A stretch of 41,239 nt of DNA from a virus. The translations under genes and the position numbers were made by a program. The DNA lies in the IMG/VR virus record IMGVR_UViG_3300037200_000043, positions 1 through 41,239 of that record. One strand, written 5' to 3'. The notes beneath the pieces were generated by a model. The model made no database searches, was not told the DNA's origin, and was given only the letters and a program-made list of their open reading frames with translations. This document shows, one piece after another, positions 1-41,239 of this stretch; positions within the stretch are counted from its first letter, which is position 1, and each line of letters starts with the position of its first letter.

Positions 1-24
1 GCAGGAAGGTGGGTTGAAGCATGA
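1..24 (+). CDS. 3' end of a hypothetical gene (partial; full copy at 40229-40558)
   Basis: The first eight codons read in frame to TGA and are identical to the last codons of the 110-residue gene at 40229-40558. This is the tail of that gene seen a second time because the window ends overlap. It is not a separate locus. The next gene starts inside its stop region (ATGA overlap at 21-24). Confidence 0.8.
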   Translation, partial: AGRWVEA

Positions 25-122
25 GAAATCCATCAGACGGAGTAGGAATAGAAGTTGTACTAATTTTACTTCTACTATTTGCCTATTTTGCAGTAATGTT
101 AACATATTTTAATGCGTGGTGA
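21..122 (+). CDS. 33-residue membrane miniprotein (copy 1)
   Basis: ATG at 21 overlaps the preceding stop (ATGA) and the frame ends at TGA 120-122. The protein starts MRNPSDGVGIEVV and continues as one hydrophobic helix rich in Leu, Phe and Tyr. It is a single-span miniprotein of unknown function. Its N-terminus resembles that of the protein at 40229-40558 (MNNPSDGVEVV), so the two gene starts are duplicated. The second copy at 40555-40656 is identical. Confidence 0.55.
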   Translation: MRNPSDGVGIEVVLILLLLFAYFAVMLTYFNAW

Positions 123-136
123 TAGGATAAATAACC

Positions 137-181
137 ATGACTTATAAACCTACACAATATAGTAAGGGGGGCGTACGATGA
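137..181 (+). CDS. possible 14-residue leader peptide ORF
   Basis: ATG at 137 opens a frame that ends at TGA 179-181 and overlaps the next gene start by ATGA. There is no clear SD in front of it. It exists only in the junction variant at the left end; in the right-end variant the same stretch follows a different gene. It may be an assembly or variant product. Confidence 0.2.
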   Translation: MTYKPTQYSKGGVR

Positions 182-546
182 AATTAGTAGAAGCGGGTTA
201 CGGTATGAAAGGCATGGTATGTGCTAGCTGTTTTGAGCGACCTGAGAACTGTATAGGTTGCGAATGGCATAACTGTGCCATTTGTGGCGAGGAGCTATCA
301 GACAGCGAAGCCTACGAATATCGAGGTGCTATTGCTTGTGCAACTCATCATGACGAAATGATTGAAAAACGTGATTACCAACGCCAACAGATTATAGAGA
401 ATACCGATAAGCAAATAAGGTCGCAAGCTGATGGCGAGTGGATGAATGGCGGTTATAAGACTATGAAAACTGGTGCTGATGGCCGACCCATTACTAAAGT
501 CAGAGAACCACAGGCAATCAAAGACTACGAGGACGGCAAATTATGA
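178..546 (+). CDS. cysteine-rich zinc-binding hypothetical protein
   Basis: 122 residues. The N-terminal half carries CASC, CIGC and CAIC pairs followed by a CATHH cluster (about residues 15-60), an arrangement typical of a double zinc ribbon or LIM-like finger. The C-terminal half is polar and basic. The start is set by a strong purine tract (AAGGGGGG) seven bases upstream. It ends in an ATGA overlap with the next gene. Function unknown; such fingers in phage early regions often bind nucleic acid or a host protein, which is inference here. Confidence 0.75.
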   Translation: MKLVEAGYGMKGMVCASCFERPENCIGCEWHNCAICGEELSDSEAYEYRGAIACATHHDEMIEKRDYQRQQIIENTDKQIRSQADGEWMNGGYKTMKTGADGRPITKVREPQAIKDYEDGKL

Positions 547-884
547 CCCCTACCAATCCACCCCAATATAGTATAGACGAGATATTGCAGAAATATATGA
601 GTCAGTATGGTATGGCTCATAACACAGCTTTTAATAAAATAGACCCCCACCATCCTAAACACGGTATTGATGGAATGAAGAAAGTGTTCGCTCTCACGCC
701 CAAGATAGAACAAAAAGTATTAGCAGAAGCGGTACAAGCCATAAACCAACTAATATACACCCAAGTGTTAGAGCTGATACCTGAGAATGAGCCGTCATAC
801 GCTCACGATAGCACTAGAATAAATGGCATTTTAGATAGTATAAGAGCTAAGGCTAAAGCTAAATATATAGGAGATTCAGAATGA
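543..884 (+). CDS. hypothetical early protein, 113 residues
   Basis: Starts in the ATGA overlap with the preceding gene and is mostly alpha-helical and polar, with an Ala/Lys-rich C-terminus. I recognise no domain. The overlaps on both sides indicate translational coupling within the early operon. Confidence 0.7.
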   Translation: MTPTNPPQYSIDEILQKYMSQYGMAHNTAFNKIDPHHPKHGIDGMKKVFALTPKIEQKVLAEAVQAINQLIYTQVLELIPENEPSYAHDSTRINGILDSIRAKAKAKYIGDSE

Positions 885-1006
885 GTTTTTACATAGCTTT
901 TATCTTATGCTCTGCATTATATTGGTCTTTAGCGTGGCAAGTTAAACGATATATTATGTATAAAAAATATAACTGGCCGAAACCATTTTGGCTAAGGAGG
1001 AAGTGA
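881..1006 (+). CDS. 41-residue single-span membrane protein
   Basis: ATG at 881 is preceded by TAGGAG. The protein has one hydrophobic segment at about residues 3-20, then a basic tail (KRY, KKY, LRRK) expected to face the cytoplasm. Its last codons contain the AAGGAGGAAG that serves as SD for the next gene, whose ATG overlaps this TGA. Unknown function. Confidence 0.6.
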   Translation: MSFYIAFILCSALYWSLAWQVKRYIMYKKYNWPKPFWLRRK

Positions 1007-1260
1007 TGAGTAAATGGCTAGAGCGATTAAAATGTCAGCATTACTACATAGAGGATTGGCTAGTTCAGTTTTGGCCTGACCCTAAAATGCAATATCACTG
1101 TGTAGATTGTAATAAGAAAATCATTAAGCGACCTAGCAACCCACCCATAAACCCAGTTCGTCAGACTAACCAACAATACTATGACCATATGGTTGCTAGT
1201 GGAAATGCTCATCTTGTAATACGACCACAATTGGGAACGGAAGGAGACCCTAAACTATGA
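1006..1260 (+). CDS. small zinc-ribbon protein, 84 residues
   Basis: Start chosen at ATG 1006 because AAGGAGGAAG lies just upstream and the codon overlaps the previous TGA. The N-terminus has CQHYY, and about 20 residues later HCVDCNKK, giving a likely Cys2-His/Cys zinc site. The rest is Pro/Asn/Gln-rich. It resembles the family of short phage proteins with a Cys-His start and a CxxC ribbon; similar miniproteins lie at 7683 and 40083. Function unknown. Confidence 0.7.
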   Translation: MSKWLERLKCQHYYIEDWLVQFWPDPKMQYHCVDCNKKIIKRPSNPPINPVRQTNQQYYDHMVASGNAHLVIRPQLGTEGDPKL

Positions 1261-2072
1261 AACACTTAGATAATAACCATGACTCAGAATTAGACGAGAT
1301 ACTCAACAGGTTTGAAAGTAAGACTGTATCTGACGTTAGGGACGCTCTGAGAGGTAGGCCAGGAGCTAGAACCTTTGGCGTTGATGACAATCCTAAAGGT
1401 GAAGCCCGTGAAGCTCTCAAGCGCTCTATTGCGGTGTGGGAGGAAGAAGCGATAAGGGGCGCATTAGACAAGCAAAGTGAAACTGCCTCAGTAGGTGGCA
1501 ACCAAGTCGATAAGTACAGTGTGGCTCTTGAAGCATTCGGGAAATTAGAGCACCACGAAATAACTTGGCTACTGCGAGAGTTACTGCTTCAAGAGAAACT
1601 AGACATTCCACGCTTAATAACGTTGCATGCAGAGTATCTGCAAGACTTTAAGCATAAAGCCCAAAACGACATACGCAAATTAGCTGAGGCTGGGTTAACA
1701 CTCGGAGAGCAGAAGATTAAAAGCATTAACTACAGGGGAACTGGCGAAAGGAAAAGCAAAACACAGTTATATTACGCACTCGCCAACACGCTACTTACGG
1801 CTGGCTACAGAGGGACTAAGTTCAATGATGAGCTTCGCAAGTATGTCGATATGTCTATTGTTGATAAGGATTGGTACGACGACTTCTGGAGGCTAGAAAC
1901 GGTTACCGACTTGCAGTTGAAAGACCCCGAAGCTGACACAACGGGTATCGACTTGCAGTTGAAAGACTCAGATAAACACACTGAGGTTAACTCTAAGGCG
2001 CAATCTAAGGCTACCCTATCCAGTGAAGTGGGCGGGAATGGCGGATTGGAGAAACCTCATGGCAAAGTCTAA
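1257..2072 (+). CDS. hypothetical protein, 271 residues
   Basis: Starts in an ATGA overlap after the SD GGAGACC. The protein is helical and acidic, with an Arg/Gly segment at about residues 25-45 and a possible DNA-binding basic patch near residues 160-172 (RGTGERKSK). Near the C-terminus the peptide DLQLKD occurs twice, 14 residues apart, encoded by a 19-base exact direct repeat (1907-1925 and 1949-1967). As the largest unassigned early protein before the recombination genes, it could be a replication or partner protein, but no motif shows this. Confidence 0.7.
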   Translation: MKHLDNNHDSELDEILNRFESKTVSDVRDALRGRPGARTFGVDDNPKGEAREALKRSIAVWEEEAIRGALDKQSETASVGGNQVDKYSVALEAFGKLEHHEITWLLRELLLQEKLDIPRLITLHAEYLQDFKHKAQNDIRKLAEAGLTLGEQKIKSINYRGTGERKSKTQLYYALANTLLTAGYRGTKFNDELRKYVDMSIVDKDWYDDFWRLETVTDLQLKDPEADTTGIDLQLKDSDKHTEVNSKAQSKATLSSEVGGNGGLEKPHGKV

Positions 2073-2406
2073 GCCAGTGGCAACCAAGTCGTTAACCGAA
2101 GATGTGGTTTCTAAGAGAGTTTGCGACCTCGGAGCTTTCATAAACTATCTTGAAAAGACTACACCTGAGAGCTGGGCGGTGGATGCCTTTATAGGCTGTT
2201 GCACAACTGGAAACAGGCACGAAGTATGTAGTCATGTAAAGGCTTATATCCGCCGTCAACAACTCGCTCTCATTTCACGGTTGGAAGAGAAAGCAATAGA
2301 GGGCTATCCGATACTAAAGTCTACTGGTAAGTTTAGAGCCATCCCTATTAGTGCCCTCACCGCCATACGCCAGGAGTTGGAGGGAATGGAAGATCTTGAC
2401 AGCTAG
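2059..2406 (+). CDS. hypothetical protein, 115 residues
   Basis: ATG at 2059 is preferred over an upstream in-frame ATG at 2023 because GGAG lies eight bases before it and the overlap with the previous gene is then only 14 bases. The protein begins MAKSKPVATKS and is basic at the N-terminus. It has CGG-like residues GCCTTGNRHEVC in the middle and a helical remainder. The stop codon overlaps the -35 box of the next promoter (2396-2401). Unknown function. Confidence 0.65.
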   Translation: MAKSKPVATKSLTEDVVSKRVCDLGAFINYLEKTTPESWAVDAFIGCCTTGNRHEVCSHVKAYIRRQQLALISRLEEKAIEGYPILKSTGKFRAIPISALTAIRQELEGMEDLDS

Positions 2407-2424
2407 AATACACTAGCGTAAACT
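2396..2424 (+). promoter_or_regulatory. early sigma70-type promoter with palindromic spacer
   Basis: TTGACA at 2396, 17-base spacer, then TAAACT at 2419. The spacer holds the inverted repeat GCTAG-N6-CTAGC (2402-2417), which is well placed for a repressor. The element matches the promoter at 39645 over TTGACAGCTA and the following TACAC, and both drive a leader with AATCAAGGAGCTAA before ATG. The transcript would begin near 2431 and serve the recombination block. Confidence 0.55.
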
Positions 2425-2452
2425 TAGAAGGTAAACTAATCAAGGAGCTAAA

Positions 2453-2875
2453 ATGAAAGATTTAAAAACCGTAATCGAAAGTGAAGTACTTGACCTATTC
2501 GCAACTGAGCAAACTATGCGAGAGGTAGAAAGTGAGTTACAGACTAACCCAACATTCCTAAAGTTCTTAGAACTACAAAAAGCTGTGAATGATAAAGCTG
2601 CTGAAGTGTGGAAGGCAGTCGGCAATCAAATGATAGATGCCTACAAAGCCGGTAAGGTAGATAAGACCCTCAAGTTTGACTTCGGTACTCTTACAGTTAA
2701 AGATATAAACGAACTGGATATAGATGAAAATCTTTTACCTCGTAATTACTTTAAGAGAGTGCCCCATACTACCAAAATCCGTAACGACTATGCCTTAGAG
2801 GGCAAGTTACCGAAGGGCGTAACCGTTACTAAGAAATACCAGTTTAGTAAGAGTCTTAAGAAAGTGGGGGAGTAA
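2453..2875 (+). CDS. Gp157-like / recombination-associated protein
   Basis: 140 residues, SD CAAGGAGC. The first 70 residues are predicted helical or coiled. The second half has the pattern LPRNYFKRV...K.IRNDYALEGKLPKGVTV, which resembles the C-terminal part of siphovirus Gp157-type proteins (LP..Y.......K..I...LK.G..IPG..L). Those genes commonly sit upstream of single-strand annealing proteins, as this one does (YopX and RecT follow). Family assignment is by motif memory only; a host-nuclease inhibitor or other recombination accessory role is equally possible. Confidence 0.55.
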   Translation: MKDLKTVIESEVLDLFATEQTMREVESELQTNPTFLKFLELQKAVNDKAAEVWKAVGNQMIDAYKAGKVDKTLKFDFGTLTVKDINELDIDENLLPRNYFKRVPHTTKIRNDYALEGKLPKGVTVTKKYQFSKSLKKVGE

Positions 2876-3420
2876 TGCGAGAAATTAAGTTTAGAGCATG
2901 GGATAAGACGCTAGATGCCTGGATTAAGAGTTTTATGTTAGGTGGAAATGGTAATTTTGCCGCTTTAGGAATAGATAATCCATCCCAGCACACAGACATA
3001 AAAGACATAATTGTCATGCAGTACACTGGTCTCAAGGATAAGAATGGCAAAGAGGTTTATGAAGGGGATATTGTCGGATATGAAGAATACAGCGATATGG
3101 TTAGCGTTCTTAAGAAGCAATTTACGGAGCAGGAGGCCAAAGAAGAGTATAAGACTGTAGGGGATGATGACGATGAGGCTTTTGATAAATGGAACGATAA
3201 GTTTTATGAAGAAGTTCCCCTAAAAGCAGTTGTCTATATTGACTACGATGCCGACAGGGCCTGTTATGCGGGACGCACTAGGGTAATAAATGACAGGGGG
3301 GGATTCTGGGATCAGGATGAATGGGATGACAACAGCTATTACGACTTAGATGGTGACTCTTTAGATGTCATTGGCAATATTTACGAGAACCCTGAACTAA
3401 TTAAGAAAGTGAGCGAATAA
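2875..3420 (+). CDS. YopX family protein
   Basis: 181 residues. The N-terminus MREIKFRAWD, the central MQYTGLKDKNGKEVYEGDIV and the C-terminal IGNIYENPEL are the hallmarks of the YopX family found in many phages. An acidic, probably flexible insert (DDDDEAFDKWNDK) lies between the conserved halves and makes it somewhat longer than usual. Its molecular role is not established. It is linked by TAATG overlaps to the genes on both sides and so is co-translated with recT. Confidence 0.85.
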   Translation: MREIKFRAWDKTLDAWIKSFMLGGNGNFAALGIDNPSQHTDIKDIIVMQYTGLKDKNGKEVYEGDIVGYEEYSDMVSVLKKQFTEQEAKEEYKTVGDDDDEAFDKWNDKFYEEVPLKAVVYIDYDADRACYAGRTRVINDRGGFWDQDEWDDNSYYDLDGDSLDVIGNIYENPELIKKVSE

Positions 3421-4502
3421 TGGATAATCAAGTTAGTACAGAGAACAACCTAGCCAAGACAACAAGCATGGTTGCCCGTGTTACTACCACTGAAATGGCT
3501 AGAAGCTTAGTATTGCAGTATGCTCAAACCCTAGTAGGTAGCCAAAGAGCTAAAGAGTTCATAACCCAAATGGGCTTTTTAATGCGAACTAACTCTAAAA
3601 TAGCCCGCTGTACTCCTGAAAGTATCTTTACGGCTATGATGCAATGTATCCGTCTTGACCTTTTACCAAATACTCCTGAACAGTATGCCGCGCTTATCCC
3701 CTACGGTAGCGAGTTACAGTTCCAACTTATGTATCCTGGCGGAATAGAACTTGCCTACCGATCGGGTGTTGTTAGTACTATCAAAGCTGACGTCGTGTTC
3801 CCAGAAGACGAGTTTGACTACGATGACGCCATAAACTACATTCATCACAAAAAAAGCCTTACAATCGATCGTACGAAAGCCAATAATATAATTGCTGCCT
3901 ATGCTGTCGGTAAACTTTCCAATGGCGAAGTCATGTTTGAAGTAATGTCTCCTAGCGAGATACAGAAGATTAAAGACAAAGCCGTCAAAGCTAAAAGTGC
4001 TGATAGTCCTTGGGCACAATGGGAAGAGCGCATGATACGCAAGTCACCACTCAAGAGGTTGTTTAATGTACTACCCAGCAGCACTAAAGACAATCGGTTC
4101 AAGGAAGCTGCTCACTGGGACTCACTGACCGAAGCCGGTAAGAAAGTTAAGGCTGACCCGTCAACTGGACAGATTATTGAGTATGATGCCCTAGAATCCG
4201 AGAAAGCCACTGAAGAGGAAAAGGACGAGATTGTTAAGGCTAATACTGTAACCGATACTACTGTGCCTATTATACTTCCTATGAGTTATGATAAGAACCA
4301 CACTAAAGAAGAATCTGATAGTATTGACCTAGTCAAACAAATCTTCCCAGAAGCCAAAGACGTTACACCCAAAGAAACCGTAAGAGAAAAAGCTGAACGT
4401 CTATACATGGGTAAGGGTAAAAACCAACAACTTATTGACTCTAAAGAAGACAAGGCAGAAGACCAGGAATTGTTAGAGGGATTGAGGGGCGAAGATGGGT
4501 AA
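3420..4502 (+). CDS. recT: RecT-family single-strand annealing protein
   Basis: 360 residues. The core at about 40-230 has RecT features: a region around MQCIRLDLLPNTPEQYAALIPYG, then QFQLMYPGGIELAYRSG, and a conserved tail of the fold at WAQWEERMIRKSPLKRLFNVLP. It anneals complementary single strands during phage recombination and concatemer formation, in the cytoplasm, with a partner 5'-3' exonuclease (here the YqaJ-type gene at 5049). The C-terminal 120 residues are acidic and low-complexity, probably a flexible tail. The ATG overlaps the YopX stop. Confidence 0.88.
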   Translation: MDNQVSTENNLAKTTSMVARVTTTEMARSLVLQYAQTLVGSQRAKEFITQMGFLMRTNSKIARCTPESIFTAMMQCIRLDLLPNTPEQYAALIPYGSELQFQLMYPGGIELAYRSGVVSTIKADVVFPEDEFDYDDAINYIHHKKSLTIDRTKANNIIAAYAVGKLSNGEVMFEVMSPSEIQKIKDKAVKAKSADSPWAQWEERMIRKSPLKRLFNVLPSSTKDNRFKEAAHWDSLTEAGKKVKADPSTGQIIEYDALESEKATEEEKDEIVKANTVTDTTVPIILPMSYDKNHTKEESDSIDLVKQIFPEAKDVTPKETVREKAERLYMGKGKNQQLIDSKEDKAEDQELLEGLRGEDG

Positions 4503-5052
4503 AGTTTGCTCTATAGATCAGTGCAATAATCTTTTAGAATGCAAGGGTTTATGTAATAAACACTATAAAAGATTAAGAAAATACGGAGATGCAAAATACC
4601 CCGTTAAACAACACGTTATTCATGGTCAAACCAGAACACCGGAATATAGAGCTTGGGCACACATGCGAGACCGTTGCTACAGAGTCTCTGACAAGAACTA
4701 CGATAACTACGGAAGAAGAGGGATTAAAGTCTGTGATAGGTGGATGTATAGCTTCAATAACTTCTATGCGGATATGGGAGATAAGCCGAGCAAAGAATAT
4801 TCTATTGACCGCATAGACAATGACGGTGATTATACCCCTGAAAACTGTAAATGGTCTTCTAGATCAGAACAAGCTAGGAACCGAAGATCTAGGAAGAGTG
4901 AGCTTGGATATACGGGGATAAGTTTACACAGTGCCAACAGATACAGGGTAATGATAGGAATAAACAACAAACAAATTAGGATTGGAGATTTTATCACACT
5001 AGAAGAAGCACAACTAGCTAGACAAAAAGCCGAACTAAGGTACTGGACATGA
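4495..5052 (+). CDS. HNH homing endonuclease with AP2-like C-terminal domain
   Basis: 185 residues. An N-terminal cysteine cluster (CSIDQCNN...CKGLCNKHY) is followed by an HNH core with YSIDRIDNDGDYTPENCKW and SRSEQARNRR (about residues 100-133), then an AP2-like DNA-binding domain (GYTGISL..ANRYRV......RIGDFITLEEAQLA). It should cut and spread by homing. It sits between recT and its exonuclease partner and is tied to both by overlaps (8 bases and ATGA), so the inserted gene has kept the operon's translational coupling. Confidence 0.85.
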   Translation: MGKVCSIDQCNNLLECKGLCNKHYKRLRKYGDAKYPVKQHVIHGQTRTPEYRAWAHMRDRCYRVSDKNYDNYGRRGIKVCDRWMYSFNNFYADMGDKPSKEYSIDRIDNDGDYTPENCKWSSRSEQARNRRSRKSELGYTGISLHSANRYRVMIGINNKQIRIGDFITLEEAQLARQKAELRYWT

Positions 5053-5597
5053 TTACTTTGCACGACTGCATACAGGGATCCGAGAAGTGGGCTTCATTGC
5101 GAGAGAATCTCTACACCGGCTCTAATGCGGATAAGCTTCTAAAGTTCGGCAAGATAGATTATGCACTTAGCCACCTTAATTCATTTCGTGGAAATAGATG
5201 GACTGAGAGAGGACACTTACTAGAGCCAGAAGCTATCGAACTATACGAAAAGATCACAGGCATAGATGTTCTAACTACAGGTTTAGTAACTAATGATAAG
5301 TACCCAGATGCCGCTTATTCTCCCGATGGACTTTTACCAGATACACTTATAGAAGTAAAATGCTTCGATGAGCCTAACCACATGGAACTGATTAACGCTA
5401 AACCTGACGAACTACCACTCAAGATACTAGCTCAGATATACTTCGGTATGGTTGTTTGTGAACTAAACAAGGGTAAGCTGATAGCCTATAATCCTAAGAT
5501 GAAAGAGGTAAAAGACAGGCTCAAGATTATAGAGATTAAGCCAAAGCGAGCGATAACCAGTAATTTTAAAAGAATAATGTTAGGAGGACGAACATGA
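5049..5597 (+). CDS. YqaJ-like phage exonuclease (PD-(D/E)XK)
   Basis: 182 residues. The N-terminal QGSEKWASLREN...TGSNADKLL is the usual YqaJ/lambda-exonuclease opening. The catalytic pattern YSPDGLL followed by IEVKC (about residues 93-108) supplies the metal-binding Asp, Glu and Lys, and LAQIYFGM matches the conserved Gln helix. It should resect double-strand ends 5'-3' to give substrate for RecT. Somewhat short, as the C-terminal region of larger members is missing. ATGA overlaps occur at both ends. Confidence 0.85.
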   Translation: MITLHDCIQGSEKWASLRENLYTGSNADKLLKFGKIDYALSHLNSFRGNRWTERGHLLEPEAIELYEKITGIDVLTTGLVTNDKYPDAAYSPDGLLPDTLIEVKCFDEPNHMELINAKPDELPLKILAQIYFGMVVCELNKGKLIAYNPKMKEVKDRLKIIEIKPKRAITSNFKRIMLGGRT

Positions 5598-6484
5598 ATA
5601 AGAAAAAAGTTAAACTGCAAATAACTAGTTGGTTAAACGGCTCAGTGCTATTCGAATATGAGTGTATTGATAATACTATTGCCAAAACAGTAACAGAGGC
5701 TGTAGCAGGCTCTGCCAACCTACGCTATGCCGACCTAGGCTCTGCCAACCTAGGCTCTGCCAACCTAGGCTCTGCCAACCTACGCTCTGCCAACCTAGGC
5801 TCTGCCAACCTAGGCTCTGCCAACCTACGCTATGCCAACCTACGATATGAAAACCTTGGCTCTGCCAACCTACGCTATGCCAACCTACGCTATGCCAACC
5901 TACGCTATGCCTACCTAGGCTCTGCCAACCTAGGCTCTGCCAACCTACGCTCTGCCAACCTACGCTATGCCGACCTAGGCTCTGCCAACCTAGGCTCTGC
6001 CAACCTACGCTATGCCGACCTAGGCTCTGCCAACCTACGCTCTGCCGACCTAGGCTCTGCCAACCTAGGCTCTGCCAACCTAGGCTATGCCGACCTAGGC
6101 TCTGCCAACCTACGCTATGCCGACCTAGGCTCTGCCAACCTACGCTATGCCAAGAACGCTAAACTGGCTATAGCTATGACCCGCATATTGCCGGAAGGCG
6201 ATATCATAGGCTGGAAGAAATGCAGAGACAATATAATTGTTAAACTTCTGATTCCAGCCAAAGCTAAACGCTCTCATGCTTTTGGTCGCAAATGTCGCGC
6301 CGAGTACGCCGAAGTGCTGCAAGTATATAAAGCTAAGGAAGCTATTAGTATTTATGATGCAAGTGTCGTTTACCGTAAGGGTGAAACGGTAAAGCCAAGT
6401 ATATGGGATGATGATTTTACAAATGAATGTTCAGGCGGAATACACTTTTACATAACCAAAGAGGAGTCCATCAATCATGAGTAG
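5594..6484 (+). CDS. pentapeptide-repeat protein with conserved C-terminal domain (DUF5758-like)
   Basis: 296 residues, SD AGGAGG. A short N-terminal strand domain (SWLNGSVLFEYECI) leads into about 29 five-residue repeats (A[ND]L[GR][SY], residues 39-186), which form a right-handed square beta-helix in known members. The C-terminal 110 residues (ILPEGDIIGWKKC, AKRSHAFGRKCRAEYAEV, GGIHFYITKEE) match the domain that often follows phage pentapeptide repeats. Some pentapeptide proteins mimic DNA and act on gyrase, but nothing here shows that target. The repeat DNA is almost uniform. Confidence 0.85.
   Translation: MNKKKVKLQITSWLNGSVLFEYECIDNTIAKTVTEAVAGSANLRYADLGSANLGSANLGSANLRSANLGSANLGSANLRYANLRYENLGSANLRYANLRYANLRYAYLGSANLGSANLRSANLRYADLGSANLGSANLRYADLGSANLRSADLGSANLGSANLGYADLGSANLRYADLGSANLRYAKNAKLAIAMTRILPEGDIIGWKKCRDNIIVKLLIPAKAKRSHAFGRKCRAEYAEVLQVYKAKEAISIYDASVVYRKGETVKPSIWDDDFTNECSGGIHFYITKEESINHE
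5708..6151 (+). repeat. 15-bp coding tandem repeat array in the pentapeptide gene
   Basis: About 29 units of 15 bases, built from one pattern: [GC]GC T[AC]T GCC [AG]AC CTA. Nearly all differences lie at three single positions (Gly/Arg, Tyr/Ser, Asn/Asp), with a few exceptions such as one GAAAACCTT unit and one Tyr unit. Synonymous sites are almost invariant, which points to recent slippage or gene conversion. Confidence 0.95.
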
Positions 6485-6563
6485 TCTAATATTTGAATAT
6501 ATCTATATACCAACAACAGAGGAAGTCATAAAGCATATACAGGAATGTGAGGGCCGTGTATGA
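6477..6563 (+). CDS. 28-residue protein, probably a truncated paralogue of the gene at 7014
   Basis: ATG at 6477 follows GAGGAG and the frame ends at TGA 6561-6563, overlapping the HNH start by ATGA. The sequence MSSLIFEYIYIPTTEEVIKH resembles the start of the protein at 7014 (MSELLFKYEHLPNIEAVHQA), and both reach a CEG motif. This copy stops directly after CEG, where the HNH gene begins, which suggests truncation by insertion of the endonuclease gene. Confidence 0.5.
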   Translation: MSSLIFEYIYIPTTEEVIKHIQECEGRV

Positions 6564-7033
6564 AAGAGATTAAACTCAGTCAGGGCAAAGTTGCACTTGT
6601 CGATGATGAGGATTTTGAATTACTAAATAAACTTAAGTGGTGCTATGGCTCACGGGGTTACGCCGTCAAGACTACGCATTATCGAGATAGCACCAACAAA
6701 CGCCATACTAGTATGTTGTGGATGCACAGAGTAGTGGCTACAACTCCTGCCGGAATGTTTACCGACCATATAAACGGTGATAAGTTGGATAACCGCCGAG
6801 AAAACCTCAGAATAGTCACGCAGGAGCAAAACGCTTGGAATACGAAAACGCCAAGACACAATACTACCGGTATTAAGGGCATCTACTGGAGAGCTAATAG
6901 ATGGGAAGCGGCTATCAGTAAAGATAGTAAGAAAGTTCATCTTGGTCGTTTTGCAAGTCGTTATGATGCAGAAAAAGCCTATGAAAATGCTGCTTTAAAA
7001 TTAAGGGGGAAATATGTCAGAACTATTATTTAA
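6560..7033 (+). CDS. HNH-AP2 homing endonuclease
   Basis: 157 residues. The N-terminus (MKEIKLSQGKVALVDDEDFELL..KW) and the HNH core with MHRVV, DHINGDKLDNRRENLR and QN are classic for phage HNH genes. The C-terminal half (TTGIKGIYWRANRWEAAI...HLGRFASRYDAEKAYENAA) is an AP2-type DNA-binding domain. It overlaps the next gene by 20 bases, so a later gene start is embedded in its last codons. Expected to be a selfish homing gene. Confidence 0.9.
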   Translation: MKEIKLSQGKVALVDDEDFELLNKLKWCYGSRGYAVKTTHYRDSTNKRHTSMLWMHRVVATTPAGMFTDHINGDKLDNRRENLRIVTQEQNAWNTKTPRHNTTGIKGIYWRANRWEAAISKDSKKVHLGRFASRYDAEKAYENAALKLRGKYVRTII

Positions 7034-7193
7034 GTATGAGCACCTGCCTAATATCGAGGCAGTCCATCAGGCAATAATGAAATGTGAAGGAATCCACTCA
7101 CAACAGATTGCATTTAGTTCGTTTCACGATGCACTGACACAGATATGTTTCGGTTGCAAAGTTATTCGTAGTTCTATAATTAAAGGAGAATAA
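7014..7193 (+). CDS. small hypothetical protein, 59 residues
   Basis: ATG at 7014 is preceded by AAGGGGGAAAT. The N-terminal half is the paralogue of the 28-residue protein at 6477. The C-terminal half has a TQICFGCKV segment with CxxC. Its start lies inside the 3' end of the HNH gene, as if a complete copy had been kept after the endonuclease inserted. Unknown function. Confidence 0.55.
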   Translation: MSELLFKYEHLPNIEAVHQAIMKCEGIHSQQIAFSSFHDALTQICFGCKVIRSSIIKGE

Positions 7194-7194
7194 T

Positions 7195-7356
7195 ATGCAA
7201 CCACCTAGAAGCCTAGAATACGAACTCATTGTGGTACTGCGTAAGATGCACGTGCTAGTTACAACTGATTTTGAGTACGATGGTCAGTTTGCCTGGACTA
7301 CGATTCTAAAGCGAGATAAGAGTATAGGTAGAAAGATTGAGGTTAGGTATGAGTAA
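7195..7356 (+). CDS. small hypothetical protein, 53 residues
   Basis: The ATG at 7195 follows AAAGGAGAAT. The product is a compact beta-rich protein (LEYELIVVLRKMHVLVTTDFEYD...TTILKR) with no recognised motif. It ends in an overlap with the next gene (ATG at 7349). Confidence 0.5.
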   Translation: MQPPRSLEYELIVVLRKMHVLVTTDFEYDGQFAWTTILKRDKSIGRKIEVRYE

Positions 7357-7690
7357 TCAGGAAATACTGATCAAGGCAATCACCAAAGCTCTTGCTAATG
7401 GGTGGAAAAGTAACTGGATAAGTAGTCGATTGTTGCCCATAGAAATTCCACCACGACTTACGGATGAGCTTATTCATACTCATCAAGTTGAGAAGCTTAT
7501 TTATAGGCATGACTTTGCTAAGAGCCTCTGGAGTGACAAAGAAATAACCGTTGAATCTGGAGAAAATATCCCGTTGTACAGTAAAAGATTGAGTTTACAA
7601 CAAAGAGTAGTTGCTTGGAAGCATCACCTACAAATGATGGTGGTAGCCGATGATCCACTAAAATATTTAGGAGCGCATTTAGATGACTAA
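7349..7690 (+). CDS. hypothetical phage protein, 113 residues
   Basis: Start taken at ATG 7349, which overlaps the previous gene; an in-frame TTG at 7337 would only add four residues. The N-terminus (EILIKAITKALANGWKS) and the C-terminal WKHHLQMMVVADDPLKYLGAHLD recall a common small phage protein of unknown function. No catalytic motif seen. Confidence 0.65.
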   Translation: MSNQEILIKAITKALANGWKSNWISSRLLPIEIPPRLTDELIHTHQVEKLIYRHDFAKSLWSDKEITVESGENIPLYSKRLSLQQRVVAWKHHLQMMVVADDPLKYLGAHLDD

Positions 7691-7808
7691 GAGATGCTGG
7701 CTATTTCACGACTGGATTGAGGATTCAAGTAAAAGACATACTCCAGGATTTTTTGAATATATCTGTAAACGTTGTGGCAAGAGATATGTATGGTGGGTTC
7801 TAGGATGA
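7683..7808 (+). CDS. 41-residue zinc-ribbon protein
   Basis: Begins MTKRCWLFHDW and carries CKRCGKRY near the C-terminus, giving a Cys-His plus CxxC pair as in short DUF1660-like phage proteins. The ATG lies in the last codons of the previous gene, and the TGA overlaps the next ATG. Function unknown. Confidence 0.55.
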   Translation: MTKRCWLFHDWIEDSSKRHTPGFFEYICKRCGKRYVWWVLG

Positions 7809-8014
7809 CAGCTAAGTTCTTTGATGTAATCCGACCCCCTGAACTCCGCAAAATGCAGTTAAAAGCCGCTAAGAAGCGTGTAGAGAATCAGGATATCCGG
7901 TGTAAGCTAGCGGTAGAACTATTTGAGAAATACGGACTAAATACTGTTATGTCAGTGCTGAGAGTGGAGAGGCGACAGGCGTATATAATGATTAAGAGAG
8001 GTAGAGAGTTATGA
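7805..8014 (+). CDS. small putative helix-turn-helix protein, 69 residues
   Basis: Start chosen at ATG 7805 in an ATGA overlap. A longer in-frame start at 7772 lies inside the previous gene and lacks an SD. The second half (LAVELFEKYGLNTVMSVLRV then RRQAYIMIKRG) has the spacing of a helix-turn-helix, and the N-terminus is strongly basic. A DNA-binding role is inferred, not shown. Confidence 0.55.
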   Translation: MTAKFFDVIRPPELRKMQLKAAKKRVENQDIRCKLAVELFEKYGLNTVMSVLRVERRQAYIMIKRGREL

Positions 8015-8223
8015 TGTTTAAAGATCCAATAATAACTATAGATGTAGAACACGAAGGACAATTGTTACCTCCTCTTAGGCGACATATTTTCTATTATTTT
8101 AAATGGTACTTTTTTATTAAACCTAAACTGCTCAAAGAAATAGGTAAAGCACAAGCTCAAGCTAGAGCAACTGATGAGATACTAGGCGCACATATACTGT
8201 CTAACAGGATAAATAAAAAGTAA
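8011..8223 (+). CDS. hypothetical protein, 70 residues
   Basis: Overlaps the previous gene by ATGA. It has an aromatic, basic centre (RRHIFYYFKWYFFIKPKL) that could be a membrane-associated helix, then an Ala/Gln-rich helix. No domain recognised. Last gene of this plus-strand series before a 218-base gap. Confidence 0.55.
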   Translation: MMFKDPIITIDVEHEGQLLPPLRRHIFYYFKWYFFIKPKLLKEIGKAQAQARATDEILGAHILSNRINKK

Positions 8224-8441
8224 CAAGCTGGTGCTATCCCAACTTAAGATAGCTAAGTGCCAAGTGAGTAAGAGCAGCCAGCTACCTCCCTCCCATGATA
8301 TAATTAAGTAAAGGAGATTAGCCACCCTGTTGATGCGACCTGGCAGACTATGACTTACACATATTTGACCAACGACAAGCATAGTTATGACATTGTAATG
8401 AATGCATACTATATAGAAACAGAAAAAGACAGGAGACGTGT
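8224..8441 (+). promoter_or_regulatory. intergenic region with extended -10 promoter for the HNH gene
   Basis: TGATATAAT at 8296-8304 is a full extended -10 element without a clear -35. The transcript would start near 8311 and run through a leader of about 130 bases to the HNH ATG at 8442. The leader holds AAAGGAG at 8310 followed by a six-codon frame (8333-8353), then AGGAG just before 8442. I see no tRNA or strong terminator here. Confidence 0.45.
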
Positions 8442-8804
8442 ATGGCACATACCTACTGTGACGATTGTAACAAAACTCATACGGCTCTTATGTGTTTTAA
8501 CAAACCTCGTAAACCGGCACGTCAAGTTGGTAAAAAAGGACAGAAATGGTTGGCGGTTAGACGAGAATGGATTAAAAATAATCCACCTGACCATAGTGGT
8601 TATTGGTATTGCTATTATTGTCAATGCGCTCTGACCTATGATACGTTAACGATTGACCACGTGATAGCTAGAAGCAGACGACCAGATTTGCAATACGATC
8701 TATCTAATCTAGTACCTTCATGCTCTATGGATAACAATCTTAAGGGGTCGTTATCAGCAGAAGAATATTTGAATAAGTTATCTCAGTATTCTACAGAGAA
8801 GTGA
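8442..8804 (+). CDS. HNH endonuclease
   Basis: 120 residues, SD AGGAGACG. Cys pairs (CDDC, CYYC) frame a basic linker, and the core LTIDHVIARSRRPDLQYDLSNLVPSC..DNNLKGS is a standard HNH motif with zinc-stabilising cysteines. It differs from the two HNH-AP2 genes, having no AP2 domain, and is closer to the HNH proteins encoded near phage packaging genes. It is convergent with the holin-like gene and overlaps its end by 14 bases. Confidence 0.88.
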   Translation: MAHTYCDDCNKTHTALMCFNKPRKPARQVGKKGQKWLAVRREWIKNNPPDHSGYWYCYYCQCALTYDTLTIDHVIARSRRPDLQYDLSNLVPSCSMDNNLKGSLSAEEYLNKLSQYSTEK

Positions 8805-9009
8805 TAGTAGAGATAACTGCTTCATAAACGGCTACAATCCCCGCAAAACCTGCACCCGCCCATGCTGCTTTTGTCCAAGGGTCAGGAGTTATTTTGAGGT
8901 ATGCACCAAAAGCTAAAACAAAGACAAAAAGTGTGCGTTCTATACCATGCAGTGCTTGGGTTTTTGTAGGCATACCGAAGCTTAAAACTGAATTTTTAAC
9001 TGGTTGCAT
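8791..9009 (-). CDS. holin-like membrane protein
   Basis: 72 residues. ATG at 9009 is chosen over 9042 because GGAGGAG lies eight bases upstream and it then follows the endolysin stop by one base. Two hydrophobic segments are visible (FVFVLAFGAYL and WAGAGFAGIVAVYEAVI) separated by a short charged turn, with a short polar N-terminus. Together with the endolysin next to it this supports a two-span holin that makes membrane lesions for lysis. Confidence 0.65.
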   Translation of the reverse strand: MQPVKNSVLSFGMPTKTQALHGIERTLFVFVLAFGAYLKITPDPWTKAAWAGAGFAGIVAVYEAVISTITSL

Positions 9010-9010
9010 A

Positions 9011-9841
9011 TTAAGCACTCCTCCACCATTCAAGAATGGCATTTATCAGTTTAGTAAACCAGGAAACATTAGGTACTGATGTCGTGGGGTTAGGCGTGGT
9101 ACTTGAGGGTGGTGTTAATGTAGCAGTCGTTACTTGAGTACCAGTCGTGCCAGTCACAGAAGTAGCAACAACGGGTGCAGGTGTTGGCGGGACAGGAGTT
9201 GATACTGGAGTGGGGGGAACGACTACAGGCGGAGTCGGGGCAGGCGTAACAGGAGCTGGAGGCGCTGGAGTGGGTTGCGCTTGTGTTGCATGATAGGCGT
9301 ATTTATCCAACACATCAAGGCTTATAAAGCACATATCCGTATCTACCCCATTAACTATTGGGCCTTGTTGCATTATATATTCAATTCCTGGGTGAAGTTC
9401 TGTAATAGTCTGGTTAAAGCCCCAGGACGGTGCTGCAAGCCATAAAGCGCAATCTGGCGAAGCACCCACATTGTTAGCCCATGTAATATTTCCATAATCT
9501 ATAACATGACAGCCAGTCGCAGCAAATACTACTGAGTCGAAAGTATTACACCAGTCTTTAGATTCAGCTAATTCAGGGTCTAGACAATATAAATCATGTT
9601 CTGCGAAAGGAGAACAAGCCTTTAAGAATAAATTAGCCTCTTCGGTGGGGTCGTTATTGCCTGCGTAGTGATATTGAAGAACTCTCTTACCGGCAGCAGT
9701 CGCATTATTATAATTGCGTTGAGCTTGTTCATCAAAGCGCATAAGTTCTCCGGTGCTCATTCGTATAGCAATGAGTTGATCGGTATTAGCGGCCATATTG
9801 TATGAACCTTGAGCTTCAGATATATCGACGAATGGTATCAT
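9011..9841 (-). CDS. endolysin, GH25 (lysozyme/muramidase) family
   Basis: 276 residues. The catalytic barrel occupies about residues 1-185: FVDISEAQG at the first strand gives Asp6, VLQYHYAG is the conserved Tyr-His strand, and LDPELAE supplies the Asp88-x-Glu90 pair. It should hydrolyse the MurNAc-GlcNAc bond of peptidoglycan. A linker very rich in Pro, Thr and Val (about 190-255) leads to a short amphipathic C-terminal helix (WFTKLINAILEWWRS) that could bind the envelope. No signal peptide, so release depends on the holin. Confidence 0.88.
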   Translation of the reverse strand: MIPFVDISEAQGSYNMAANTDQLIAIRMSTGELMRFDEQAQRNYNNATAAGKRVLQYHYAGNNDPTEEANLFLKACSPFAEHDLYCLDPELAESKDWCNTFDSVVFAATGCHVIDYGNITWANNVGASPDCALWLAAPSWGFNQTITELHPGIEYIMQQGPIVNGVDTDMCFISLDVLDKYAYHATQAQPTPAPPAPVTPAPTPPVVVPPTPVSTPVPPTPAPVVATSVTGTTGTQVTTATLTPPSSTTPNPTTSVPNVSWFTKLINAILEWWRSA

Positions 9842-9860
9842 AATTACTCCTTATTACTTT

Positions 9861-9869
9861 AGTATAACA
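9861..9869 (-). promoter_or_regulatory. extended -10 promoter for the endolysin-holin genes
   Basis: On the minus strand TGTTATACT lies 20 bases before the endolysin ATG, with AAGGAG in between. No good -35 is visible. The same TGn-TATACT form occurs at 16009, 35370 and 38865. Confidence 0.5.
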
Positions 9870-9876
9870 CTAGCGA

Positions 9877-10164
9877 TCAATTTAACAGGTCATGTTCAGC
9901 TGGATATTTAGAAGCATGAAGTTTAAATAGCTCTTTATGATCAAGTTTATTAGTGTGCCTATGACACGTGAAGTAGTGTGTCCCCTCTACTTTATGGATT
10001 CCTGGCCTCCAGCAATTAGAGCATTTGTCTTTTTTATATAATCTCCAAAAAATTGCTAAACCTAAAATAGCCGACGCGGCGATGTTAGGCCATATATCAT
10101 AGACTAAACTTTGAAGGATAGCATGGGGATTTATATTAAACCACGACTGCCAAAAATTATTCAT
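9877..10164 (-). CDS. single-span membrane protein with Cys/His cluster
   Basis: 95 residues. One membrane segment at about residues 25-42 (NIAASAILGLAIFWRLY) is followed by a cytoplasmic-type basic stretch and a compact Cys/His group (CSNCWRPGIHK...YFTCHRH), probably a zinc site. It lies between the endolysin and a coiled-coil membrane protein, so a role in lysis or envelope interaction is likely. I do not recognise the family. Confidence 0.6.
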   Translation of the reverse strand: MNNFWQSWFNINPHAILQSLVYDIWPNIAASAILGLAIFWRLYKKDKCSNCWRPGIHKVEGTHYFTCHRHTNKLDHKELFKLHASKYPAEHDLLN

Positions 10165-10628
10165 TATTTCACATTTACCTCTAGTGGAGTACCATCGTTA
10201 GTTTTAACCAATAAGCCACCATCACGTTTCTCAGTATTAAGCGTTGCAGCACTTTCCTGTAAAGTCTCTAGTATTTTTTGATTGCTTAAAGCATTATCAC
10301 GGCTAATATCGACCACTTTTGCAATACCGTCTGCTAGTTCTCTGAGTGGTAATTCTTTATATACCTTAATCTGTCCTTGTAGTTCAGCTATAGCCTTTGT
10401 CCATTCTAGTTTTTCAGCAGCATGGTTGTCTATAATCTCTTTAACTTTTAGTTCCAGAGCCTCGATATTCTTTTGCCTGGTTGCATCTAATTTTACATAA
10501 CTATCGTTAGATGCTTCTAAATTTTTAATAGTCTGCTGTGGAATATGTCCCTTAAGGTAAAGAAATATGCCACCAACAGCTGCGATGGCAATAACTGCAT
10601 CTTGGATGAGTGTGGCAGTATCCATCAT
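10164..10628 (-). CDS. membrane-anchored coiled-coil protein
   Basis: 154 residues from ATG 10628 (a TTG three bases earlier and a further ATG at 10625 are alternatives), SD AAGG. One N-terminal hydrophobic segment (AVIAIAAVGGIFLYL) precedes a long charged helix (about 45-110) with heptad character. The topology resembles holin-accessory or spanin-like components, but no lipobox or signal cleavage site is present. Overlaps the next gene by one base. Confidence 0.65.
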   Translation of the reverse strand: MMDTATLIQDAVIAIAAVGGIFLYLKGHIPQQTIKNLEASNDSYVKLDATRQKNIEALELKVKEIIDNHAAEKLEWTKAIAELQGQIKVYKELPLRELADGIAKVVDISRDNALSNQKILETLQESAATLNTEKRDGGLLVKTNDGTPLEVNVK

Positions 10629-10646
10629 CAAGCCTTAACTAAGACG

Positions 10647-10904
10647 CTACTTCTTAGCGTCTTTAGCTCGTTCTTTCCAAAAGATACTTCCGGCAATTTT
10701 CTTGGCGCTTTTAGCTGACTTACCTTCGTCTTCAACCTTGTCTTCCATGCCTTTAAAGCTCTCACCACCCTTTTTATGGAACTTGTCACCTTTTTCAGCT
10801 TCTTTAACAATCTTAGAGCGTTGTTTACCGCTTAGACCGTCTTTTTCGTCCTCTTTTGACTTTGATGCTAATACTGATGATAAACTCTTAAGATTTTTTG
10901 CCAT
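10647..10904 (-). CDS. Lys-rich hypothetical protein, 85 residues
   Basis: Start set at ATG 10904 by TAGGAGAC just upstream; an open frame extends beyond it to 11057 but crosses the promoter and hairpin. The protein is strongly charged (KSKEDEKDG, KKGGESFKGMEDK) and ends KKIAGSIFWKERAKDAKK. The short AKKIAG..W motif recalls small Lys-rich proteins seen in many phages. No function can be given. It is the first gene of the lysis-block transcript. Confidence 0.6.
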   Translation of the reverse strand: MAKNLKSLSSVLASKSKEDEKDGLSGKQRSKIVKEAEKGDKFHKKGGESFKGMEDKVEDEGKSAKSAKKIAGSIFWKERAKDAKK

Positions 10905-10927
10905 ATTGTCTCCTATTAAAATAAATA

Positions 10928-10964
10928 ACCGACACATCCGGTCGGCTTTACGGAAATTATAGCA
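10928..10964 (-). promoter_or_regulatory. extended -10 promoter followed by a 5' hairpin leader
   Basis: Minus-strand TGCTATAAT (10956-10964) puts the start near 10949. The hairpin GCCGAC-loop-GTCGG (10929-10946) comes next, then a U-rich tract and TAGGAG before the ATG at 10904. The hairpin shares GCCGACCGG with the leaders at 15980 and 35342. Confidence 0.55.
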
Positions 10965-10975
10965 TAGGTTATACT
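10947..10975 (+). promoter_or_regulatory. possible plus-strand promoter for the chaperonin genes
   Basis: TTTACG (10947), a 17-base gap and TATACT (10970-10975) face right. The start would be near 10982, two bases before the GroES-like ATG, giving an almost leaderless message. It overlaps the divergent minus-strand promoter, so the two could compete. Confidence 0.35.
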
Positions 10976-10983
10976 TAGGGACA

Positions 10984-11271
10984 ATGAGTAAGAACATCCC
11001 GTTAGGAGAAAATGTCCTTATTAAGGCCAGAACTTCAAGACAAAGTAAATACTTCAATGCACCTAAGTCAGAGTTTGATCAGACACAAACAGTAGGTACT
11101 CTAATGCTCATAGGGCCAGATGTACCACCTAGTTATGAAAAGATAGTCGGCAAGATTATCTACTTCCCATCCTTTCAAGAGGTCAAGGCTACCGCCGATC
11201 CAGATGCTCCGGAAGTATTTGTTAATTATAAGTTAATCGCAGGTTATGAAGAGGAGAGCAATGAACAATAA
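10984..11271 (+). CDS. groES: GroES-like co-chaperonin
   Basis: 95 residues. The order of conserved pieces fits GroES: IPLGENVLIKA at the N-terminus (PLxDRVLVK in bacteria), a central mobile-loop region (about 20-32), then VGTLMLIGPDVP, VGKIIYFPSF and VNYKLIAGYE. The canonical GGI mobile-loop tripeptide is absent, so the loop is divergent, as expected if it is matched to its own GroEL. It overlaps groEL by 11 bases. Assigned mainly from motif order and from the adjacent GroEL. Confidence 0.75.
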   Translation: MSKNIPLGENVLIKARTSRQSKYFNAPKSEFDQTQTVGTLMLIGPDVPPSYEKIVGKIIYFPSFQEVKATADPDAPEVFVNYKLIAGYEEESNEQ

Positions 11272-12844
11272 GTTTGCACGTAAAGTTGTCTACGGTCAAG
11301 AGTACGAAGAAGCTAAACTAAGAGGTTCTAACCTATCTAAATTGGTAGCTAAGTCCGCTTATGGCGTAGGTGCCGGCAATGTGATGATAGAGCGTAACTA
11401 TGGTGCTCCTGTTACTTCTAGAGACGGTGTCAGTAACCTTGAACAGTTGCATGTATCAGAACCTGTAGAGAATATGGTTATACAGACAATTGTAGGTGCG
11501 GCTCAACGGACTAACCAGCATGCAGGTGACGGAACTACGGCGACTGCTATCCTAGCCTCTGACCTGTATGAACAGGGTGTTAAGGATATGCGCGATACTG
11601 GTAAAAGCCCTATTCAGATATCTAACCAAATCCTTGAAACTTCACGTGAAGTCTATAAGTTCATAGACAGTAAAAAAGTTAAAGCTAATAAAAAAGACCT
11701 TAAGAACATTGCTCGTATCTCTTCCCATGACAACGCAATTGGAGATATGATTTCATTTGTCTTTGAGAAGTTTGGCGGTGACGGCGGAGTTGTCGTAGCT
11801 ACCCATGAGGGTGATGATACTAGTATGTCTATGGAAGATGGCTTTTATTTCAAGAAGGGCTTTACTAATCCAGTTTTAACTAATCGTCCAGGCATGAGAG
11901 AGTCCTACTTAACAGATATTCCAGTCTTAGTCATTAGTAAGGTATTAAAAACATCTAATGACTTAATAGGTATTTTTGAGAAGTTAGGTCAATATGCTGA
12001 AGAGGAGCAACATGTCCCCCTAGAATTTCTGATGGTAGCGGATGTTGAGGGCGAAGCATTAAACGGCTTATTGCAAAACGACCGCAAGTATCTTATTCCA
12101 ACTCTAGTTACTCCTCTTGATCACGGTGCTCGTAAAGATGCATTCTTTGAGGATATTGCAACTTATACCAACTCAAAAGTAATTAATAATAATGATTTTG
12201 ACTCTGGCTACTTCGGGCATGCTGACGAAGTGATTGTATCTGCATATACGACCAATATAATCGGCGGTGCGGCCTTAGAAGATATTGCACTTTCAGTAGA
12301 GGATATTGTTAAACAGACAGATGAGACTACCGATGCTTATGACCTTGAGTTCTTGAAAGAACGTAAAGACCGTTTACTCGGTAAAATTGCAACCATATCG
12401 GTTGGCGGCGAAACTGAGGAGATTAGAATTGAAAAGAAGCTCAGAGTTGACGATGCTGTGAACGCAGTACGATCAGCTAAACTCTATGGTATTCTGCCAG
12501 GTGAAGGTAGCGCACTATTATGGGCTGCCAAAGAAATATCTAACGCTGATACATATGGGAATCTGTTTCTCTATTTACTCGAAAACTGCGGCATTGATGA
12601 CCCATCCAGTTATGCCTATAAGGTTGTAGATGAGTCTAAGTTTGGTTTTGGTTATGATATCTCTGGTGAGTCACTACCTGAAGGGACTGATCGACAAACA
12701 CTTATAAATCTGCGTGAATATGGCATCGTTGACCCTGTGCAGGTTGTTTTAGAGACTGTCCGTAACGCTGCTGCTGTAGCTGCGCTGCTAGTTACAAGTA
12801 CCACAGGTATGTACTACGAAAACCGAGATGTTAAACAGGACTAA
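11261..12844 (+). CDS. groEL: phage-encoded GroEL-type chaperonin (type I)
   Basis: 527 residues from ATG 11261, SD GAGGAG. ATPase residues are kept: AGDGTTATA with Asp90 (GroEL Asp87) and RVDDAV with Asp398, plus SRDGV near residue 55 and GILPGEGSAL for the nucleotide pocket. The apical region (FGGDGGVVVATHEGDD...GFYFKKGF) is recognisable but divergent. The Gly-Met-rich tail of bacterial GroEL is missing; the protein ends ENRDVKQD. It probably folds phage virion proteins with the GroES-like partner. Not a fragment, since all three domains are present. Confidence 0.93.
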   Translation: MNNKFARKVVYGQEYEEAKLRGSNLSKLVAKSAYGVGAGNVMIERNYGAPVTSRDGVSNLEQLHVSEPVENMVIQTIVGAAQRTNQHAGDGTTATAILASDLYEQGVKDMRDTGKSPIQISNQILETSREVYKFIDSKKVKANKKDLKNIARISSHDNAIGDMISFVFEKFGGDGGVVVATHEGDDTSMSMEDGFYFKKGFTNPVLTNRPGMRESYLTDIPVLVISKVLKTSNDLIGIFEKLGQYAEEEQHVPLEFLMVADVEGEALNGLLQNDRKYLIPTLVTPLDHGARKDAFFEDIATYTNSKVINNNDFDSGYFGHADEVIVSAYTTNIIGGAALEDIALSVEDIVKQTDETTDAYDLEFLKERKDRLLGKIATISVGGETEEIRIEKKLRVDDAVNAVRSAKLYGILPGEGSALLWAAKEISNADTYGNLFLYLLENCGIDDPSSYAYKVVDESKFGFGYDISGESLPEGTDRQTLINLREYGIVDPVQVVLETVRNAAAVAALLVTSTTGMYYENRDVKQD

Positions 12845-12846
12845 CG

Positions 12847-13185
12847 ATGAATTTAGTATATTTAATTATCGGCATACTTTTACCGATAACTATCTTGCAA
12901 ATACATAAAATAGTCAGAAAGATTATTAGTAAAAGGAAAGCTAAACCTGTTGTTAAGACAGATGACATCAAACAGCTCAGAGCCGAAATAGGCGAACTGA
13001 GAAGTGTTGTTAAAGACATCCACGATGATATGAAACAGTTACAAGAGGTAAATAACGAGACCCAGAAGCGCAATGAGCTATTATTCCCTCAGAACTTTGA
13101 TAAAGATAAGGTAGAGGGTAAAACAGTTTTTGTAAAAGACGGAGAGGAAAAGCCTTATGAAACGGTTGACTGGCGCAGTCGATAA
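12847..13185 (+). CDS. membrane-anchored coiled-coil protein, 112 residues
   Basis: Starts three bases after groEL. An N-terminal membrane segment (LVYLIIGILLPITILQI) is followed by a basic stretch (KIISKRKAKP) and a helical coiled coil (about 40-75), then a globular-looking end. Co-transcribed with the chaperonin genes. Function unknown. Confidence 0.6.
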   Translation: MNLVYLIIGILLPITILQIHKIVRKIISKRKAKPVVKTDDIKQLRAEIGELRSVVKDIHDDMKQLQEVNNETQKRNELLFPQNFDKDKVEGKTVFVKDGEEKPYETVDWRSR

Positions 13186-13411
13186 AAACGGTAACTTTGT
13201 AGTTGGGAAAGTACCTAAGTCTGCTCGGCATCCTGGCTATAAACAGGAGCATACGGAGATGCAACGCCTCACGCATGCCGCAGAGTTAGTGCAAGCCTTT
13301 AATCCCGACGGCACAAGGAATACAGCTTATAGCACCTTATATCACGAACAGGCTATTACGCAGGGAATAATTGATGAAGACCCATTACCGGATTTTCAGA
13401 GGTTTGAGTAA
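13157..13411 (+). CDS. hypothetical protein, 84 residues
   Basis: ATG at 13157 lies in the last codons of the preceding gene, with GGAGAGG upstream. Begins MKRLTGAVDKNGNFVVGKVP and is otherwise polar with no motif known to me. Last plus-strand gene here; it overlaps the end of the convergent gene by 16 bases. Confidence 0.6.
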   Translation: MKRLTGAVDKNGNFVVGKVPKSARHPGYKQEHTEMQRLTHAAELVQAFNPDGTRNTAYSTLYHEQAITQGIIDEDPLPDFQRFE

Positions 13412-13614
13412 AGATCGAGGTTCTGGGTTAGTATAATTATATCTTCTAAAAGAGTACTCTTTTGTAATAATAAGAGTTTGCATTCTCGGTCAAGAATATC
13501 GTATTGTAAGTTCAACTCCCTCAATCTGTCAGCTCCTATATTTAGGAGTATCTCTTGATAAGCAAGAGCCTCTGCTAATTCAGATGCTCTCTTTGCCATA
13601 TCGTGAGTGGTCAT
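13396..13614 (-). CDS. small coiled-coil protein, 72 residues
   Basis: Continuous predicted helix with Leu/Ile heptads (LAEALAYQEILLNIGADRLRE...). It starts three bases downstream of the end of the preceding late gene. A perfect 16-base palindrome (13448-13463) lies inside its 3' half. Probably a late accessory protein; unknown function. Confidence 0.55.
   Translation of the reverse strand: MTTHDMAKRASELAEALAYQEILLNIGADRLRELNLQYDILDRECKLLLLQKSTLLEDIIILTQNLDLYSNL
13448..13463. terminator. palindromic A/T-flanked hairpin between convergent transcripts
   Basis: AAAAGAGTACTCTTTT is a perfect palindrome with A-run and T-run arms, sitting where the rightward chaperonin operon and the leftward late operon meet. 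It could act as a weak bidirectional terminator. The stem is short and has almost no loop. Confidence 0.3.
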
Positions 13615-13617
13615 AAC

Positions 13618-14094
13618 TCAGTCTTTTTGTGATGCTTTGGGGAAACCTAAGTACACCTGAGCTAAGAGTTCTTTTACTCTGACGCTACGCTCTTGTAAAA
13701 CTCGTGTATTGAGACCTGTATCATTTTTAATAGGTCGTTCCCTTGCATCTAGCTGAAGCTGGATATTTATAATGAAGGGAATTGCTACATAAGCGAACTC
13801 GCCCGAGATTGTGGCGTTTTCATCAGGGCCAATCTTTAATGTCTCACGCTTGCCAGGGACAATAGACATACCGTCCTCAGATAACTCTTCTCGACCGTAA
13901 ACTCTCTTAGTAATCTTAGTAGATACAACTTTTTCATTCTTACTTGGCAAATAGGGAATTTCTAGTGGTAACTTTGTGACATTTTTAACTCCTACCATGT
14001 CATAAGGGTCAAACATTTCTCGCAAAATCTCGCCTAAAGACTTCTGACCGTTGGATATAGCGGTGCTTTGATCTTCTTTAATAATCTCAGCCAT
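13618..14094 (-). CDS. late hypothetical protein, 158 residues
   Basis: Has its own promoter (14131) and a good SD (AAGGAG). Pattern: short helical N-terminus, then beta-rich core (TKLPLEIPYLPS, GEFAYVAIPFIINIQLQLDARERP) and a basic C-terminal helix. Placed after the capsid and decoration-like genes, it may be a minor virion or assembly protein. I do not recognise the family. Confidence 0.6.
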   Translation of the reverse strand: MAEIIKEDQSTAISNGQKSLGEILREMFDPYDMVGVKNVTKLPLEIPYLPSKNEKVVSTKITKRVYGREELSEDGMSIVPGKRETLKIGPDENATISGEFAYVAIPFIINIQLQLDARERPIKNDTGLNTRVLQERSVRVKELLAQVYLGFPKASQKD

Positions 14095-14130
14095 TAGTTC
14101 TCCTTTTTAGTGATTGCCTAGTCAATTATT

Positions 14131-14139
14131 ATTATAACA
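14131..14139 (-). promoter_or_regulatory. extended -10 promoter (TGTTATAAT)
   Basis: Minus-strand TGTTATAAT directly after the terminator that closes the capsid unit. Start near 14124, then AAGGAG and ATG at 14094. No convincing -35. Confidence 0.5.
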
Positions 14140-14148
14140 CACAAAAAA

Positions 14149-14168
14149 CACCCTCTTTTGCAAGGGTG
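14149..14168 (-). terminator. intrinsic terminator after the decoration-like gene
   Basis: On the minus strand a CACCCT/AGGGTG stem with an eight-base loop is followed by a run of six T. It ends the transcript coming from the capsid genes at 14188, and a new promoter follows at once. Confidence 0.75.
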
Positions 14169-14187
14169 CTAATTGCTAGAAGTATTT

Positions 14188-14805
14188 CTACTCTATGTTT
14201 ATGATAGTACCAGTTGCAGCACTGTAGCCTGCGACCTGCGTGTATCCATAAGTTACTGCTGGAGACGTTAATGCTGGTAGGGCGTTTACGGCGTAACCAC
14301 AGCTTATGTTACCTGAGGATGTAGACGTTGATGCGTAATCAGGAGAGGTATAAACACTAACCGTGTCTGTACCAGGAATTAACGCCACTGTGTTTGGTAG
14401 GACGTCCGAGCTTGAAAACGTAAGTGTAAAGTTACCTGCTGCTGCGTTCCCTGTGTTATGAGCAATCCGTAGACTGTAGACTTGAGAACCTGAAGAGACT
14501 GATATCTTAGCATAACCACCGGCGTAAGCGTCGGCTGTTACGGCTCCAGTTGAGACAATCGTAAGTGTCTGTGAAGGGGCTACTAGATTATTGGCATTTT
14601 GACCGTTTGCTACAGTCGTAATAGCTAGACCGGTAGCTGAGGTAATAACTGCGTATACCTGTGTACCTGCTGCAATAGCAGAACTGTTCGAGAACTGTAC
14701 ATATTTATACCTGCGTCCACCAGACAAGCGGAATACACTACCTAGGGTCTGTAGTGGTCCTGATGTAAGGGTTCCAACACCAAGTGCTAATGCTTCTGTT
14801 TCCAT
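14188..14805 (-). CDS. putative capsid decoration / head fibre protein
   Basis: 205 residues, rich in Ala, Ser, Thr, Gly and Val, with beta-strand periodicity and few charged residues, typical of virion surface proteins. The N-terminal METEALALGVGTLTSG and GRRYKYVQFSNSSA suggest a small beta-barrel. Position immediately downstream of the major capsid gene supports a decoration or head-associated role. SD AAGGA. Confidence 0.55.
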   Translation of the reverse strand: METEALALGVGTLTSGPLQTLGSVFRLSGGRRYKYVQFSNSSAIAAGTQVYAVITSATGLAITTVANGQNANNLVAPSQTLTIVSTGAVTADAYAGGYAKISVSSGSQVYSLRIAHNTGNAAAGNFTLTFSSSDVLPNTVALIPGTDTVSVYTSPDYASTSTSSGNISCGYAVNALPALTSPAVTYGYTQVAGYSAATGTIINIE

Positions 14806-14823
14806 GATATTATCCTTATCCTA

Positions 14824-15951
14824 TTAACTTACGTTTGTAATTGCACTAATCTTAGCTTGACGTCGTGGCTGGTTTGAAGTTAGCTGACCAAAGTAAGTGA
14901 TGACTGCGGTTTCAGACAACTGGTTTGGTACTCGCATAAAATCACGCATCTGCCAGATTGATTCAAGTGCTTTAGGAGCACCCTTGCTACCACTTGCGTT
15001 AATGTTAGCATCTGGAGCACCACCAGCAACGCCACGGGTTACTTTCATTTGACTAGGAATGAATCGTTGGTTGTGCATAGGAACTTTGAACAGGTTAAGG
15101 TAATTGCTGTTAAGCAAGTACAGAATACCGACAGGAGCGCTGTCATCTTTGAAGAATGAAGCTGCGCGGTAAGACATACCAGTGTATCCACCGACTGCAC
15201 TCATACCGCTAGACAAACGGATTTCACTAGGAGCATCACTTCGAGTAGCATCTTGAGCAAGGTCTGAACCAGTAGTGATATAACGGCCTTGGTTAGTTGG
15301 CTGGAATAGGCTTTCTAGTAATGTCCATACTGCCGACGGAGTAATTGCGAAGTCAGTAGTTTCTGAAGCGATACCACCAGCTGAAGCAGCGTCAATAGCT
15401 TGGCTAATTGTGCCAAGGGCTAGTGTTCCACCAGCTGCAGGATATACTTGTGCGTTTACCCATGGGTTAGTTGCACGAGTTACACCACCGTAAGAAGCTG
15501 TATTCGCACCAGCGTCCACAACGTTCTCTAGGCCGTAAATGTTGTTGCCACCACCGGCGCTATAAACACCAGCTGCAAAACGTAGGCGTAGTGATTCTTG
15601 AGCTGCGTCCATTTTCTGCTCTACAAGGCGAACGGCTGCCCGCATATTATTTTCGTTAATGCTTCGCTCTGCGTCAGAGATAGCGACAGTTTGCATAACA
15701 AGTGATGGACCGAATGATAGGGTTTGCATTGTATTTGTAACTGCGAATGACAGAGTATCCATTGAGTTAATGAAACCACCAGTTGGAGAGGTTGAGGTCA
15801 TTACTGGGTCGATCTGAATAGGACCACCGCCCCAGCGCTGTGCTTTGGTGCTTAAATACTTAACAAGAGTTGTGGAGTAGGTAATGTTATCTACTACACG
15901 AGGAGCAATCTTTGTGTAGGTGACTAAGCCTAAATCTGATGTAAACTGCAT
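14824..15951 (-). CDS. major capsid protein (HK97-fold type)
   Basis: 375 residues. Placement after scaffold and portal, length and content fit a major capsid protein: an N-terminal arm, a long helix with MRAAVRLVEQKMDAAQESLR (spine-helix-like, about 103-122), then beta-rich segments (IYGLENVVDAG...) and a C-terminal domain with FKVPMHNQRFIPS. No obvious protease delta domain precedes it; the separate acidic scaffold gene fills that role. It has its own promoter-hairpin leader. Confidence 0.85.
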   Translation of the reverse strand: MQFTSDLGLVTYTKIAPRVVDNITYSTTLVKYLSTKAQRWGGGPIQIDPVMTSTSPTGGFINSMDTLSFAVTNTMQTLSFGPSLVMQTVAISDAERSINENNMRAAVRLVEQKMDAAQESLRLRFAAGVYSAGGGNNIYGLENVVDAGANTASYGGVTRATNPWVNAQVYPAAGGTLALGTISQAIDAASAGGIASETTDFAITPSAVWTLLESLFQPTNQGRYITTGSDLAQDATRSDAPSEIRLSSGMSAVGGYTGMSYRAASFFKDDSAPVGILYLLNSNYLNLFKVPMHNQRFIPSQMKVTRGVAGGAPDANINASGSKGAPKALESIWQMRDFMRVPNQLSETAVITYFGQLTSNQPRRQAKISAITNVS

Positions 15952-15979
15952 ATTTTACCTTTCTTATATAAATAAAAAA

Positions 15980-16017
15980 CCGACCATGCCGGTCGGCTCT
16001 ATGTTAAGAGTATAACA
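15980..16017 (-). promoter_or_regulatory. promoter with terminator-like 5' hairpin before the capsid gene
   Basis: Minus-strand TGTTATACT (16009-16017) gives a start near 16002. The perfect stem CCGACC/GGTCGG (15980-15996 with flanking pairs) follows within about five bases, then six U and an AU-rich stretch, GAAAGG and the ATG at 15951. Read alone it looks like an intrinsic terminator, yet it lies between the promoter and its gene. Confidence 0.6.
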
Positions 16018-16021
16018 CCAA

Positions 16022-16267
16022 TTACTTTTTGTTTGCAACAGCCAATTTAGTATCTTTCTTTTCTACCTTTTTCTCTATGATAGCAGGGTCAAAATATTTA
16101 CGTGTTGAACTAAGTTTTGCCTCTGTCAACAGGCGTTCGACGAATGCTAAAGCAAGCTCATACTCGTCTGGAATCGGCCGACCGAATACTGCCTTCGATA
16201 ATTTGCTGCCCTCTTCCTCAGATAGTAAATCCTTTTTAACAAATAGTGCGATAATAAAATTAATCAT
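16022..16267 (-). CDS. small hypothetical protein, 81 residues
   Basis: Lies between scaffold and capsid genes with AAGGAAG upstream of ATG 16267. The N-terminal third is hydrophobic (MINFIIALFVKKD), the middle helical, and the C-terminus Lys-rich (EKKVEKKDTKLAVANKK). Possibly a head-assembly accessory; no family recognised. Confidence 0.6.
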   Translation of the reverse strand: MINFIIALFVKKDLLSEEEGSKLSKAVFGRPIPDEYELALAFVERLLTEAKLSSTRKYFDPAIIEKKVEKKDTKLAVANKK

Positions 16268-16276
16268 ATGGCTTCC

Positions 16277-17254
16277 TTATTTAAATAGTTTACTAACATC
16301 AAAGTCAGGGTCATTTAACAGGGTGTCAAACTCTTCGCGTGACAAATCATCATACTGGTTTGCTGTAGAATTCTTACCTGACCGCTGTGAGGAGCGTGAA
16401 GTTCTAGCGGCATACTTGCTGCGTTCAGCATCTTCTTTAGATAGTGAGCCATCTAGGTCTTTAAATCTATCGGCATTTTCCTTTTGAAAACGGTTAAGGG
16501 CAGTATCAAAACTAATAGCTCTGGACGGCGTACGGTCTTTATTCACCTCTTGCTGATAGGCTAGAATGTCATCGGCTAACTGATTAACCTTACTGTCTTT
16601 GTCGATATTACCATCTTTATCTAGCTCTAGTTGAGGAAACTCGCCATTCTCTATAGACTCTGTAAGTCCGTCAAGCTGAGACTGTCTCGCTTCAATTTCA
16701 CCATTTACACGCTCTATCTCAGCTAGAGTATTATCGTATTCTTTTCTAAGAGCTGTCCCTTCGGCATCTATTCGTGATAAAGCTGTGCTGGCTTTTGTAA
16801 CTTCTAATTGGTCGGCAAACTTAAAGTCTTTTGGTATGTCATCAGCAGTGTAGGCTCTTATCTCTTTACCCTCTGTATCTTTTAAGACAAGCGGTTCAAC
16901 GTGTGTTAGGACATATTTTTGAAACCCATCATCAATCTTACTAAGGTCAAGTGACTTAGCAAACTCGGTCTGCGGAGTGTAGTCTATCTCAGGAACTTCT
17001 GGTACAAACTCTTCAAGAGAGTCTTCGTTAATCTTAGCGTCATCCTCACCTTTATCATCTTTGGTCTTTTGATCATCGTCTGAAGCATCGTCATCGTCAG
17101 AGGCTTGCTTATCGTCCTTATCGTCTGACTCATCATCTGAGCTATCAGAGAGCGGTTTACCAAAATCATCTAAAGGGACATCGTTTTGGTGATCGCCTTC
17201 GTACTTCTCTACCATAGCCTGTACTTCTGGGTCATCTAATATGTCTTCATACAT
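16277..17254 (-). CDS. capsid scaffolding protein
   Basis: 325 residues. Very acidic N-terminal third (runs of Asp around residues 38-70), a helical coiled coil in the middle (about 150-215: LSRIDAEGTALRKEYDNTLAEI), and a basic C-terminal part (RTSRSSQRSGKN) that would bind the capsid subunit. This architecture, together with its place between portal and major capsid, is that of phage internal scaffolds. SD AAAGGAG and promoter at 17277. Confidence 0.75.
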   Translation of the reverse strand: MYEDILDDPEVQAMVEKYEGDHQNDVPLDDFGKPLSDSSDDESDDKDDKQASDDDDASDDDQKTKDDKGEDDAKINEDSLEEFVPEVPEIDYTPQTEFAKSLDLSKIDDGFQKYVLTHVEPLVLKDTEGKEIRAYTADDIPKDFKFADQLEVTKASTALSRIDAEGTALRKEYDNTLAEIERVNGEIEARQSQLDGLTESIENGEFPQLELDKDGNIDKDSKVNQLADDILAYQQEVNKDRTPSRAISFDTALNRFQKENADRFKDLDGSLSKEDAERSKYAARTSRSSQRSGKNSTANQYDDLSREEFDTLLNDPDFDVSKLFK

Positions 17255-17276
17255 AAACTAAATACTCCTTTCGGAT

Positions 17277-17285
17277 ATTATAGCA
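17277..17285 (-). promoter_or_regulatory. extended -10 promoter for scaffold
   Basis: Minus-strand TGCTATAAT 23 bases before the scaffold ATG, with AAAGGAG between. It sits in the gap after the portal gene. Confidence 0.5.
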
Positions 17286-17286
17286 T

Positions 17287-19719
17287 TTATTGAGTTAATT
17301 GAGGAACAGGTTGTTGTGGCATTTGCGACGGTTGAGGAACCTGCGGAGCTTGCGGTTGAGGTTGCATCGGCTGCTGCGGTTGCTGTGGCTGTTGAGGAAC
17401 TCCCGTCTGCTGAATCTGTTGCTGCGCTCTACCTGCTTCTTCTTGTAAGTTCTGAGGGGACAATCCCATTGCTGCTAACTCTTGAATAGAGTAGAAGTGG
17501 TTAGGGTCTATAGTCTGACCATTTGGAGTGACTAACTGACCTTGTGCATTCTTATATGTTGTTGCTGGAGGAGCTTGCGCTGGCGTTGATGGAGTTTGTG
17601 ACTGTGGGGACATCGGTGTTCCGTCAGGATTTAACCCTACTTGCTGAGCTGCTTGGGCAGCTCCTGGAATTGTTGGATCAGATGCCCCACCTGGCACTCC
17701 TGCACCTTCTGCCTGAACTACAGTTCCTATTTGTACAGGAGTGAACTTAAGGTCTGGCTCAAGCGCCATCACACCCTGTTTAGCGGCATTAGCAACGATC
17801 TTACGCTTCAGGTTCTCAATAATGACCTTTTGCATATAGTCATTAAACCTCTTCTGAGCCTTCTTGCTCGTCTTGCTCGTGTCCAGGAACTCTGGAGATA
17901 CGGTTAGGTCACGCATAGCCTTAATAAAGCCATCTGAACTTTCCGAAATTTCAACTTCAGGTTCATCTTCAAAACGCTCTAGAATTTGTTGGGCGGTGAA
18001 CTCATAATTTTCGCTGCTCTCCTTACGTGCCAGAGATGTTGGGTCTTGAGTAAATTGGATATAGTTGTCGTATAGTTCTTGGGGATTCTCAATGCCACTA
18101 ATCTTATAGTAGTCCAAGAGTGCAATAGCCTTATTGTCTAGTAGATTCTCAGCGATAGCCTGTTGCTCGGCCTTATTTATAGGCAGAGTTGAACCACCCT
18201 CAACGTGAATTTCCACCTTAGTATCAATCATGCCACGGGATATAAATATTCTCTTATAGCCACTGTTAGATGAACTTGTAAAAGAGTGTCGCTTTATAAA
18301 CCAGACACTCATCATGTGAGCTAGTAATCGGTAGTAGTCGGTATAGAATTTGTCTATAGAGCGAGTCATTAAGTCTAACCGACCTTGTGCCTGGTCTTTC
18401 TTAATCTCCGATTGACCAAGAGTCGGGGAAGTATCACCATTATCGCCTGCACCCGTAAGGACATCTGGAGCACCAATCATAGCCAGAGTTTGCGTTCGTA
18501 AGTCCTGCTTCTGCGCTAAGAGTTCCGGTGATACGACTGAGGCAGGTACAACACCGAATTGTTGTTCAGTATTACTGCCTTGCGGTACATTGGTAAGCGT
18601 AATAACGGCCTTGGTAGCTAGTTTATCTGCTGAGACGGCGTCATCTTCGGTAAGCGTATCTCCGTTAACTACAATTGTAGGATTACTGCGAAGTGAACTT
18701 TCAAGCGAGTGACGGCCAGCAAGGTTCAGGAAGTCTTGCATAATTCTACCTTGCTCAACAGGGTTTGTTTTATCTATAAGCAGTCGGCCGTCAGAACTAA
18801 TATTACAGAAGATAAAAGGTTTCGGGGGTGTCTTTATAATATTCAAACTATCATCTACATAACTAAAGTTGGGGTTTTTGCTTTTCTCTAGGATACAATC
18901 ATCGCAATAATATATGACACCTTCTTGCGGTTCAAACTTACTATCGTAATAGGTAAACCATGACTCTCCAAGGATTAAAAGAACATCGAGATCAGGTTTG
19001 CCATTTTCAGTGGAAACCGATGCTAATTCTAGTATCTTTTCTTTTTTATTAGGCCATCTGTGTATCATCTCTGAAGCTGTCATCGGAGATTTATAATCAA
19101 GAAGCCGAGGATTACCACCATAAGGAGTGTGGTTGTCGACGGTTAGGTTCTGAGGGTCTATCAGTTTTGGAACGATATCACCATCCTCTCCCTCGTCTGG
19201 GTCGAACTCTAACTTTACACATCCGATATAAGACAAGCCAGAATCGTTAACAACCTTGGCGGCGATATCTCTAAATTCAAATTTATCATTATGAGCATCT
19301 AGAACTTTCTCAAAGAATACTCCAAAGCGTTTTGCAGTATCACTGTCCGAAGACGGATAGACATTTGGCTGCGCAATACGATTCGTAAGATAGGCGAGTA
19401 CTGCTGACCAACCCACCCATATCTGATTTTCAGAATAAGGAATTTGTGCGGCTTTTAATTTGTTCTGTATCTGGTAACCGTCAAAGTATAGTTTATTAAG
19501 TCGCCTCTTTTCAGATAGGTTGTAGCCGTCATCGGTTGAATCGTCCCAATCACTCTTTGCGGTTTCTACACGTGTTTTCAGGTTCTGTAATAGCTCATCA
19601 TCATTAATAGTAATGTCCATACTGCCGAGGGACTCAATAATACCCTCTTGCCCGGTAAGGTCTCCTTGTGAAACCGTGCCAGAGTTTCTGCTAAACATTC
19701 CTGTAAAATCGTTATTCAT
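17287..19719 (-). CDS. portal protein (P22-like podovirus type)
   Basis: 810 residues, close to the P22-type portal length plus a tail. An N-terminal SEKRRLNKLYFDGYQI..LKA region, NRIAQPNVYPSSDSD, a conserved PPKPFIFCNIS segment, and the helical stem and crown region up to about residue 660 (DFLNLAGRHSLESSLRSNPTI; QKQDLRTQTLAMIGAPDVLTG) support a portal. The last 150 residues are dominated by Pro and Gln (QQPQQPMQPQPQ), a low-complexity extension that may enter the head. It forms the dodecameric DNA channel and packaging vertex. Confidence 0.82.
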   Translation of the reverse strand: MNNDFTGMFSRNSGTVSQGDLTGQEGIIESLGSMDITINDDELLQNLKTRVETAKSDWDDSTDDGYNLSEKRRLNKLYFDGYQIQNKLKAAQIPYSENQIWVGWSAVLAYLTNRIAQPNVYPSSDSDTAKRFGVFFEKVLDAHNDKFEFRDIAAKVVNDSGLSYIGCVKLEFDPDEGEDGDIVPKLIDPQNLTVDNHTPYGGNPRLLDYKSPMTASEMIHRWPNKKEKILELASVSTENGKPDLDVLLILGESWFTYYDSKFEPQEGVIYYCDDCILEKSKNPNFSYVDDSLNIIKTPPKPFIFCNISSDGRLLIDKTNPVEQGRIMQDFLNLAGRHSLESSLRSNPTIVVNGDTLTEDDAVSADKLATKAVITLTNVPQGSNTEQQFGVVPASVVSPELLAQKQDLRTQTLAMIGAPDVLTGAGDNGDTSPTLGQSEIKKDQAQGRLDLMTRSIDKFYTDYYRLLAHMMSVWFIKRHSFTSSSNSGYKRIFISRGMIDTKVEIHVEGGSTLPINKAEQQAIAENLLDNKAIALLDYYKISGIENPQELYDNYIQFTQDPTSLARKESSENYEFTAQQILERFEDEPEVEISESSDGFIKAMRDLTVSPEFLDTSKTSKKAQKRFNDYMQKVIIENLKRKIVANAAKQGVMALEPDLKFTPVQIGTVVQAEGAGVPGGASDPTIPGAAQAAQQVGLNPDGTPMSPQSQTPSTPAQAPPATTYKNAQGQLVTPNGQTIDPNHFYSIQELAAMGLSPQNLQEEAGRAQQQIQQTGVPQQPQQPQQPMQPQPQAPQVPQPSQMPQQPVPQLTQ

Positions 19720-19746
19720 AATATCTCCTTAAGTATACACTGTAAT

Positions 19747-20673
19747 TTATAAAGTATATCCGCTTAGTTGCGCCGCCTTACTGCTTGATAGCCCAAGCCC
19801 TATATCTTGTTCATAAACTGGCTGTAACGACTTATTATAGGATTCCTGTTGGGCGTTATATGTCTTCTCTTGATTAGCGTATGCGGCTTGAGACTTTTGA
19901 TAGTTGCCTTCACTAGTTGCAAAAGATGCCTGGGCTTGCTTCTCGATATTCTCACTAGCAGCCAATGCTATATTTCCAACGTTTGCCATCGCTGCACTAA
20001 ATTCATTGATTGTAATTGAAGCCTCTGTAGAATAATTTGAAGCTGAATTATATTCACTTTGGGCAGCCTGTTGATAGTTAGCAGCGGTAGCTATGTATGA
20101 AGCAGCAGCAGCAGTATAAGACTGTTCGGCTTGTTGCTCTCCTGCGAATATGTACTGAGATTCACTAGAGGCATATGTTGCAGCTGTAGTGGCTTCCCCT
20201 TCTTGAGTTTGGATAAGATTACCAAGGTGAGTTTCAAGCTGATTTGCTTGAGAAGTAATACTTTGGGCTTTAGCTTGAACTCCAGCAGCAGATAGTCCAC
20301 TATTGCCACCCATAACATGTTCTAGTCGGTTAAGAGCAGTCGATTCTTGGCCTACCGCTTGGTTTTGCTCCTGTATAGTCTGATCTAGTGTCTTTGCGTT
20401 ATAGCCAAAAGTACTTTCTTGTGAGGTGAGATTTTGCTGGTATATGTTACCTGACGCACCCGTCGTTGCCATGACCTGAGCTTCATTACTGGCTTTTTGT
20501 GTTTCTGTAGTAGCATTCTGATTAGCTACATTAGCTTGCTGTATATCCTGATTACCAGCAACTGTAGCAGCCTGTGACTCGGTCATTTGCTGGTTATAAA
20601 CAGTTTGACCTTGATTTTGTAGGGTATTAATCTCAGCTGAGGCTTGAGACATCAATGCATTTAGTGCAGCCAT
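19747..20673 (-). CDS. putative DNA ejection / internal virion protein 1
   Basis: 308 residues, extremely rich in Ala, Gln, Asn, Ser and Thr, with long coiled-coil helices (e.g. ASNEAQVMATTGAS, QANQLETHLGNLIQTQEGEA). Three such proteins in tandem next to the portal correspond to the P22 gp7/gp20/gp16 arrangement of proteins ejected with DNA. Identified by composition and position, not by a specific motif. Confidence 0.55.
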   Translation of the reverse strand: MAALNALMSQASAEINTLQNQGQTVYNQQMTESQAATVAGNQDIQQANVANQNATTETQKASNEAQVMATTGASGNIYQQNLTSQESTFGYNAKTLDQTIQEQNQAVGQESTALNRLEHVMGGNSGLSAAGVQAKAQSITSQANQLETHLGNLIQTQEGEATTAATYASSESQYIFAGEQQAEQSYTAAAASYIATAANYQQAAQSEYNSASNYSTEASITINEFSAAMANVGNIALAASENIEKQAQASFATSEGNYQKSQAAYANQEKTYNAQQESYNKSLQPVYEQDIGLGLSSSKAAQLSGYTL

Positions 20674-21767
20674 TATAGAGTATTAGGTAATATATTACTC
20701 TTCAGCTGTTGAAGTTGAGATTGTTCAGCAGCTATTGTGTTGTTGATACCTGAATTAGCATCATTATTAATGGTCTTTCCAAGAATAGGTATGCTGAGAG
20801 TCCAGCCATATGCGCCAGCAGATTCAGCTGCCTCTTCCTGGTTTTTAAGATTTTCATTACTGTTTAACTGAGACTGTAAGGTCGCAATCTGTGCTTTTTG
20901 CTTGTTATTATTCGATGTAATCAATGTTTGTGCTTGTTCATTGAAACTAGCTAGCTGTTTGTTATATGCAATTTGCTGATCGGTTAAGCCTGCTTGGGCT
21001 GCTTGATTTACTCCTGTTTCGGTTGCTTGATAAGCTTGTGCCTGCTGTAATGCTTGTGTAGAGGGTGCTAGCATAGCTTGAGCTGCTTGATTAGCGCCTG
21101 TCATGATAGCCTGGATATTAGAACCTACTAATCCTCCCTGAGCAACTGCCTGTTGGGATAGGGTATTTAATGTATTGGCATAATTTGCCATTGTATTGTT
21201 TTGGCTTGTAGCAGCACCAGTATAGGCATTGATCGAATTTGTATTCTGACCCAGCTGATAAGTCATGTCCTGACCAGTAAAAGTAGATGCTGCATTGGCT
21301 TTTCCTAGTTCGGTTGACTGAATTGAATTATTAGCACCAATAGCATTATTAAATTGGTTTTGAATGTCCGCCTGTCTGTTCGCTGCTCCAACGGCGTTAT
21401 AGCCTCCCGATCCACCCATACTAGCCAGCTGATCATTGGCTTGCCCTAACTGCCCTGTCTCTTGAGCGATATTTTGATCTGCTTGATTAAGCCTCGTTTT
21501 ATCAAAGCCCATTGTATTGAGCTGTTGCTGTTCGGCGGTGTTGAAGTTGCTTTCATTCTGAGCCTGATTTGAATAGGTAGCCCCAAGAGCATCTAGAGCA
21601 GCTGCGCTCTGATTAGCAAGTTGCCCCTCGGAATTAACATTTGCATTAGCTGCATTTGCGGCCGTCTGAGCATTGGCCGCATTTGTAGTGTCAGTGTTAT
21701 AGGTTGAATTAGCGTCGTTAGTATAGTTAGCTAGACTATTTGCATAGTCGGCCGTAGTAGGCTCCAT
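20673..21767 (-). CDS. putative DNA ejection / internal virion protein 2
   Basis: 364 residues, of the same Ala/Asn/Gln-rich helical type as its neighbour, with a glycine-rich break (MGGSGGYNAVGAAN) and a hydrophobic loop near the end (GAYGWTLSIPILGK). TAATG overlaps on both sides show co-translation with the other two proteins. Confidence 0.55.
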   Translation of the reverse strand: MEPTTADYANSLANYTNDANSTYNTDTTNAANAQTAANAANANVNSEGQLANQSAAALDALGATYSNQAQNESNFNTAEQQQLNTMGFDKTRLNQADQNIAQETGQLGQANDQLASMGGSGGYNAVGAANRQADIQNQFNNAIGANNSIQSTELGKANAASTFTGQDMTYQLGQNTNSINAYTGAATSQNNTMANYANTLNTLSQQAVAQGGLVGSNIQAIMTGANQAAQAMLAPSTQALQQAQAYQATETGVNQAAQAGLTDQQIAYNKQLASFNEQAQTLITSNNNKQKAQIATLQSQLNSNENLKNQEEAAESAGAYGWTLSIPILGKTINNDANSGINNTIAAEQSQLQQLKSNILPNTL

Positions 21768-23959
21768 TAGAAGTTACCGACATTCCCAGCCATGCTAGTA
21801 AGTGCCGGGATTGAACCACCGCCCTGAGCAACAGATGGAGCACTTCCAGCCACACCGAGAGCGTTAAGCTGTGCCTGAGCATTAGCTGCTTGAGTTTTAT
21901 ATGTGTTTTCAGCTGTGCCAGGGATTAGACCTAAGATCCCACCAAGTATGCCACCCTGTCCCATTTGGCCTCGTGCAGCAAGTAGGTTAGCGGCAGCTGT
22001 TCTAGCAGCCTGATTTTGGTTAGCGTTTGCTAACAGGGTTTGACCCATAGTCCCTGCTTCTCCAGCATTAGTGTCAAAAGTAGGAGCAAAGACTGATCGT
22101 ATCTCTCCCTCTTGGCCTAAGTATCTTTGTAAAGCGTTAGACTGATTTAATATGTTTTGCGTCTGTTGATACTGTGGGTTGTTTAATTCCGCATTTGCTT
22201 GGCTTGCTTGGTTAGACGTACCGACAGCATTAGCTCCAAGACCCAATGCGCCTATTATTCCTGCTAGTAGGGCTTTTTTTCCTAGTGGACTCATTCCTTT
22301 TCCTCCTGTATTAGTTACTGTACCGCCTAAATCTGATGCGCCAGCAGGAAATGCCGTGGCTTCTCCTGGTTTGGCTATAGCCTTTGAAGCCGTACGAGCA
22401 GCTTTTACTCGCATTTTACCAGCAGTTCCAGATCCCATTATGTTTTTAGATAATCCTCCACGTCCTCCTGCAGCAAGATCATATATAGACGCCCCACCTG
22501 TAGCCTTAGAATACGCTTTACTGGCATTTACCCAAGGAGCTGTAAAACTACGGAGCTGATTAACATTACTTATTGTTCCATCGGATAATCCTTTTTGGAG
22601 TGCAGCGTATTGCGTAGGATTTGACTCGGCAAAGCCTGATTCTTGCAGATTACTTAATACGTTTTGAGCACCTTCTTTAGTAACAGCTATTTGTCCAAGT
22701 TGATCTTTGAGCGCACCAGATATGCCGTTATATAAATCGGCTTCACCATTTGACTTAGCTTTTGAGGCCATTGATGCAAAGTTTCTCTGGGTCTGAAGCA
22801 CATCTACCGGATTAGCATTTTTCATACCTTGAGATGTAAGTTCATAGCCACCTGTTGGAGATTTGATAAGATCACCAGCTGCTACTGCTTCATCAACGGT
22901 TCGATAACCATTAGCACCTGCTCCAGCAAGCGTGACGTTCTGATCCTGAATAGCATTATTGAATATTTTACGTTGAGCGTCCGTATATGCCACTCCACCA
23001 GAACCTTTTCCTGTAGTACCACGTGTAGCCTGATTAACAAATGAGTTACGGTTATTATCCCCTGTTAAATCAGTCACGTCTATAGTTGTCGGATTAGCGA
23101 CACTGTCTCCAACTGCTGCCTGCTTAACCATATTATTGACTGCATTATCAACACCATAATCTTGCCCTGTAAGGGTTTGGGCGTCACGTGCCATAGTAGG
23201 GTAGTCTGAATAGCCAAGATCAAGAGCCTGGTTTGCTAAGTTATTCATGTCTCCGGCAGGTAGCTTCATACCAGCACCCTGCATGGTGGTTGTCATTCCT
23301 GCTAAACCTTCATTTCGTATACGTTGCTGTAAGGGGGATAGCTGAGGAGTGGTATTAGCTGCTTGTGGAGTATAGCGAGACGTGGCATCTGCTCCGGTTC
23401 TTGGAGTAATAGTAACTGGCTCCTCGGGGGTTGGTGCAAGATTAAGTTGGGTTCCAGAAGGAGTTTCTGCAGGGGTTGCTGGAGGGGTAAACGTGTTATT
23501 AGTATCAGCTTTAACCGTCCCCGTTTCAGGATTCGTAATAAGATTTACGTGTCCTTGACCTGACTCTGGGTCTAGATTCGTAGGTGCAATACCTGGATTG
23601 TCGGCTGAGGTAACGTTTCCTTGTGGGTCTACAGTAAACCTAGGTTCAGTCGGTGACGTAGTTGCTGCGTCTGTAGCTCCACTATCAGCTAGATCAGAAG
23701 CGGCAGTATCTGCTACATCAGCGGCTGCTTTACCGCCTGCGCCCATCATTCCTCCCATTAAGCCATCTGATATTCCTGTCTGAAGATCTTGTCCAAGATT
23801 CTGCGACTTTCCCTGAATCGCATTAGAAGCGGCCGATGCGACTCCTCCAAGAGCCATACGTGCAGGAATGCCAATCTCTGGCACAATGAAAGGTAAGATA
23901 TTTAATACTGAACCGAGGATACCAGATAATGGATTACTGCCCGATGATTGTGGTTGCAT
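21767..23959 (-). CDS. putative large DNA ejection / internal virion protein 3
   Basis: 730 residues. Gly/Ala-rich hydrophobic stretches at the N-terminus (SVLNILPFIVPEIGIPARMALGG) and near residues 560-580 (KKALLAGIIGALGLGANAV) could insert in the host membrane, while the middle is Asn/Gln/Thr-rich with helical modules. Resembles large injected proteins with membrane-active ends. No lytic transglycosylase motif seen. First gene of the ejection set, with its own promoter-hairpin leader. Confidence 0.55.
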   Translation of the reverse strand: MQPQSSGSNPLSGILGSVLNILPFIVPEIGIPARMALGGVASAASNAIQGKSQNLGQDLQTGISDGLMGGMMGAGGKAAADVADTAASDLADSGATDAATTSPTEPRFTVDPQGNVTSADNPGIAPTNLDPESGQGHVNLITNPETGTVKADTNNTFTPPATPAETPSGTQLNLAPTPEEPVTITPRTGADATSRYTPQAANTTPQLSPLQQRIRNEGLAGMTTTMQGAGMKLPAGDMNNLANQALDLGYSDYPTMARDAQTLTGQDYGVDNAVNNMVKQAAVGDSVANPTTIDVTDLTGDNNRNSFVNQATRGTTGKGSGGVAYTDAQRKIFNNAIQDQNVTLAGAGANGYRTVDEAVAAGDLIKSPTGGYELTSQGMKNANPVDVLQTQRNFASMASKAKSNGEADLYNGISGALKDQLGQIAVTKEGAQNVLSNLQESGFAESNPTQYAALQKGLSDGTISNVNQLRSFTAPWVNASKAYSKATGGASIYDLAAGGRGGLSKNIMGSGTAGKMRVKAARTASKAIAKPGEATAFPAGASDLGGTVTNTGGKGMSPLGKKALLAGIIGALGLGANAVGTSNQASQANAELNNPQYQQTQNILNQSNALQRYLGQEGEIRSVFAPTFDTNAGEAGTMGQTLLANANQNQAARTAAANLLAARGQMGQGGILGGILGLIPGTAENTYKTQAANAQAQLNALGVAGSAPSVAQGGGSIPALTSMAGNVGNF

Positions 23960-23980
23960 GTTGTCTCCTATAAAAAAATA

Positions 23981-24021
23981 GACCGTCAGAATGCTGACGG
24001 TCGTCTTTAGTTATTGTAGCA
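23981..24021 (-). promoter_or_regulatory. promoter with 5' hairpin leader before the ejection-protein operon
   Basis: Minus-strand TGCTACAAT (24013-24021), start near 24006, then a perfect nine-base-pair stem GACCGTCAG/CTGACGGTC with a four-base loop (23981-24002), a run of U, TAGGAG and ATG at 23959. Same order as at 15980, 29115, 35342 and 10928. Confidence 0.6.
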
Positions 24022-24024
24022 CAA

Positions 24025-24558
24025 TTACACTTGACTTAAACTGTCATTTAACCCCATTGCGAATATCTGAACATTGATATTCAACTGGACTCCTGACAGT
24101 GAGAACGGATAGGCTGGCCCAGGAGTGGCATAGTCATAGTCCCATGTCGATACTCTGTATAGGCCAATGTACAAGTTTTGCTGGTCAGCCCTAAATATAA
24201 GCTGGTTTATGCAAGCAATGCTATATATGTCTGTTCCCGTGGGACTTCCCTGTGATAAAAGAGCATCCTCATTCCACATAGCTATACCTGTTCCCCATGG
24301 ACCGGCAGGTAATCCATATCCAATGGTAACAGTTTCAAAAGCAGGTATGTAACCTAACCCATGATAAATAGGTAAAAGTTGTTGATAAATAGTACCGTTT
24401 GCACTTGTTGTGGGTGCTGGTGGTTGAGGAGGGTCGCTTGAGAATGTAATTTGGTAATTCTTATACCCATAGTTATTTGTCCTATCAACCATAAAAGCTG
24501 GATACTGCGTAGTAAACTGGATAGTTGATCCGTTATAAACAGTTATTCCAGTACTCAT
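24025..24558 (-). CDS. virion-associated beta-rich protein, 177 residues
   Basis: Aromatic and Thr/Ser-rich, likely beta-sandwich. It contains LPIYHGLGYIPAFETVTIGYG, matching in pattern YHNLGYSAFADIW in the upstream gene's product, and the two N-termini also align (TGITV / SGLKV), so the genes are paralogous modules. Likely tail or fibre-attachment protein. Starts in an ATGA overlap. Confidence 0.5.
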   Translation of the reverse strand: MSTGITVYNGSTIQFTTQYPAFMVDRTNNYGYKNYQITFSSDPPQPPAPTTSANGTIYQQLLPIYHGLGYIPAFETVTIGYGLPAGPWGTGIAMWNEDALLSQGSPTGTDIYSIACINQLIFRADQQNLYIGLYRVSTWDYDYATPGPAYPFSLSGVQLNINVQIFAMGLNDSLSQV

Positions 24559-25502
24559 ATTGTTATCACAGTCGGGGCTGAATATAACAAGGGGTCACGG
24601 CGGACTATGACTGAAAAAGGCACAGTAGACAATAGTCCAGCGCTCGTGAATAAACCCGAACTAGTCATGGTATATGTTACGTCTCCTTGTGCCTGCAACT
24701 CGTGTTGGCCAAAGACGTTCGTGTAATAGTAAAGATCAGTACTAGTTTCGAGGACGCCACTTCCTGTGCAAAATAAATCATTATAATCCCCGTCCCAGTC
24801 AGCAGTATTTGTAGAGTTAAGGAAGTCCAATCGTGCCGGTATGCCGTTCGGTATCTGATAGGTAACTACTCCGCTCGTAAAATTAGCATTGGTAGGTGTC
24901 TGGACTGTAAGTATTTGCGGAGCACTTCCCTTGCTGTGAAAAATAAAGTTCCTAAGGTCTTTTGATTTTATATCTCGTCCTGGTCTAACAATCTTAATAC
25001 CGACATGGGGATCATAGGTAGAGGGGCCAACTGGCGGTAAAACTGCTGCATAGCTGAATGCTTGCGTAAAATCGAATGTATATAATTTAAGAGATAGGGT
25101 TGCGCCTACTGGTATTAAAGCCCTTCCCGATGATTCATATACACTGCCAACAGGAACCTTGATACTATTCTTACCAAAGTACATCTGATAACCGGCTCTA
25201 CTGTTCAGTCTCTCAGCCACTACGTTCGTGAATCGGCTATCTGGACTGTATTGCCAGATATCAGCGAAAGCAGAGTATCCTAGATTATGATAAAACGTAA
25301 CCGTTGAGGTGCCAGAAGTACCGCTGTCATAAGTTGGGAAAGCAGCGTCAACGGTATTAATATCTGCATTAGTAATCGTATGGGTTAATGTCTTAACCAC
25401 CTGGAGCATCGGCCAGTTACTAGAAAAGGATAAATCATAATCGGGAGCTGTTTGAGCATCATAGCCTGGCAGAGCTACCTTTAGTCCAGACGTAACAGTC
25501 AT
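24555..25502 (-). CDS. virion-associated beta-rich protein, 315 residues
   Basis: Beta-rich and aromatic with a YHNLGY motif near residue 71 and a second module (GIKIVRPGRDIKSKDLRNFIFHS). Low charge and many Thr, Ser and Tyr suggest an exposed virion protein, probably of the tail tip or spike base. Paralogous to the following gene. Exact role unknown. Confidence 0.5.
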   Translation of the reverse strand: MTVTSGLKVALPGYDAQTAPDYDLSFSSNWPMLQVVKTLTHTITNADINTVDAAFPTYDSGTSGTSTVTFYHNLGYSAFADIWQYSPDSRFTNVVAERLNSRAGYQMYFGKNSIKVPVGSVYESSGRALIPVGATLSLKLYTFDFTQAFSYAAVLPPVGPSTYDPHVGIKIVRPGRDIKSKDLRNFIFHSKGSAPQILTVQTPTNANFTSGVVTYQIPNGIPARLDFLNSTNTADWDGDYNDLFCTGSGVLETSTDLYYYTNVFGQHELQAQGDVTYTMTSSGLFTSAGLLSTVPFSVIVRRDPLLYSAPTVITI

Positions 25503-25831
25503 TAGGCAAACTCACCGCTTGCGCTGTAGCCCATAGTCATAGCAATGTTCCCATTTGAGTCTTGGTATGAAGTTGTCCCTTGAATAGTAGTGTTGCTATT
25601 CTGAGTGCTGTTTATAGTGGTGCTTGACTGTTGTGGTGCATACATGGCAAGAGCAGCAGAAACCTGCTCGACAGACATATAACCGACTAATCCGAACGAC
25701 GGTTGTACTGCTCCAAAGCTTTGTTGGGGGAGTGCCTGTATTTCAACGTTACCAAATATAGGAGAGTACGGACTATAAGAACCCGTGTTCGCCATTATAT
25801 CTTGGTTTGATGCGTTGCTGTTTGGACTCAT
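25502..25831 (-). CDS. small virion protein, 109 residues
   Basis: Gln/Ser/Asn/Thr-rich with repeated short patterns (TTINSTQNSNTTIQGTTS) and a helix around residues 50-65 (SVEQVSAALAMYAP). Linked by ATGA and TAATG overlaps to its neighbours. Possibly a tail accessory; no family known to me. Confidence 0.5.
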   Translation of the reverse strand: MSPNSNASNQDIMANTGSYSPYSPIFGNVEIQALPQQSFGAVQPSFGLVGYMSVEQVSAALAMYAPQQSSTTINSTQNSNTTIQGTTSYQDSNGNIAMTMGYSASGEFA

Positions 25832-28128
25832 GTAGTTTCTACGTCCTCAGTTGTTCCTACAGGTAATACGATTGCGCCTACCGGCTGAGTGCCAGTCGGA
25901 GATATGAAGTCATCGAGGTAATCATCAGGGGTTACGTTGACCTCTTCGTTAAGTGGTGAAATTTCCCAGGTTATGCTTGTGATGACAGGTGGCACCATAT
26001 TGCCTGATGGAGTAGTCCCGTAAAAGCCCCATTGCATTTCGTGGAAACGAGCATGAGGTGGTTCTATATTTACTTCGGTTGTCCCTGTCTCGGTAATAGT
26101 ATAGGAAGTCCCGTCCTCTCCAACAGTAACTGGTTGACCCCTATTGACTGAATACCAGCCTGTGAGAGTACAGCCTGCCGGTAACGGCTCAAGGTTAATT
26201 TTATATCTTAAAAGCTCTTTTTGCTTATACCTCGCTCCGCCATCAAAGATGAGAGACGCCCACGAAAAGTTAGCGGCACTTGAACTGGAGTTATCCATAT
26301 AATCTAAACCATAATGCGTAACACTACTTGAGTCTGTGTATTGCCACGAAACATACAGCTGATCAACAAAACTATATACGCAACCCATTTGCAGATTATT
26401 AGCTGATGTCCAGACTGCTGGATTAGTCGCATTAGCACTTAACATATATGATCGACCGAAGCTATTTGGATACGTTAGCTCAACCGCTCCCCACTCATAA
26501 ACTCCATATCTGACGTTAGGATTCTGAGAGGTGCTAGGATAGCCCATAAGGAGACTAGTATTGCGGACGGTTGACATATTAGGATATACAATCGTGCTAT
26601 CAGGTAGACCACTGTAGTTGCCATTCTGATAAGAGATAAGGCGTATCTTCATATCTGGTACGCCTGGCTGAGAGACTGCGTATAAAGTTCCATTAACCGT
26701 AAAGTAAGTTATATTCCCGAATGTCTGTAATGCGTAAGGTGAGCCTTGTGGCACTTCTGTTCGTGATATCCAGTTCTGTGAGATACCATCCCAGTAGTAA
26801 GCCATGCCATCTTGCTCTTTAGCATTTCCGGCCGTTGATCTACGCTCTGCGGACATAACAAGGTAGGCTGAATTAGTAGTAAGGCTACAGTTTTCATATC
26901 CAGGATCAAGCATAATTGCCCCTCTTTGATAAGAAGAGTTCGTAGGTGCTCCTATCATTGTCATATCCCACGTGCTGATATAATCACCGTTTCCGATTGC
27001 CATGAACATATTATTCCCTGTATATAACATGGCTGGGTGAAGCCCATTGTTAGTCTTGGCCATACGATAAGCAAATAGAATAAAGTCGATACCAGTCATG
27101 TCGGGAGTCGAGTTATTAGTTGCGTTCCCCATACTGTCATAAGCCAGTAAGGTTGAGCCTATGCTTCTAAAAGTATAAGTATCGCTCGATACTGATGAGG
27201 TCATATGGAAGTGATATTGGCTCTCTTGACCCGTAGCTATACCTCCTGTATAAGATCGTATGCCTGGAGCTGGGAAGACAAACTCATTGTAAGCAGCAGC
27301 CGTCACGGCGGCGTTTAGAATTGTGACAGTTGATACAACATTGTTATTTCCATCATGGAGTGTAAATATTAAGTTCCCCGTTCCCTTAGCTACCACATAG
27401 ACTGCAAAAGAGTAAAAGGGTTCAATAGAGGGAGAGAATGGCGTATAGCTTGAGGCGAGAGAATCGTTAATAGAAGTCGGGATAGTTACATTAGTATAAG
27501 CTGGTACGCCACTACCAGTAGCCCCAGCTTGTGGGTTAGCTCCTACTTGAGATTTTGAAGTCACCCCAGCATTTGCCCCGACACTTGTAAGGTTGTTTCG
27601 ATAACTACCCGAATAAGAAGTGGTGGCATTATCCCATAGAGCCGTCACGCCTGTATCAATATCTGCACTCTGAGCTAAAGAATTATACTGCCATGTTGGA
27701 GTCGTAGAACTTATCCCACCGTAACCCGTGATCGGGCCGTAAGAACTGATAGCCTGTTGGCCAGGAAAGAATAGGTAGTCAGTCTTCTGATTATAAACTA
27801 TACTTCCGCCGCTCTGTTCTGGTAACGTTCCGACAACCGTAACATTATTCGAGGTGTCTATCCGGTAGACTTTGCCGGGTAGATCAACAGCCCACTTTAT
27901 CCCATTTTGATCTTGCACCATAGCCAGAATCAGCCCTGTTATAACTGAGTTAGTTATTGAAGTCAGACCAGGATTGACACTCATCTGAGACGGTACACTG
28001 CGATGATCTAAAGCCTCGTCATCGTAAAAACTATTAGCGATACCATTCTTATAATCCGTCGATGCACCGCCATCAAAGCGACCCATTGACATTACTATCT
28101 TGCCAGTGTTTGATGGTCCTTTAGCCAT
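25828..28128 (-). CDS. putative tail nozzle / stabilisation protein
   Basis: 766 residues, beta-rich. The N-terminus (MSMGRFDGGASTDYKNGI) and the serial strands with repeated short 'YxxxxxxLxxP' turns resemble propeller-like tail hub proteins of podoviruses (P22 gp10, T7 gp12-like). It follows the connector gene, the usual order for adaptor then nozzle. Assignment by context and composition; a receptor-binding role is not excluded. Confidence 0.5.
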   Translation of the reverse strand: MAKGPSNTGKIVMSMGRFDGGASTDYKNGIANSFYDDEALDHRSVPSQMSVNPGLTSITNSVITGLILAMVQDQNGIKWAVDLPGKVYRIDTSNNVTVVGTLPEQSGGSIVYNQKTDYLFFPGQQAISSYGPITGYGGISSTTPTWQYNSLAQSADIDTGVTALWDNATTSYSGSYRNNLTSVGANAGVTSKSQVGANPQAGATGSGVPAYTNVTIPTSINDSLASSYTPFSPSIEPFYSFAVYVVAKGTGNLIFTLHDGNNNVVSTVTILNAAVTAAAYNEFVFPAPGIRSYTGGIATGQESQYHFHMTSSVSSDTYTFRSIGSTLLAYDSMGNATNNSTPDMTGIDFILFAYRMAKTNNGLHPAMLYTGNNMFMAIGNGDYISTWDMTMIGAPTNSSYQRGAIMLDPGYENCSLTTNSAYLVMSAERRSTAGNAKEQDGMAYYWDGISQNWISRTEVPQGSPYALQTFGNITYFTVNGTLYAVSQPGVPDMKIRLISYQNGNYSGLPDSTIVYPNMSTVRNTSLLMGYPSTSQNPNVRYGVYEWGAVELTYPNSFGRSYMLSANATNPAVWTSANNLQMGCVYSFVDQLYVSWQYTDSSSVTHYGLDYMDNSSSSAANFSWASLIFDGGARYKQKELLRYKINLEPLPAGCTLTGWYSVNRGQPVTVGEDGTSYTITETGTTEVNIEPPHARFHEMQWGFYGTTPSGNMVPPVITSITWEISPLNEEVNVTPDDYLDDFISPTGTQPVGAIVLPVGTTEDVETT

Positions 28129-28129
28129 T

Positions 28130-29095
28130 TTAATACCCTGGGCTTACCGGAGCTATACCCATGTAATCCCAAGCGTTCATACCTGTTACTTCCATATCGC
28201 TTGAAACACGAGAAGTTGACCTTGCGCTGAAAGACTGACGGAAGTCATCAAGACACCCTTGGAATAGAGCCATATAGTCTTGTTCGGTTTGTGTGTCTTT
28301 TCGTCCGGCGTAGAACTGAGCAGCGGCGTTATATGATCCAGCTAATTGAACCATGTCTGGTAAGTCTTCCATTTGGCCGATTCTAAACTGGGCTGTTGCG
28401 GAAGTCTGACCTGGTAACTGGAAATTCTGTCCGAGTACAATGTCTGATTCATCGGTGATTGATGCTACTTGGTAAACATGGCCGTCTGTCCCGTCAGTTG
28501 TCATGAAATAAAGATTGTTACAGGGCACATTTATGATCGGCTCTGAGAACGACACCAAGTTACTATCGTTAACTACGTCAGCCGTAACGGGTGTACTGGG
28601 GTTCGCTGTGGTGTAAATATTAGAAGTGCTACTGATATCGTCAATAGCCATTTCAGGTGGTGTTGCTTCGTAGGTGATAATCAGTCCAGCAGTTTGAGCT
28701 GCGCCTGGAGTTGGCCAGAGTCCTACTTGATTGTGTCCTCTAACAAAATAGTATGTTGGCCAGGGGAAAGACAGTTGAGGCCAGACATTAATCTCGTTCC
28801 ATTTTGCAATAGTTGGCACTTCAATTAAAGGTAACGTTGCAAACAGACCCTGAGCCACAACCTGAATAGTCGTAGGGCGGATACAGTCTGGTGCCGTTTG
28901 GTAATATTGCTGGTTAGCTACTAAGTTACTGGTCAAAGTATTTTGCGTATAGCCAACTCTAGCAGTTGTAAATATCTTAGCAATGCCACGATTAACATCA
29001 CGCTTCAGGTCAATCAGTAAATCAGCAGGGATATTCCTAGGATTGACTCCACAGAATTTAGCTGCTCTTTTATATAAATCTGTAAAAGTATCCAT
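28130..29095 (-). CDS. head-tail connector / adaptor-type protein
   Basis: 321 residues. The helical N-terminus (DTFTDLYKRAAKFCGV..LIDLKRDVNRGIAKIF), a middle with FPWPTYYFVRGHNQVGLWPTPG and LIITYEATPPEM, and a helical C-terminus (AQFYAGRKDTQTEQDYMALFQGCLDDF) match the layout of adaptor proteins that bind below the portal; LWPTP is typical of that family. Own promoter-hairpin leader at 29115. Confidence 0.65.
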   Translation of the reverse strand: MDTFTDLYKRAAKFCGVNPRNIPADLLIDLKRDVNRGIAKIFTTARVGYTQNTLTSNLVANQQYYQTAPDCIRPTTIQVVAQGLFATLPLIEVPTIAKWNEINVWPQLSFPWPTYYFVRGHNQVGLWPTPGAAQTAGLIITYEATPPEMAIDDISSTSNIYTTANPSTPVTADVVNDSNLVSFSEPIINVPCNNLYFMTTDGTDGHVYQVASITDESDIVLGQNFQLPGQTSATAQFRIGQMEDLPDMVQLAGSYNAAAQFYAGRKDTQTEQDYMALFQGCLDDFRQSFSARSTSRVSSDMEVTGMNAWDYMGIAPVSPGY

Positions 29096-29114
29096 TTAAT
29101 CTCCAATTAAAATA

Positions 29115-29153
29115 GCAGACCCATCAGCAGGTCTGCTTTTCTATATTTTAGCA
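29115..29153 (-). promoter_or_regulatory. promoter with 5' hairpin leader before the connector gene
   Basis: Minus-strand TGCTAAAAT (29145-29153) gives a start near 29138, followed within two bases by the seven-pair stem GCAGACC/GGTCTGC (29115-29136), a U-rich tract, TTGGAG and ATG at 29095. Confidence 0.55.
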
Positions 29154-29175
29154 TGAAACAGAAACTTTTGTTTTG

Positions 29176-30087
29176 CTAGCAACACTCCACTAAAGTGAAT
29201 GCCGTTGTTGTCGTAAAATCGTTAGCCTGCCATCCTCCTGAACCAGTCGAACTCTGTAAACCTACGGTATATGTAATACTTCCAGAACTTGGATCGGTTA
29301 TAGCAATCAATGTAACGGGAGATGCGCCATTACCTGATGCAGTTGCGCCTTGTACTTTGACTGAGTTCAAAGGGCTACCTGAGCCAAAAGTACCTGACCA
29401 CAAGGTTACTATTGTATTTGCACCGCTTCCGCTAGTATATACATCGGGAATAAAAACAGTAATCCTCACTTTTGTTATGCCACTAGGAGTGGTAACGGTA
29501 GTAGCGAAAGCTGTTTGCTGTACGGCAGTAGCACTAGAGGTTGAACCAGAACTATTAGTTACAGGTGTATATCCTAGATATTGCCATACAGGATTACCAT
29601 TAAGCGACATTACAGGATTAGCGTTTCTAACTATCGTAGGGGTAACAATTGTTGGAGAAGTATCTACTACAAACTTAGAGCCTGTACCAGTCTGAGAGGC
29701 GATAGAGGTAGCGTTGCCCGATGAGGTAATTGGGCCTGTTAAGTTGGCATTAGTCGTTACGTCCCCTGCTGTTAAACCAGATGCTGTACCTGTTAGATTA
29801 GTCGCAACGCCCGATGCGGGCGTACCTAAAGCAGGAGTGACAAGGGTTGGAGACGTAGCCAGCACTACATTACCTGATCCTGTCGTGCCACCCCATGTGC
29901 TCGTACCAGTTCCATTACCGGTCAACACAGTTCCACTGGTTGGAGTACTTGCCCCAGTCCCTAATTTAGTCTCAAGAGCCACAATAGCATTAGTCTGAGC
30001 AACCGCGACTCCGGCGTTACTAGGATTATTACTTGGCGATGTTGGCGTTGGTTGTGGGATTGAATCTATTGAGGTTGGATATGACAT
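29176..30087 (-). CDS. tail fibre-type protein with triple-helix/beta-spiral repeats
   Basis: 303 residues, almost free of charged residues in the first half, with Thr/Gly/Ser-rich repeats (LATSPTLVTPALGTPASGVATN) that are common in phage fibre shafts. The C-terminal 130 residues are a compact beta domain (ITKVRITVFIPDVYTSGSG...) that could trimerise or bind a receptor. Ends with CC. Probably a fibre or spike subunit. Confidence 0.6.
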   Translation of the reverse strand: MSYPTSIDSIPQPTPTSPSNNPSNAGVAVAQTNAIVALETKLGTGASTPTSGTVLTGNGTGTSTWGGTTGSGNVVLATSPTLVTPALGTPASGVATNLTGTASGLTAGDVTTNANLTGPITSSGNATSIASQTGTGSKFVVDTSPTIVTPTIVRNANPVMSLNGNPVWQYLGYTPVTNSSGSTSSATAVQQTAFATTVTTPSGITKVRITVFIPDVYTSGSGANTIVTLWSGTFGSGSPLNSVKVQGATASGNGASPVTLIAITDPSSGSITYTVGLQSSTGSGGWQANDFTTTTAFTLVECC

Positions 30088-31794
30088 TTAAACTTCCGTC
30101 CATGATGATGTTGCTGTGGACTCACTTTGCCAGTTACTTGTAGTAGCTTCTGAGCCAGTCCATGTCGATATTATAGCATTTGTCGTTTGGCTAGTAGTGC
30201 CGTCCCAGGTGTAATTAGAGTCCCACGTTCGATTAGCATCGTCCCACGTATCTATTGCACCTTGAGGATTGACTAACCATATATCTGGGTTCGGATCTCC
30301 AATAGATGACCATGAATCAGGATAAATAACCTCAGGAGTCCAAGTACTTGTTCTTATTATTTTAGCAACGACTACCTGCGTACCGCCTGTGGCGGTGATC
30401 GTGGCAGCTCTCTGTGCTATAACAGCATCTATTTGAGCACTCAGGCTTTGTGTCCCACCCGTGACTGTAAGAGTAGCGTATGTCTGAGTGACTGAAGCGC
30501 TAGCCTCTATTATGGCTACCACTGTTTGAGTCCCCCCCGTAGCGGTGAGCGTAGCATGTGACTGAGATACGGAAACATCATTTATAGAAGCTACTGATTG
30601 TGTACCCCCCGTAGCGGTGACTGTAGCTCCAAGTTGTGTAACAGAAGTACTTCCTCCTGAACTCACACTTTGAGTGCCACCTGTCGCAGTGACGGTTGCA
30701 GCAGACTGACTGATGCTAACTATCCCGACACTTGCAGTGCTCTGTGTGCCACCGGTGGCGGTTATGTTCGCACCTGATTGCGAGATAGAGACATCGCGAA
30801 CACTAAGTATAGTTTGAGTACCACCAGTGGCTGTGACACTAGCCCCACTCTGTGTAATGCTACTGTCCTGAATCGTTGCAACAACTTGCGTCCCTCCGGT
30901 TGCCGTAATCGTTGCTCCACTCTGGCTGACAGATACATCATTAACAGTTGCGATCGCCTGCGTACCACCAGTGGCCGTAATCGTTGCGTGAGTTTGAGTG
31001 ACTGAAGCATCCACCTGAGCAGCGATACTCTGAGTACCTCCGGTAGCCGTGATGGAAGCTCCGCTCTGACTAATAGCACCGATACTGACTGCGGTTACCG
31101 ACTGAGTACCGCCAGTGGCTGTCACCGATGCCGCTACCTGACTAATAGAAACATCTTGTATCGCAGCCACACTCTGTGTTCCACCCGTCGCAGTTACTGA
31201 AGCCCCGACCTGAGCAATACTTACATCACGAACCGTGGCTACAGACTGTGTACCTCCACTAGCAGTGACTGAGGCTGCTGCCTGAGAAATCGAAACGTCC
31301 TGTATAGCCGTTACTACTTGTGTGCCACCGGTCGCAGTAACTGAGGCGGCCGACTGACTAATATTTATCTGAGTAGATTGCGTACCTCCGGTGGCTGTGA
31401 TCGTGGCGGCCGACTGACTGATGCTGGCCGAAGTTTCTGCTACAACTGTTTGTGTACCGCCGCTAGCGGTTATGGTTGCCCCGACTTGACTGATTGCCAC
31501 AACATTAACCGAAGCAACAGTTTGCGTACCGCCAGTTGCTGTTATCGTAGCTCCTGTTTGGCTAATAGCTACATCGTTAACGGTTGCTACGACCTGCGTA
31601 CCACCGGTCACAGTCAAAGTAGCGGCACTTTGGGAAATAGCTACGTCTTGAATAGCAGCTATGCTTTGAGTGCCGCCGGTCGCAGTCACGGTTGCTGCTA
31701 ATTGTGTAACAGAAGCATTAACTACACTACTAGCAAAATAATCAAAATTCTGGACTAGTGGTTTGAAAGGCTGGCTACGCCCAAACCTAGCCAT
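30088..31794 (-). CDS. repeat-rich fibre protein with 19 copies of an ATGGTQ module
   Basis: 568 residues. Nineteen tandem modules of about 22 residues fill residues 30-450; each reads roughly SISQSxAxxTATGGTQxVAxxxDV, with GGTQ invariant. The pattern suggests a beta-solenoid or spiral shaft. The C-terminal 115 residues are Trp-rich (WTPEVIYPDSW, DTWDDANRTWDSNYTWDG), a likely tip domain. Codons vary between modules while the protein pattern is kept. Probably a long tail or head fibre. Confidence 0.65.
   Translation of the reverse strand: MARFGRSQPFKPLVQNFDYFASSVVNASVTQLAATVTATGGTQSIAAIQDVAISQSAATLTVTGGTQVVATVNDVAISQTGATITATGGTQTVASVNVVAISQVGATITASGGTQTVVAETSASISQSAATITATGGTQSTQINISQSAASVTATGGTQVVTAIQDVSISQAAASVTASGGTQSVATVRDVSIAQVGASVTATGGTQSVAAIQDVSISQVAASVTATGGTQSVTAVSIGAISQSGASITATGGTQSIAAQVDASVTQTHATITATGGTQAIATVNDVSVSQSGATITATGGTQVVATIQDSSITQSGASVTATGGTQTILSVRDVSISQSGANITATGGTQSTASVGIVSISQSAATVTATGGTQSVSSGGSTSVTQLGATVTATGGTQSVASINDVSVSQSHATLTATGGTQTVVAIIEASASVTQTYATLTVTGGTQSLSAQIDAVIAQRAATITATGGTQVVVAKIIRTSTWTPEVIYPDSWSSIGDPNPDIWLVNPQGAIDTWDDANRTWDSNYTWDGTTSQTTNAIISTWTGSEATTSNWQSESTATSSWTEV
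30360..31700 (-). repeat. 19 tandem ~66-bp coding repeats in the fibre gene
   Basis: Each unit codes for A-[ST]-x-T-A-[ST]-GGTQ. DNA copies differ at many third-codon positions, unlike the pentapeptide array at 5708. The protein unit is therefore conserved by selection. Unit length varies slightly (one shortened unit near residue 125). Confidence 0.9.
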
Positions 31795-33128
31795 TAGAAG
31801 CTTCTAGCTCTATTAATGGCCTGTAATATTGGCTTAATGGGTTGGGCGATGAAAGTTGTTGCATTGCCTGAAGCATCCAACTCGACCACAATGCTAGAAA
31901 ATTGCGAAGCCGAAGAACTCCCCCATGTAATAGTTGTCCCTGTTTCGCCACCATTTAGCGACATTAACGACAATCCAGCAGTGGGCGTAGCATAACCTAA
32001 ACTACTGTCTTGATAATAAACAGGCGATGAACGTGGGCTTATGCCACCAGGATTAGTAGCGTTAAATACCGCACCAATAATCACATTCGTGGTAGTCGCA
32101 GCACCGCCAAAAGCAGGAGCAGGAGTAGCGGATGCAGCATGATTAGCCTGAACTCCGCTTTGTTTCGACGCCGTAGCTCCAGTCTTAGTCATGCCTTTGA
32201 CGCTATAAACAGCCAGACCACCACCTGTGGTCGTGCCAGGTGCTTCAGTAAAGACCGTTGAGGAAGCCGAACCAATTAGAGCAGTCCTAATATAGACTTC
32301 CATAAGGTCAGCGCTAGAATTTTTCAAGGCAGATGTAATCTGAGTATAAGTACCACTACTATTATTGTCTGTCGGGGCTGTTACTGTTGTATTACCAGTC
32401 GCTGCCCGAACAATAACAATCAAGTCATTAACTGCTGGCGTGGCAGTAAAAGTATGAGTACCCGATGTCGTATTGAAAGTACTACCCAGTAATACTGCAC
32501 TAGGAGTAGCCGTATCACTAAAAGTGACGATAGCACATTGTGAAATCTGTCCACTCGGACCACCAGCGGTTGAAGCGTAACTACCTGTTGAACTGACTAT
32601 TCTCTCCTCGACAGCCGAACTCCAACCGGCGAGAGCTTGAGTCTGAATGTTGCTAGACTCTGACCCAACCGTATAAGTAAACGAACTGGAATCTTCCGTA
32701 CCGAAAATACCAAGTATCAATTCGTTAGCATGATTAGTAGCTATTGTTGGCGAAGTGCAACTTGTACCAGTAATCTGTTGAGTGGCAATTACGTTCACTA
32801 CATTTGAAGCAGCCAACCCCGCGACTTCGTAGATGAATATACTAGCATCATTAAAGCCTGGTACGGAGGTTACGGTTGGCTTAGTCGCTGCTGCGTTATA
32901 TGCTATGTAGACTTGAAAGCCCACATTCATACTTGCTTGGTATAGATTAGCTACTAAGGTATAGGTATTCGTGCCATCACTAGGAGTGGCTATATTAGTA
33001 ATATTATTATCTACACCAACAATAGCTATGATGGCGTTATGGAGGGTTACATTACTGCCAAAAGTAGCCGAAACACTATCGGTGGCGGCAGATTGTCCCG
33101 ATGCTCTTTGTACTACTGAGATAGCCAT
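31794..33128 (-). CDS. virion protein with two tandem beta domains, 444 residues
   Basis: Two halves are recognisably alike (NVTLHNAIIAIVGVDN... and HTFTATPAVNDLIVIVRAATGN..., each followed by TPSDGTNTYTLVAN / APTDNNSSGTYTQIT), so the protein is an internal duplication of a beta-sandwich. Each half ends in a conserved 'FS..VVE'-type strand. Such domains are frequent in phage virion and adhesion proteins. Its start overlaps no gene; its stop is fused to the next by TAATG. Confidence 0.6.
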   Translation of the reverse strand: MAISVVQRASGQSAATDSVSATFGSNVTLHNAIIAIVGVDNNITNIATPSDGTNTYTLVANLYQASMNVGFQVYIAYNAAATKPTVTSVPGFNDASIFIYEVAGLAASNVVNVIATQQITGTSCTSPTIATNHANELILGIFGTEDSSSFTYTVGSESSNIQTQALAGWSSAVEERIVSSTGSYASTAGGPSGQISQCAIVTFSDTATPSAVLLGSTFNTTSGTHTFTATPAVNDLIVIVRAATGNTTVTAPTDNNSSGTYTQITSALKNSSADLMEVYIRTALIGSASSTVFTEAPGTTTGGGLAVYSVKGMTKTGATASKQSGVQANHAASATPAPAFGGAATTTNVIIGAVFNATNPGGISPRSSPVYYQDSSLGYATPTAGLSLMSLNGGETGTTITWGSSSASQFSSIVVELDASGNATTFIAQPIKPILQAINRARSF

Positions 33129-33137
33129 AGTTGGCCC

Positions 33138-33671
33138 CTAGACTTCTATAATCACATACACGTACATGTTAACGGTAGTGCCGAAAGTCGCACGTATACG
33201 CAAACATTTGCCAGGGTTTAATTCTGGCTCACGACCAAGAGGGAACTGTTTGATGTACTGGTTTGTCGGTGCCACAAGCTGAGAATCAAATTCACGGGTA
33301 GCTGTGATAGAACCCTCTGTGCCAGCAGTAGTTGCAAAACCAGTTAGTGCCGTTCCGAGGTTAAATGGTACTCCTGATGAACCCGATGTGTTGGCGGGAG
33401 CGTTAGGATCGTTGAATGGGATAATATCAGCAACAGCAGACGCGGTAGTAACAGTAGCAAAAATAGCGCCAGTTTCCACTAGTTCAACCTGACCTGGAGT
33501 TGCAGCAGCAGAGCCATCAAATGAACAGCCCCACTCTACAACACGCGCTGCGGGGAATGTGCTAGATAAAGCTATCTGAAGCATTGTGCGAATAGCTGCG
33601 CCAGTAGGCTGCTTAACAGGTGCGGCCGTAGTGGTGGCAGTTGTGTTAGATATTATGTAAAGTTGTGCCAT
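33138..33671 (-). CDS. virion protein, 177 residues
   Basis: Beta-rich, with N-terminal AQLYIISNTTATTT and a C-terminal GREPELNPGKCLRIRATFG...VYVIIEV. The spacing resembles small virion proteins of unplaced metagenomic phages that follow the fibre genes. Predicted to be surface or tail-associated; no function can be given. Confidence 0.5.
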   Translation of the reverse strand: MAQLYIISNTTATTTAAPVKQPTGAAIRTMLQIALSSTFPAARVVEWGCSFDGSAAATPGQVELVETGAIFATVTTASAVADIIPFNDPNAPANTSGSSGVPFNLGTALTGFATTAGTEGSITATREFDSQLVAPTNQYIKQFPLGREPELNPGKCLRIRATFGTTVNMYVYVIIEV

Positions 33672-33679
33672 TATTAAAC

Positions 33680-34120
33680 CTAACTTGAAGCTAAGTTGAA
33701 TAAACCATTAGTTGCGTCCCAAGTAATCGTAAAGGTTCCACCACCTGAAGCCGTTTGTGAACCGCCGAAGTCAACATTAGCAACAGGATGCGTAGTCGTA
33801 CCGTCATAGACCTTAGCTGCGACTGCCGTAAATCCTGCACCGGTAGCTGTCCAAGTAGAAGTTCCTGAACCGCCAGTAATCTTGTAGAGCTGAGGTGTTG
33901 TAGTAGCAGAGCTGAGGGTGCGTGTACCTGCTGAAACACCGCCAGTAGTGTATCCGTTCCCGTTCGCAACTTCCGTACCGCTCGTAGTGTAGGCTACATC
34001 AGCGGCTGTGAAAGTGTCGGCACTGAACAGAGCAACACTCATCGTATCGGTTGTCCAGGTAAATGCTTTTGTACCCATATCATTCAGGGTATAGGTATAG
34101 ACGTGTGTAACGACTGCCAT
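33680..34120 (-). CDS. virion protein, 146 residues
   Basis: Starts AVVTHVYTYTLNDMGTKAFTWTTD and continues as Thr/Ser/Gly-rich strands ending TFTITWDATNGLFNLAS. This 'small beta-barrel with WD..G' pattern is common among phage structural proteins. Unknown exact role. Confidence 0.5.
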   Translation of the reverse strand: MAVVTHVYTYTLNDMGTKAFTWTTDTMSVALFSADTFTAADVAYTTSGTEVANGNGYTTGGVSAGTRTLSSATTTPQLYKITGGSGTSTWTATGAGFTAVAAKVYDGTTTHPVANVDFGGSQTASGGGTFTITWDATNGLFNLASS

Positions 34121-34121
34121 A

Positions 34122-34358
34122 TTATTCTCCTGCCTTTGCTAGCTGTTGTCCCTTAATGCCCTCTGGTGGTTCTACAGCTGGATATGGTATTTGACTTCTA
34201 TCCGTTTGCACATGAACGCTAATTTTAGGATTACCGTCAGCATCTTTTACATTATGATCTGTAGTGATTATATGGCCACTAGGATGAGCTTTTACAGTAG
34301 ATATAACTCCATTACCGTGGTCAATCTGATATTCTTTGTCTGGTTCTGTGTCTGCCAT
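34122..34358 (-). CDS. small hydrophilic protein, 78 residues
   Basis: Polar and His/Asp-rich (KEYQIDHGNGVISTVKAHPSGHIITTDHN). SD AAAGGAG. No membrane segment or motif. Linked to the following gene by a one-base gap. Confidence 0.5.
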   Translation of the reverse strand: MADTEPDKEYQIDHGNGVISTVKAHPSGHIITTDHNVKDADGNPKISVHVQTDRSQIPYPAVEPPEGIKGQQLAKAGE

Positions 34359-34369
34359 ATTATTCTCCT

Positions 34370-34747
34370 TTAAACTAATTCAAATGCGAAATATATATAC
34401 GTTCCACTTGCGCCTGGTGTGATTACTATAGTCTGAAACGCTTCACCAGCACAAGGCAGAGTTACGGTTTGATTAGCTACCAGCCCAAACGTACCACTTT
34501 GACCATTAAACGTAACAGTTGAGGTTTGAGAGGTTGCGTCATGTACTAGATGAATGGCTGTTGCATTACTAGGGATTTGGAGCGTGACAGGTGAAGTTCC
34601 ATTCACGGGTGATGTGACAGGTGTAGTGGGTGTTGCATCTTCAGCGAGAACTGAGTTAGCAACTTGTATCCCCGTATGGCTTCCGTCACGTGGGAGATTA
34701 TTAAACGGTGATACTGGGTTTCCTTCGTTTGCTCGATCTGGGTTCAT
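34370..34747 (-). CDS. virion protein, 125 residues
   Basis: N-terminal MNPDRANEGNPVSPF tail, then a Thr/Val-rich beta domain (SPVTLQIPSNATAIHLVHDA...TVTLPCAGEAFQTIVITPG). Has the look of a small virion surface domain. Preceded by AGAAGGGA SD. Confidence 0.5.
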   Translation of the reverse strand: MNPDRANEGNPVSPFNNLPRDGSHTGIQVANSVLAEDATPTTPVTSPVNGTSPVTLQIPSNATAIHLVHDATSQTSTVTFNGQSGTFGLVANQTVTLPCAGEAFQTIVITPGASGTYIYFAFELV

Positions 34748-34758
34748 GTAAATCCCTT

Positions 34759-35316
34759 CTAAAATACTCGTGCTATTGAAGCAGCGGTTGCAGAACTAAA
34801 TACCAATCTGAACTGTGCGAGGCCAGTTGTACCGCTTGCGACCGTGAAGAGACCAAATGTTGGGACACCGTAAGTAGCAACCTGTGCGACCTGCGACTTC
34901 ACTTGACTAGCATCGGGAGTAATTGTGACCGTATTAGCACCGGCTGTATTGTCTATGTAGAAGTCAAAGACTGTACCTTGTACTGCTCCAATGGCTGTAG
35001 CTATGAGTGTCGATGTCGGAAGTGTAATAGTGGTTGCTGCGGCTGAAGTAGAGGTTATGTATCCACTCGCTACCTGTGCAGCTGTGGCGGAAGCCGTGGC
35101 ATTAATCGCTACAGGTGTATGAGTGGTGACAGGAGCGTTCTGCGGAGTTAGTGCAGGTTGCGTGACTGAGCCTTGGACGTTGAGGTTTCCGGTGACAACT
35201 GCAGAGCCAGCTGTAACGGTAGAGGTAGTTTCAATCGGAAGCGCAGAGTTAATTCCAGCATTTTGACTAACGTACGCCGAGTAGTTTTCGATTAATAATC
35301 CGCCTGGTAATGCCAT
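34759..35316 (-). CDS. virion protein, 185 residues
   Basis: First gene of a virion sub-operon with its own promoter-hairpin leader. Beta-rich, with a Thr/Ala-rich middle (AINATASATAAQVASGYITSTS) and a C-terminal module (GTVFDFYIDNTAGANTVTITPDAS...). The TVFDFYI..N pattern is shared with many small capsid or fibre-associated proteins. Exact role unknown. Confidence 0.5.
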   Translation of the reverse strand: MALPGGLLIENYSAYVSQNAGINSALPIETTSTVTAGSAVVTGNLNVQGSVTQPALTPQNAPVTTHTPVAINATASATAAQVASGYITSTSAAATTITLPTSTLIATAIGAVQGTVFDFYIDNTAGANTVTITPDASQVKSQVAQVATYGVPTFGLFTVASGTTGLAQFRLVFSSATAASIARVF

Positions 35317-35341
35317 ATAAATCCCTTCTTAAAATAAAAAA

Positions 35342-35378
35342 ACCGGCCAGTGACCGGTCGGTTGATTAAAGTATATCA
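35342..35378 (-). promoter_or_regulatory. promoter with 5' hairpin leader before the virion block
   Basis: Minus-strand TGATATACT (35370-35378), start near 35363, then AACCG...CCGGTC with loop pairing to GGCCGGTT (35342-35362), six U, GAAGGG and ATG at 35316. Shares CCGACCGG with the leaders at 15980 and 10928. Confidence 0.55.
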
Positions 35379-35630
35379 TTATCCAACTTCAGTTGCCAAT
35401 ACTATTCTAATAATTGACTTGCAATCGTCACACTGATAGTAAACCGTAAAAGAAGTGTCCACATTTCTATAGACTCCCGTGTCGGCTTCGACAACCTTAT
35501 CAGCATACACTCCGACTAATCTGTGTCCACAGTTACCACAGTAGCGCCACCTAAAATCATCTTTAAGCTGAGAGGGGATAATAATAAGGTCGTAGTCTTT
35601 CGGCTCTTGCCTTGGGTTAGCGTAACTCAC
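35379..35630 (-). CDS. zinc-ribbon protein, 83 residues
   Basis: Two CxxC knuckles about 37 residues apart (YCGNCGHRLVG and YQCDDCKSIIRI) define a small zinc ribbon. It overlaps the end of the large terminase by ATGA, so both are co-translated. Possibly a packaging accessory; no known family. Confidence 0.65.
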   Translation of the reverse strand: MSYANPRQEPKDYDLIIIPSQLKDDFRWRYCGNCGHRLVGVYADKVVEADTGVYRNVDTSFTVYYQCDDCKSIIRIVLATEVG

Positions 35631-37108
35631 CTACTCCTCCAGTCCTTTTCGTACTCATCTTCATCATACTCTGGTCTTAAGTCAACTCGGGCGTAACCAC
35701 CATACACTTCGTTGCGGATGTCATCATCGCTCATTCGTGGTTGCTTTGGCGCTGGTTGGTCTCCAATGTAGTATAGCGCACATGTAGCAGCATCATACCA
35801 GTGGTCAGGTACTCCGTTCTTGGTTTCAACTGTCTCAGGGTCATTCTCGCTAAAGGGAAGTATTGGGATAGTCTCAATTAGTTTTCTACAGTTCTCCGTA
35901 ATCATAATGCCTGGCTCGCCGTCAACCTGAGTAGCTAGGAGTGAATGTAGCTGTATTTGTCTGCTCACACGTTCGTCATGAGATAGATTAAAACCCTTAA
36001 GAATGGGTAACTTAAGTTCAGGATTAAATTGTTGCGCTCTCTTAAGTTCGTAAGCCATACGGTCGGCAATTGTGTTAGCCTGCTCTTTATGAAAGTACAT
36101 ATCCCCTGGCAGAATGAGCCCCTCAACAGGCTCAGTTACCACTACATCAAGTATACGTTTCAACCATTCTTCTGGCTCAACCCTAAGATCAGTCATCTCT
36201 CTGTATATGTAATAGTGTCTGACTCCATAGTAGTTCGGTGGTATAACAGCCATCCATTCTAAGACAGCAGGGTCGTGACCAAAGCCCCAGTCCATACCAA
36301 TGTATCTCTTAACACCTTTTTGCATTACATCAAATGGTAGTCGAGGTATAACGTGCCAGGGCTTCGTACCCTCCCATTGCTTAAACTCCGAGAACACTTG
36401 GCCAGCAAAGACATCCCAGTCACCAAAGCGCCACGCCCTATAAAGAGCTGGATTGGTTCGCTGTAAGTCTTCAAGCGTATCTATGTATGCTTTGTCGTTT
36501 ACATAGAGGTAAGGGTTGTCGGTCACGAGTCCGGGGATGAATACTCGATACACACCTGACTCAGCTTTGAATATAGTCTTGGTCGGAGCTGGAGTAATAT
36601 ATCGTTGCTTGACCCACATATGCCCTATACCACCAGGGTTAGCAGTTAGCCATATCTGTGCTGGTATCTTAGGGTTAGTCGACCGAACCGACCCAGTTAG
36701 TTTTGAGAACTGATCTTCTTCAGCTATCTGTGTAGCCTCTTCAATTAAAGCAAAGTGGTATTCACCACCCATATAACGCTCATAGTCACGTGGCCCATCG
36801 AGGTAGCCAAAGACCACCTTAGCACCACTTGGGAATATGATTTGTCCGCCGGCATCTTCACCACCCTTGAAGACTGCCCCCATAGGCGTATACATAGCCT
36901 TAGCTCTATCTATCCAGGTTTGTAAGTCAACGCCCTTACGCCGTATGACCAACACACGGTACTCAGGATAGTCGATATAGCGTACAACTCTAAACATCCC
37001 AGCCCACGACTTACCTGGGCCTCTAGCGCCGCCGAGTAGAACTTCACGTACATAATCAGGAACTTGGAGAGCCAGAGTCTGCATGCCTGGTAAGGGCTTT
37101 AGCTCCAT
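35627..37108 (-). CDS. terL: terminase large subunit
   Basis: 493 residues. ATPase: Walker A GGARGPGKS (26-34), Walker B FALIEEAT (119-126), coupling segment WLTANPGG (153-160). Nuclease: MDWGFGHDP with Asp273, PGDMYF and DHWYDAA near residue 446 supply the RNase H-fold metal site. It drives DNA translocation into the portal and cuts the concatemer. Complete; the acidic C-terminal tail (EYDEDEYEKDWRSR) is an extension. Confidence 0.95.
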   Translation of the reverse strand: MELKPLPGMQTLALQVPDYVREVLLGGARGPGKSWAGMFRVVRYIDYPEYRVLVIRRKGVDLQTWIDRAKAMYTPMGAVFKGGEDAGGQIIFPSGAKVVFGYLDGPRDYERYMGGEYHFALIEEATQIAEEDQFSKLTGSVRSTNPKIPAQIWLTANPGGIGHMWVKQRYITPAPTKTIFKAESGVYRVFIPGLVTDNPYLYVNDKAYIDTLEDLQRTNPALYRAWRFGDWDVFAGQVFSEFKQWEGTKPWHVIPRLPFDVMQKGVKRYIGMDWGFGHDPAVLEWMAVIPPNYYGVRHYYIYREMTDLRVEPEEWLKRILDVVVTEPVEGLILPGDMYFHKEQANTIADRMAYELKRAQQFNPELKLPILKGFNLSHDERVSRQIQLHSLLATQVDGEPGIMITENCRKLIETIPILPFSENDPETVETKNGVPDHWYDAATCALYYIGDQPAPKQPRMSDDDIRNEVYGGYARVDLRPEYDEDEYEKDWRSR

Positions 37109-37111
37109 TAT

Positions 37112-37471
37112 TTACTCGTCTTGTTTGTTAAAAGCCCGTTCGTCACGTACATAATCATGCAGAACTGTCGTTGTGTTGGCAGTTGTCTTTACTATCTCCG
37201 TAGGCATGCCATAAACCTCCGCAATCATCTCCTTGATAGTTTTCCAGTCACCAGAGTTTATGTAGACGGCTAGTTTACGTTCAAAATTAGGGGCTTGTTC
37301 ATCTAGAGTGATGGCAATGAGTTTTGCTTCGGATAGCTTCATCATCTGTTCAAGTTTAAAGCGTGGAGTATCTTCTTTTTTCCAGCTACCATCGTTTCTG
37401 TGTTCAGGATGTTCACCAAAGCCACCTTTGCCAGTAGGGTTGGGTACAACTTGCTTTGTAGTTGATTTCAT
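37112..37471 (-). CDS. putative terminase small subunit-like protein
   Basis: 119 residues. Start set at ATG 37471; an upstream frame adds a hydrophobic stretch that looks spurious. The N-terminus NPTGKGGFGEHPEHRNDGSWKKE is typical of a family found directly upstream of large terminases (DUF5681-like), followed by helices (LEQMMKLSEAKLIAITLDE; WKTIKEMIAEVYGMP). DNA recognition for packaging is inferred from position. Its -10 lies seven bases before the ATG. Confidence 0.6.
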   Translation of the reverse strand: MKSTTKQVVPNPTGKGGFGEHPEHRNDGSWKKEDTPRFKLEQMMKLSEAKLIAITLDEQAPNFERKLAVYINSGDWKTIKEMIAEVYGMPTEIVKTTANTTTVLHDYVRDERAFNKQDE

Positions 37472-37477
37472 ACGCTT

Positions 37478-37486
37478 ATAATAACA
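37478..37486 (-). promoter_or_regulatory. extended -10 element giving a leaderless terminase transcript
   Basis: Minus-strand TGTTATTAT ends seven bases before ATG 37471, so the start site would coincide with the ATG. No SD is present there. A leaderless message is the simplest reading, though the gene could also be read from upstream promoters. Confidence 0.4.
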
Positions 37487-37487
37487 C

Positions 37488-37664
37488 TTACATAGCGTAC
37501 AAGTTATCAGAAGCAGCTTTATTGAGTTCAGTCTTAAGCCGACGGTCATTCTTTTCCCGTTCAGCTCTACGCCTTAGCATGCGCTCATGATTGGAGCCTT
37601 GTATGACTCCACGCTGGTATCTATAGTCGTTAACTACAGATTTTCTCTTAGACTTAGCAGACAT
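37488..37664 (-). CDS. small basic protein, 58 residues
   Basis: ATG at 37664; the frame extends upstream to a TTG at 37718, but that part overlaps the previous gene. Strongly basic (SAKSKRKS, NHERMLRRRAEREKNDRRLKTE), possibly nucleic-acid binding. No SD visible. Unknown function. Confidence 0.45.
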   Translation of the reverse strand: MSAKSKRKSVVNDYRYQRGVIQGSNHERMLRRRAEREKNDRRLKTELNKAASDNLYAM

Positions 37665-37665
37665 A

Positions 37666-37971
37666 TTACGCTGTTGGATTAGTGGGGTCAGATGTAGTAT
37701 CAGTTGCGTCTTCGCCAACTGATTCAGTTTCTGCGACAGGAGGAGTTACTCCATAACCTTCATCAGTTAGAGCTGTAACTAGAGCGTCTGCTCCAAATAC
37801 TGCTACTAGACCTGCTGTGGTTACGACTGGTACGACGGCTGCTAATACTTGATCGCCGGTTGATTCTGTTGCTGGGGTACTCAAATCAGCCTCCAATGCT
37901 GTTAATGCTGTTGCGTCAGCTTGGTTGTTTGCCTGTAATGTTGAAAGTTGTGCTTGTGCGTCATCACTCAT
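37666..37971 (-). CDS. late protein with one hydrophobic segment, 101 residues
   Basis: SD AAGGAG. Helical N-terminus (AQLSTLQANNQADATALTALEADLS), then a hydrophobic stretch (VLAAVVPVVTTAGLVAVFGADALV) and an acidic disordered tail. Could be a small head or membrane-associated protein. Not recognised. Confidence 0.5.
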   Translation of the reverse strand: MSDDAQAQLSTLQANNQADATALTALEADLSTPATESTGDQVLAAVVPVVTTAGLVAVFGADALVTALTDEGYGVTPPVAETESVGEDATDTTSDPTNPTA

Positions 37972-38010
37972 AGTAATCTCCTTAATTATATATTTAGTGT
38001 ATCACAATTA

Positions 38011-38097
38011 TTAAAGTTCAAAATCTACAGTAAACGAATCTATAACTGCACCTAGTATTATTCCGACTATTACTGACGATAGCATTAGTAGTAACAT
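38011..38097 (-). CDS. 28-residue membrane miniprotein
   Basis: ATG at 38097 is preceded by CTAAGGAGCTAAT, the same SD block as the early genes at 2453, 39707 and 39799, and by the promoter at 38127. The product is one hydrophobic helix (LMLSSVIVGIILGAVI) with a short acidic end. Unknown function. Confidence 0.5.
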   Translation of the reverse strand: MLLLMLSSVIVGIILGAVIDSFTVDFEL

Positions 38098-38126
38098 ATT
38101 AGCTCCTTAGTTTATATTACGTTGAC

Positions 38127-38135
38127 ATTATAGCA
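38127..38135 (-). promoter_or_regulatory. extended -10 promoter overlapping the HNH stop
   Basis: Minus-strand TGCTATAAT at the very end of the HNH gene; the ATG, CTA and TAA codons form the motif. Start near 38120, leader with AAGGAGCTAA, miniprotein ATG at 38097. Likely also serves the late genes beyond. Confidence 0.5.
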
Positions 38136-38499
38136 TATTATTCTTCAGCCAAGGATGTATATCAGAATGACATTTATTACACAAATGAACAATGTTTTCT
38201 TTTAAGTTAATACCACCGTTTTGTAACTGAATAATATGATGTCTACACTCAGCTTTTCCTCTACATACGAAACACTCACTGTTTGGAGTAATTCTCACAC
38301 TCTTAACTACAAACTTAATTCTATTAAATTCTTCTCTGAGTTCCCTTTTCGCAGATCCATTACCATGATAATATTTACTAAATTCAATAAGTTTATCTAG
38401 TTTTACTTTTTCATCTACATGATGACATAAGGTTTTTTTATAACCTCTGCCACTTACTTCAAACCAAAACTCTCTGAGTAACTGTTTATATATATTCAT
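38128..38499 (-). CDS. HNH endonuclease
   Basis: 123 residues from ATG 38499 (an upstream ATG at 38529 adds ten residues and has no SD). The C-terminal core CFVCRGKAECRHHIIQLQNG with NLKENIVHLCNKCHSDIHPW has both zinc CxxC pairs and the HH/N/H catalytic set. The N-terminal half is helical and basic. It is the leftmost-facing gene upstream of the packaging genes, a common place for HNH proteins in phages. Could be homing or packaging-related. Confidence 0.85.
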   Translation of the reverse strand: MNIYKQLLREFWFEVSGRGYKKTLCHHVDEKVKLDKLIEFSKYYHGNGSAKRELREEFNRIKFVVKSVRITPNSECFVCRGKAECRHHIIQLQNGGINLKENIVHLCNKCHSDIHPWLKNNML

Positions 38500-38584
38500 A
38501 ATGTATAACCCTATTCTGATTGTTGGCATTATGGTAGGCAGAGGGTGGGAATAATAAGAATAGTTTTTAATTATAAAAGTGCAA

Positions 38585-38666
38585 GGTAATAGTAACCAGA
38601 CCTTCGTGTAGGTTTATACATTTACGGTAGAGTATTTCGAACTACTCAGTTGGTTACACCTATTCC
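38585..38666. other. cloverleaf-like structured non-coding segment
   Basis: GGTAATAG-TAACCA (38585-38598) pairs with TGGTTA-CAC-CTATTCC (38651-38666). Between them lie ACCT/AGGT (38600-38613) and GAGTA/TACTC (38630-38647) hairpins; the latter loop reads TTTCGAAC. This gives a closed multi-arm fold. It is not a recognisable tRNA (no proper anticodon arm or acceptor). It may be a structured RNA, an origin or packaging site. Nothing else is seen in 38500-38735. Confidence 0.4.
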
Positions 38667-38738
38667 GACCGCCGTATATCACGTATAGTCAGTTTGTACC
38701 GGCTTATTAGGCTTTCATCCACGCATCCGGTTCTAAGT

Positions 38739-38788
38739 GTTGCGCAACGCCATCAAGCGTTGACAGCATATTATTACTTTGCGATAAT
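38739..38788 (+). promoter_or_regulatory. operator-like repeats and near-consensus early promoter
   Basis: TTGACA (38760-38765), 17 bases, GATAAT (38783-38788): the strongest promoter in the window. The inverted repeat CAACGC-N6-GCGTTG (38745-38762) overlaps the -35, and the palindrome GTTGCGCAAC (38739-38748) abuts it, so a repressor site is likely. Start near 38795. Confidence 0.65.
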
Positions 38789-38794
38789 ATAGTC

Positions 38795-38862
38795 AAGTTC
38801 AAATTTGACGAACGAGAGAAACGCTATCAAGACCCCAGCCTAAAAACTGGGGTTTCTCTTTT
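38795..38862 (+). ncRNA. candidate short terminated transcript (leader or small RNA)
   Basis: From the 38760 promoter a transcript of about 68 nt would reach CCCCAG-N8-CTGGGG (38833-38852) with a U-rich tail to 38862, an intrinsic terminator. GAGAAAC before it can also pair with GUUUCUC after it. A second promoter follows at 38865 for the next gene, so the first transcript may end here as a small RNA, or be an attenuator relieved by a regulator. No reading frame of note. Confidence 0.5.
38833..38862 (+). terminator. intrinsic terminator
   Basis: Six GC-rich pairs (CCCCAG/CTGGGG), eight-base loop, then TTTCTCTTTT. Plus-strand orientation. Confidence 0.75.
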
Positions 38863-38864
38863 AG

Positions 38865-38873
38865 TGTTATACT
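38865..38873 (+). promoter_or_regulatory. extended -10 promoter after the terminator
   Basis: TGTTATACT three bases beyond the terminator tail; start near 38880, then AAAGGAG and ATG at 38898. Same form as 9861 and 16009. Confidence 0.5.
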
Positions 38874-38897
38874 TAGCTTATAAACAAAGGAGTGAAT

Positions 38898-39086
38898 ATG
38901 CTCGGAACACTTTTAATCGTAATATGGGGAATTCTAACCTGTACTAGTCAGTACTTCTTAAGTTGGATAACATTTACTCCAAATGGGCTTAAGATTCTAG
39001 GAGTGGTGGGCTTAGTTGGCTTTGCTCTTTGGTTGTTTAGTAGCTACTATCGGCACACCAATCCTAACGGTGCATGGTGGTTTTAA
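38898..39086 (+). CDS. two-span membrane miniprotein, 62 residues
   Basis: ATG 38898 is five bases after AAAGGAG (a GTG two codons earlier is an alternative). Two hydrophobic segments (TLLIVIWGILTCTSQYFLSW and ILGVVGLVGFALWLFSSYY) separated by a short turn, then a polar tail HTNPNGAWWF. First gene of this early transcript. A holin-like or host-membrane role is possible but not shown. Confidence 0.55.
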   Translation: MLGTLLIVIWGILTCTSQYFLSWITFTPNGLKILGVVGLVGFALWLFSSYYRHTNPNGAWWF

Positions 39087-39087
39087 A

Positions 39088-39153
39088 ATGCTTTGGACTA
39101 TTCTAATCATCGTTTTAATTATCTGTGGTATTATCTGGATATCGCATCATTAA
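39088..39153 (+). CDS. 21-residue membrane micropeptide
   Basis: ATG begins two bases after the previous stop and the product (MLWTILIIVLIICGIIWISHH) is a single hydrophobic helix. Very short and without its own SD; translation would rely on re-initiation. Plausible but unproven. Confidence 0.35.
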   Translation: MLWTILIIVLIICGIIWISHH

Positions 39154-39219
39154 ACTAAAAACAGCTCACGTTAGAGAATAACCAAGGAGCTTAATCTTAG
39201 AAGACTCTGTGAGCTGTTT
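39153..39219 (-). ncRNA. candidate phage small RNA with anti-Shine-Dalgarno loop
   Basis: Minus-strand promoter TGGTATAAT (39225-39233) gives a start at about 39218, the first base of the stem AACAGCUCAC. An 11-bp perfect stem (39209-39219 with 39159-39169) closes a 39-base loop and is followed by UUUUU-type termination. The loop (complement of 39180-39193) reads UAAGCUCCUUGGUU, complementary to the SD leaders (AAUCAAGGAGCU / AACUAAGGAGCU) of the genes at 2453, 39707, 39799 and 38097. A large-loop bidirectional terminator is the alternative. Confidence 0.5.
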
Positions 39220-39430
39220 AATCAATTATACCATTTTCATCCGCAGGACTGAAGTGGTACTCTCCATTAGTGTCCCGCCCACTACTACGATCTACTGCCG
39301 GTAATTCATTAGTGTTTATAAAATTGAGCTTATAATGTTCAGCTAATATTTCATTCTCAGCCAGACCGGCATCAATAATAGCTAGTATCTCATCTACGGA
39401 ATTATGCCGCGTCGAAGGGTTCTTTTCCAT
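39218..39430 (-). CDS. hypothetical protein, 70 residues
   Basis: ATG at 39430 (a TTG at 39436 adds two residues). Helical N-terminal half (SVDEILAIIDAGLAENEILAEHY), polar remainder. Its last codons (Gly-Ile-Ile-Asp) are the TGGTATAAT of the small-RNA promoter, and its TAA lies in the RNA stem. It overlaps the upstream gene. Opposite in direction to the surrounding early genes, so a regulatory role is possible. Unknown family. Confidence 0.5.
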   Translation of the reverse strand: MEKNPSTRHNSVDEILAIIDAGLAENEILAEHYKLNFINTNELPAVDRSSGRDTNGEYHFSPADENGIID

Positions 39431-39593
39431 AACCAATACTTAACTGTTCATATGCTTCATCAGCTTGCATTACACCTTGAATAACCTGATGACCTAGCCA
39501 ATGCTCTTTAATGTAATGGTCACTTTGAAAAGGTTGCGGCTCATGTCCAATAACAATATCTTTGACTAGTTTTAATAGCTTATGCTTTTCCAT
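39402..39593 (-). CDS. hypothetical protein, 63 residues
   Basis: Start chosen at ATG 39593 because the promoter TTGTTA-N17-TATATT (39600-39628, minus strand) would start transcription at that ATG; the longer frame to 39635 lacks an SD and runs through the promoter. Helical start (MEKHKLLKLVKDIVIG), then a His/Gln-rich middle. Opposed to the early operon, so possibly a regulator. No recognised motif. Confidence 0.45.
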   Translation of the reverse strand: MEKHKLLKLVKDIVIGHEPQPFQSDHYIKEHWLGHQVIQGVMQADEAYEQLSIGYGKEPFDAA

Positions 39594-39599
39594 ACTAAT

Positions 39600-39628
39600 A
39601 ATATAGTCTGTTGTCCCTGTAATAACAA
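39600..39628 (-). promoter_or_regulatory. leftward promoter giving a leaderless start
   Basis: TTGTTA, 17 bases, TATATT on the minus strand; the -10 ends seven bases before ATG 39593, so the transcript would start at the ATG. Divergent from the early promoter at 39645. Confidence 0.45.
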
Positions 39629-39644
39629 TATGCAAATATTAGGC

Positions 39645-39674
39645 TTGACAGCTAAAGTACACAGGGTATATACT
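39645..39674 (+). promoter_or_regulatory. early sigma70-type promoter
   Basis: TTGACA, 18 bases, TATACT. The first 20 bases match the promoter at 2396 closely, and the leader ends in the same AATCAAGGAGCTAA. Start near 39681. Confidence 0.65.
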
Positions 39675-39706
39675 CAAAGCATTATCAACATAATCAAGGA
39701 GCTAAC

Positions 39707-39766
39707 ATGTACGACTTTTCCGGCGAGTGGAAAGAACGACAGGTATTCATTGCTTTAGAGCAATAA
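39707..39766 (+). CDS. 19-residue micropeptide
   Basis: Strong SD CAAGGAGCTAAC before ATG. Product MYDFSGEWKERQVFIALEQ. It is the first frame after the 39645 promoter. With such a perfect leader it is probably translated, either as a peptide in its own right or as a leader that loads ribosomes. Confidence 0.45.
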   Translation: MYDFSGEWKERQVFIALEQ

Positions 39767-39798
39767 CATTAAAACTACAAAATAACTAAGGAGCTACT

Positions 39799-39969
39799 AT
39801 GCGTACAGCAACAACAAAACAAGTAGAACAATCAGTATTTGGCCAGTTATCTACCTGGTCAATCATAATCGGTGCTACCAAAGAACTTTACAAGCGGTTT
39901 GACACAACAATTTGGATAACACTAGCATGGTTAGAATTTGCCTATATCATCTGGACGAAATTAGGATAA
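39799..39969 (+). CDS. hypothetical protein, 56 residues
   Basis: SD CTAAGGAGCTACT. Helical, with an aromatic C-terminal segment (TTIWITLAWLEFAYIIWTKLG) that probably spans or lies on the membrane. Unknown function. Confidence 0.5.
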   Translation: MRTATTKQVEQSVFGQLSTWSIIIGATKELYKRFDTTIWITLAWLEFAYIIWTKLG

Positions 39970-39978
39970 AGTTGGAGT

Positions 39979-40086
39979 ATGAGAACAATACTTAAGTGGA
40001 TAGTTATAGACATAATTACAGTGGTAGGACTTGGATATATCAGTTTGGAAATTATTCAGCGCATAATCTGGAGTTCAATGAAATGA
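39979..40086 (+). CDS. 35-residue membrane miniprotein
   Basis: GTTGGAG before ATG 39979. A single hydrophobic helix (ILKWIVIDIITVVGLGYISLEII) with basic ends. ATGA-type overlap with the next gene (ATG 40083). Confidence 0.5.
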   Translation: MRTILKWIVIDIITVVGLGYISLEIIQRIIWSSMK

Positions 40087-40232
40087 AACTATTCTCAGCT
40101 CTAGTATGTTCTATCACTGGTCATAACTGGCAACGGTTAAATGGCTATCCGGTACGTGGCTGGAAATCTCTACCCTATCCAGATAGTTACTGTAGCAGAT
40201 GCTTAATTAAAGGGGAGGATTGGTTGAGATGA
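40083..40232 (+). CDS. zinc-ribbon miniprotein (DUF1660-like), 49 residues
   Basis: ATG at 40083 is chosen because it overlaps the previous TGA; the frame is open upstream but that part is inside the previous gene. Begins MKLFSALVCSITGHNWQRL and ends SYCSRCLIKGEDW: the CxxxGHxW start and CxxC end are typical of the short DUF1660-type phage proteins. Function unknown. Confidence 0.65.
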   Translation: MKLFSALVCSITGHNWQRLNGYPVRGWKSLPYPDSYCSRCLIKGEDWLR

Positions 40233-40558
40233 ATAATCCATCAGACGGAGTAGAAGTTGTAATAATGCCAGACAATAATCCTAAAGAACCTTTCTTAGTA
40301 GATCCTGGATGGACTAAATCTATATTCGTACCGCATACAGGCGGTGACAGCTATAGGGTATTGTTTTACAAAGACGGCAATGTCCGTTTTGAACATCGCT
40401 GTGTTAATGAAGAGCAAGGCGGAAGTGTAATCGCTGCACCATCACTAAGTAAACACACTATCGAATCAAAAAAACCCCTAACAATATCGCCCTCAATTTT
40501 ATGCCCAAGATGTAACTTACACGGCTTCATTACAGCAGGAAGGTGGGTTGAAGCATGA
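40229..40558 (+). CDS. hypothetical protein, 109 residues
   Basis: ATG 40229 follows AGGGGAGGA and overlaps the previous TGA (a TTG at 40220 is an alternative). Starts MNNPSDGVEVVIMPDNNPK; the middle is beta-rich (FVPHTGGDSYRVLFYKDGNVRFEHRC) and the end has a CPRCNLHGFI zinc knuckle. The first dozen residues resemble those of the following membrane miniprotein. Its last 24 bases recur at 1-24. Confidence 0.6.
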   Translation: MNNPSDGVEVVIMPDNNPKEPFLVDPGWTKSIFVPHTGGDSYRVLFYKDGNVRFEHRCVNEEQGGSVIAAPSLSKHTIESKKPLTISPSILCPRCNLHGFITAGRWVEA

Positions 40559-40661
40559 GAAATCCATCAGACGGAGTAGGAATAGAAGTTGTACTAATTT
40601 TACTTCTACTATTTGCCTATTTTGCAGTAATGTTAACATATTTTAATGCGTGGTGATAGGA
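40535..40661 (+). repeat. 127-bp exact direct repeat, copy 2
   Basis: Identical to 1-127. After it, this copy continues into 40662-41222, holding two genes that the left-end copy lacks, while the left-end copy continues into a 16-base spacer. Consistent with two genome versions, one with and one without a 561-base segment. Confidence 0.9.
40555..40656 (+). CDS. 33-residue membrane miniprotein (copy 2)
   Basis: Same as 21-122: ATGA overlap with the previous gene, then MRNPSDGVGIEVV and a single membrane helix. Probably one locus shown twice because the window ends overlap. Confidence 0.55.
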   Translation: MRNPSDGVGIEVVLILLLLFAYFAVMLTYFNAW

Positions 40662-40667
40662 ATAAAT

Positions 40668-41000
40668 ATGCTTGAAGATTTACCGGGAAACCCCATGAAA
40701 GACCTATCTATACGAAAAGAGATTGACAAGCTATTGTGGGCTTTTAGTGGAACACATACAGGTAATTTTGGTATGGATAGCGATATTGTTGATATGTTTA
40801 CGGATAAATTAGAAGCATTACTAACCTTACATATAAGGGAAGCTAGGATTGACGAACTGGAACAACTAGAGTTTATAGATTGGGAAAGTTATCATCACGA
40901 AAAGAAGAACTATGATGATAGTACAAATTATCTTATAGATGAATATGTTGGTAAATACACCAAAGACCGTATTTTAGAATTACAAAGAGAGGATAAATAA
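40668..41000 (+). CDS. hypothetical protein, 110 residues
   Basis: ATG 40668 (a GTG at 40650 in frame is less likely), SD TAGGA. Acidic and helical (KEIDKLLWAFSGTHTG...DIVDMFTDKLEALLTLHIREARIDELEQLEFIDW). Belongs to a group of small phage proteins with no known function. Lies in the segment present only at the right end. Confidence 0.6.
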   Translation: MLEDLPGNPMKDLSIRKEIDKLLWAFSGTHTGNFGMDSDIVDMFTDKLEALLTLHIREARIDELEQLEFIDWESYHHEKKNYDDSTNYLIDEYVGKYTKDRILELQREDK

Positions 41001-41001
41001 G

Positions 41002-41226
41002 ATGAACCTATATCTAGTAGAAAGAACTGACGATGTTGGCTATGATGAATATGACGCTTTTATAGTATCAGCGACTAGCGAGGGTCAAGCTCAGGAGTGC
41101 ATAAATATTAAACATGGCCCCAATGATAGTTATAGTGAATGGTCGAATAAAGTTACTGTTAACTTAATCGGTACTTATAAAGGCGACAAGTCGGAAATCA
41201 TACTAGGTAGTTTCAATGCGGGATAA
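41002..41226 (+). CDS. conserved small phage protein, 74 residues
   Basis: Starts MNLYLVERTDDVGYDEYDAFIVSATSE and ends IILGSFNAG; both ends match a small protein that recurs in many phages and whose function is not known. One base after the previous gene. The stop codon overlaps the 17-base match to 144-160. Confidence 0.75.
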   Translation: MNLYLVERTDDVGYDEYDAFIVSATSEGQAQECINIKHGPNDSYSEWSNKVTVNLIGTYKGDKSEIILGSFNAG

Positions 41227-41239
41227 ACCTACACAATAT
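41223..41239 (+). repeat. 17-bp terminal match to 144-160
   Basis: The final 17 bases are identical to 144-160, directly before the SD of the gene at 178. This closes the circle: right-end genes lead into the left-end operon. Confidence 0.8.

Follow-up and report, generated by a model that had tools for sequence, protein, structure and literature searches.

Why should hairpins that resemble intrinsic terminators lie between a promoter and the gene it serves? The question arose from a window of 41,239 nt (the whole stretch analysed; IMGVR_UViG_3300037200_000043, positions 1-41,239), for which an original prediction had described five minus-strand leaders sharing a promoter, hairpin, U tract and SD architecture. 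At all five coordinates, TGn plus a -10 box was followed by a terminator-like hairpin (hairpin T), a T-rich run, an SD and finally the ATG (Table 1). The -10 box was 7-10 nt from the hairpin; start sites and distances are predictions counted from the -10 box. Folding energies of the predicted leader RNAs A to E were -9.3, -14.4, -15.4, -15.1 and -11.2 kcal/mol. Hairpin T was weakest in leader A, and the U run was broken up in leaders A and D. A second, smaller hairpin (P0) was identified within the same RNAs. Together the two folds resemble an on/off switch, so far unrecognised, placed ahead of the genes for capsid, portal and other virion proteins.

Table 1. Positions of leader elements and of the first genes behind them in the window.
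Feature	Coordinates	Strand	Details	Profile match
Leader A extended -10	10956..10964	minus	TGC-TATAAT	
Leader A hairpin T	10928..10946	minus	-7.7 kcal/mol; U-rich run at 10927-10916	
Leader A P0	10938..10945	minus	CC-GACC-GG; weak, 2 pairs only	
Unit A first gene	10647..10904	minus	85 aa; ATG at 10904	no Pfam or PHROG match
Leader B extended -10	16009..16017	minus	TGT-TATACT	
Leader B hairpin T	15977..15999	minus	-13.3 kcal/mol; U run	
Leader B P0	15988..15997	minus	GCC-GACC-GGC	
Unit B first gene	14824..15951	minus	major capsid protein; ATG at 15951	phrog_9953, E 2.9e-37
Leader C extended -10	24013..24021	minus	TGC-TACAAT	
Leader C hairpin T	23981..24002	minus	-14.0 kcal/mol; U run	
Leader C P0	23996..24005	minus	GAC-GACC-GUC	
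Unit C first gene	21767..23959	minus	730 aa; ATG at 23959	no PHROG match
Leader D extended -10	29145..29153	minus	TGC-TAAAAT	
Leader D hairpin T	29114..29137	minus	-14.1 kcal/mol; interrupted U run	
Leader D P0	29126..29137	minus	AGCA-GACC-UGCU	
Unit D first gene	28130..29095	minus	SU10-type adaptor protein; ATG at 29095	PF24175, E 2.4e-13
Leader E extended -10	35370..35378	minus	TGA-TATACT	
Leader E hairpin T	35341..35359	minus	-10.6 kcal/mol; U run	
Leader E P0	35353..35362	minus	ACC-GACC-GGU	
Unit E first gene	34759..35316	minus	185 aa; ATG at 35316	no Pfam or PHROG match
Sixth late promoter	14131..14139	minus	TGT-TATAAT (TGTTATAAT); no leader hairpin; internal contrast	

The sixth late promoter lies upstream of the 14094 gene and is preceded by a terminator-like hairpin (14170-14147). 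Of the late promoters, which number at least six, five thus have the layout that had been called phage-wide.

All five leaders were present at the orthologous genes of a relative (L003, L004) with about 75% DNA identity. A strict detector, requiring a TG -10, a hairpin (-7 kcal/mol or lower) that begins 4-13 nt further on, six or more T within 14 nt, an SD and an ORF, returned exactly the five leaders from the window and none from five dinucleotide shuffles. Over all loci of that run, some of which overlap (e.g. L001 and L087), it gave 18 matches versus 0.4 per shuffle. For the capsid genes of related viral contigs, 279 loci yielded 277 leaders with enough upstream sequence, 185 of them unique, and one was dropped for ambiguous bases. 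Promoter, hairpin and U tract were found in 116 of the remaining 184 and were missing from 68. Hairpin plus T run occurred in 97 of 149 unique capsid leaders versus 37 of 447 dinucleotide shuffles; when the promoter was included, the counts were 90/149 and 15/447. Portal and SU10-adaptor genes were headed by additional leaders in some relatives.

A wider detector, whose cut-off of -8 kcal/mol misses leader A and so finds four of the five window leaders, reported 118 sites in 223 non-redundant loci (2.53 Mb), including some likely opposite-strand false positives (e.g. L263 and L271), versus one site in a shuffle. The same detector found no site when run over 190,315 bases from lambda, T7, P2, phi29 and a portion of T4. 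At the 118 sites the U run adjoined the stem, with T fractions of 0.91, 0.86, 0.96 and 0.89 at the first four positions, partly by selection. Chance matching was ruled out by the shuffles and the classical-phage controls, and restriction to the window lineage by the presence of the leader in many distant capsid relatives; yet it is not universal, and L005, the TM7 phage whose capsid is the nearest named one, lacked it. The shared architecture therefore held at all five coordinates, at orthologous genes of the relative and in many other phages. Window positions 1-25000 had no DNA-level match to known phages, and, as regards the host, a genome-contig scan returned three MAG contigs, with the labels Scalindua, Brocadia and Berkelbacteria. 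Rfam at gathering score gave no match in the window or in 14 loci with capsid leaders, and no paper listed in a literature search described attenuators close to the promoters of capsid genes in such phages.

P0, which the original prediction had not noticed, is a hairpin of 3-4 bp near the RNA 5' end. Because it overlaps hairpin T, the two folds are mutually exclusive; in the window, the GACC loop of P0 sits where the 3' arm of T has to pair. The window P0 takes the form NNN-GACC-NNN, with a constant loop and a stem that varies yet remains complementary: 14 of 15 flanking pairs were Watson-Crick, a number equalled by 2 of 120 permutations. P0 measures 8-12 nt in the window and about 8-16 nt overall. 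Two of the stems had been described as unrelated, and structure rather than sequence had been said to be kept. Both claims hold only in part: GACC is constant, occurring in the 5' arm in all five leaders, with complementary triplets around it in four. Leader A retains only two P0 pairs, and its L003 orthologue has none. Hairpin T (-8 to -14 kcal/mol) is far more stable than P0 (-0.5 to -4 kcal/mol) in the window leaders, so P0 would need help or kinetics to count.

The P0 signal recurred in relatives. With T held fixed, the spacer was complementary to the base of the T 5' arm at a score of at least 6 in 54 of 90 leaders, versus a swapped-spacer null with a mean of 12.5 (sd 3.0; maximum 20 in 300). 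Across 124 leaders, pre-terminator RNA was more stable than a null that kept the T pairs (mean z -1.08), 71 of the 124 being at p<0.2. The spacer by itself was unfolded (-0.14 versus -0.12 shuffled), and spacer plus T 5' arm folded at gaps of at least 12 (-3.19 versus -1.72 shuffled, n=82). At gaps below 12, shuffling the spacer only revealed no excess (-2.97 versus -3.06, n=36). The reason is that P0 then lies inside T; the nested case therefore rests on the null that permutes T pairs. Under that null, 30 nested sites out of the 118 (plus-strand sites with a gap below 12, and four window sites) had a mean z of -1.10 (Wilcoxon p 1.2e-6). The p values given here overstate the significance, since related leaders are not independent.

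More than a dozen distinct complementary 4-mers were found among the leaders, and P0 was repeated, as judged by eye, among the leaders of the multi-leader phages L246, L247, L303, L175, L212 and L213. The signal was weak in L011-type (mean z -0.37, n=33) and L142-type leaders (-0.32, n=6), and the L066-type clade had AU-rich loops. That P0 merely repeats the T 3' arm is disfavoured, for P0 of the L206- and L213-type pairs GGAU with AUCC, the AU lying outside the T stem.

At the sequence level, the layout is a promoter of the sigma-70 type, its -10 being extended in many cases, ahead of an RNA able to form a 5' P0, with a virion gene start codon within tens of nucleotides after the P0/T region. 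For this layout we propose that each leader may be a compact transcription attenuator with P0 as its antiterminator hairpin, a reading for and against which we hold the case to be evenly balanced. If T forms, polymerase would stop some 30-45 nt into the RNA, leaving the virion gene off. If P0 persists, through a bound factor or through folding that is slow compared with the polymerase, T would remain incomplete and polymerase would enter the virion gene. In the window, the constant GACC loop would be the obvious candidate for recognition by such a factor. Near-consensus host-type promoters could in this way be used for late genes and kept silent until late. The original prediction had left a 5' cap, a conditional attenuator and a read-through barrier side by side; the adjoining U run and the exclusive P0/T folds lean towards the attenuator. 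Counting against it are the far greater stability of T, the reduced P0 of leader A and its loss from the L003 orthologue, the weak signal in L011- and L142-type leaders, the missing excess at gaps below 12 under the spacer shuffle, the lack of the leader in L005 and in 68 of 184 capsid leaders, and the negative searches for a known antiterminator described below.

A more tentative proposal, which we consider rather doubtful, is that an RNA-binding factor, phage-encoded or captured from the host, recognises P0 and thereby releases the genes for capsid, portal and adaptor from promoter-proximal termination. Such a factor would make this an undescribed late switch and a new class of antitermination in many uncultivated phages, the loop recognised being GACC in the window and AU-rich in L066-type leaders. 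The RNA-binding antiterminator that the original prediction suggested looking for was not recognised among the profiles searched. CAT_RBD (PF03123) was found in 0 of 8 records, which may be fragments (control found in 4 of 14 genomes). For lambda-type Q, two profiles of known Q types (PF03589 and PF06530) matched 0 of 8 records each, and a third such profile, PF06323, matched 0 of 8, but its control was silent too. Known antiterminator, cold-shock and NusG domains were absent from the records searched.

Among the other explanations, the one that survives best is a 5' mRNA stabiliser and translation leader in the style of T7 gene 10 or ompA, with little or no termination, which we judge unlikely. 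The 5' hairpin would block 5'-end-dependent decay, and the U-rich stretch with the SD would favour ribosome loading. In the window RNAs, T is predicted to begin at roughly +2 to +5, which fits such a role, as does the occurrence of the leader on capsid, the gene type expressed most heavily. The T7 phi10 leader, whose 5' hairpin has a stabilising role, is laid out alike, the hairpin being followed by a U-rich stretch, an SD and the ATG. However, T begins 14-24 nt after the -10 in most relatives and is not 5'-terminal there, and the conservation of a P0 in competition with T goes unexplained. Termination needs a U run adjoining the stem and a stabiliser does not, so this feature supports attenuation. 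In the stabiliser's favour, PMC3997798 cites a mechanism based on 5'-terminal base pairing.

It is still less probable that T is a read-through barrier, terminating RNAs that come from the late unit upstream and merely sitting past the next promoter, whose own transcripts would mostly read through T or pay a modest cost. The strongest minus-strand terminator-like sites of the late region were the five T hairpins and 14170-14147, so the upstream units have few other ends, as a barrier would predict. However, placement upstream of the promoter, as at 14170-14147, would serve equally well, yet T lay downstream of it in each of the five leaders and also in relatives, and a barrier has no need for P0. 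An upstream segment that disables P0 only in read-through RNA, a read-through-specific anti-antiterminator, was rejected at 90 P0 sites (duplex energy -4.04 observed versus -4.28 swapped). That the hairpin instead serves to dock a phage protein, of the virion or otherwise, which represses translation or marks the RNA, and takes no part in termination, is very improbable: the constant GACC loop in the window and the AU-rich loops of the L066-type clade suit it, but the adjoining U run and the P0/T overlap are left unexplained.

A few model phages have supplied most of what is known about the timing of capsid synthesis where a phage lacks an RNA polymerase and uses host-type promoters. Attenuation by paired folds would give a testable late-timing device, recognisable in sequence before capsid, portal and adaptor genes of a little-known group of bacterial viruses, many of them uncultivated. 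It would also point to an antiterminator not yet described, and would warn against labelling such hairpins as operon ends.

Hairpin T resembles ordinary inter-operon intrinsic terminators in having a hairpin and a U run, but, unlike them (e.g. 14170-14147), it lies between a promoter and its gene in all five cases. With T7 gene 10 (phi10) the leaders share the U-rich stretch, SD and ATG of a major capsid gene. In contrast to the window leaders, phi10 has a phage polymerase promoter and no long U run adjoining the stem, and the wider detector found no such site in T7. In lambda, the late genes follow the promoter pR' and then the terminator tR', about 200 nt from the promoter. The leaders likewise place a host-type promoter and then a terminator-like site ahead of late genes, but this site is within about 45 nt, several leaders occur per phage, and a P0 competes with it. 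Lambda Q loads at a promoter-proximal pause, according to excerpts of PMC7171158.

The Bgl/Sac RAT of BglG, SacY and LicT, as presented in excerpts of PMC4347634, is a small hairpin of 23-30 nt that partly overlaps an intrinsic terminator, the two being mutually exclusive. As judged by sequence and folding, P0 likewise overlaps T so that one fold only can form, and we infer that the putative attenuators would act like the RAT, yet they fit none of the families tested. The RAT has a conserved protein site, whereas P0 is about 8-16 nt long and its stems change; the RAT serves sugar genes, whereas the P0 leaders front virion genes and carry P0 at or near the RNA 5' end.

The window record is a tailed phage of 41,239 bases with its late region on the minus strand and genes for RecT and a RecE-like protein on the plus strand. 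In each of the five minus-strand leaders (A-E), TGn with a -10 box stands 7-10 nt before a hairpin, which is followed in turn by a T-rich run, an SD and ATG. The gene behind each would open a transcription unit. A strict detector run on the window found precisely these five sites, and five dinucleotide-shuffled versions gave none. This bears out the original prediction of five leaders with one architecture. A relative that was searched for them (L003/L004, one 40,352-base contig with ~70-79% identity to the window in aligned DNA pieces) carries all five at orthologous genes. The leader architecture, proposed as a phage-wide late control code, was present at five late promoters but not at a sixth, TGTTATAAT, which has no leader hairpin; the feature is therefore not common to every late promoter. 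A terminator-like hairpin lies directly before this extended -10 promoter, the conventional order and the opposite of that in the five leaders.

Features of the window, with the P0 hairpin of each leader
Feature	Position	Strand	P0	Remark
Leader A	ATG 10904	-	CC-GACC-GG only	
Leader B	ATG 15951	-	GCC-GACC-GGC	capsid
Leader C	ATG 23959	-	GAC-GACC-GUC	
Leader D	ATG 29095	-	AGCA-GACC-UGCU	adaptor
Leader E	ATG 35316	-	ACC-GACC-GGU	
Sixth late promoter	14139-14131	-		
Hairpin and sixth promoter	14170-14131	-		
Major capsid	14824-15951	-		
SU10-type adaptor	28130-29095	-		first gene of unit D
83-aa protein	35379-35630	-		
Terminase	35627-37108	-		
95-aa ORF and GroEL	10984-12844	+		
GroEL	11246-12844	+		532 aa, phrog_5725
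Early-side promoter region	38760-38899	+		
Hairpin in this region	38830-38855	+		terminator-like

Two plus-strand arrangements were also observed. On the early side, a terminator-like hairpin lies downstream of a near-consensus promoter (TTGACA, 17, TGC-GATAAT) and is itself followed by a further TGTTATACT box and a small membrane-protein-like ORF, giving a promoter-terminator-promoter arrangement. The 95-aa ORF before GroEL had no Pfam match and is a putative GroES by position; a chaperonin gene also follows a small ORF in the TM7 phage with the nearest named capsid (L005) and in MW202566 (L006).

Viral contigs for comparison were gathered with terminase and capsid profiles. A hairpin and U run lay directly upstream of the capsid gene in highly diverse members. 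Among the unique capsid leaders of the first set, 97/149 had a hairpin and T run (shuffles, 37/447), and 90 also had a promoter (shuffles, 15/447); in the enlarged set, promoter, hairpin and U run occurred in 116/184. Several capsid leaders (L094-L097, L133, L196, L197, L199-L201) had no recognisable SD, the U run being followed by an A-rich stretch and the start codon. When 223 non-redundant loci, 2.53 Mb in all, were scanned for a promoter with a hairpin, U run and ATG behind it, 118 sites emerged, and a single shuffle yielded 1. At least one site was present in 90 of the loci and at least two in 19. No site was found in lambda, T7, P2, phi29 and part of T4 (190,315 bases). Ten proteins behind extra leaders were picked from loci with at least two sites: three matched the SU10 adaptor model, one of them right at the cut-off; five matched portal family phrog_156 and two matched neither.

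Many relatives have, between the -10 box and the longer terminator-like hairpin (T), a stretch of 3-4 nt able to pair with the base of T's 5' arm (GGAU/AUCC, GGCA/UGCC, GAGU/ACUC and CGAC/GUCG, among others). The resulting small helix, P0, and T are mutually exclusive by overlap. P0 scored at least 6 in 54/90 leaders, compared with a mean of 12.5 (sd 3.0, maximum 20) in 300 spacer swaps. By clade, each named after one locus, the counts were 33/37 (L066), 7/8 (L047) and 14/38 (L011); the window, L005 and L006 types had 0/7 in the spacer, any P0 there being nested. The spacer on its own folded no better than shuffled (-0.14 vs -0.12), but spacer plus T's 5' arm folded better than shuffled at gaps of at least 12 (-3.19 vs -1.72, n=82). 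An explicit search found P0 at 90/118 sites, against 47.1 (sd 2.8, maximum 53) with shuffled spacers; a P0 of at least four pairs occurred at 55 (shuffled 21.2, maximum 25). Most lie 7-13 nt beyond the -10 box, at or near the predicted RNA 5' end. In L175 and L047, P0 stems vary between leaders of one phage yet pair (GAGU/ACUC, AGUC/GACU and GAGC/GCUC in L175), and the loops remain AU-rich. P0 is near-identical across leaders in L246 (AGCU..AGCU) and in L247 (AGCC..GGCU), often with CA directly 3', which suggests a recognised sequence.

In the window, P0 lies either inside T or across the base of T. Its flanks are Watson-Crick at 14/15 positions, a value equalled in 2/120 permutations. The view that structure and not sequence is kept thus held for the stems, which differ but pair, and not for the loop, a constant GACC. 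Leaders B-E of the relative retain P0, whereas its leader A has none. Against a null keeping T's pairs, ten window-type leaders had a mean z of -1.11, and 30 nested sites a mean z of -1.10 (Wilcoxon p 1.2e-6, not to be taken literally because the sequences are related). Spacer-only shuffling gave no excess at 36 short-gap sites, which would follow from a P0 located inside T; the case for nested P0 therefore rests on the former null.

We favour transcription attenuation as the reading of these parts, their order, their recurrence and the exclusive overlap of P0 with T. Transcription would terminate at T, P0 would relieve this termination, and a factor or folding kinetics would decide the outcome; T is the more stable, so P0 cannot win unaided at equilibrium. 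Three features argue for attenuation. The U run directly adjoins the stem, as termination needs (its first four positions have T fractions of 0.91, 0.86, 0.96 and 0.89, partly by selection). A conserved hairpin able to block T has the make-up of an antiterminator. The leaders also precede virion genes, whose timing matters and which are under host-type promoters. The hairpins might instead stabilise mRNA 5' ends or bar upstream read-through, but neither role needs a U run abutting the stem; either may exist alongside attenuation. No RNA-binding antiterminator was recognised among the window proteins scanned, and none of the known antiterminator domains was found in 8 records, leaving aside the uninformative profile PF06323. 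The 83-aa protein adjoining the terminase gene has weak zinc-ribbon matches (TFIIS-like, below cut-off) and is a candidate transcription factor.

The leaders matched no Rfam family, and a literature search covering few subscription journals found no published description of them. In the lambda late operon, a terminator stands behind the late promoter. The leaders resemble it in the placement of T and differ in that no PF03589 or PF06530 protein was found here; loading of lambda's Q protein at a promoter-proximal pause is described in PMC7171158. Judged from sequence, they would work like the Bgl/Sac RAT system (PMC4347634); however, no CAT_RBD protein was found here and the putative antiterminator, P0, is much shorter. 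By the tests made, they belong to neither system, and we file them as a candidate new variant of transcription attenuation.

What the first reader, a model, noticed from the sequence alone, without database searches (positions are those of the whole stretch)
39153..39233. Candidate phage small RNA whose loop pairs with the phage's own SD leaders
Seen: minus-strand TGGTATAAT, a predicted start at the first base of an 11-bp perfect stem, a 39-base loop and a U tract. The loop holds UAAGCUCCUUGGUU. The leaders at 2453 and 39707 (AAUCAAGGAGCU) and at 39799 and 38097 (AACUAAGGAGCU) can each pair with it over 12 contiguous positions, counting one G-U pair. Four targets with near-identical leaders suggest co-evolution. 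Known: C-rich CUCCUU loops of bacterial sRNAs block ribosome binding. Inference: this RNA would repress or time early and membrane-protein synthesis. The null is a bidirectional terminator, but a 39-base loop is odd for one, and the promoter position is striking.
Basis: partly seen in the sequence, partly recalled or inferred. Interest (0 to 1): 0.8.

Follow-up and report, generated by a model that had tools for sequence, protein, structure and literature searches.

The report
Phage hairpin antisense to its leaders
At the end of a small phage operon sits a hairpin whose loop is the complement of the ribosome-binding leaders of four of the phage's own genes; the match is real and not chance, but whether it is a regulatory RNA or only a transcription stop signal carrying a leader-like sequence cannot be settled from sequence alone.

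Summary
Window 39159-39219 has perfect 11-bp arms, a 39-nt loop, T5 on the minus strand, and an extended -10 (TGGTATAAT) that puts the predicted start within 1 nt of the stem. The loop pairs with the four named leaders over 12-15 contiguous positions (-17.4 to -20.7 kcal/mol; about -10 to -12 after opening costs; next-best leader tested -4.3). None of 2,500 random 39-mers had even two targets this strong. But the pairing means only that the plus strand reads as a fifth, ATG-less leader (AATAACCAAGGAGCT), and two of the 'co-evolving' leaders belong to a duplicated promoter-leader cassette. The hairpin also abuts the stop codon of a probably real leftward gene, so it is very likely that operon's terminator. 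No relative was found in the collections searched, so conservation, the deciding test, could not be tested. Favouring an RNA: four of the phage's eight extended -10 sites lie 31-60 nt before a gene, and four late leaders carry a hairpin shortly after a -10-like hexamer. Best reading: a terminator doubling as a ~65-nt 3'UTR-derived RNA that blocks its leaders (about 0.4), nearly tied with a plain terminator. Side finding: in Cluster K1 mycobacteriophages the 'reverse' start-associated sequence lies in a hairpin loop.

The parts
39225..39233 (-). Extended -10 element TGGTATAAT (weak -35, TTCAGT); inside the last codons of ORF 39218-39430
39209..39219 (-). 5' arm of stem, AAACAGCTCAC; predicted RNA start at 39218 +/- 1
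39170..39208 (-). 39-nt loop, with a weak inner fold (AGAG/CTCT and CTAAG/CTTGG)
39177..39191 (-). Anti-leader segment AGCUCCUUGGUUAUU; on the plus strand AATAACCAAGGAGCT, a leader-like SD without ATG
39159..39169 (-). 3' arm of stem, GTGAGCTGTTT
39157..39161 (-). T5 run (overlaps the stem end), then AGTTT: intrinsic-terminator tail
39218..39430 (-). 70-aa ORF ending at the stem base; best-scoring of six frames; probably a real gene served by this terminator
39402..39593 (-). 63-aa ORF upstream in the same leftward operon; same coding score; no known relatives
2437..2449 (+). Leader target 1 (gene 2453, early): UAAUCAAGGAGCU, 13-nt helix, net -9.9 kcal/mol
39690..39703 (+). Leader target 2 (19-aa ORF at 39707): AUAAUCAAGGAGCU, 14-nt helix, net -12.3
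39781..39795 (+). Leader target 3 (56-aa ORF at 39799): AAUAACUAAGGAGCU, 15-nt helix, net -12.4
38101..38112 (-). Leader target 4 (28-aa hydrophobic ORF at 38097): AACUAAGGAGCU, 12-nt helix, net -11.5

Best explanation
The hairpin is the intrinsic terminator of the leftward two-gene operon 39593-39218 and probably also the body of a short RNA of about 60-65 nt, made either from the extended -10 promoter in the last codons of the upstream gene (like type I 3'UTR-derived sRNAs) or by processing of the operon mRNA. Its loop would pair in trans with the SD leaders of 2453, 39707, 39799 and 38097 and block 30S binding, so lowering or timing their translation. Shown: the anatomy, the pairing and its specificity within this genome. 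Inferred: that the RNA exists, and the repression.
For: Perfect arms plus T5 tail. Four leaders at net -9.9 to -12.4 kcal/mol against -4.3 or weaker for the other leaders tested; 0 of 2,500 random 39-mers with two or more targets at <= -17, and 0 of 1,000 shuffled loops with four at <= -14. Of the hairpins with stem >= 9 and loop 6-45 in the window, its sister phage and part of a more distant relative, this is the only one with such targets. Extended -10 is used by this phage: four of its eight TGNTATAAT sites lie 31-60 nt before a gene, and four late 5' leaders have a hairpin beginning about 7-10 nt after a -10-like hexamer, close to the geometry here (5 nt). Loop similarity to the leaders is confined to the 15 nt that would pair; sequence upstream shows no extra similarity.
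Against: No transcript data and no homologue, so no conservation or covariation. The -35 is 3 of 6. The anti-SD part is half inside a weak inner helix (opening cost 5.4 kcal/mol). ORFs 39402-39593 and 39218-39430 look coding, so a terminator is expected here without any RNA function. Antisense copies of the genuine leaders score as well as this loop, so the result equals 'the plus strand is leader-like'. The nearest design analogue, the Cluster K hairpin, keeps its stem while its loop varies in more distant relatives.
Confidence: 0.42

Rival explanations
1. Plain intrinsic terminator of the leftward operon. The leader-like sequence in its long loop is a remnant of a plus-strand leader that lost its start codon when genes between the convergent operons were lost; the TATAAT in the last codons is incidental.
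For: Position directly after a stop codon between convergent genes; coding scores of both leftward ORFs; the region is full of duplicated leaders and cassettes; the plus strand keeps AATAACCAAGGAGCT in the same spelling as real leaders; similar sequences elsewhere in IMG/VR include ordinary ATG leaders.
Against: 39-nt loop, whereas the clear terminator-like hairpins of this phage have loops of 3-8 (that scan allows only 3-8, so the contrast is partly built in). A decayed leader must happen to fall inside a perfect 11-bp repeat, with a promoter-like element in register with the stem base. Upstream and ATG-side similarity to leaders is absent.
Confidence: 0.38
2. A minus-strand promoter with a 5'-end hairpin, like the phage's late 5' leaders, that reads leftward into 38529-35627 as an extra start for the late operon; the loop is incidental.
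For: Four late genes have -10-like hexamer, hairpin, U-rich stretch, SD and ATG in this order; the late genes lie downstream on the same strand.
Against: No SD or real gene follows the U tract (only an 11-codon frame); transcription would run antisense through the plus-strand ORFs 38898-39153; does not explain the loop.
Confidence: 0.1
3. The functional strand is plus: a hairpin presenting an SD in its loop, as a ribosome decoy or an RBS for an ORF with a non-ATG start.
For: Plus-strand fold -21 kcal/mol, z -4.2; SD with leader spelling; the sister phage has a real RBS with its SD in a hairpin loop (G001 18531-18556).
Against: No ATG, GTG or TTG at SD distance; weak T tail on the plus strand; the SD is partly paired in the fold.
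Confidence: 0.07

Closest known systems
LhrC / RsaE type sRNAs with C- or CU-rich loops that bind SD sequences (LhrC: PMC4132741)
   Same: CU-rich segment in a loop (in LhrC also the terminator loop) complementary to leaders at the SD; several targets
   Different: Bacterial and experimentally shown; the motif there is UCCC, here CUCCUU with further matched leader bases on both sides; here one copy and no expression data
Type I 3'UTR-derived sRNAs (MicL, DapZ; PMC7821165)
   Same: Promoter within or just after a CDS and use of the mRNA's terminator
   Different: Those are bacterial genes and characterised RNAs; here the promoter is only a sequence match
Phage antisense RNAs P22 sar, lambda OOP, aQ (PMC12197685)
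   Same: Small phage RNA against a phage mRNA; sar interferes with translation initiation
   Different: Those are antisense to one gene; this would act in trans on four short leaders
Start-associated sequences (SAS/ESAS) of Cluster K and EF actinophages (PMC3203893, PMC7302621)
   Same: Short repeated leader motif containing the SD before ATG, some with promoter-bearing upstream repeats; Cluster K1 has one reverse copy which I find in a hairpin loop
   Different: Only four copies here, of 12-15 nt rather than 13 bp in 11-19 copies; unrelated phages and sequence; no function known for SAS

Membership tests
Trans-acting anti-SD small RNA | Discrete transcript with its own 5' and 3' ends | not testable with these tools
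   No RNA data; only an extended -10 and a T5 tail
Trans-acting anti-SD small RNA | Specific complementarity to the SD region of target mRNAs | tested here: met
   12-15 nt contiguous, net -9.9 to -12.4 kcal/mol on four leaders only
Trans-acting anti-SD small RNA | Pairing segment conserved in relatives | tested here: inconclusive
   No relatives found for the element or its flanking ORFs
Type I 3'UTR-derived sRNA | Promoter in or just after the CDS, terminator shared with the mRNA | tested here: inconclusive
   TGGTATAAT in the last codons with a -35 of 3/6; hairpin and T5 after the stop codon; CDS probably real
Intrinsic terminator | GC-containing stem followed by a U tract at an operon end | tested here: met
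   11-bp stem, T5, directly after the stop at 39218; loop of 39 nt is atypical
Start-associated sequences (SAS) | Repeated motif extending beyond the SD, a few bases before start codons | tested here: met
   Four leaders share AAYYAAGGAGCT with ATG 11 nt from the first A of AAGGAG; few copies, so SAS-like only, no homology claimed
Rfam RNA families | Match above gathering score | tested here: not met
   None in the window

The most novel reading that the evidence does not exclude
Phages that use a repeated extended-SD leader on a set of genes also carry a single antisense copy of that leader displayed in a hairpin loop, as a phage-made switch that turns the whole leader regulon down; this window and some Cluster K1 mycobacteriophages would be two independent inventions.
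Probability: 0.2. Interest if true: 0.75.

Novelty: new variant of a known kind. Interest (0 to 1): 0.45.

Why it matters
The phage regulatory RNAs described in the review I read act on single phage genes or on host RNAs. An RNA that acts in trans on a family of the phage's own leaders would be a simple way to time a set of early genes, and would give a testable role to the repeated start-associated sequences whose function has been open since 2011 and whose authors raised a phage RNA as a possible ligand (PMC3203893).

Tried and rejected
Relatives: a terminase scan found one sister (L002/G001, 91% aa), but its accessory region differs and it has no AAGGAGCT at all. Neighbouring proteins 39402-39593, 39218-39430 and 2453-2875 gave none; 38898-39086 gave only an 11-residue match, not followed. 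Stem and loop DNA patterns gave only unrelated hits, and a leader-loop pattern gave 12 contigs without the hairpin. Homology of the loop to a whole leader cassette: not above upstream-shuffled controls. Rfam: none. Cluster EF phage AnnaSerena: no reverse SAS; hairpins with leader matches there are at a high GC-driven background. The first Cluster K pair count used a structure in the wrong register; one search replaces it.

Full report
WHAT IS THERE. The window is an IMG/VR phage record, 43% GC. Between a short plus-strand ORF ending at 39153 and a minus-strand ORF ending at 39218 lies a gap of 64 bases almost filled by one inverted repeat: arms 39159-39169 and 39209-39219, 11 of 11 paired, 39 bases between. 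On the minus strand it is preceded by TGGTATAAT (39233-39225) and followed by TTTTTAGTTT. The -35 is poor (TTCAGT).

IS IT MORE THAN CHANCE. An 11-bp perfect repeat with a spacer up to 60 is expected 0.45 times per shuffled window, and a second one lies inside a gene (1525-1595), so the stem alone proves little; one followed by a T-rich tail is expected 0.017 times. The loop pairs with the leaders of 2453 (13 nt), 39707 (14), 39799 (15) and 38097 (12), at -17.4 to -20.7 kcal/mol for the helix and -9.9 to -12.4 after paying to open both RNAs; every other leader tested is at -4.3 or weaker. No random 39-mer of 2,500 had even two targets at -17, and 0.12% had four at -14. In six phage genomes or parts of genomes compared, no other hairpin had three targets at -14, except in the GC-rich AnnaSerena, where 12% of random 39-mers do so.

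WHAT THE COMPLEMENTARITY MEANS. Read on the plus strand the loop is AATAACCAAGGAGCTTAAT: a leader without a start codon. Most other AAGGAG sites outside genes in the window stand 11-16 nt before an ATG. The antisense of genuine members of the leader family scores about as well as this loop. So the fact to explain is one event, a leader-like 15-mer in the loop. Two of the leaders also come from a duplicated promoter-leader cassette (2395-2463 and 39644-39718). Similarity of the loop to the cassettes stops at the 15-mer: upstream sequence is no more similar than shuffles, and the ATG side is gone. That is what an antisense segment would look like, and also what an old leader remnant could look like.

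SURROUNDINGS. The leftward ORFs 39402-39593 and 39218-39430 have codon scores of +0.06 per codon, against -0.29 (sd 0.18) for shadow ORFs, and are the best of their six frames. They are probably genes, so a terminator is expected exactly here. The phage uses extended -10 elements: of eight TGNTATAAT sites, four lie 31-60 nt before a gene start (3.1 such motifs in all expected by shuffling). Four late 5' leaders (10905, 15951, 23959, 29095) show a -10-like hexamer, then after about 7-10 nt a hairpin, a U-rich stretch, SD and ATG. A hairpin beginning near the predicted transcription start is thus a habit of this phage, which makes the promoter at 39233 more believable.

RELATIVES. The only close phage (terminase 91% aa) has a different accessory region and no AAGGAGCT. 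Flanking proteins and the element itself have no relatives in IMG/VR, INPHARED phages or GTDB genomes as far as the scans reach.

AN ANALOGUE. [quoted passage not shown]). In Anaya and CrimD that copy lies exactly in the 10-nt loop (CCUCCUAUCC) of a strong hairpin in the intergenic region before gene 97 (Anaya) or 94 (CrimD), downstream of a TTGNNN..TTTTAGACT promoter-like element and a terminator-like hairpin. In Adephagia late transcription is reported to begin between genes 92 and 93 (PMC11373665), which I take, by gene order, to be the same place. Over 17 relatives the stem is supported: 93% of cells paired and eight two-sided changes against 2.9 in shuffles. The loop is CCUCCUAUCC in most Anaya-like phages fetched and pyrimidine-rich in Amginevirus and Unicornvirus members, but unrelated in Marshawn, SirPhilip, KiSi and MarkPhew, although Marshawn and KiSi still have SAS leaders.

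VERDICT. The hairpin is very probably a terminator. That it also yields a small RNA acting on the four leaders is the best single explanation of loop, promoter position and specificity together (0.42), hardly ahead of a terminator with a leader remnant in its loop (0.38). Mechanism if real: the loop covers the SD of each leader and blocks 30S binding; this step is inferred from sRNAs such as LhrC (PMC4132741).

Noticed in passing
L012:29850-29902 (Anaya, record about 59849-59901) and L013:28815-28867 (CrimD); also L014-L021: The single reverse-orientation SAS of Cluster K1 mycobacteriophages lies in the loop of a hairpin whose stem covaries across Cluster K; the loop is CCUCCUAUCC in most K1 phages fetched, CU-rich in Amginevirus/Unicornvirus and unrelated in others. 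Possible anti-SAS element near the reported late-transcription start.
   Followed up: partly
window 10905-10956, 15951-16009, 23959-24020, 29095-29150 (minus strand): Repeated late 5'-leader module: -10-like hexamer, about 7-10 nt, GC-rich hairpin, U-rich stretch, SD, ATG.
   Followed up: partly
window 38760-38862 (plus strand): Near-consensus promoter (TTGACA-17-GATAAT with TG) followed by a hairpin ACCCCAG..CTGGGGT and TTTCTCTTTT before gene 38898: candidate ~65-nt leader RNA or attenuator.
   Followed up: no
window 2395-2463 and 39644-39718: Duplicated promoter-leader cassette (TTGACAGCTA...AATCAAGGAGCTAA.ATG), 76.6% identical.
   Followed up: partly
window 11246-12844: Phage-encoded GroEL (phrog_5725, E 7e-79); the more distant relative MW202566 also carries a groEL.
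   Followed up: no
window 1-133, 40535-40668, 41226-41239: Near-identical repeat at the two ends (99.3%) and an end sequence matching about 144-158: probably a circular or terminally redundant genome, or an assembly of variants.
   Followed up: no
window 5707-6161: Short tandem-repeat array inside ORF 5594-6484 (many offset self-matches spaced by multiples of about 15 bp).
   Followed up: no
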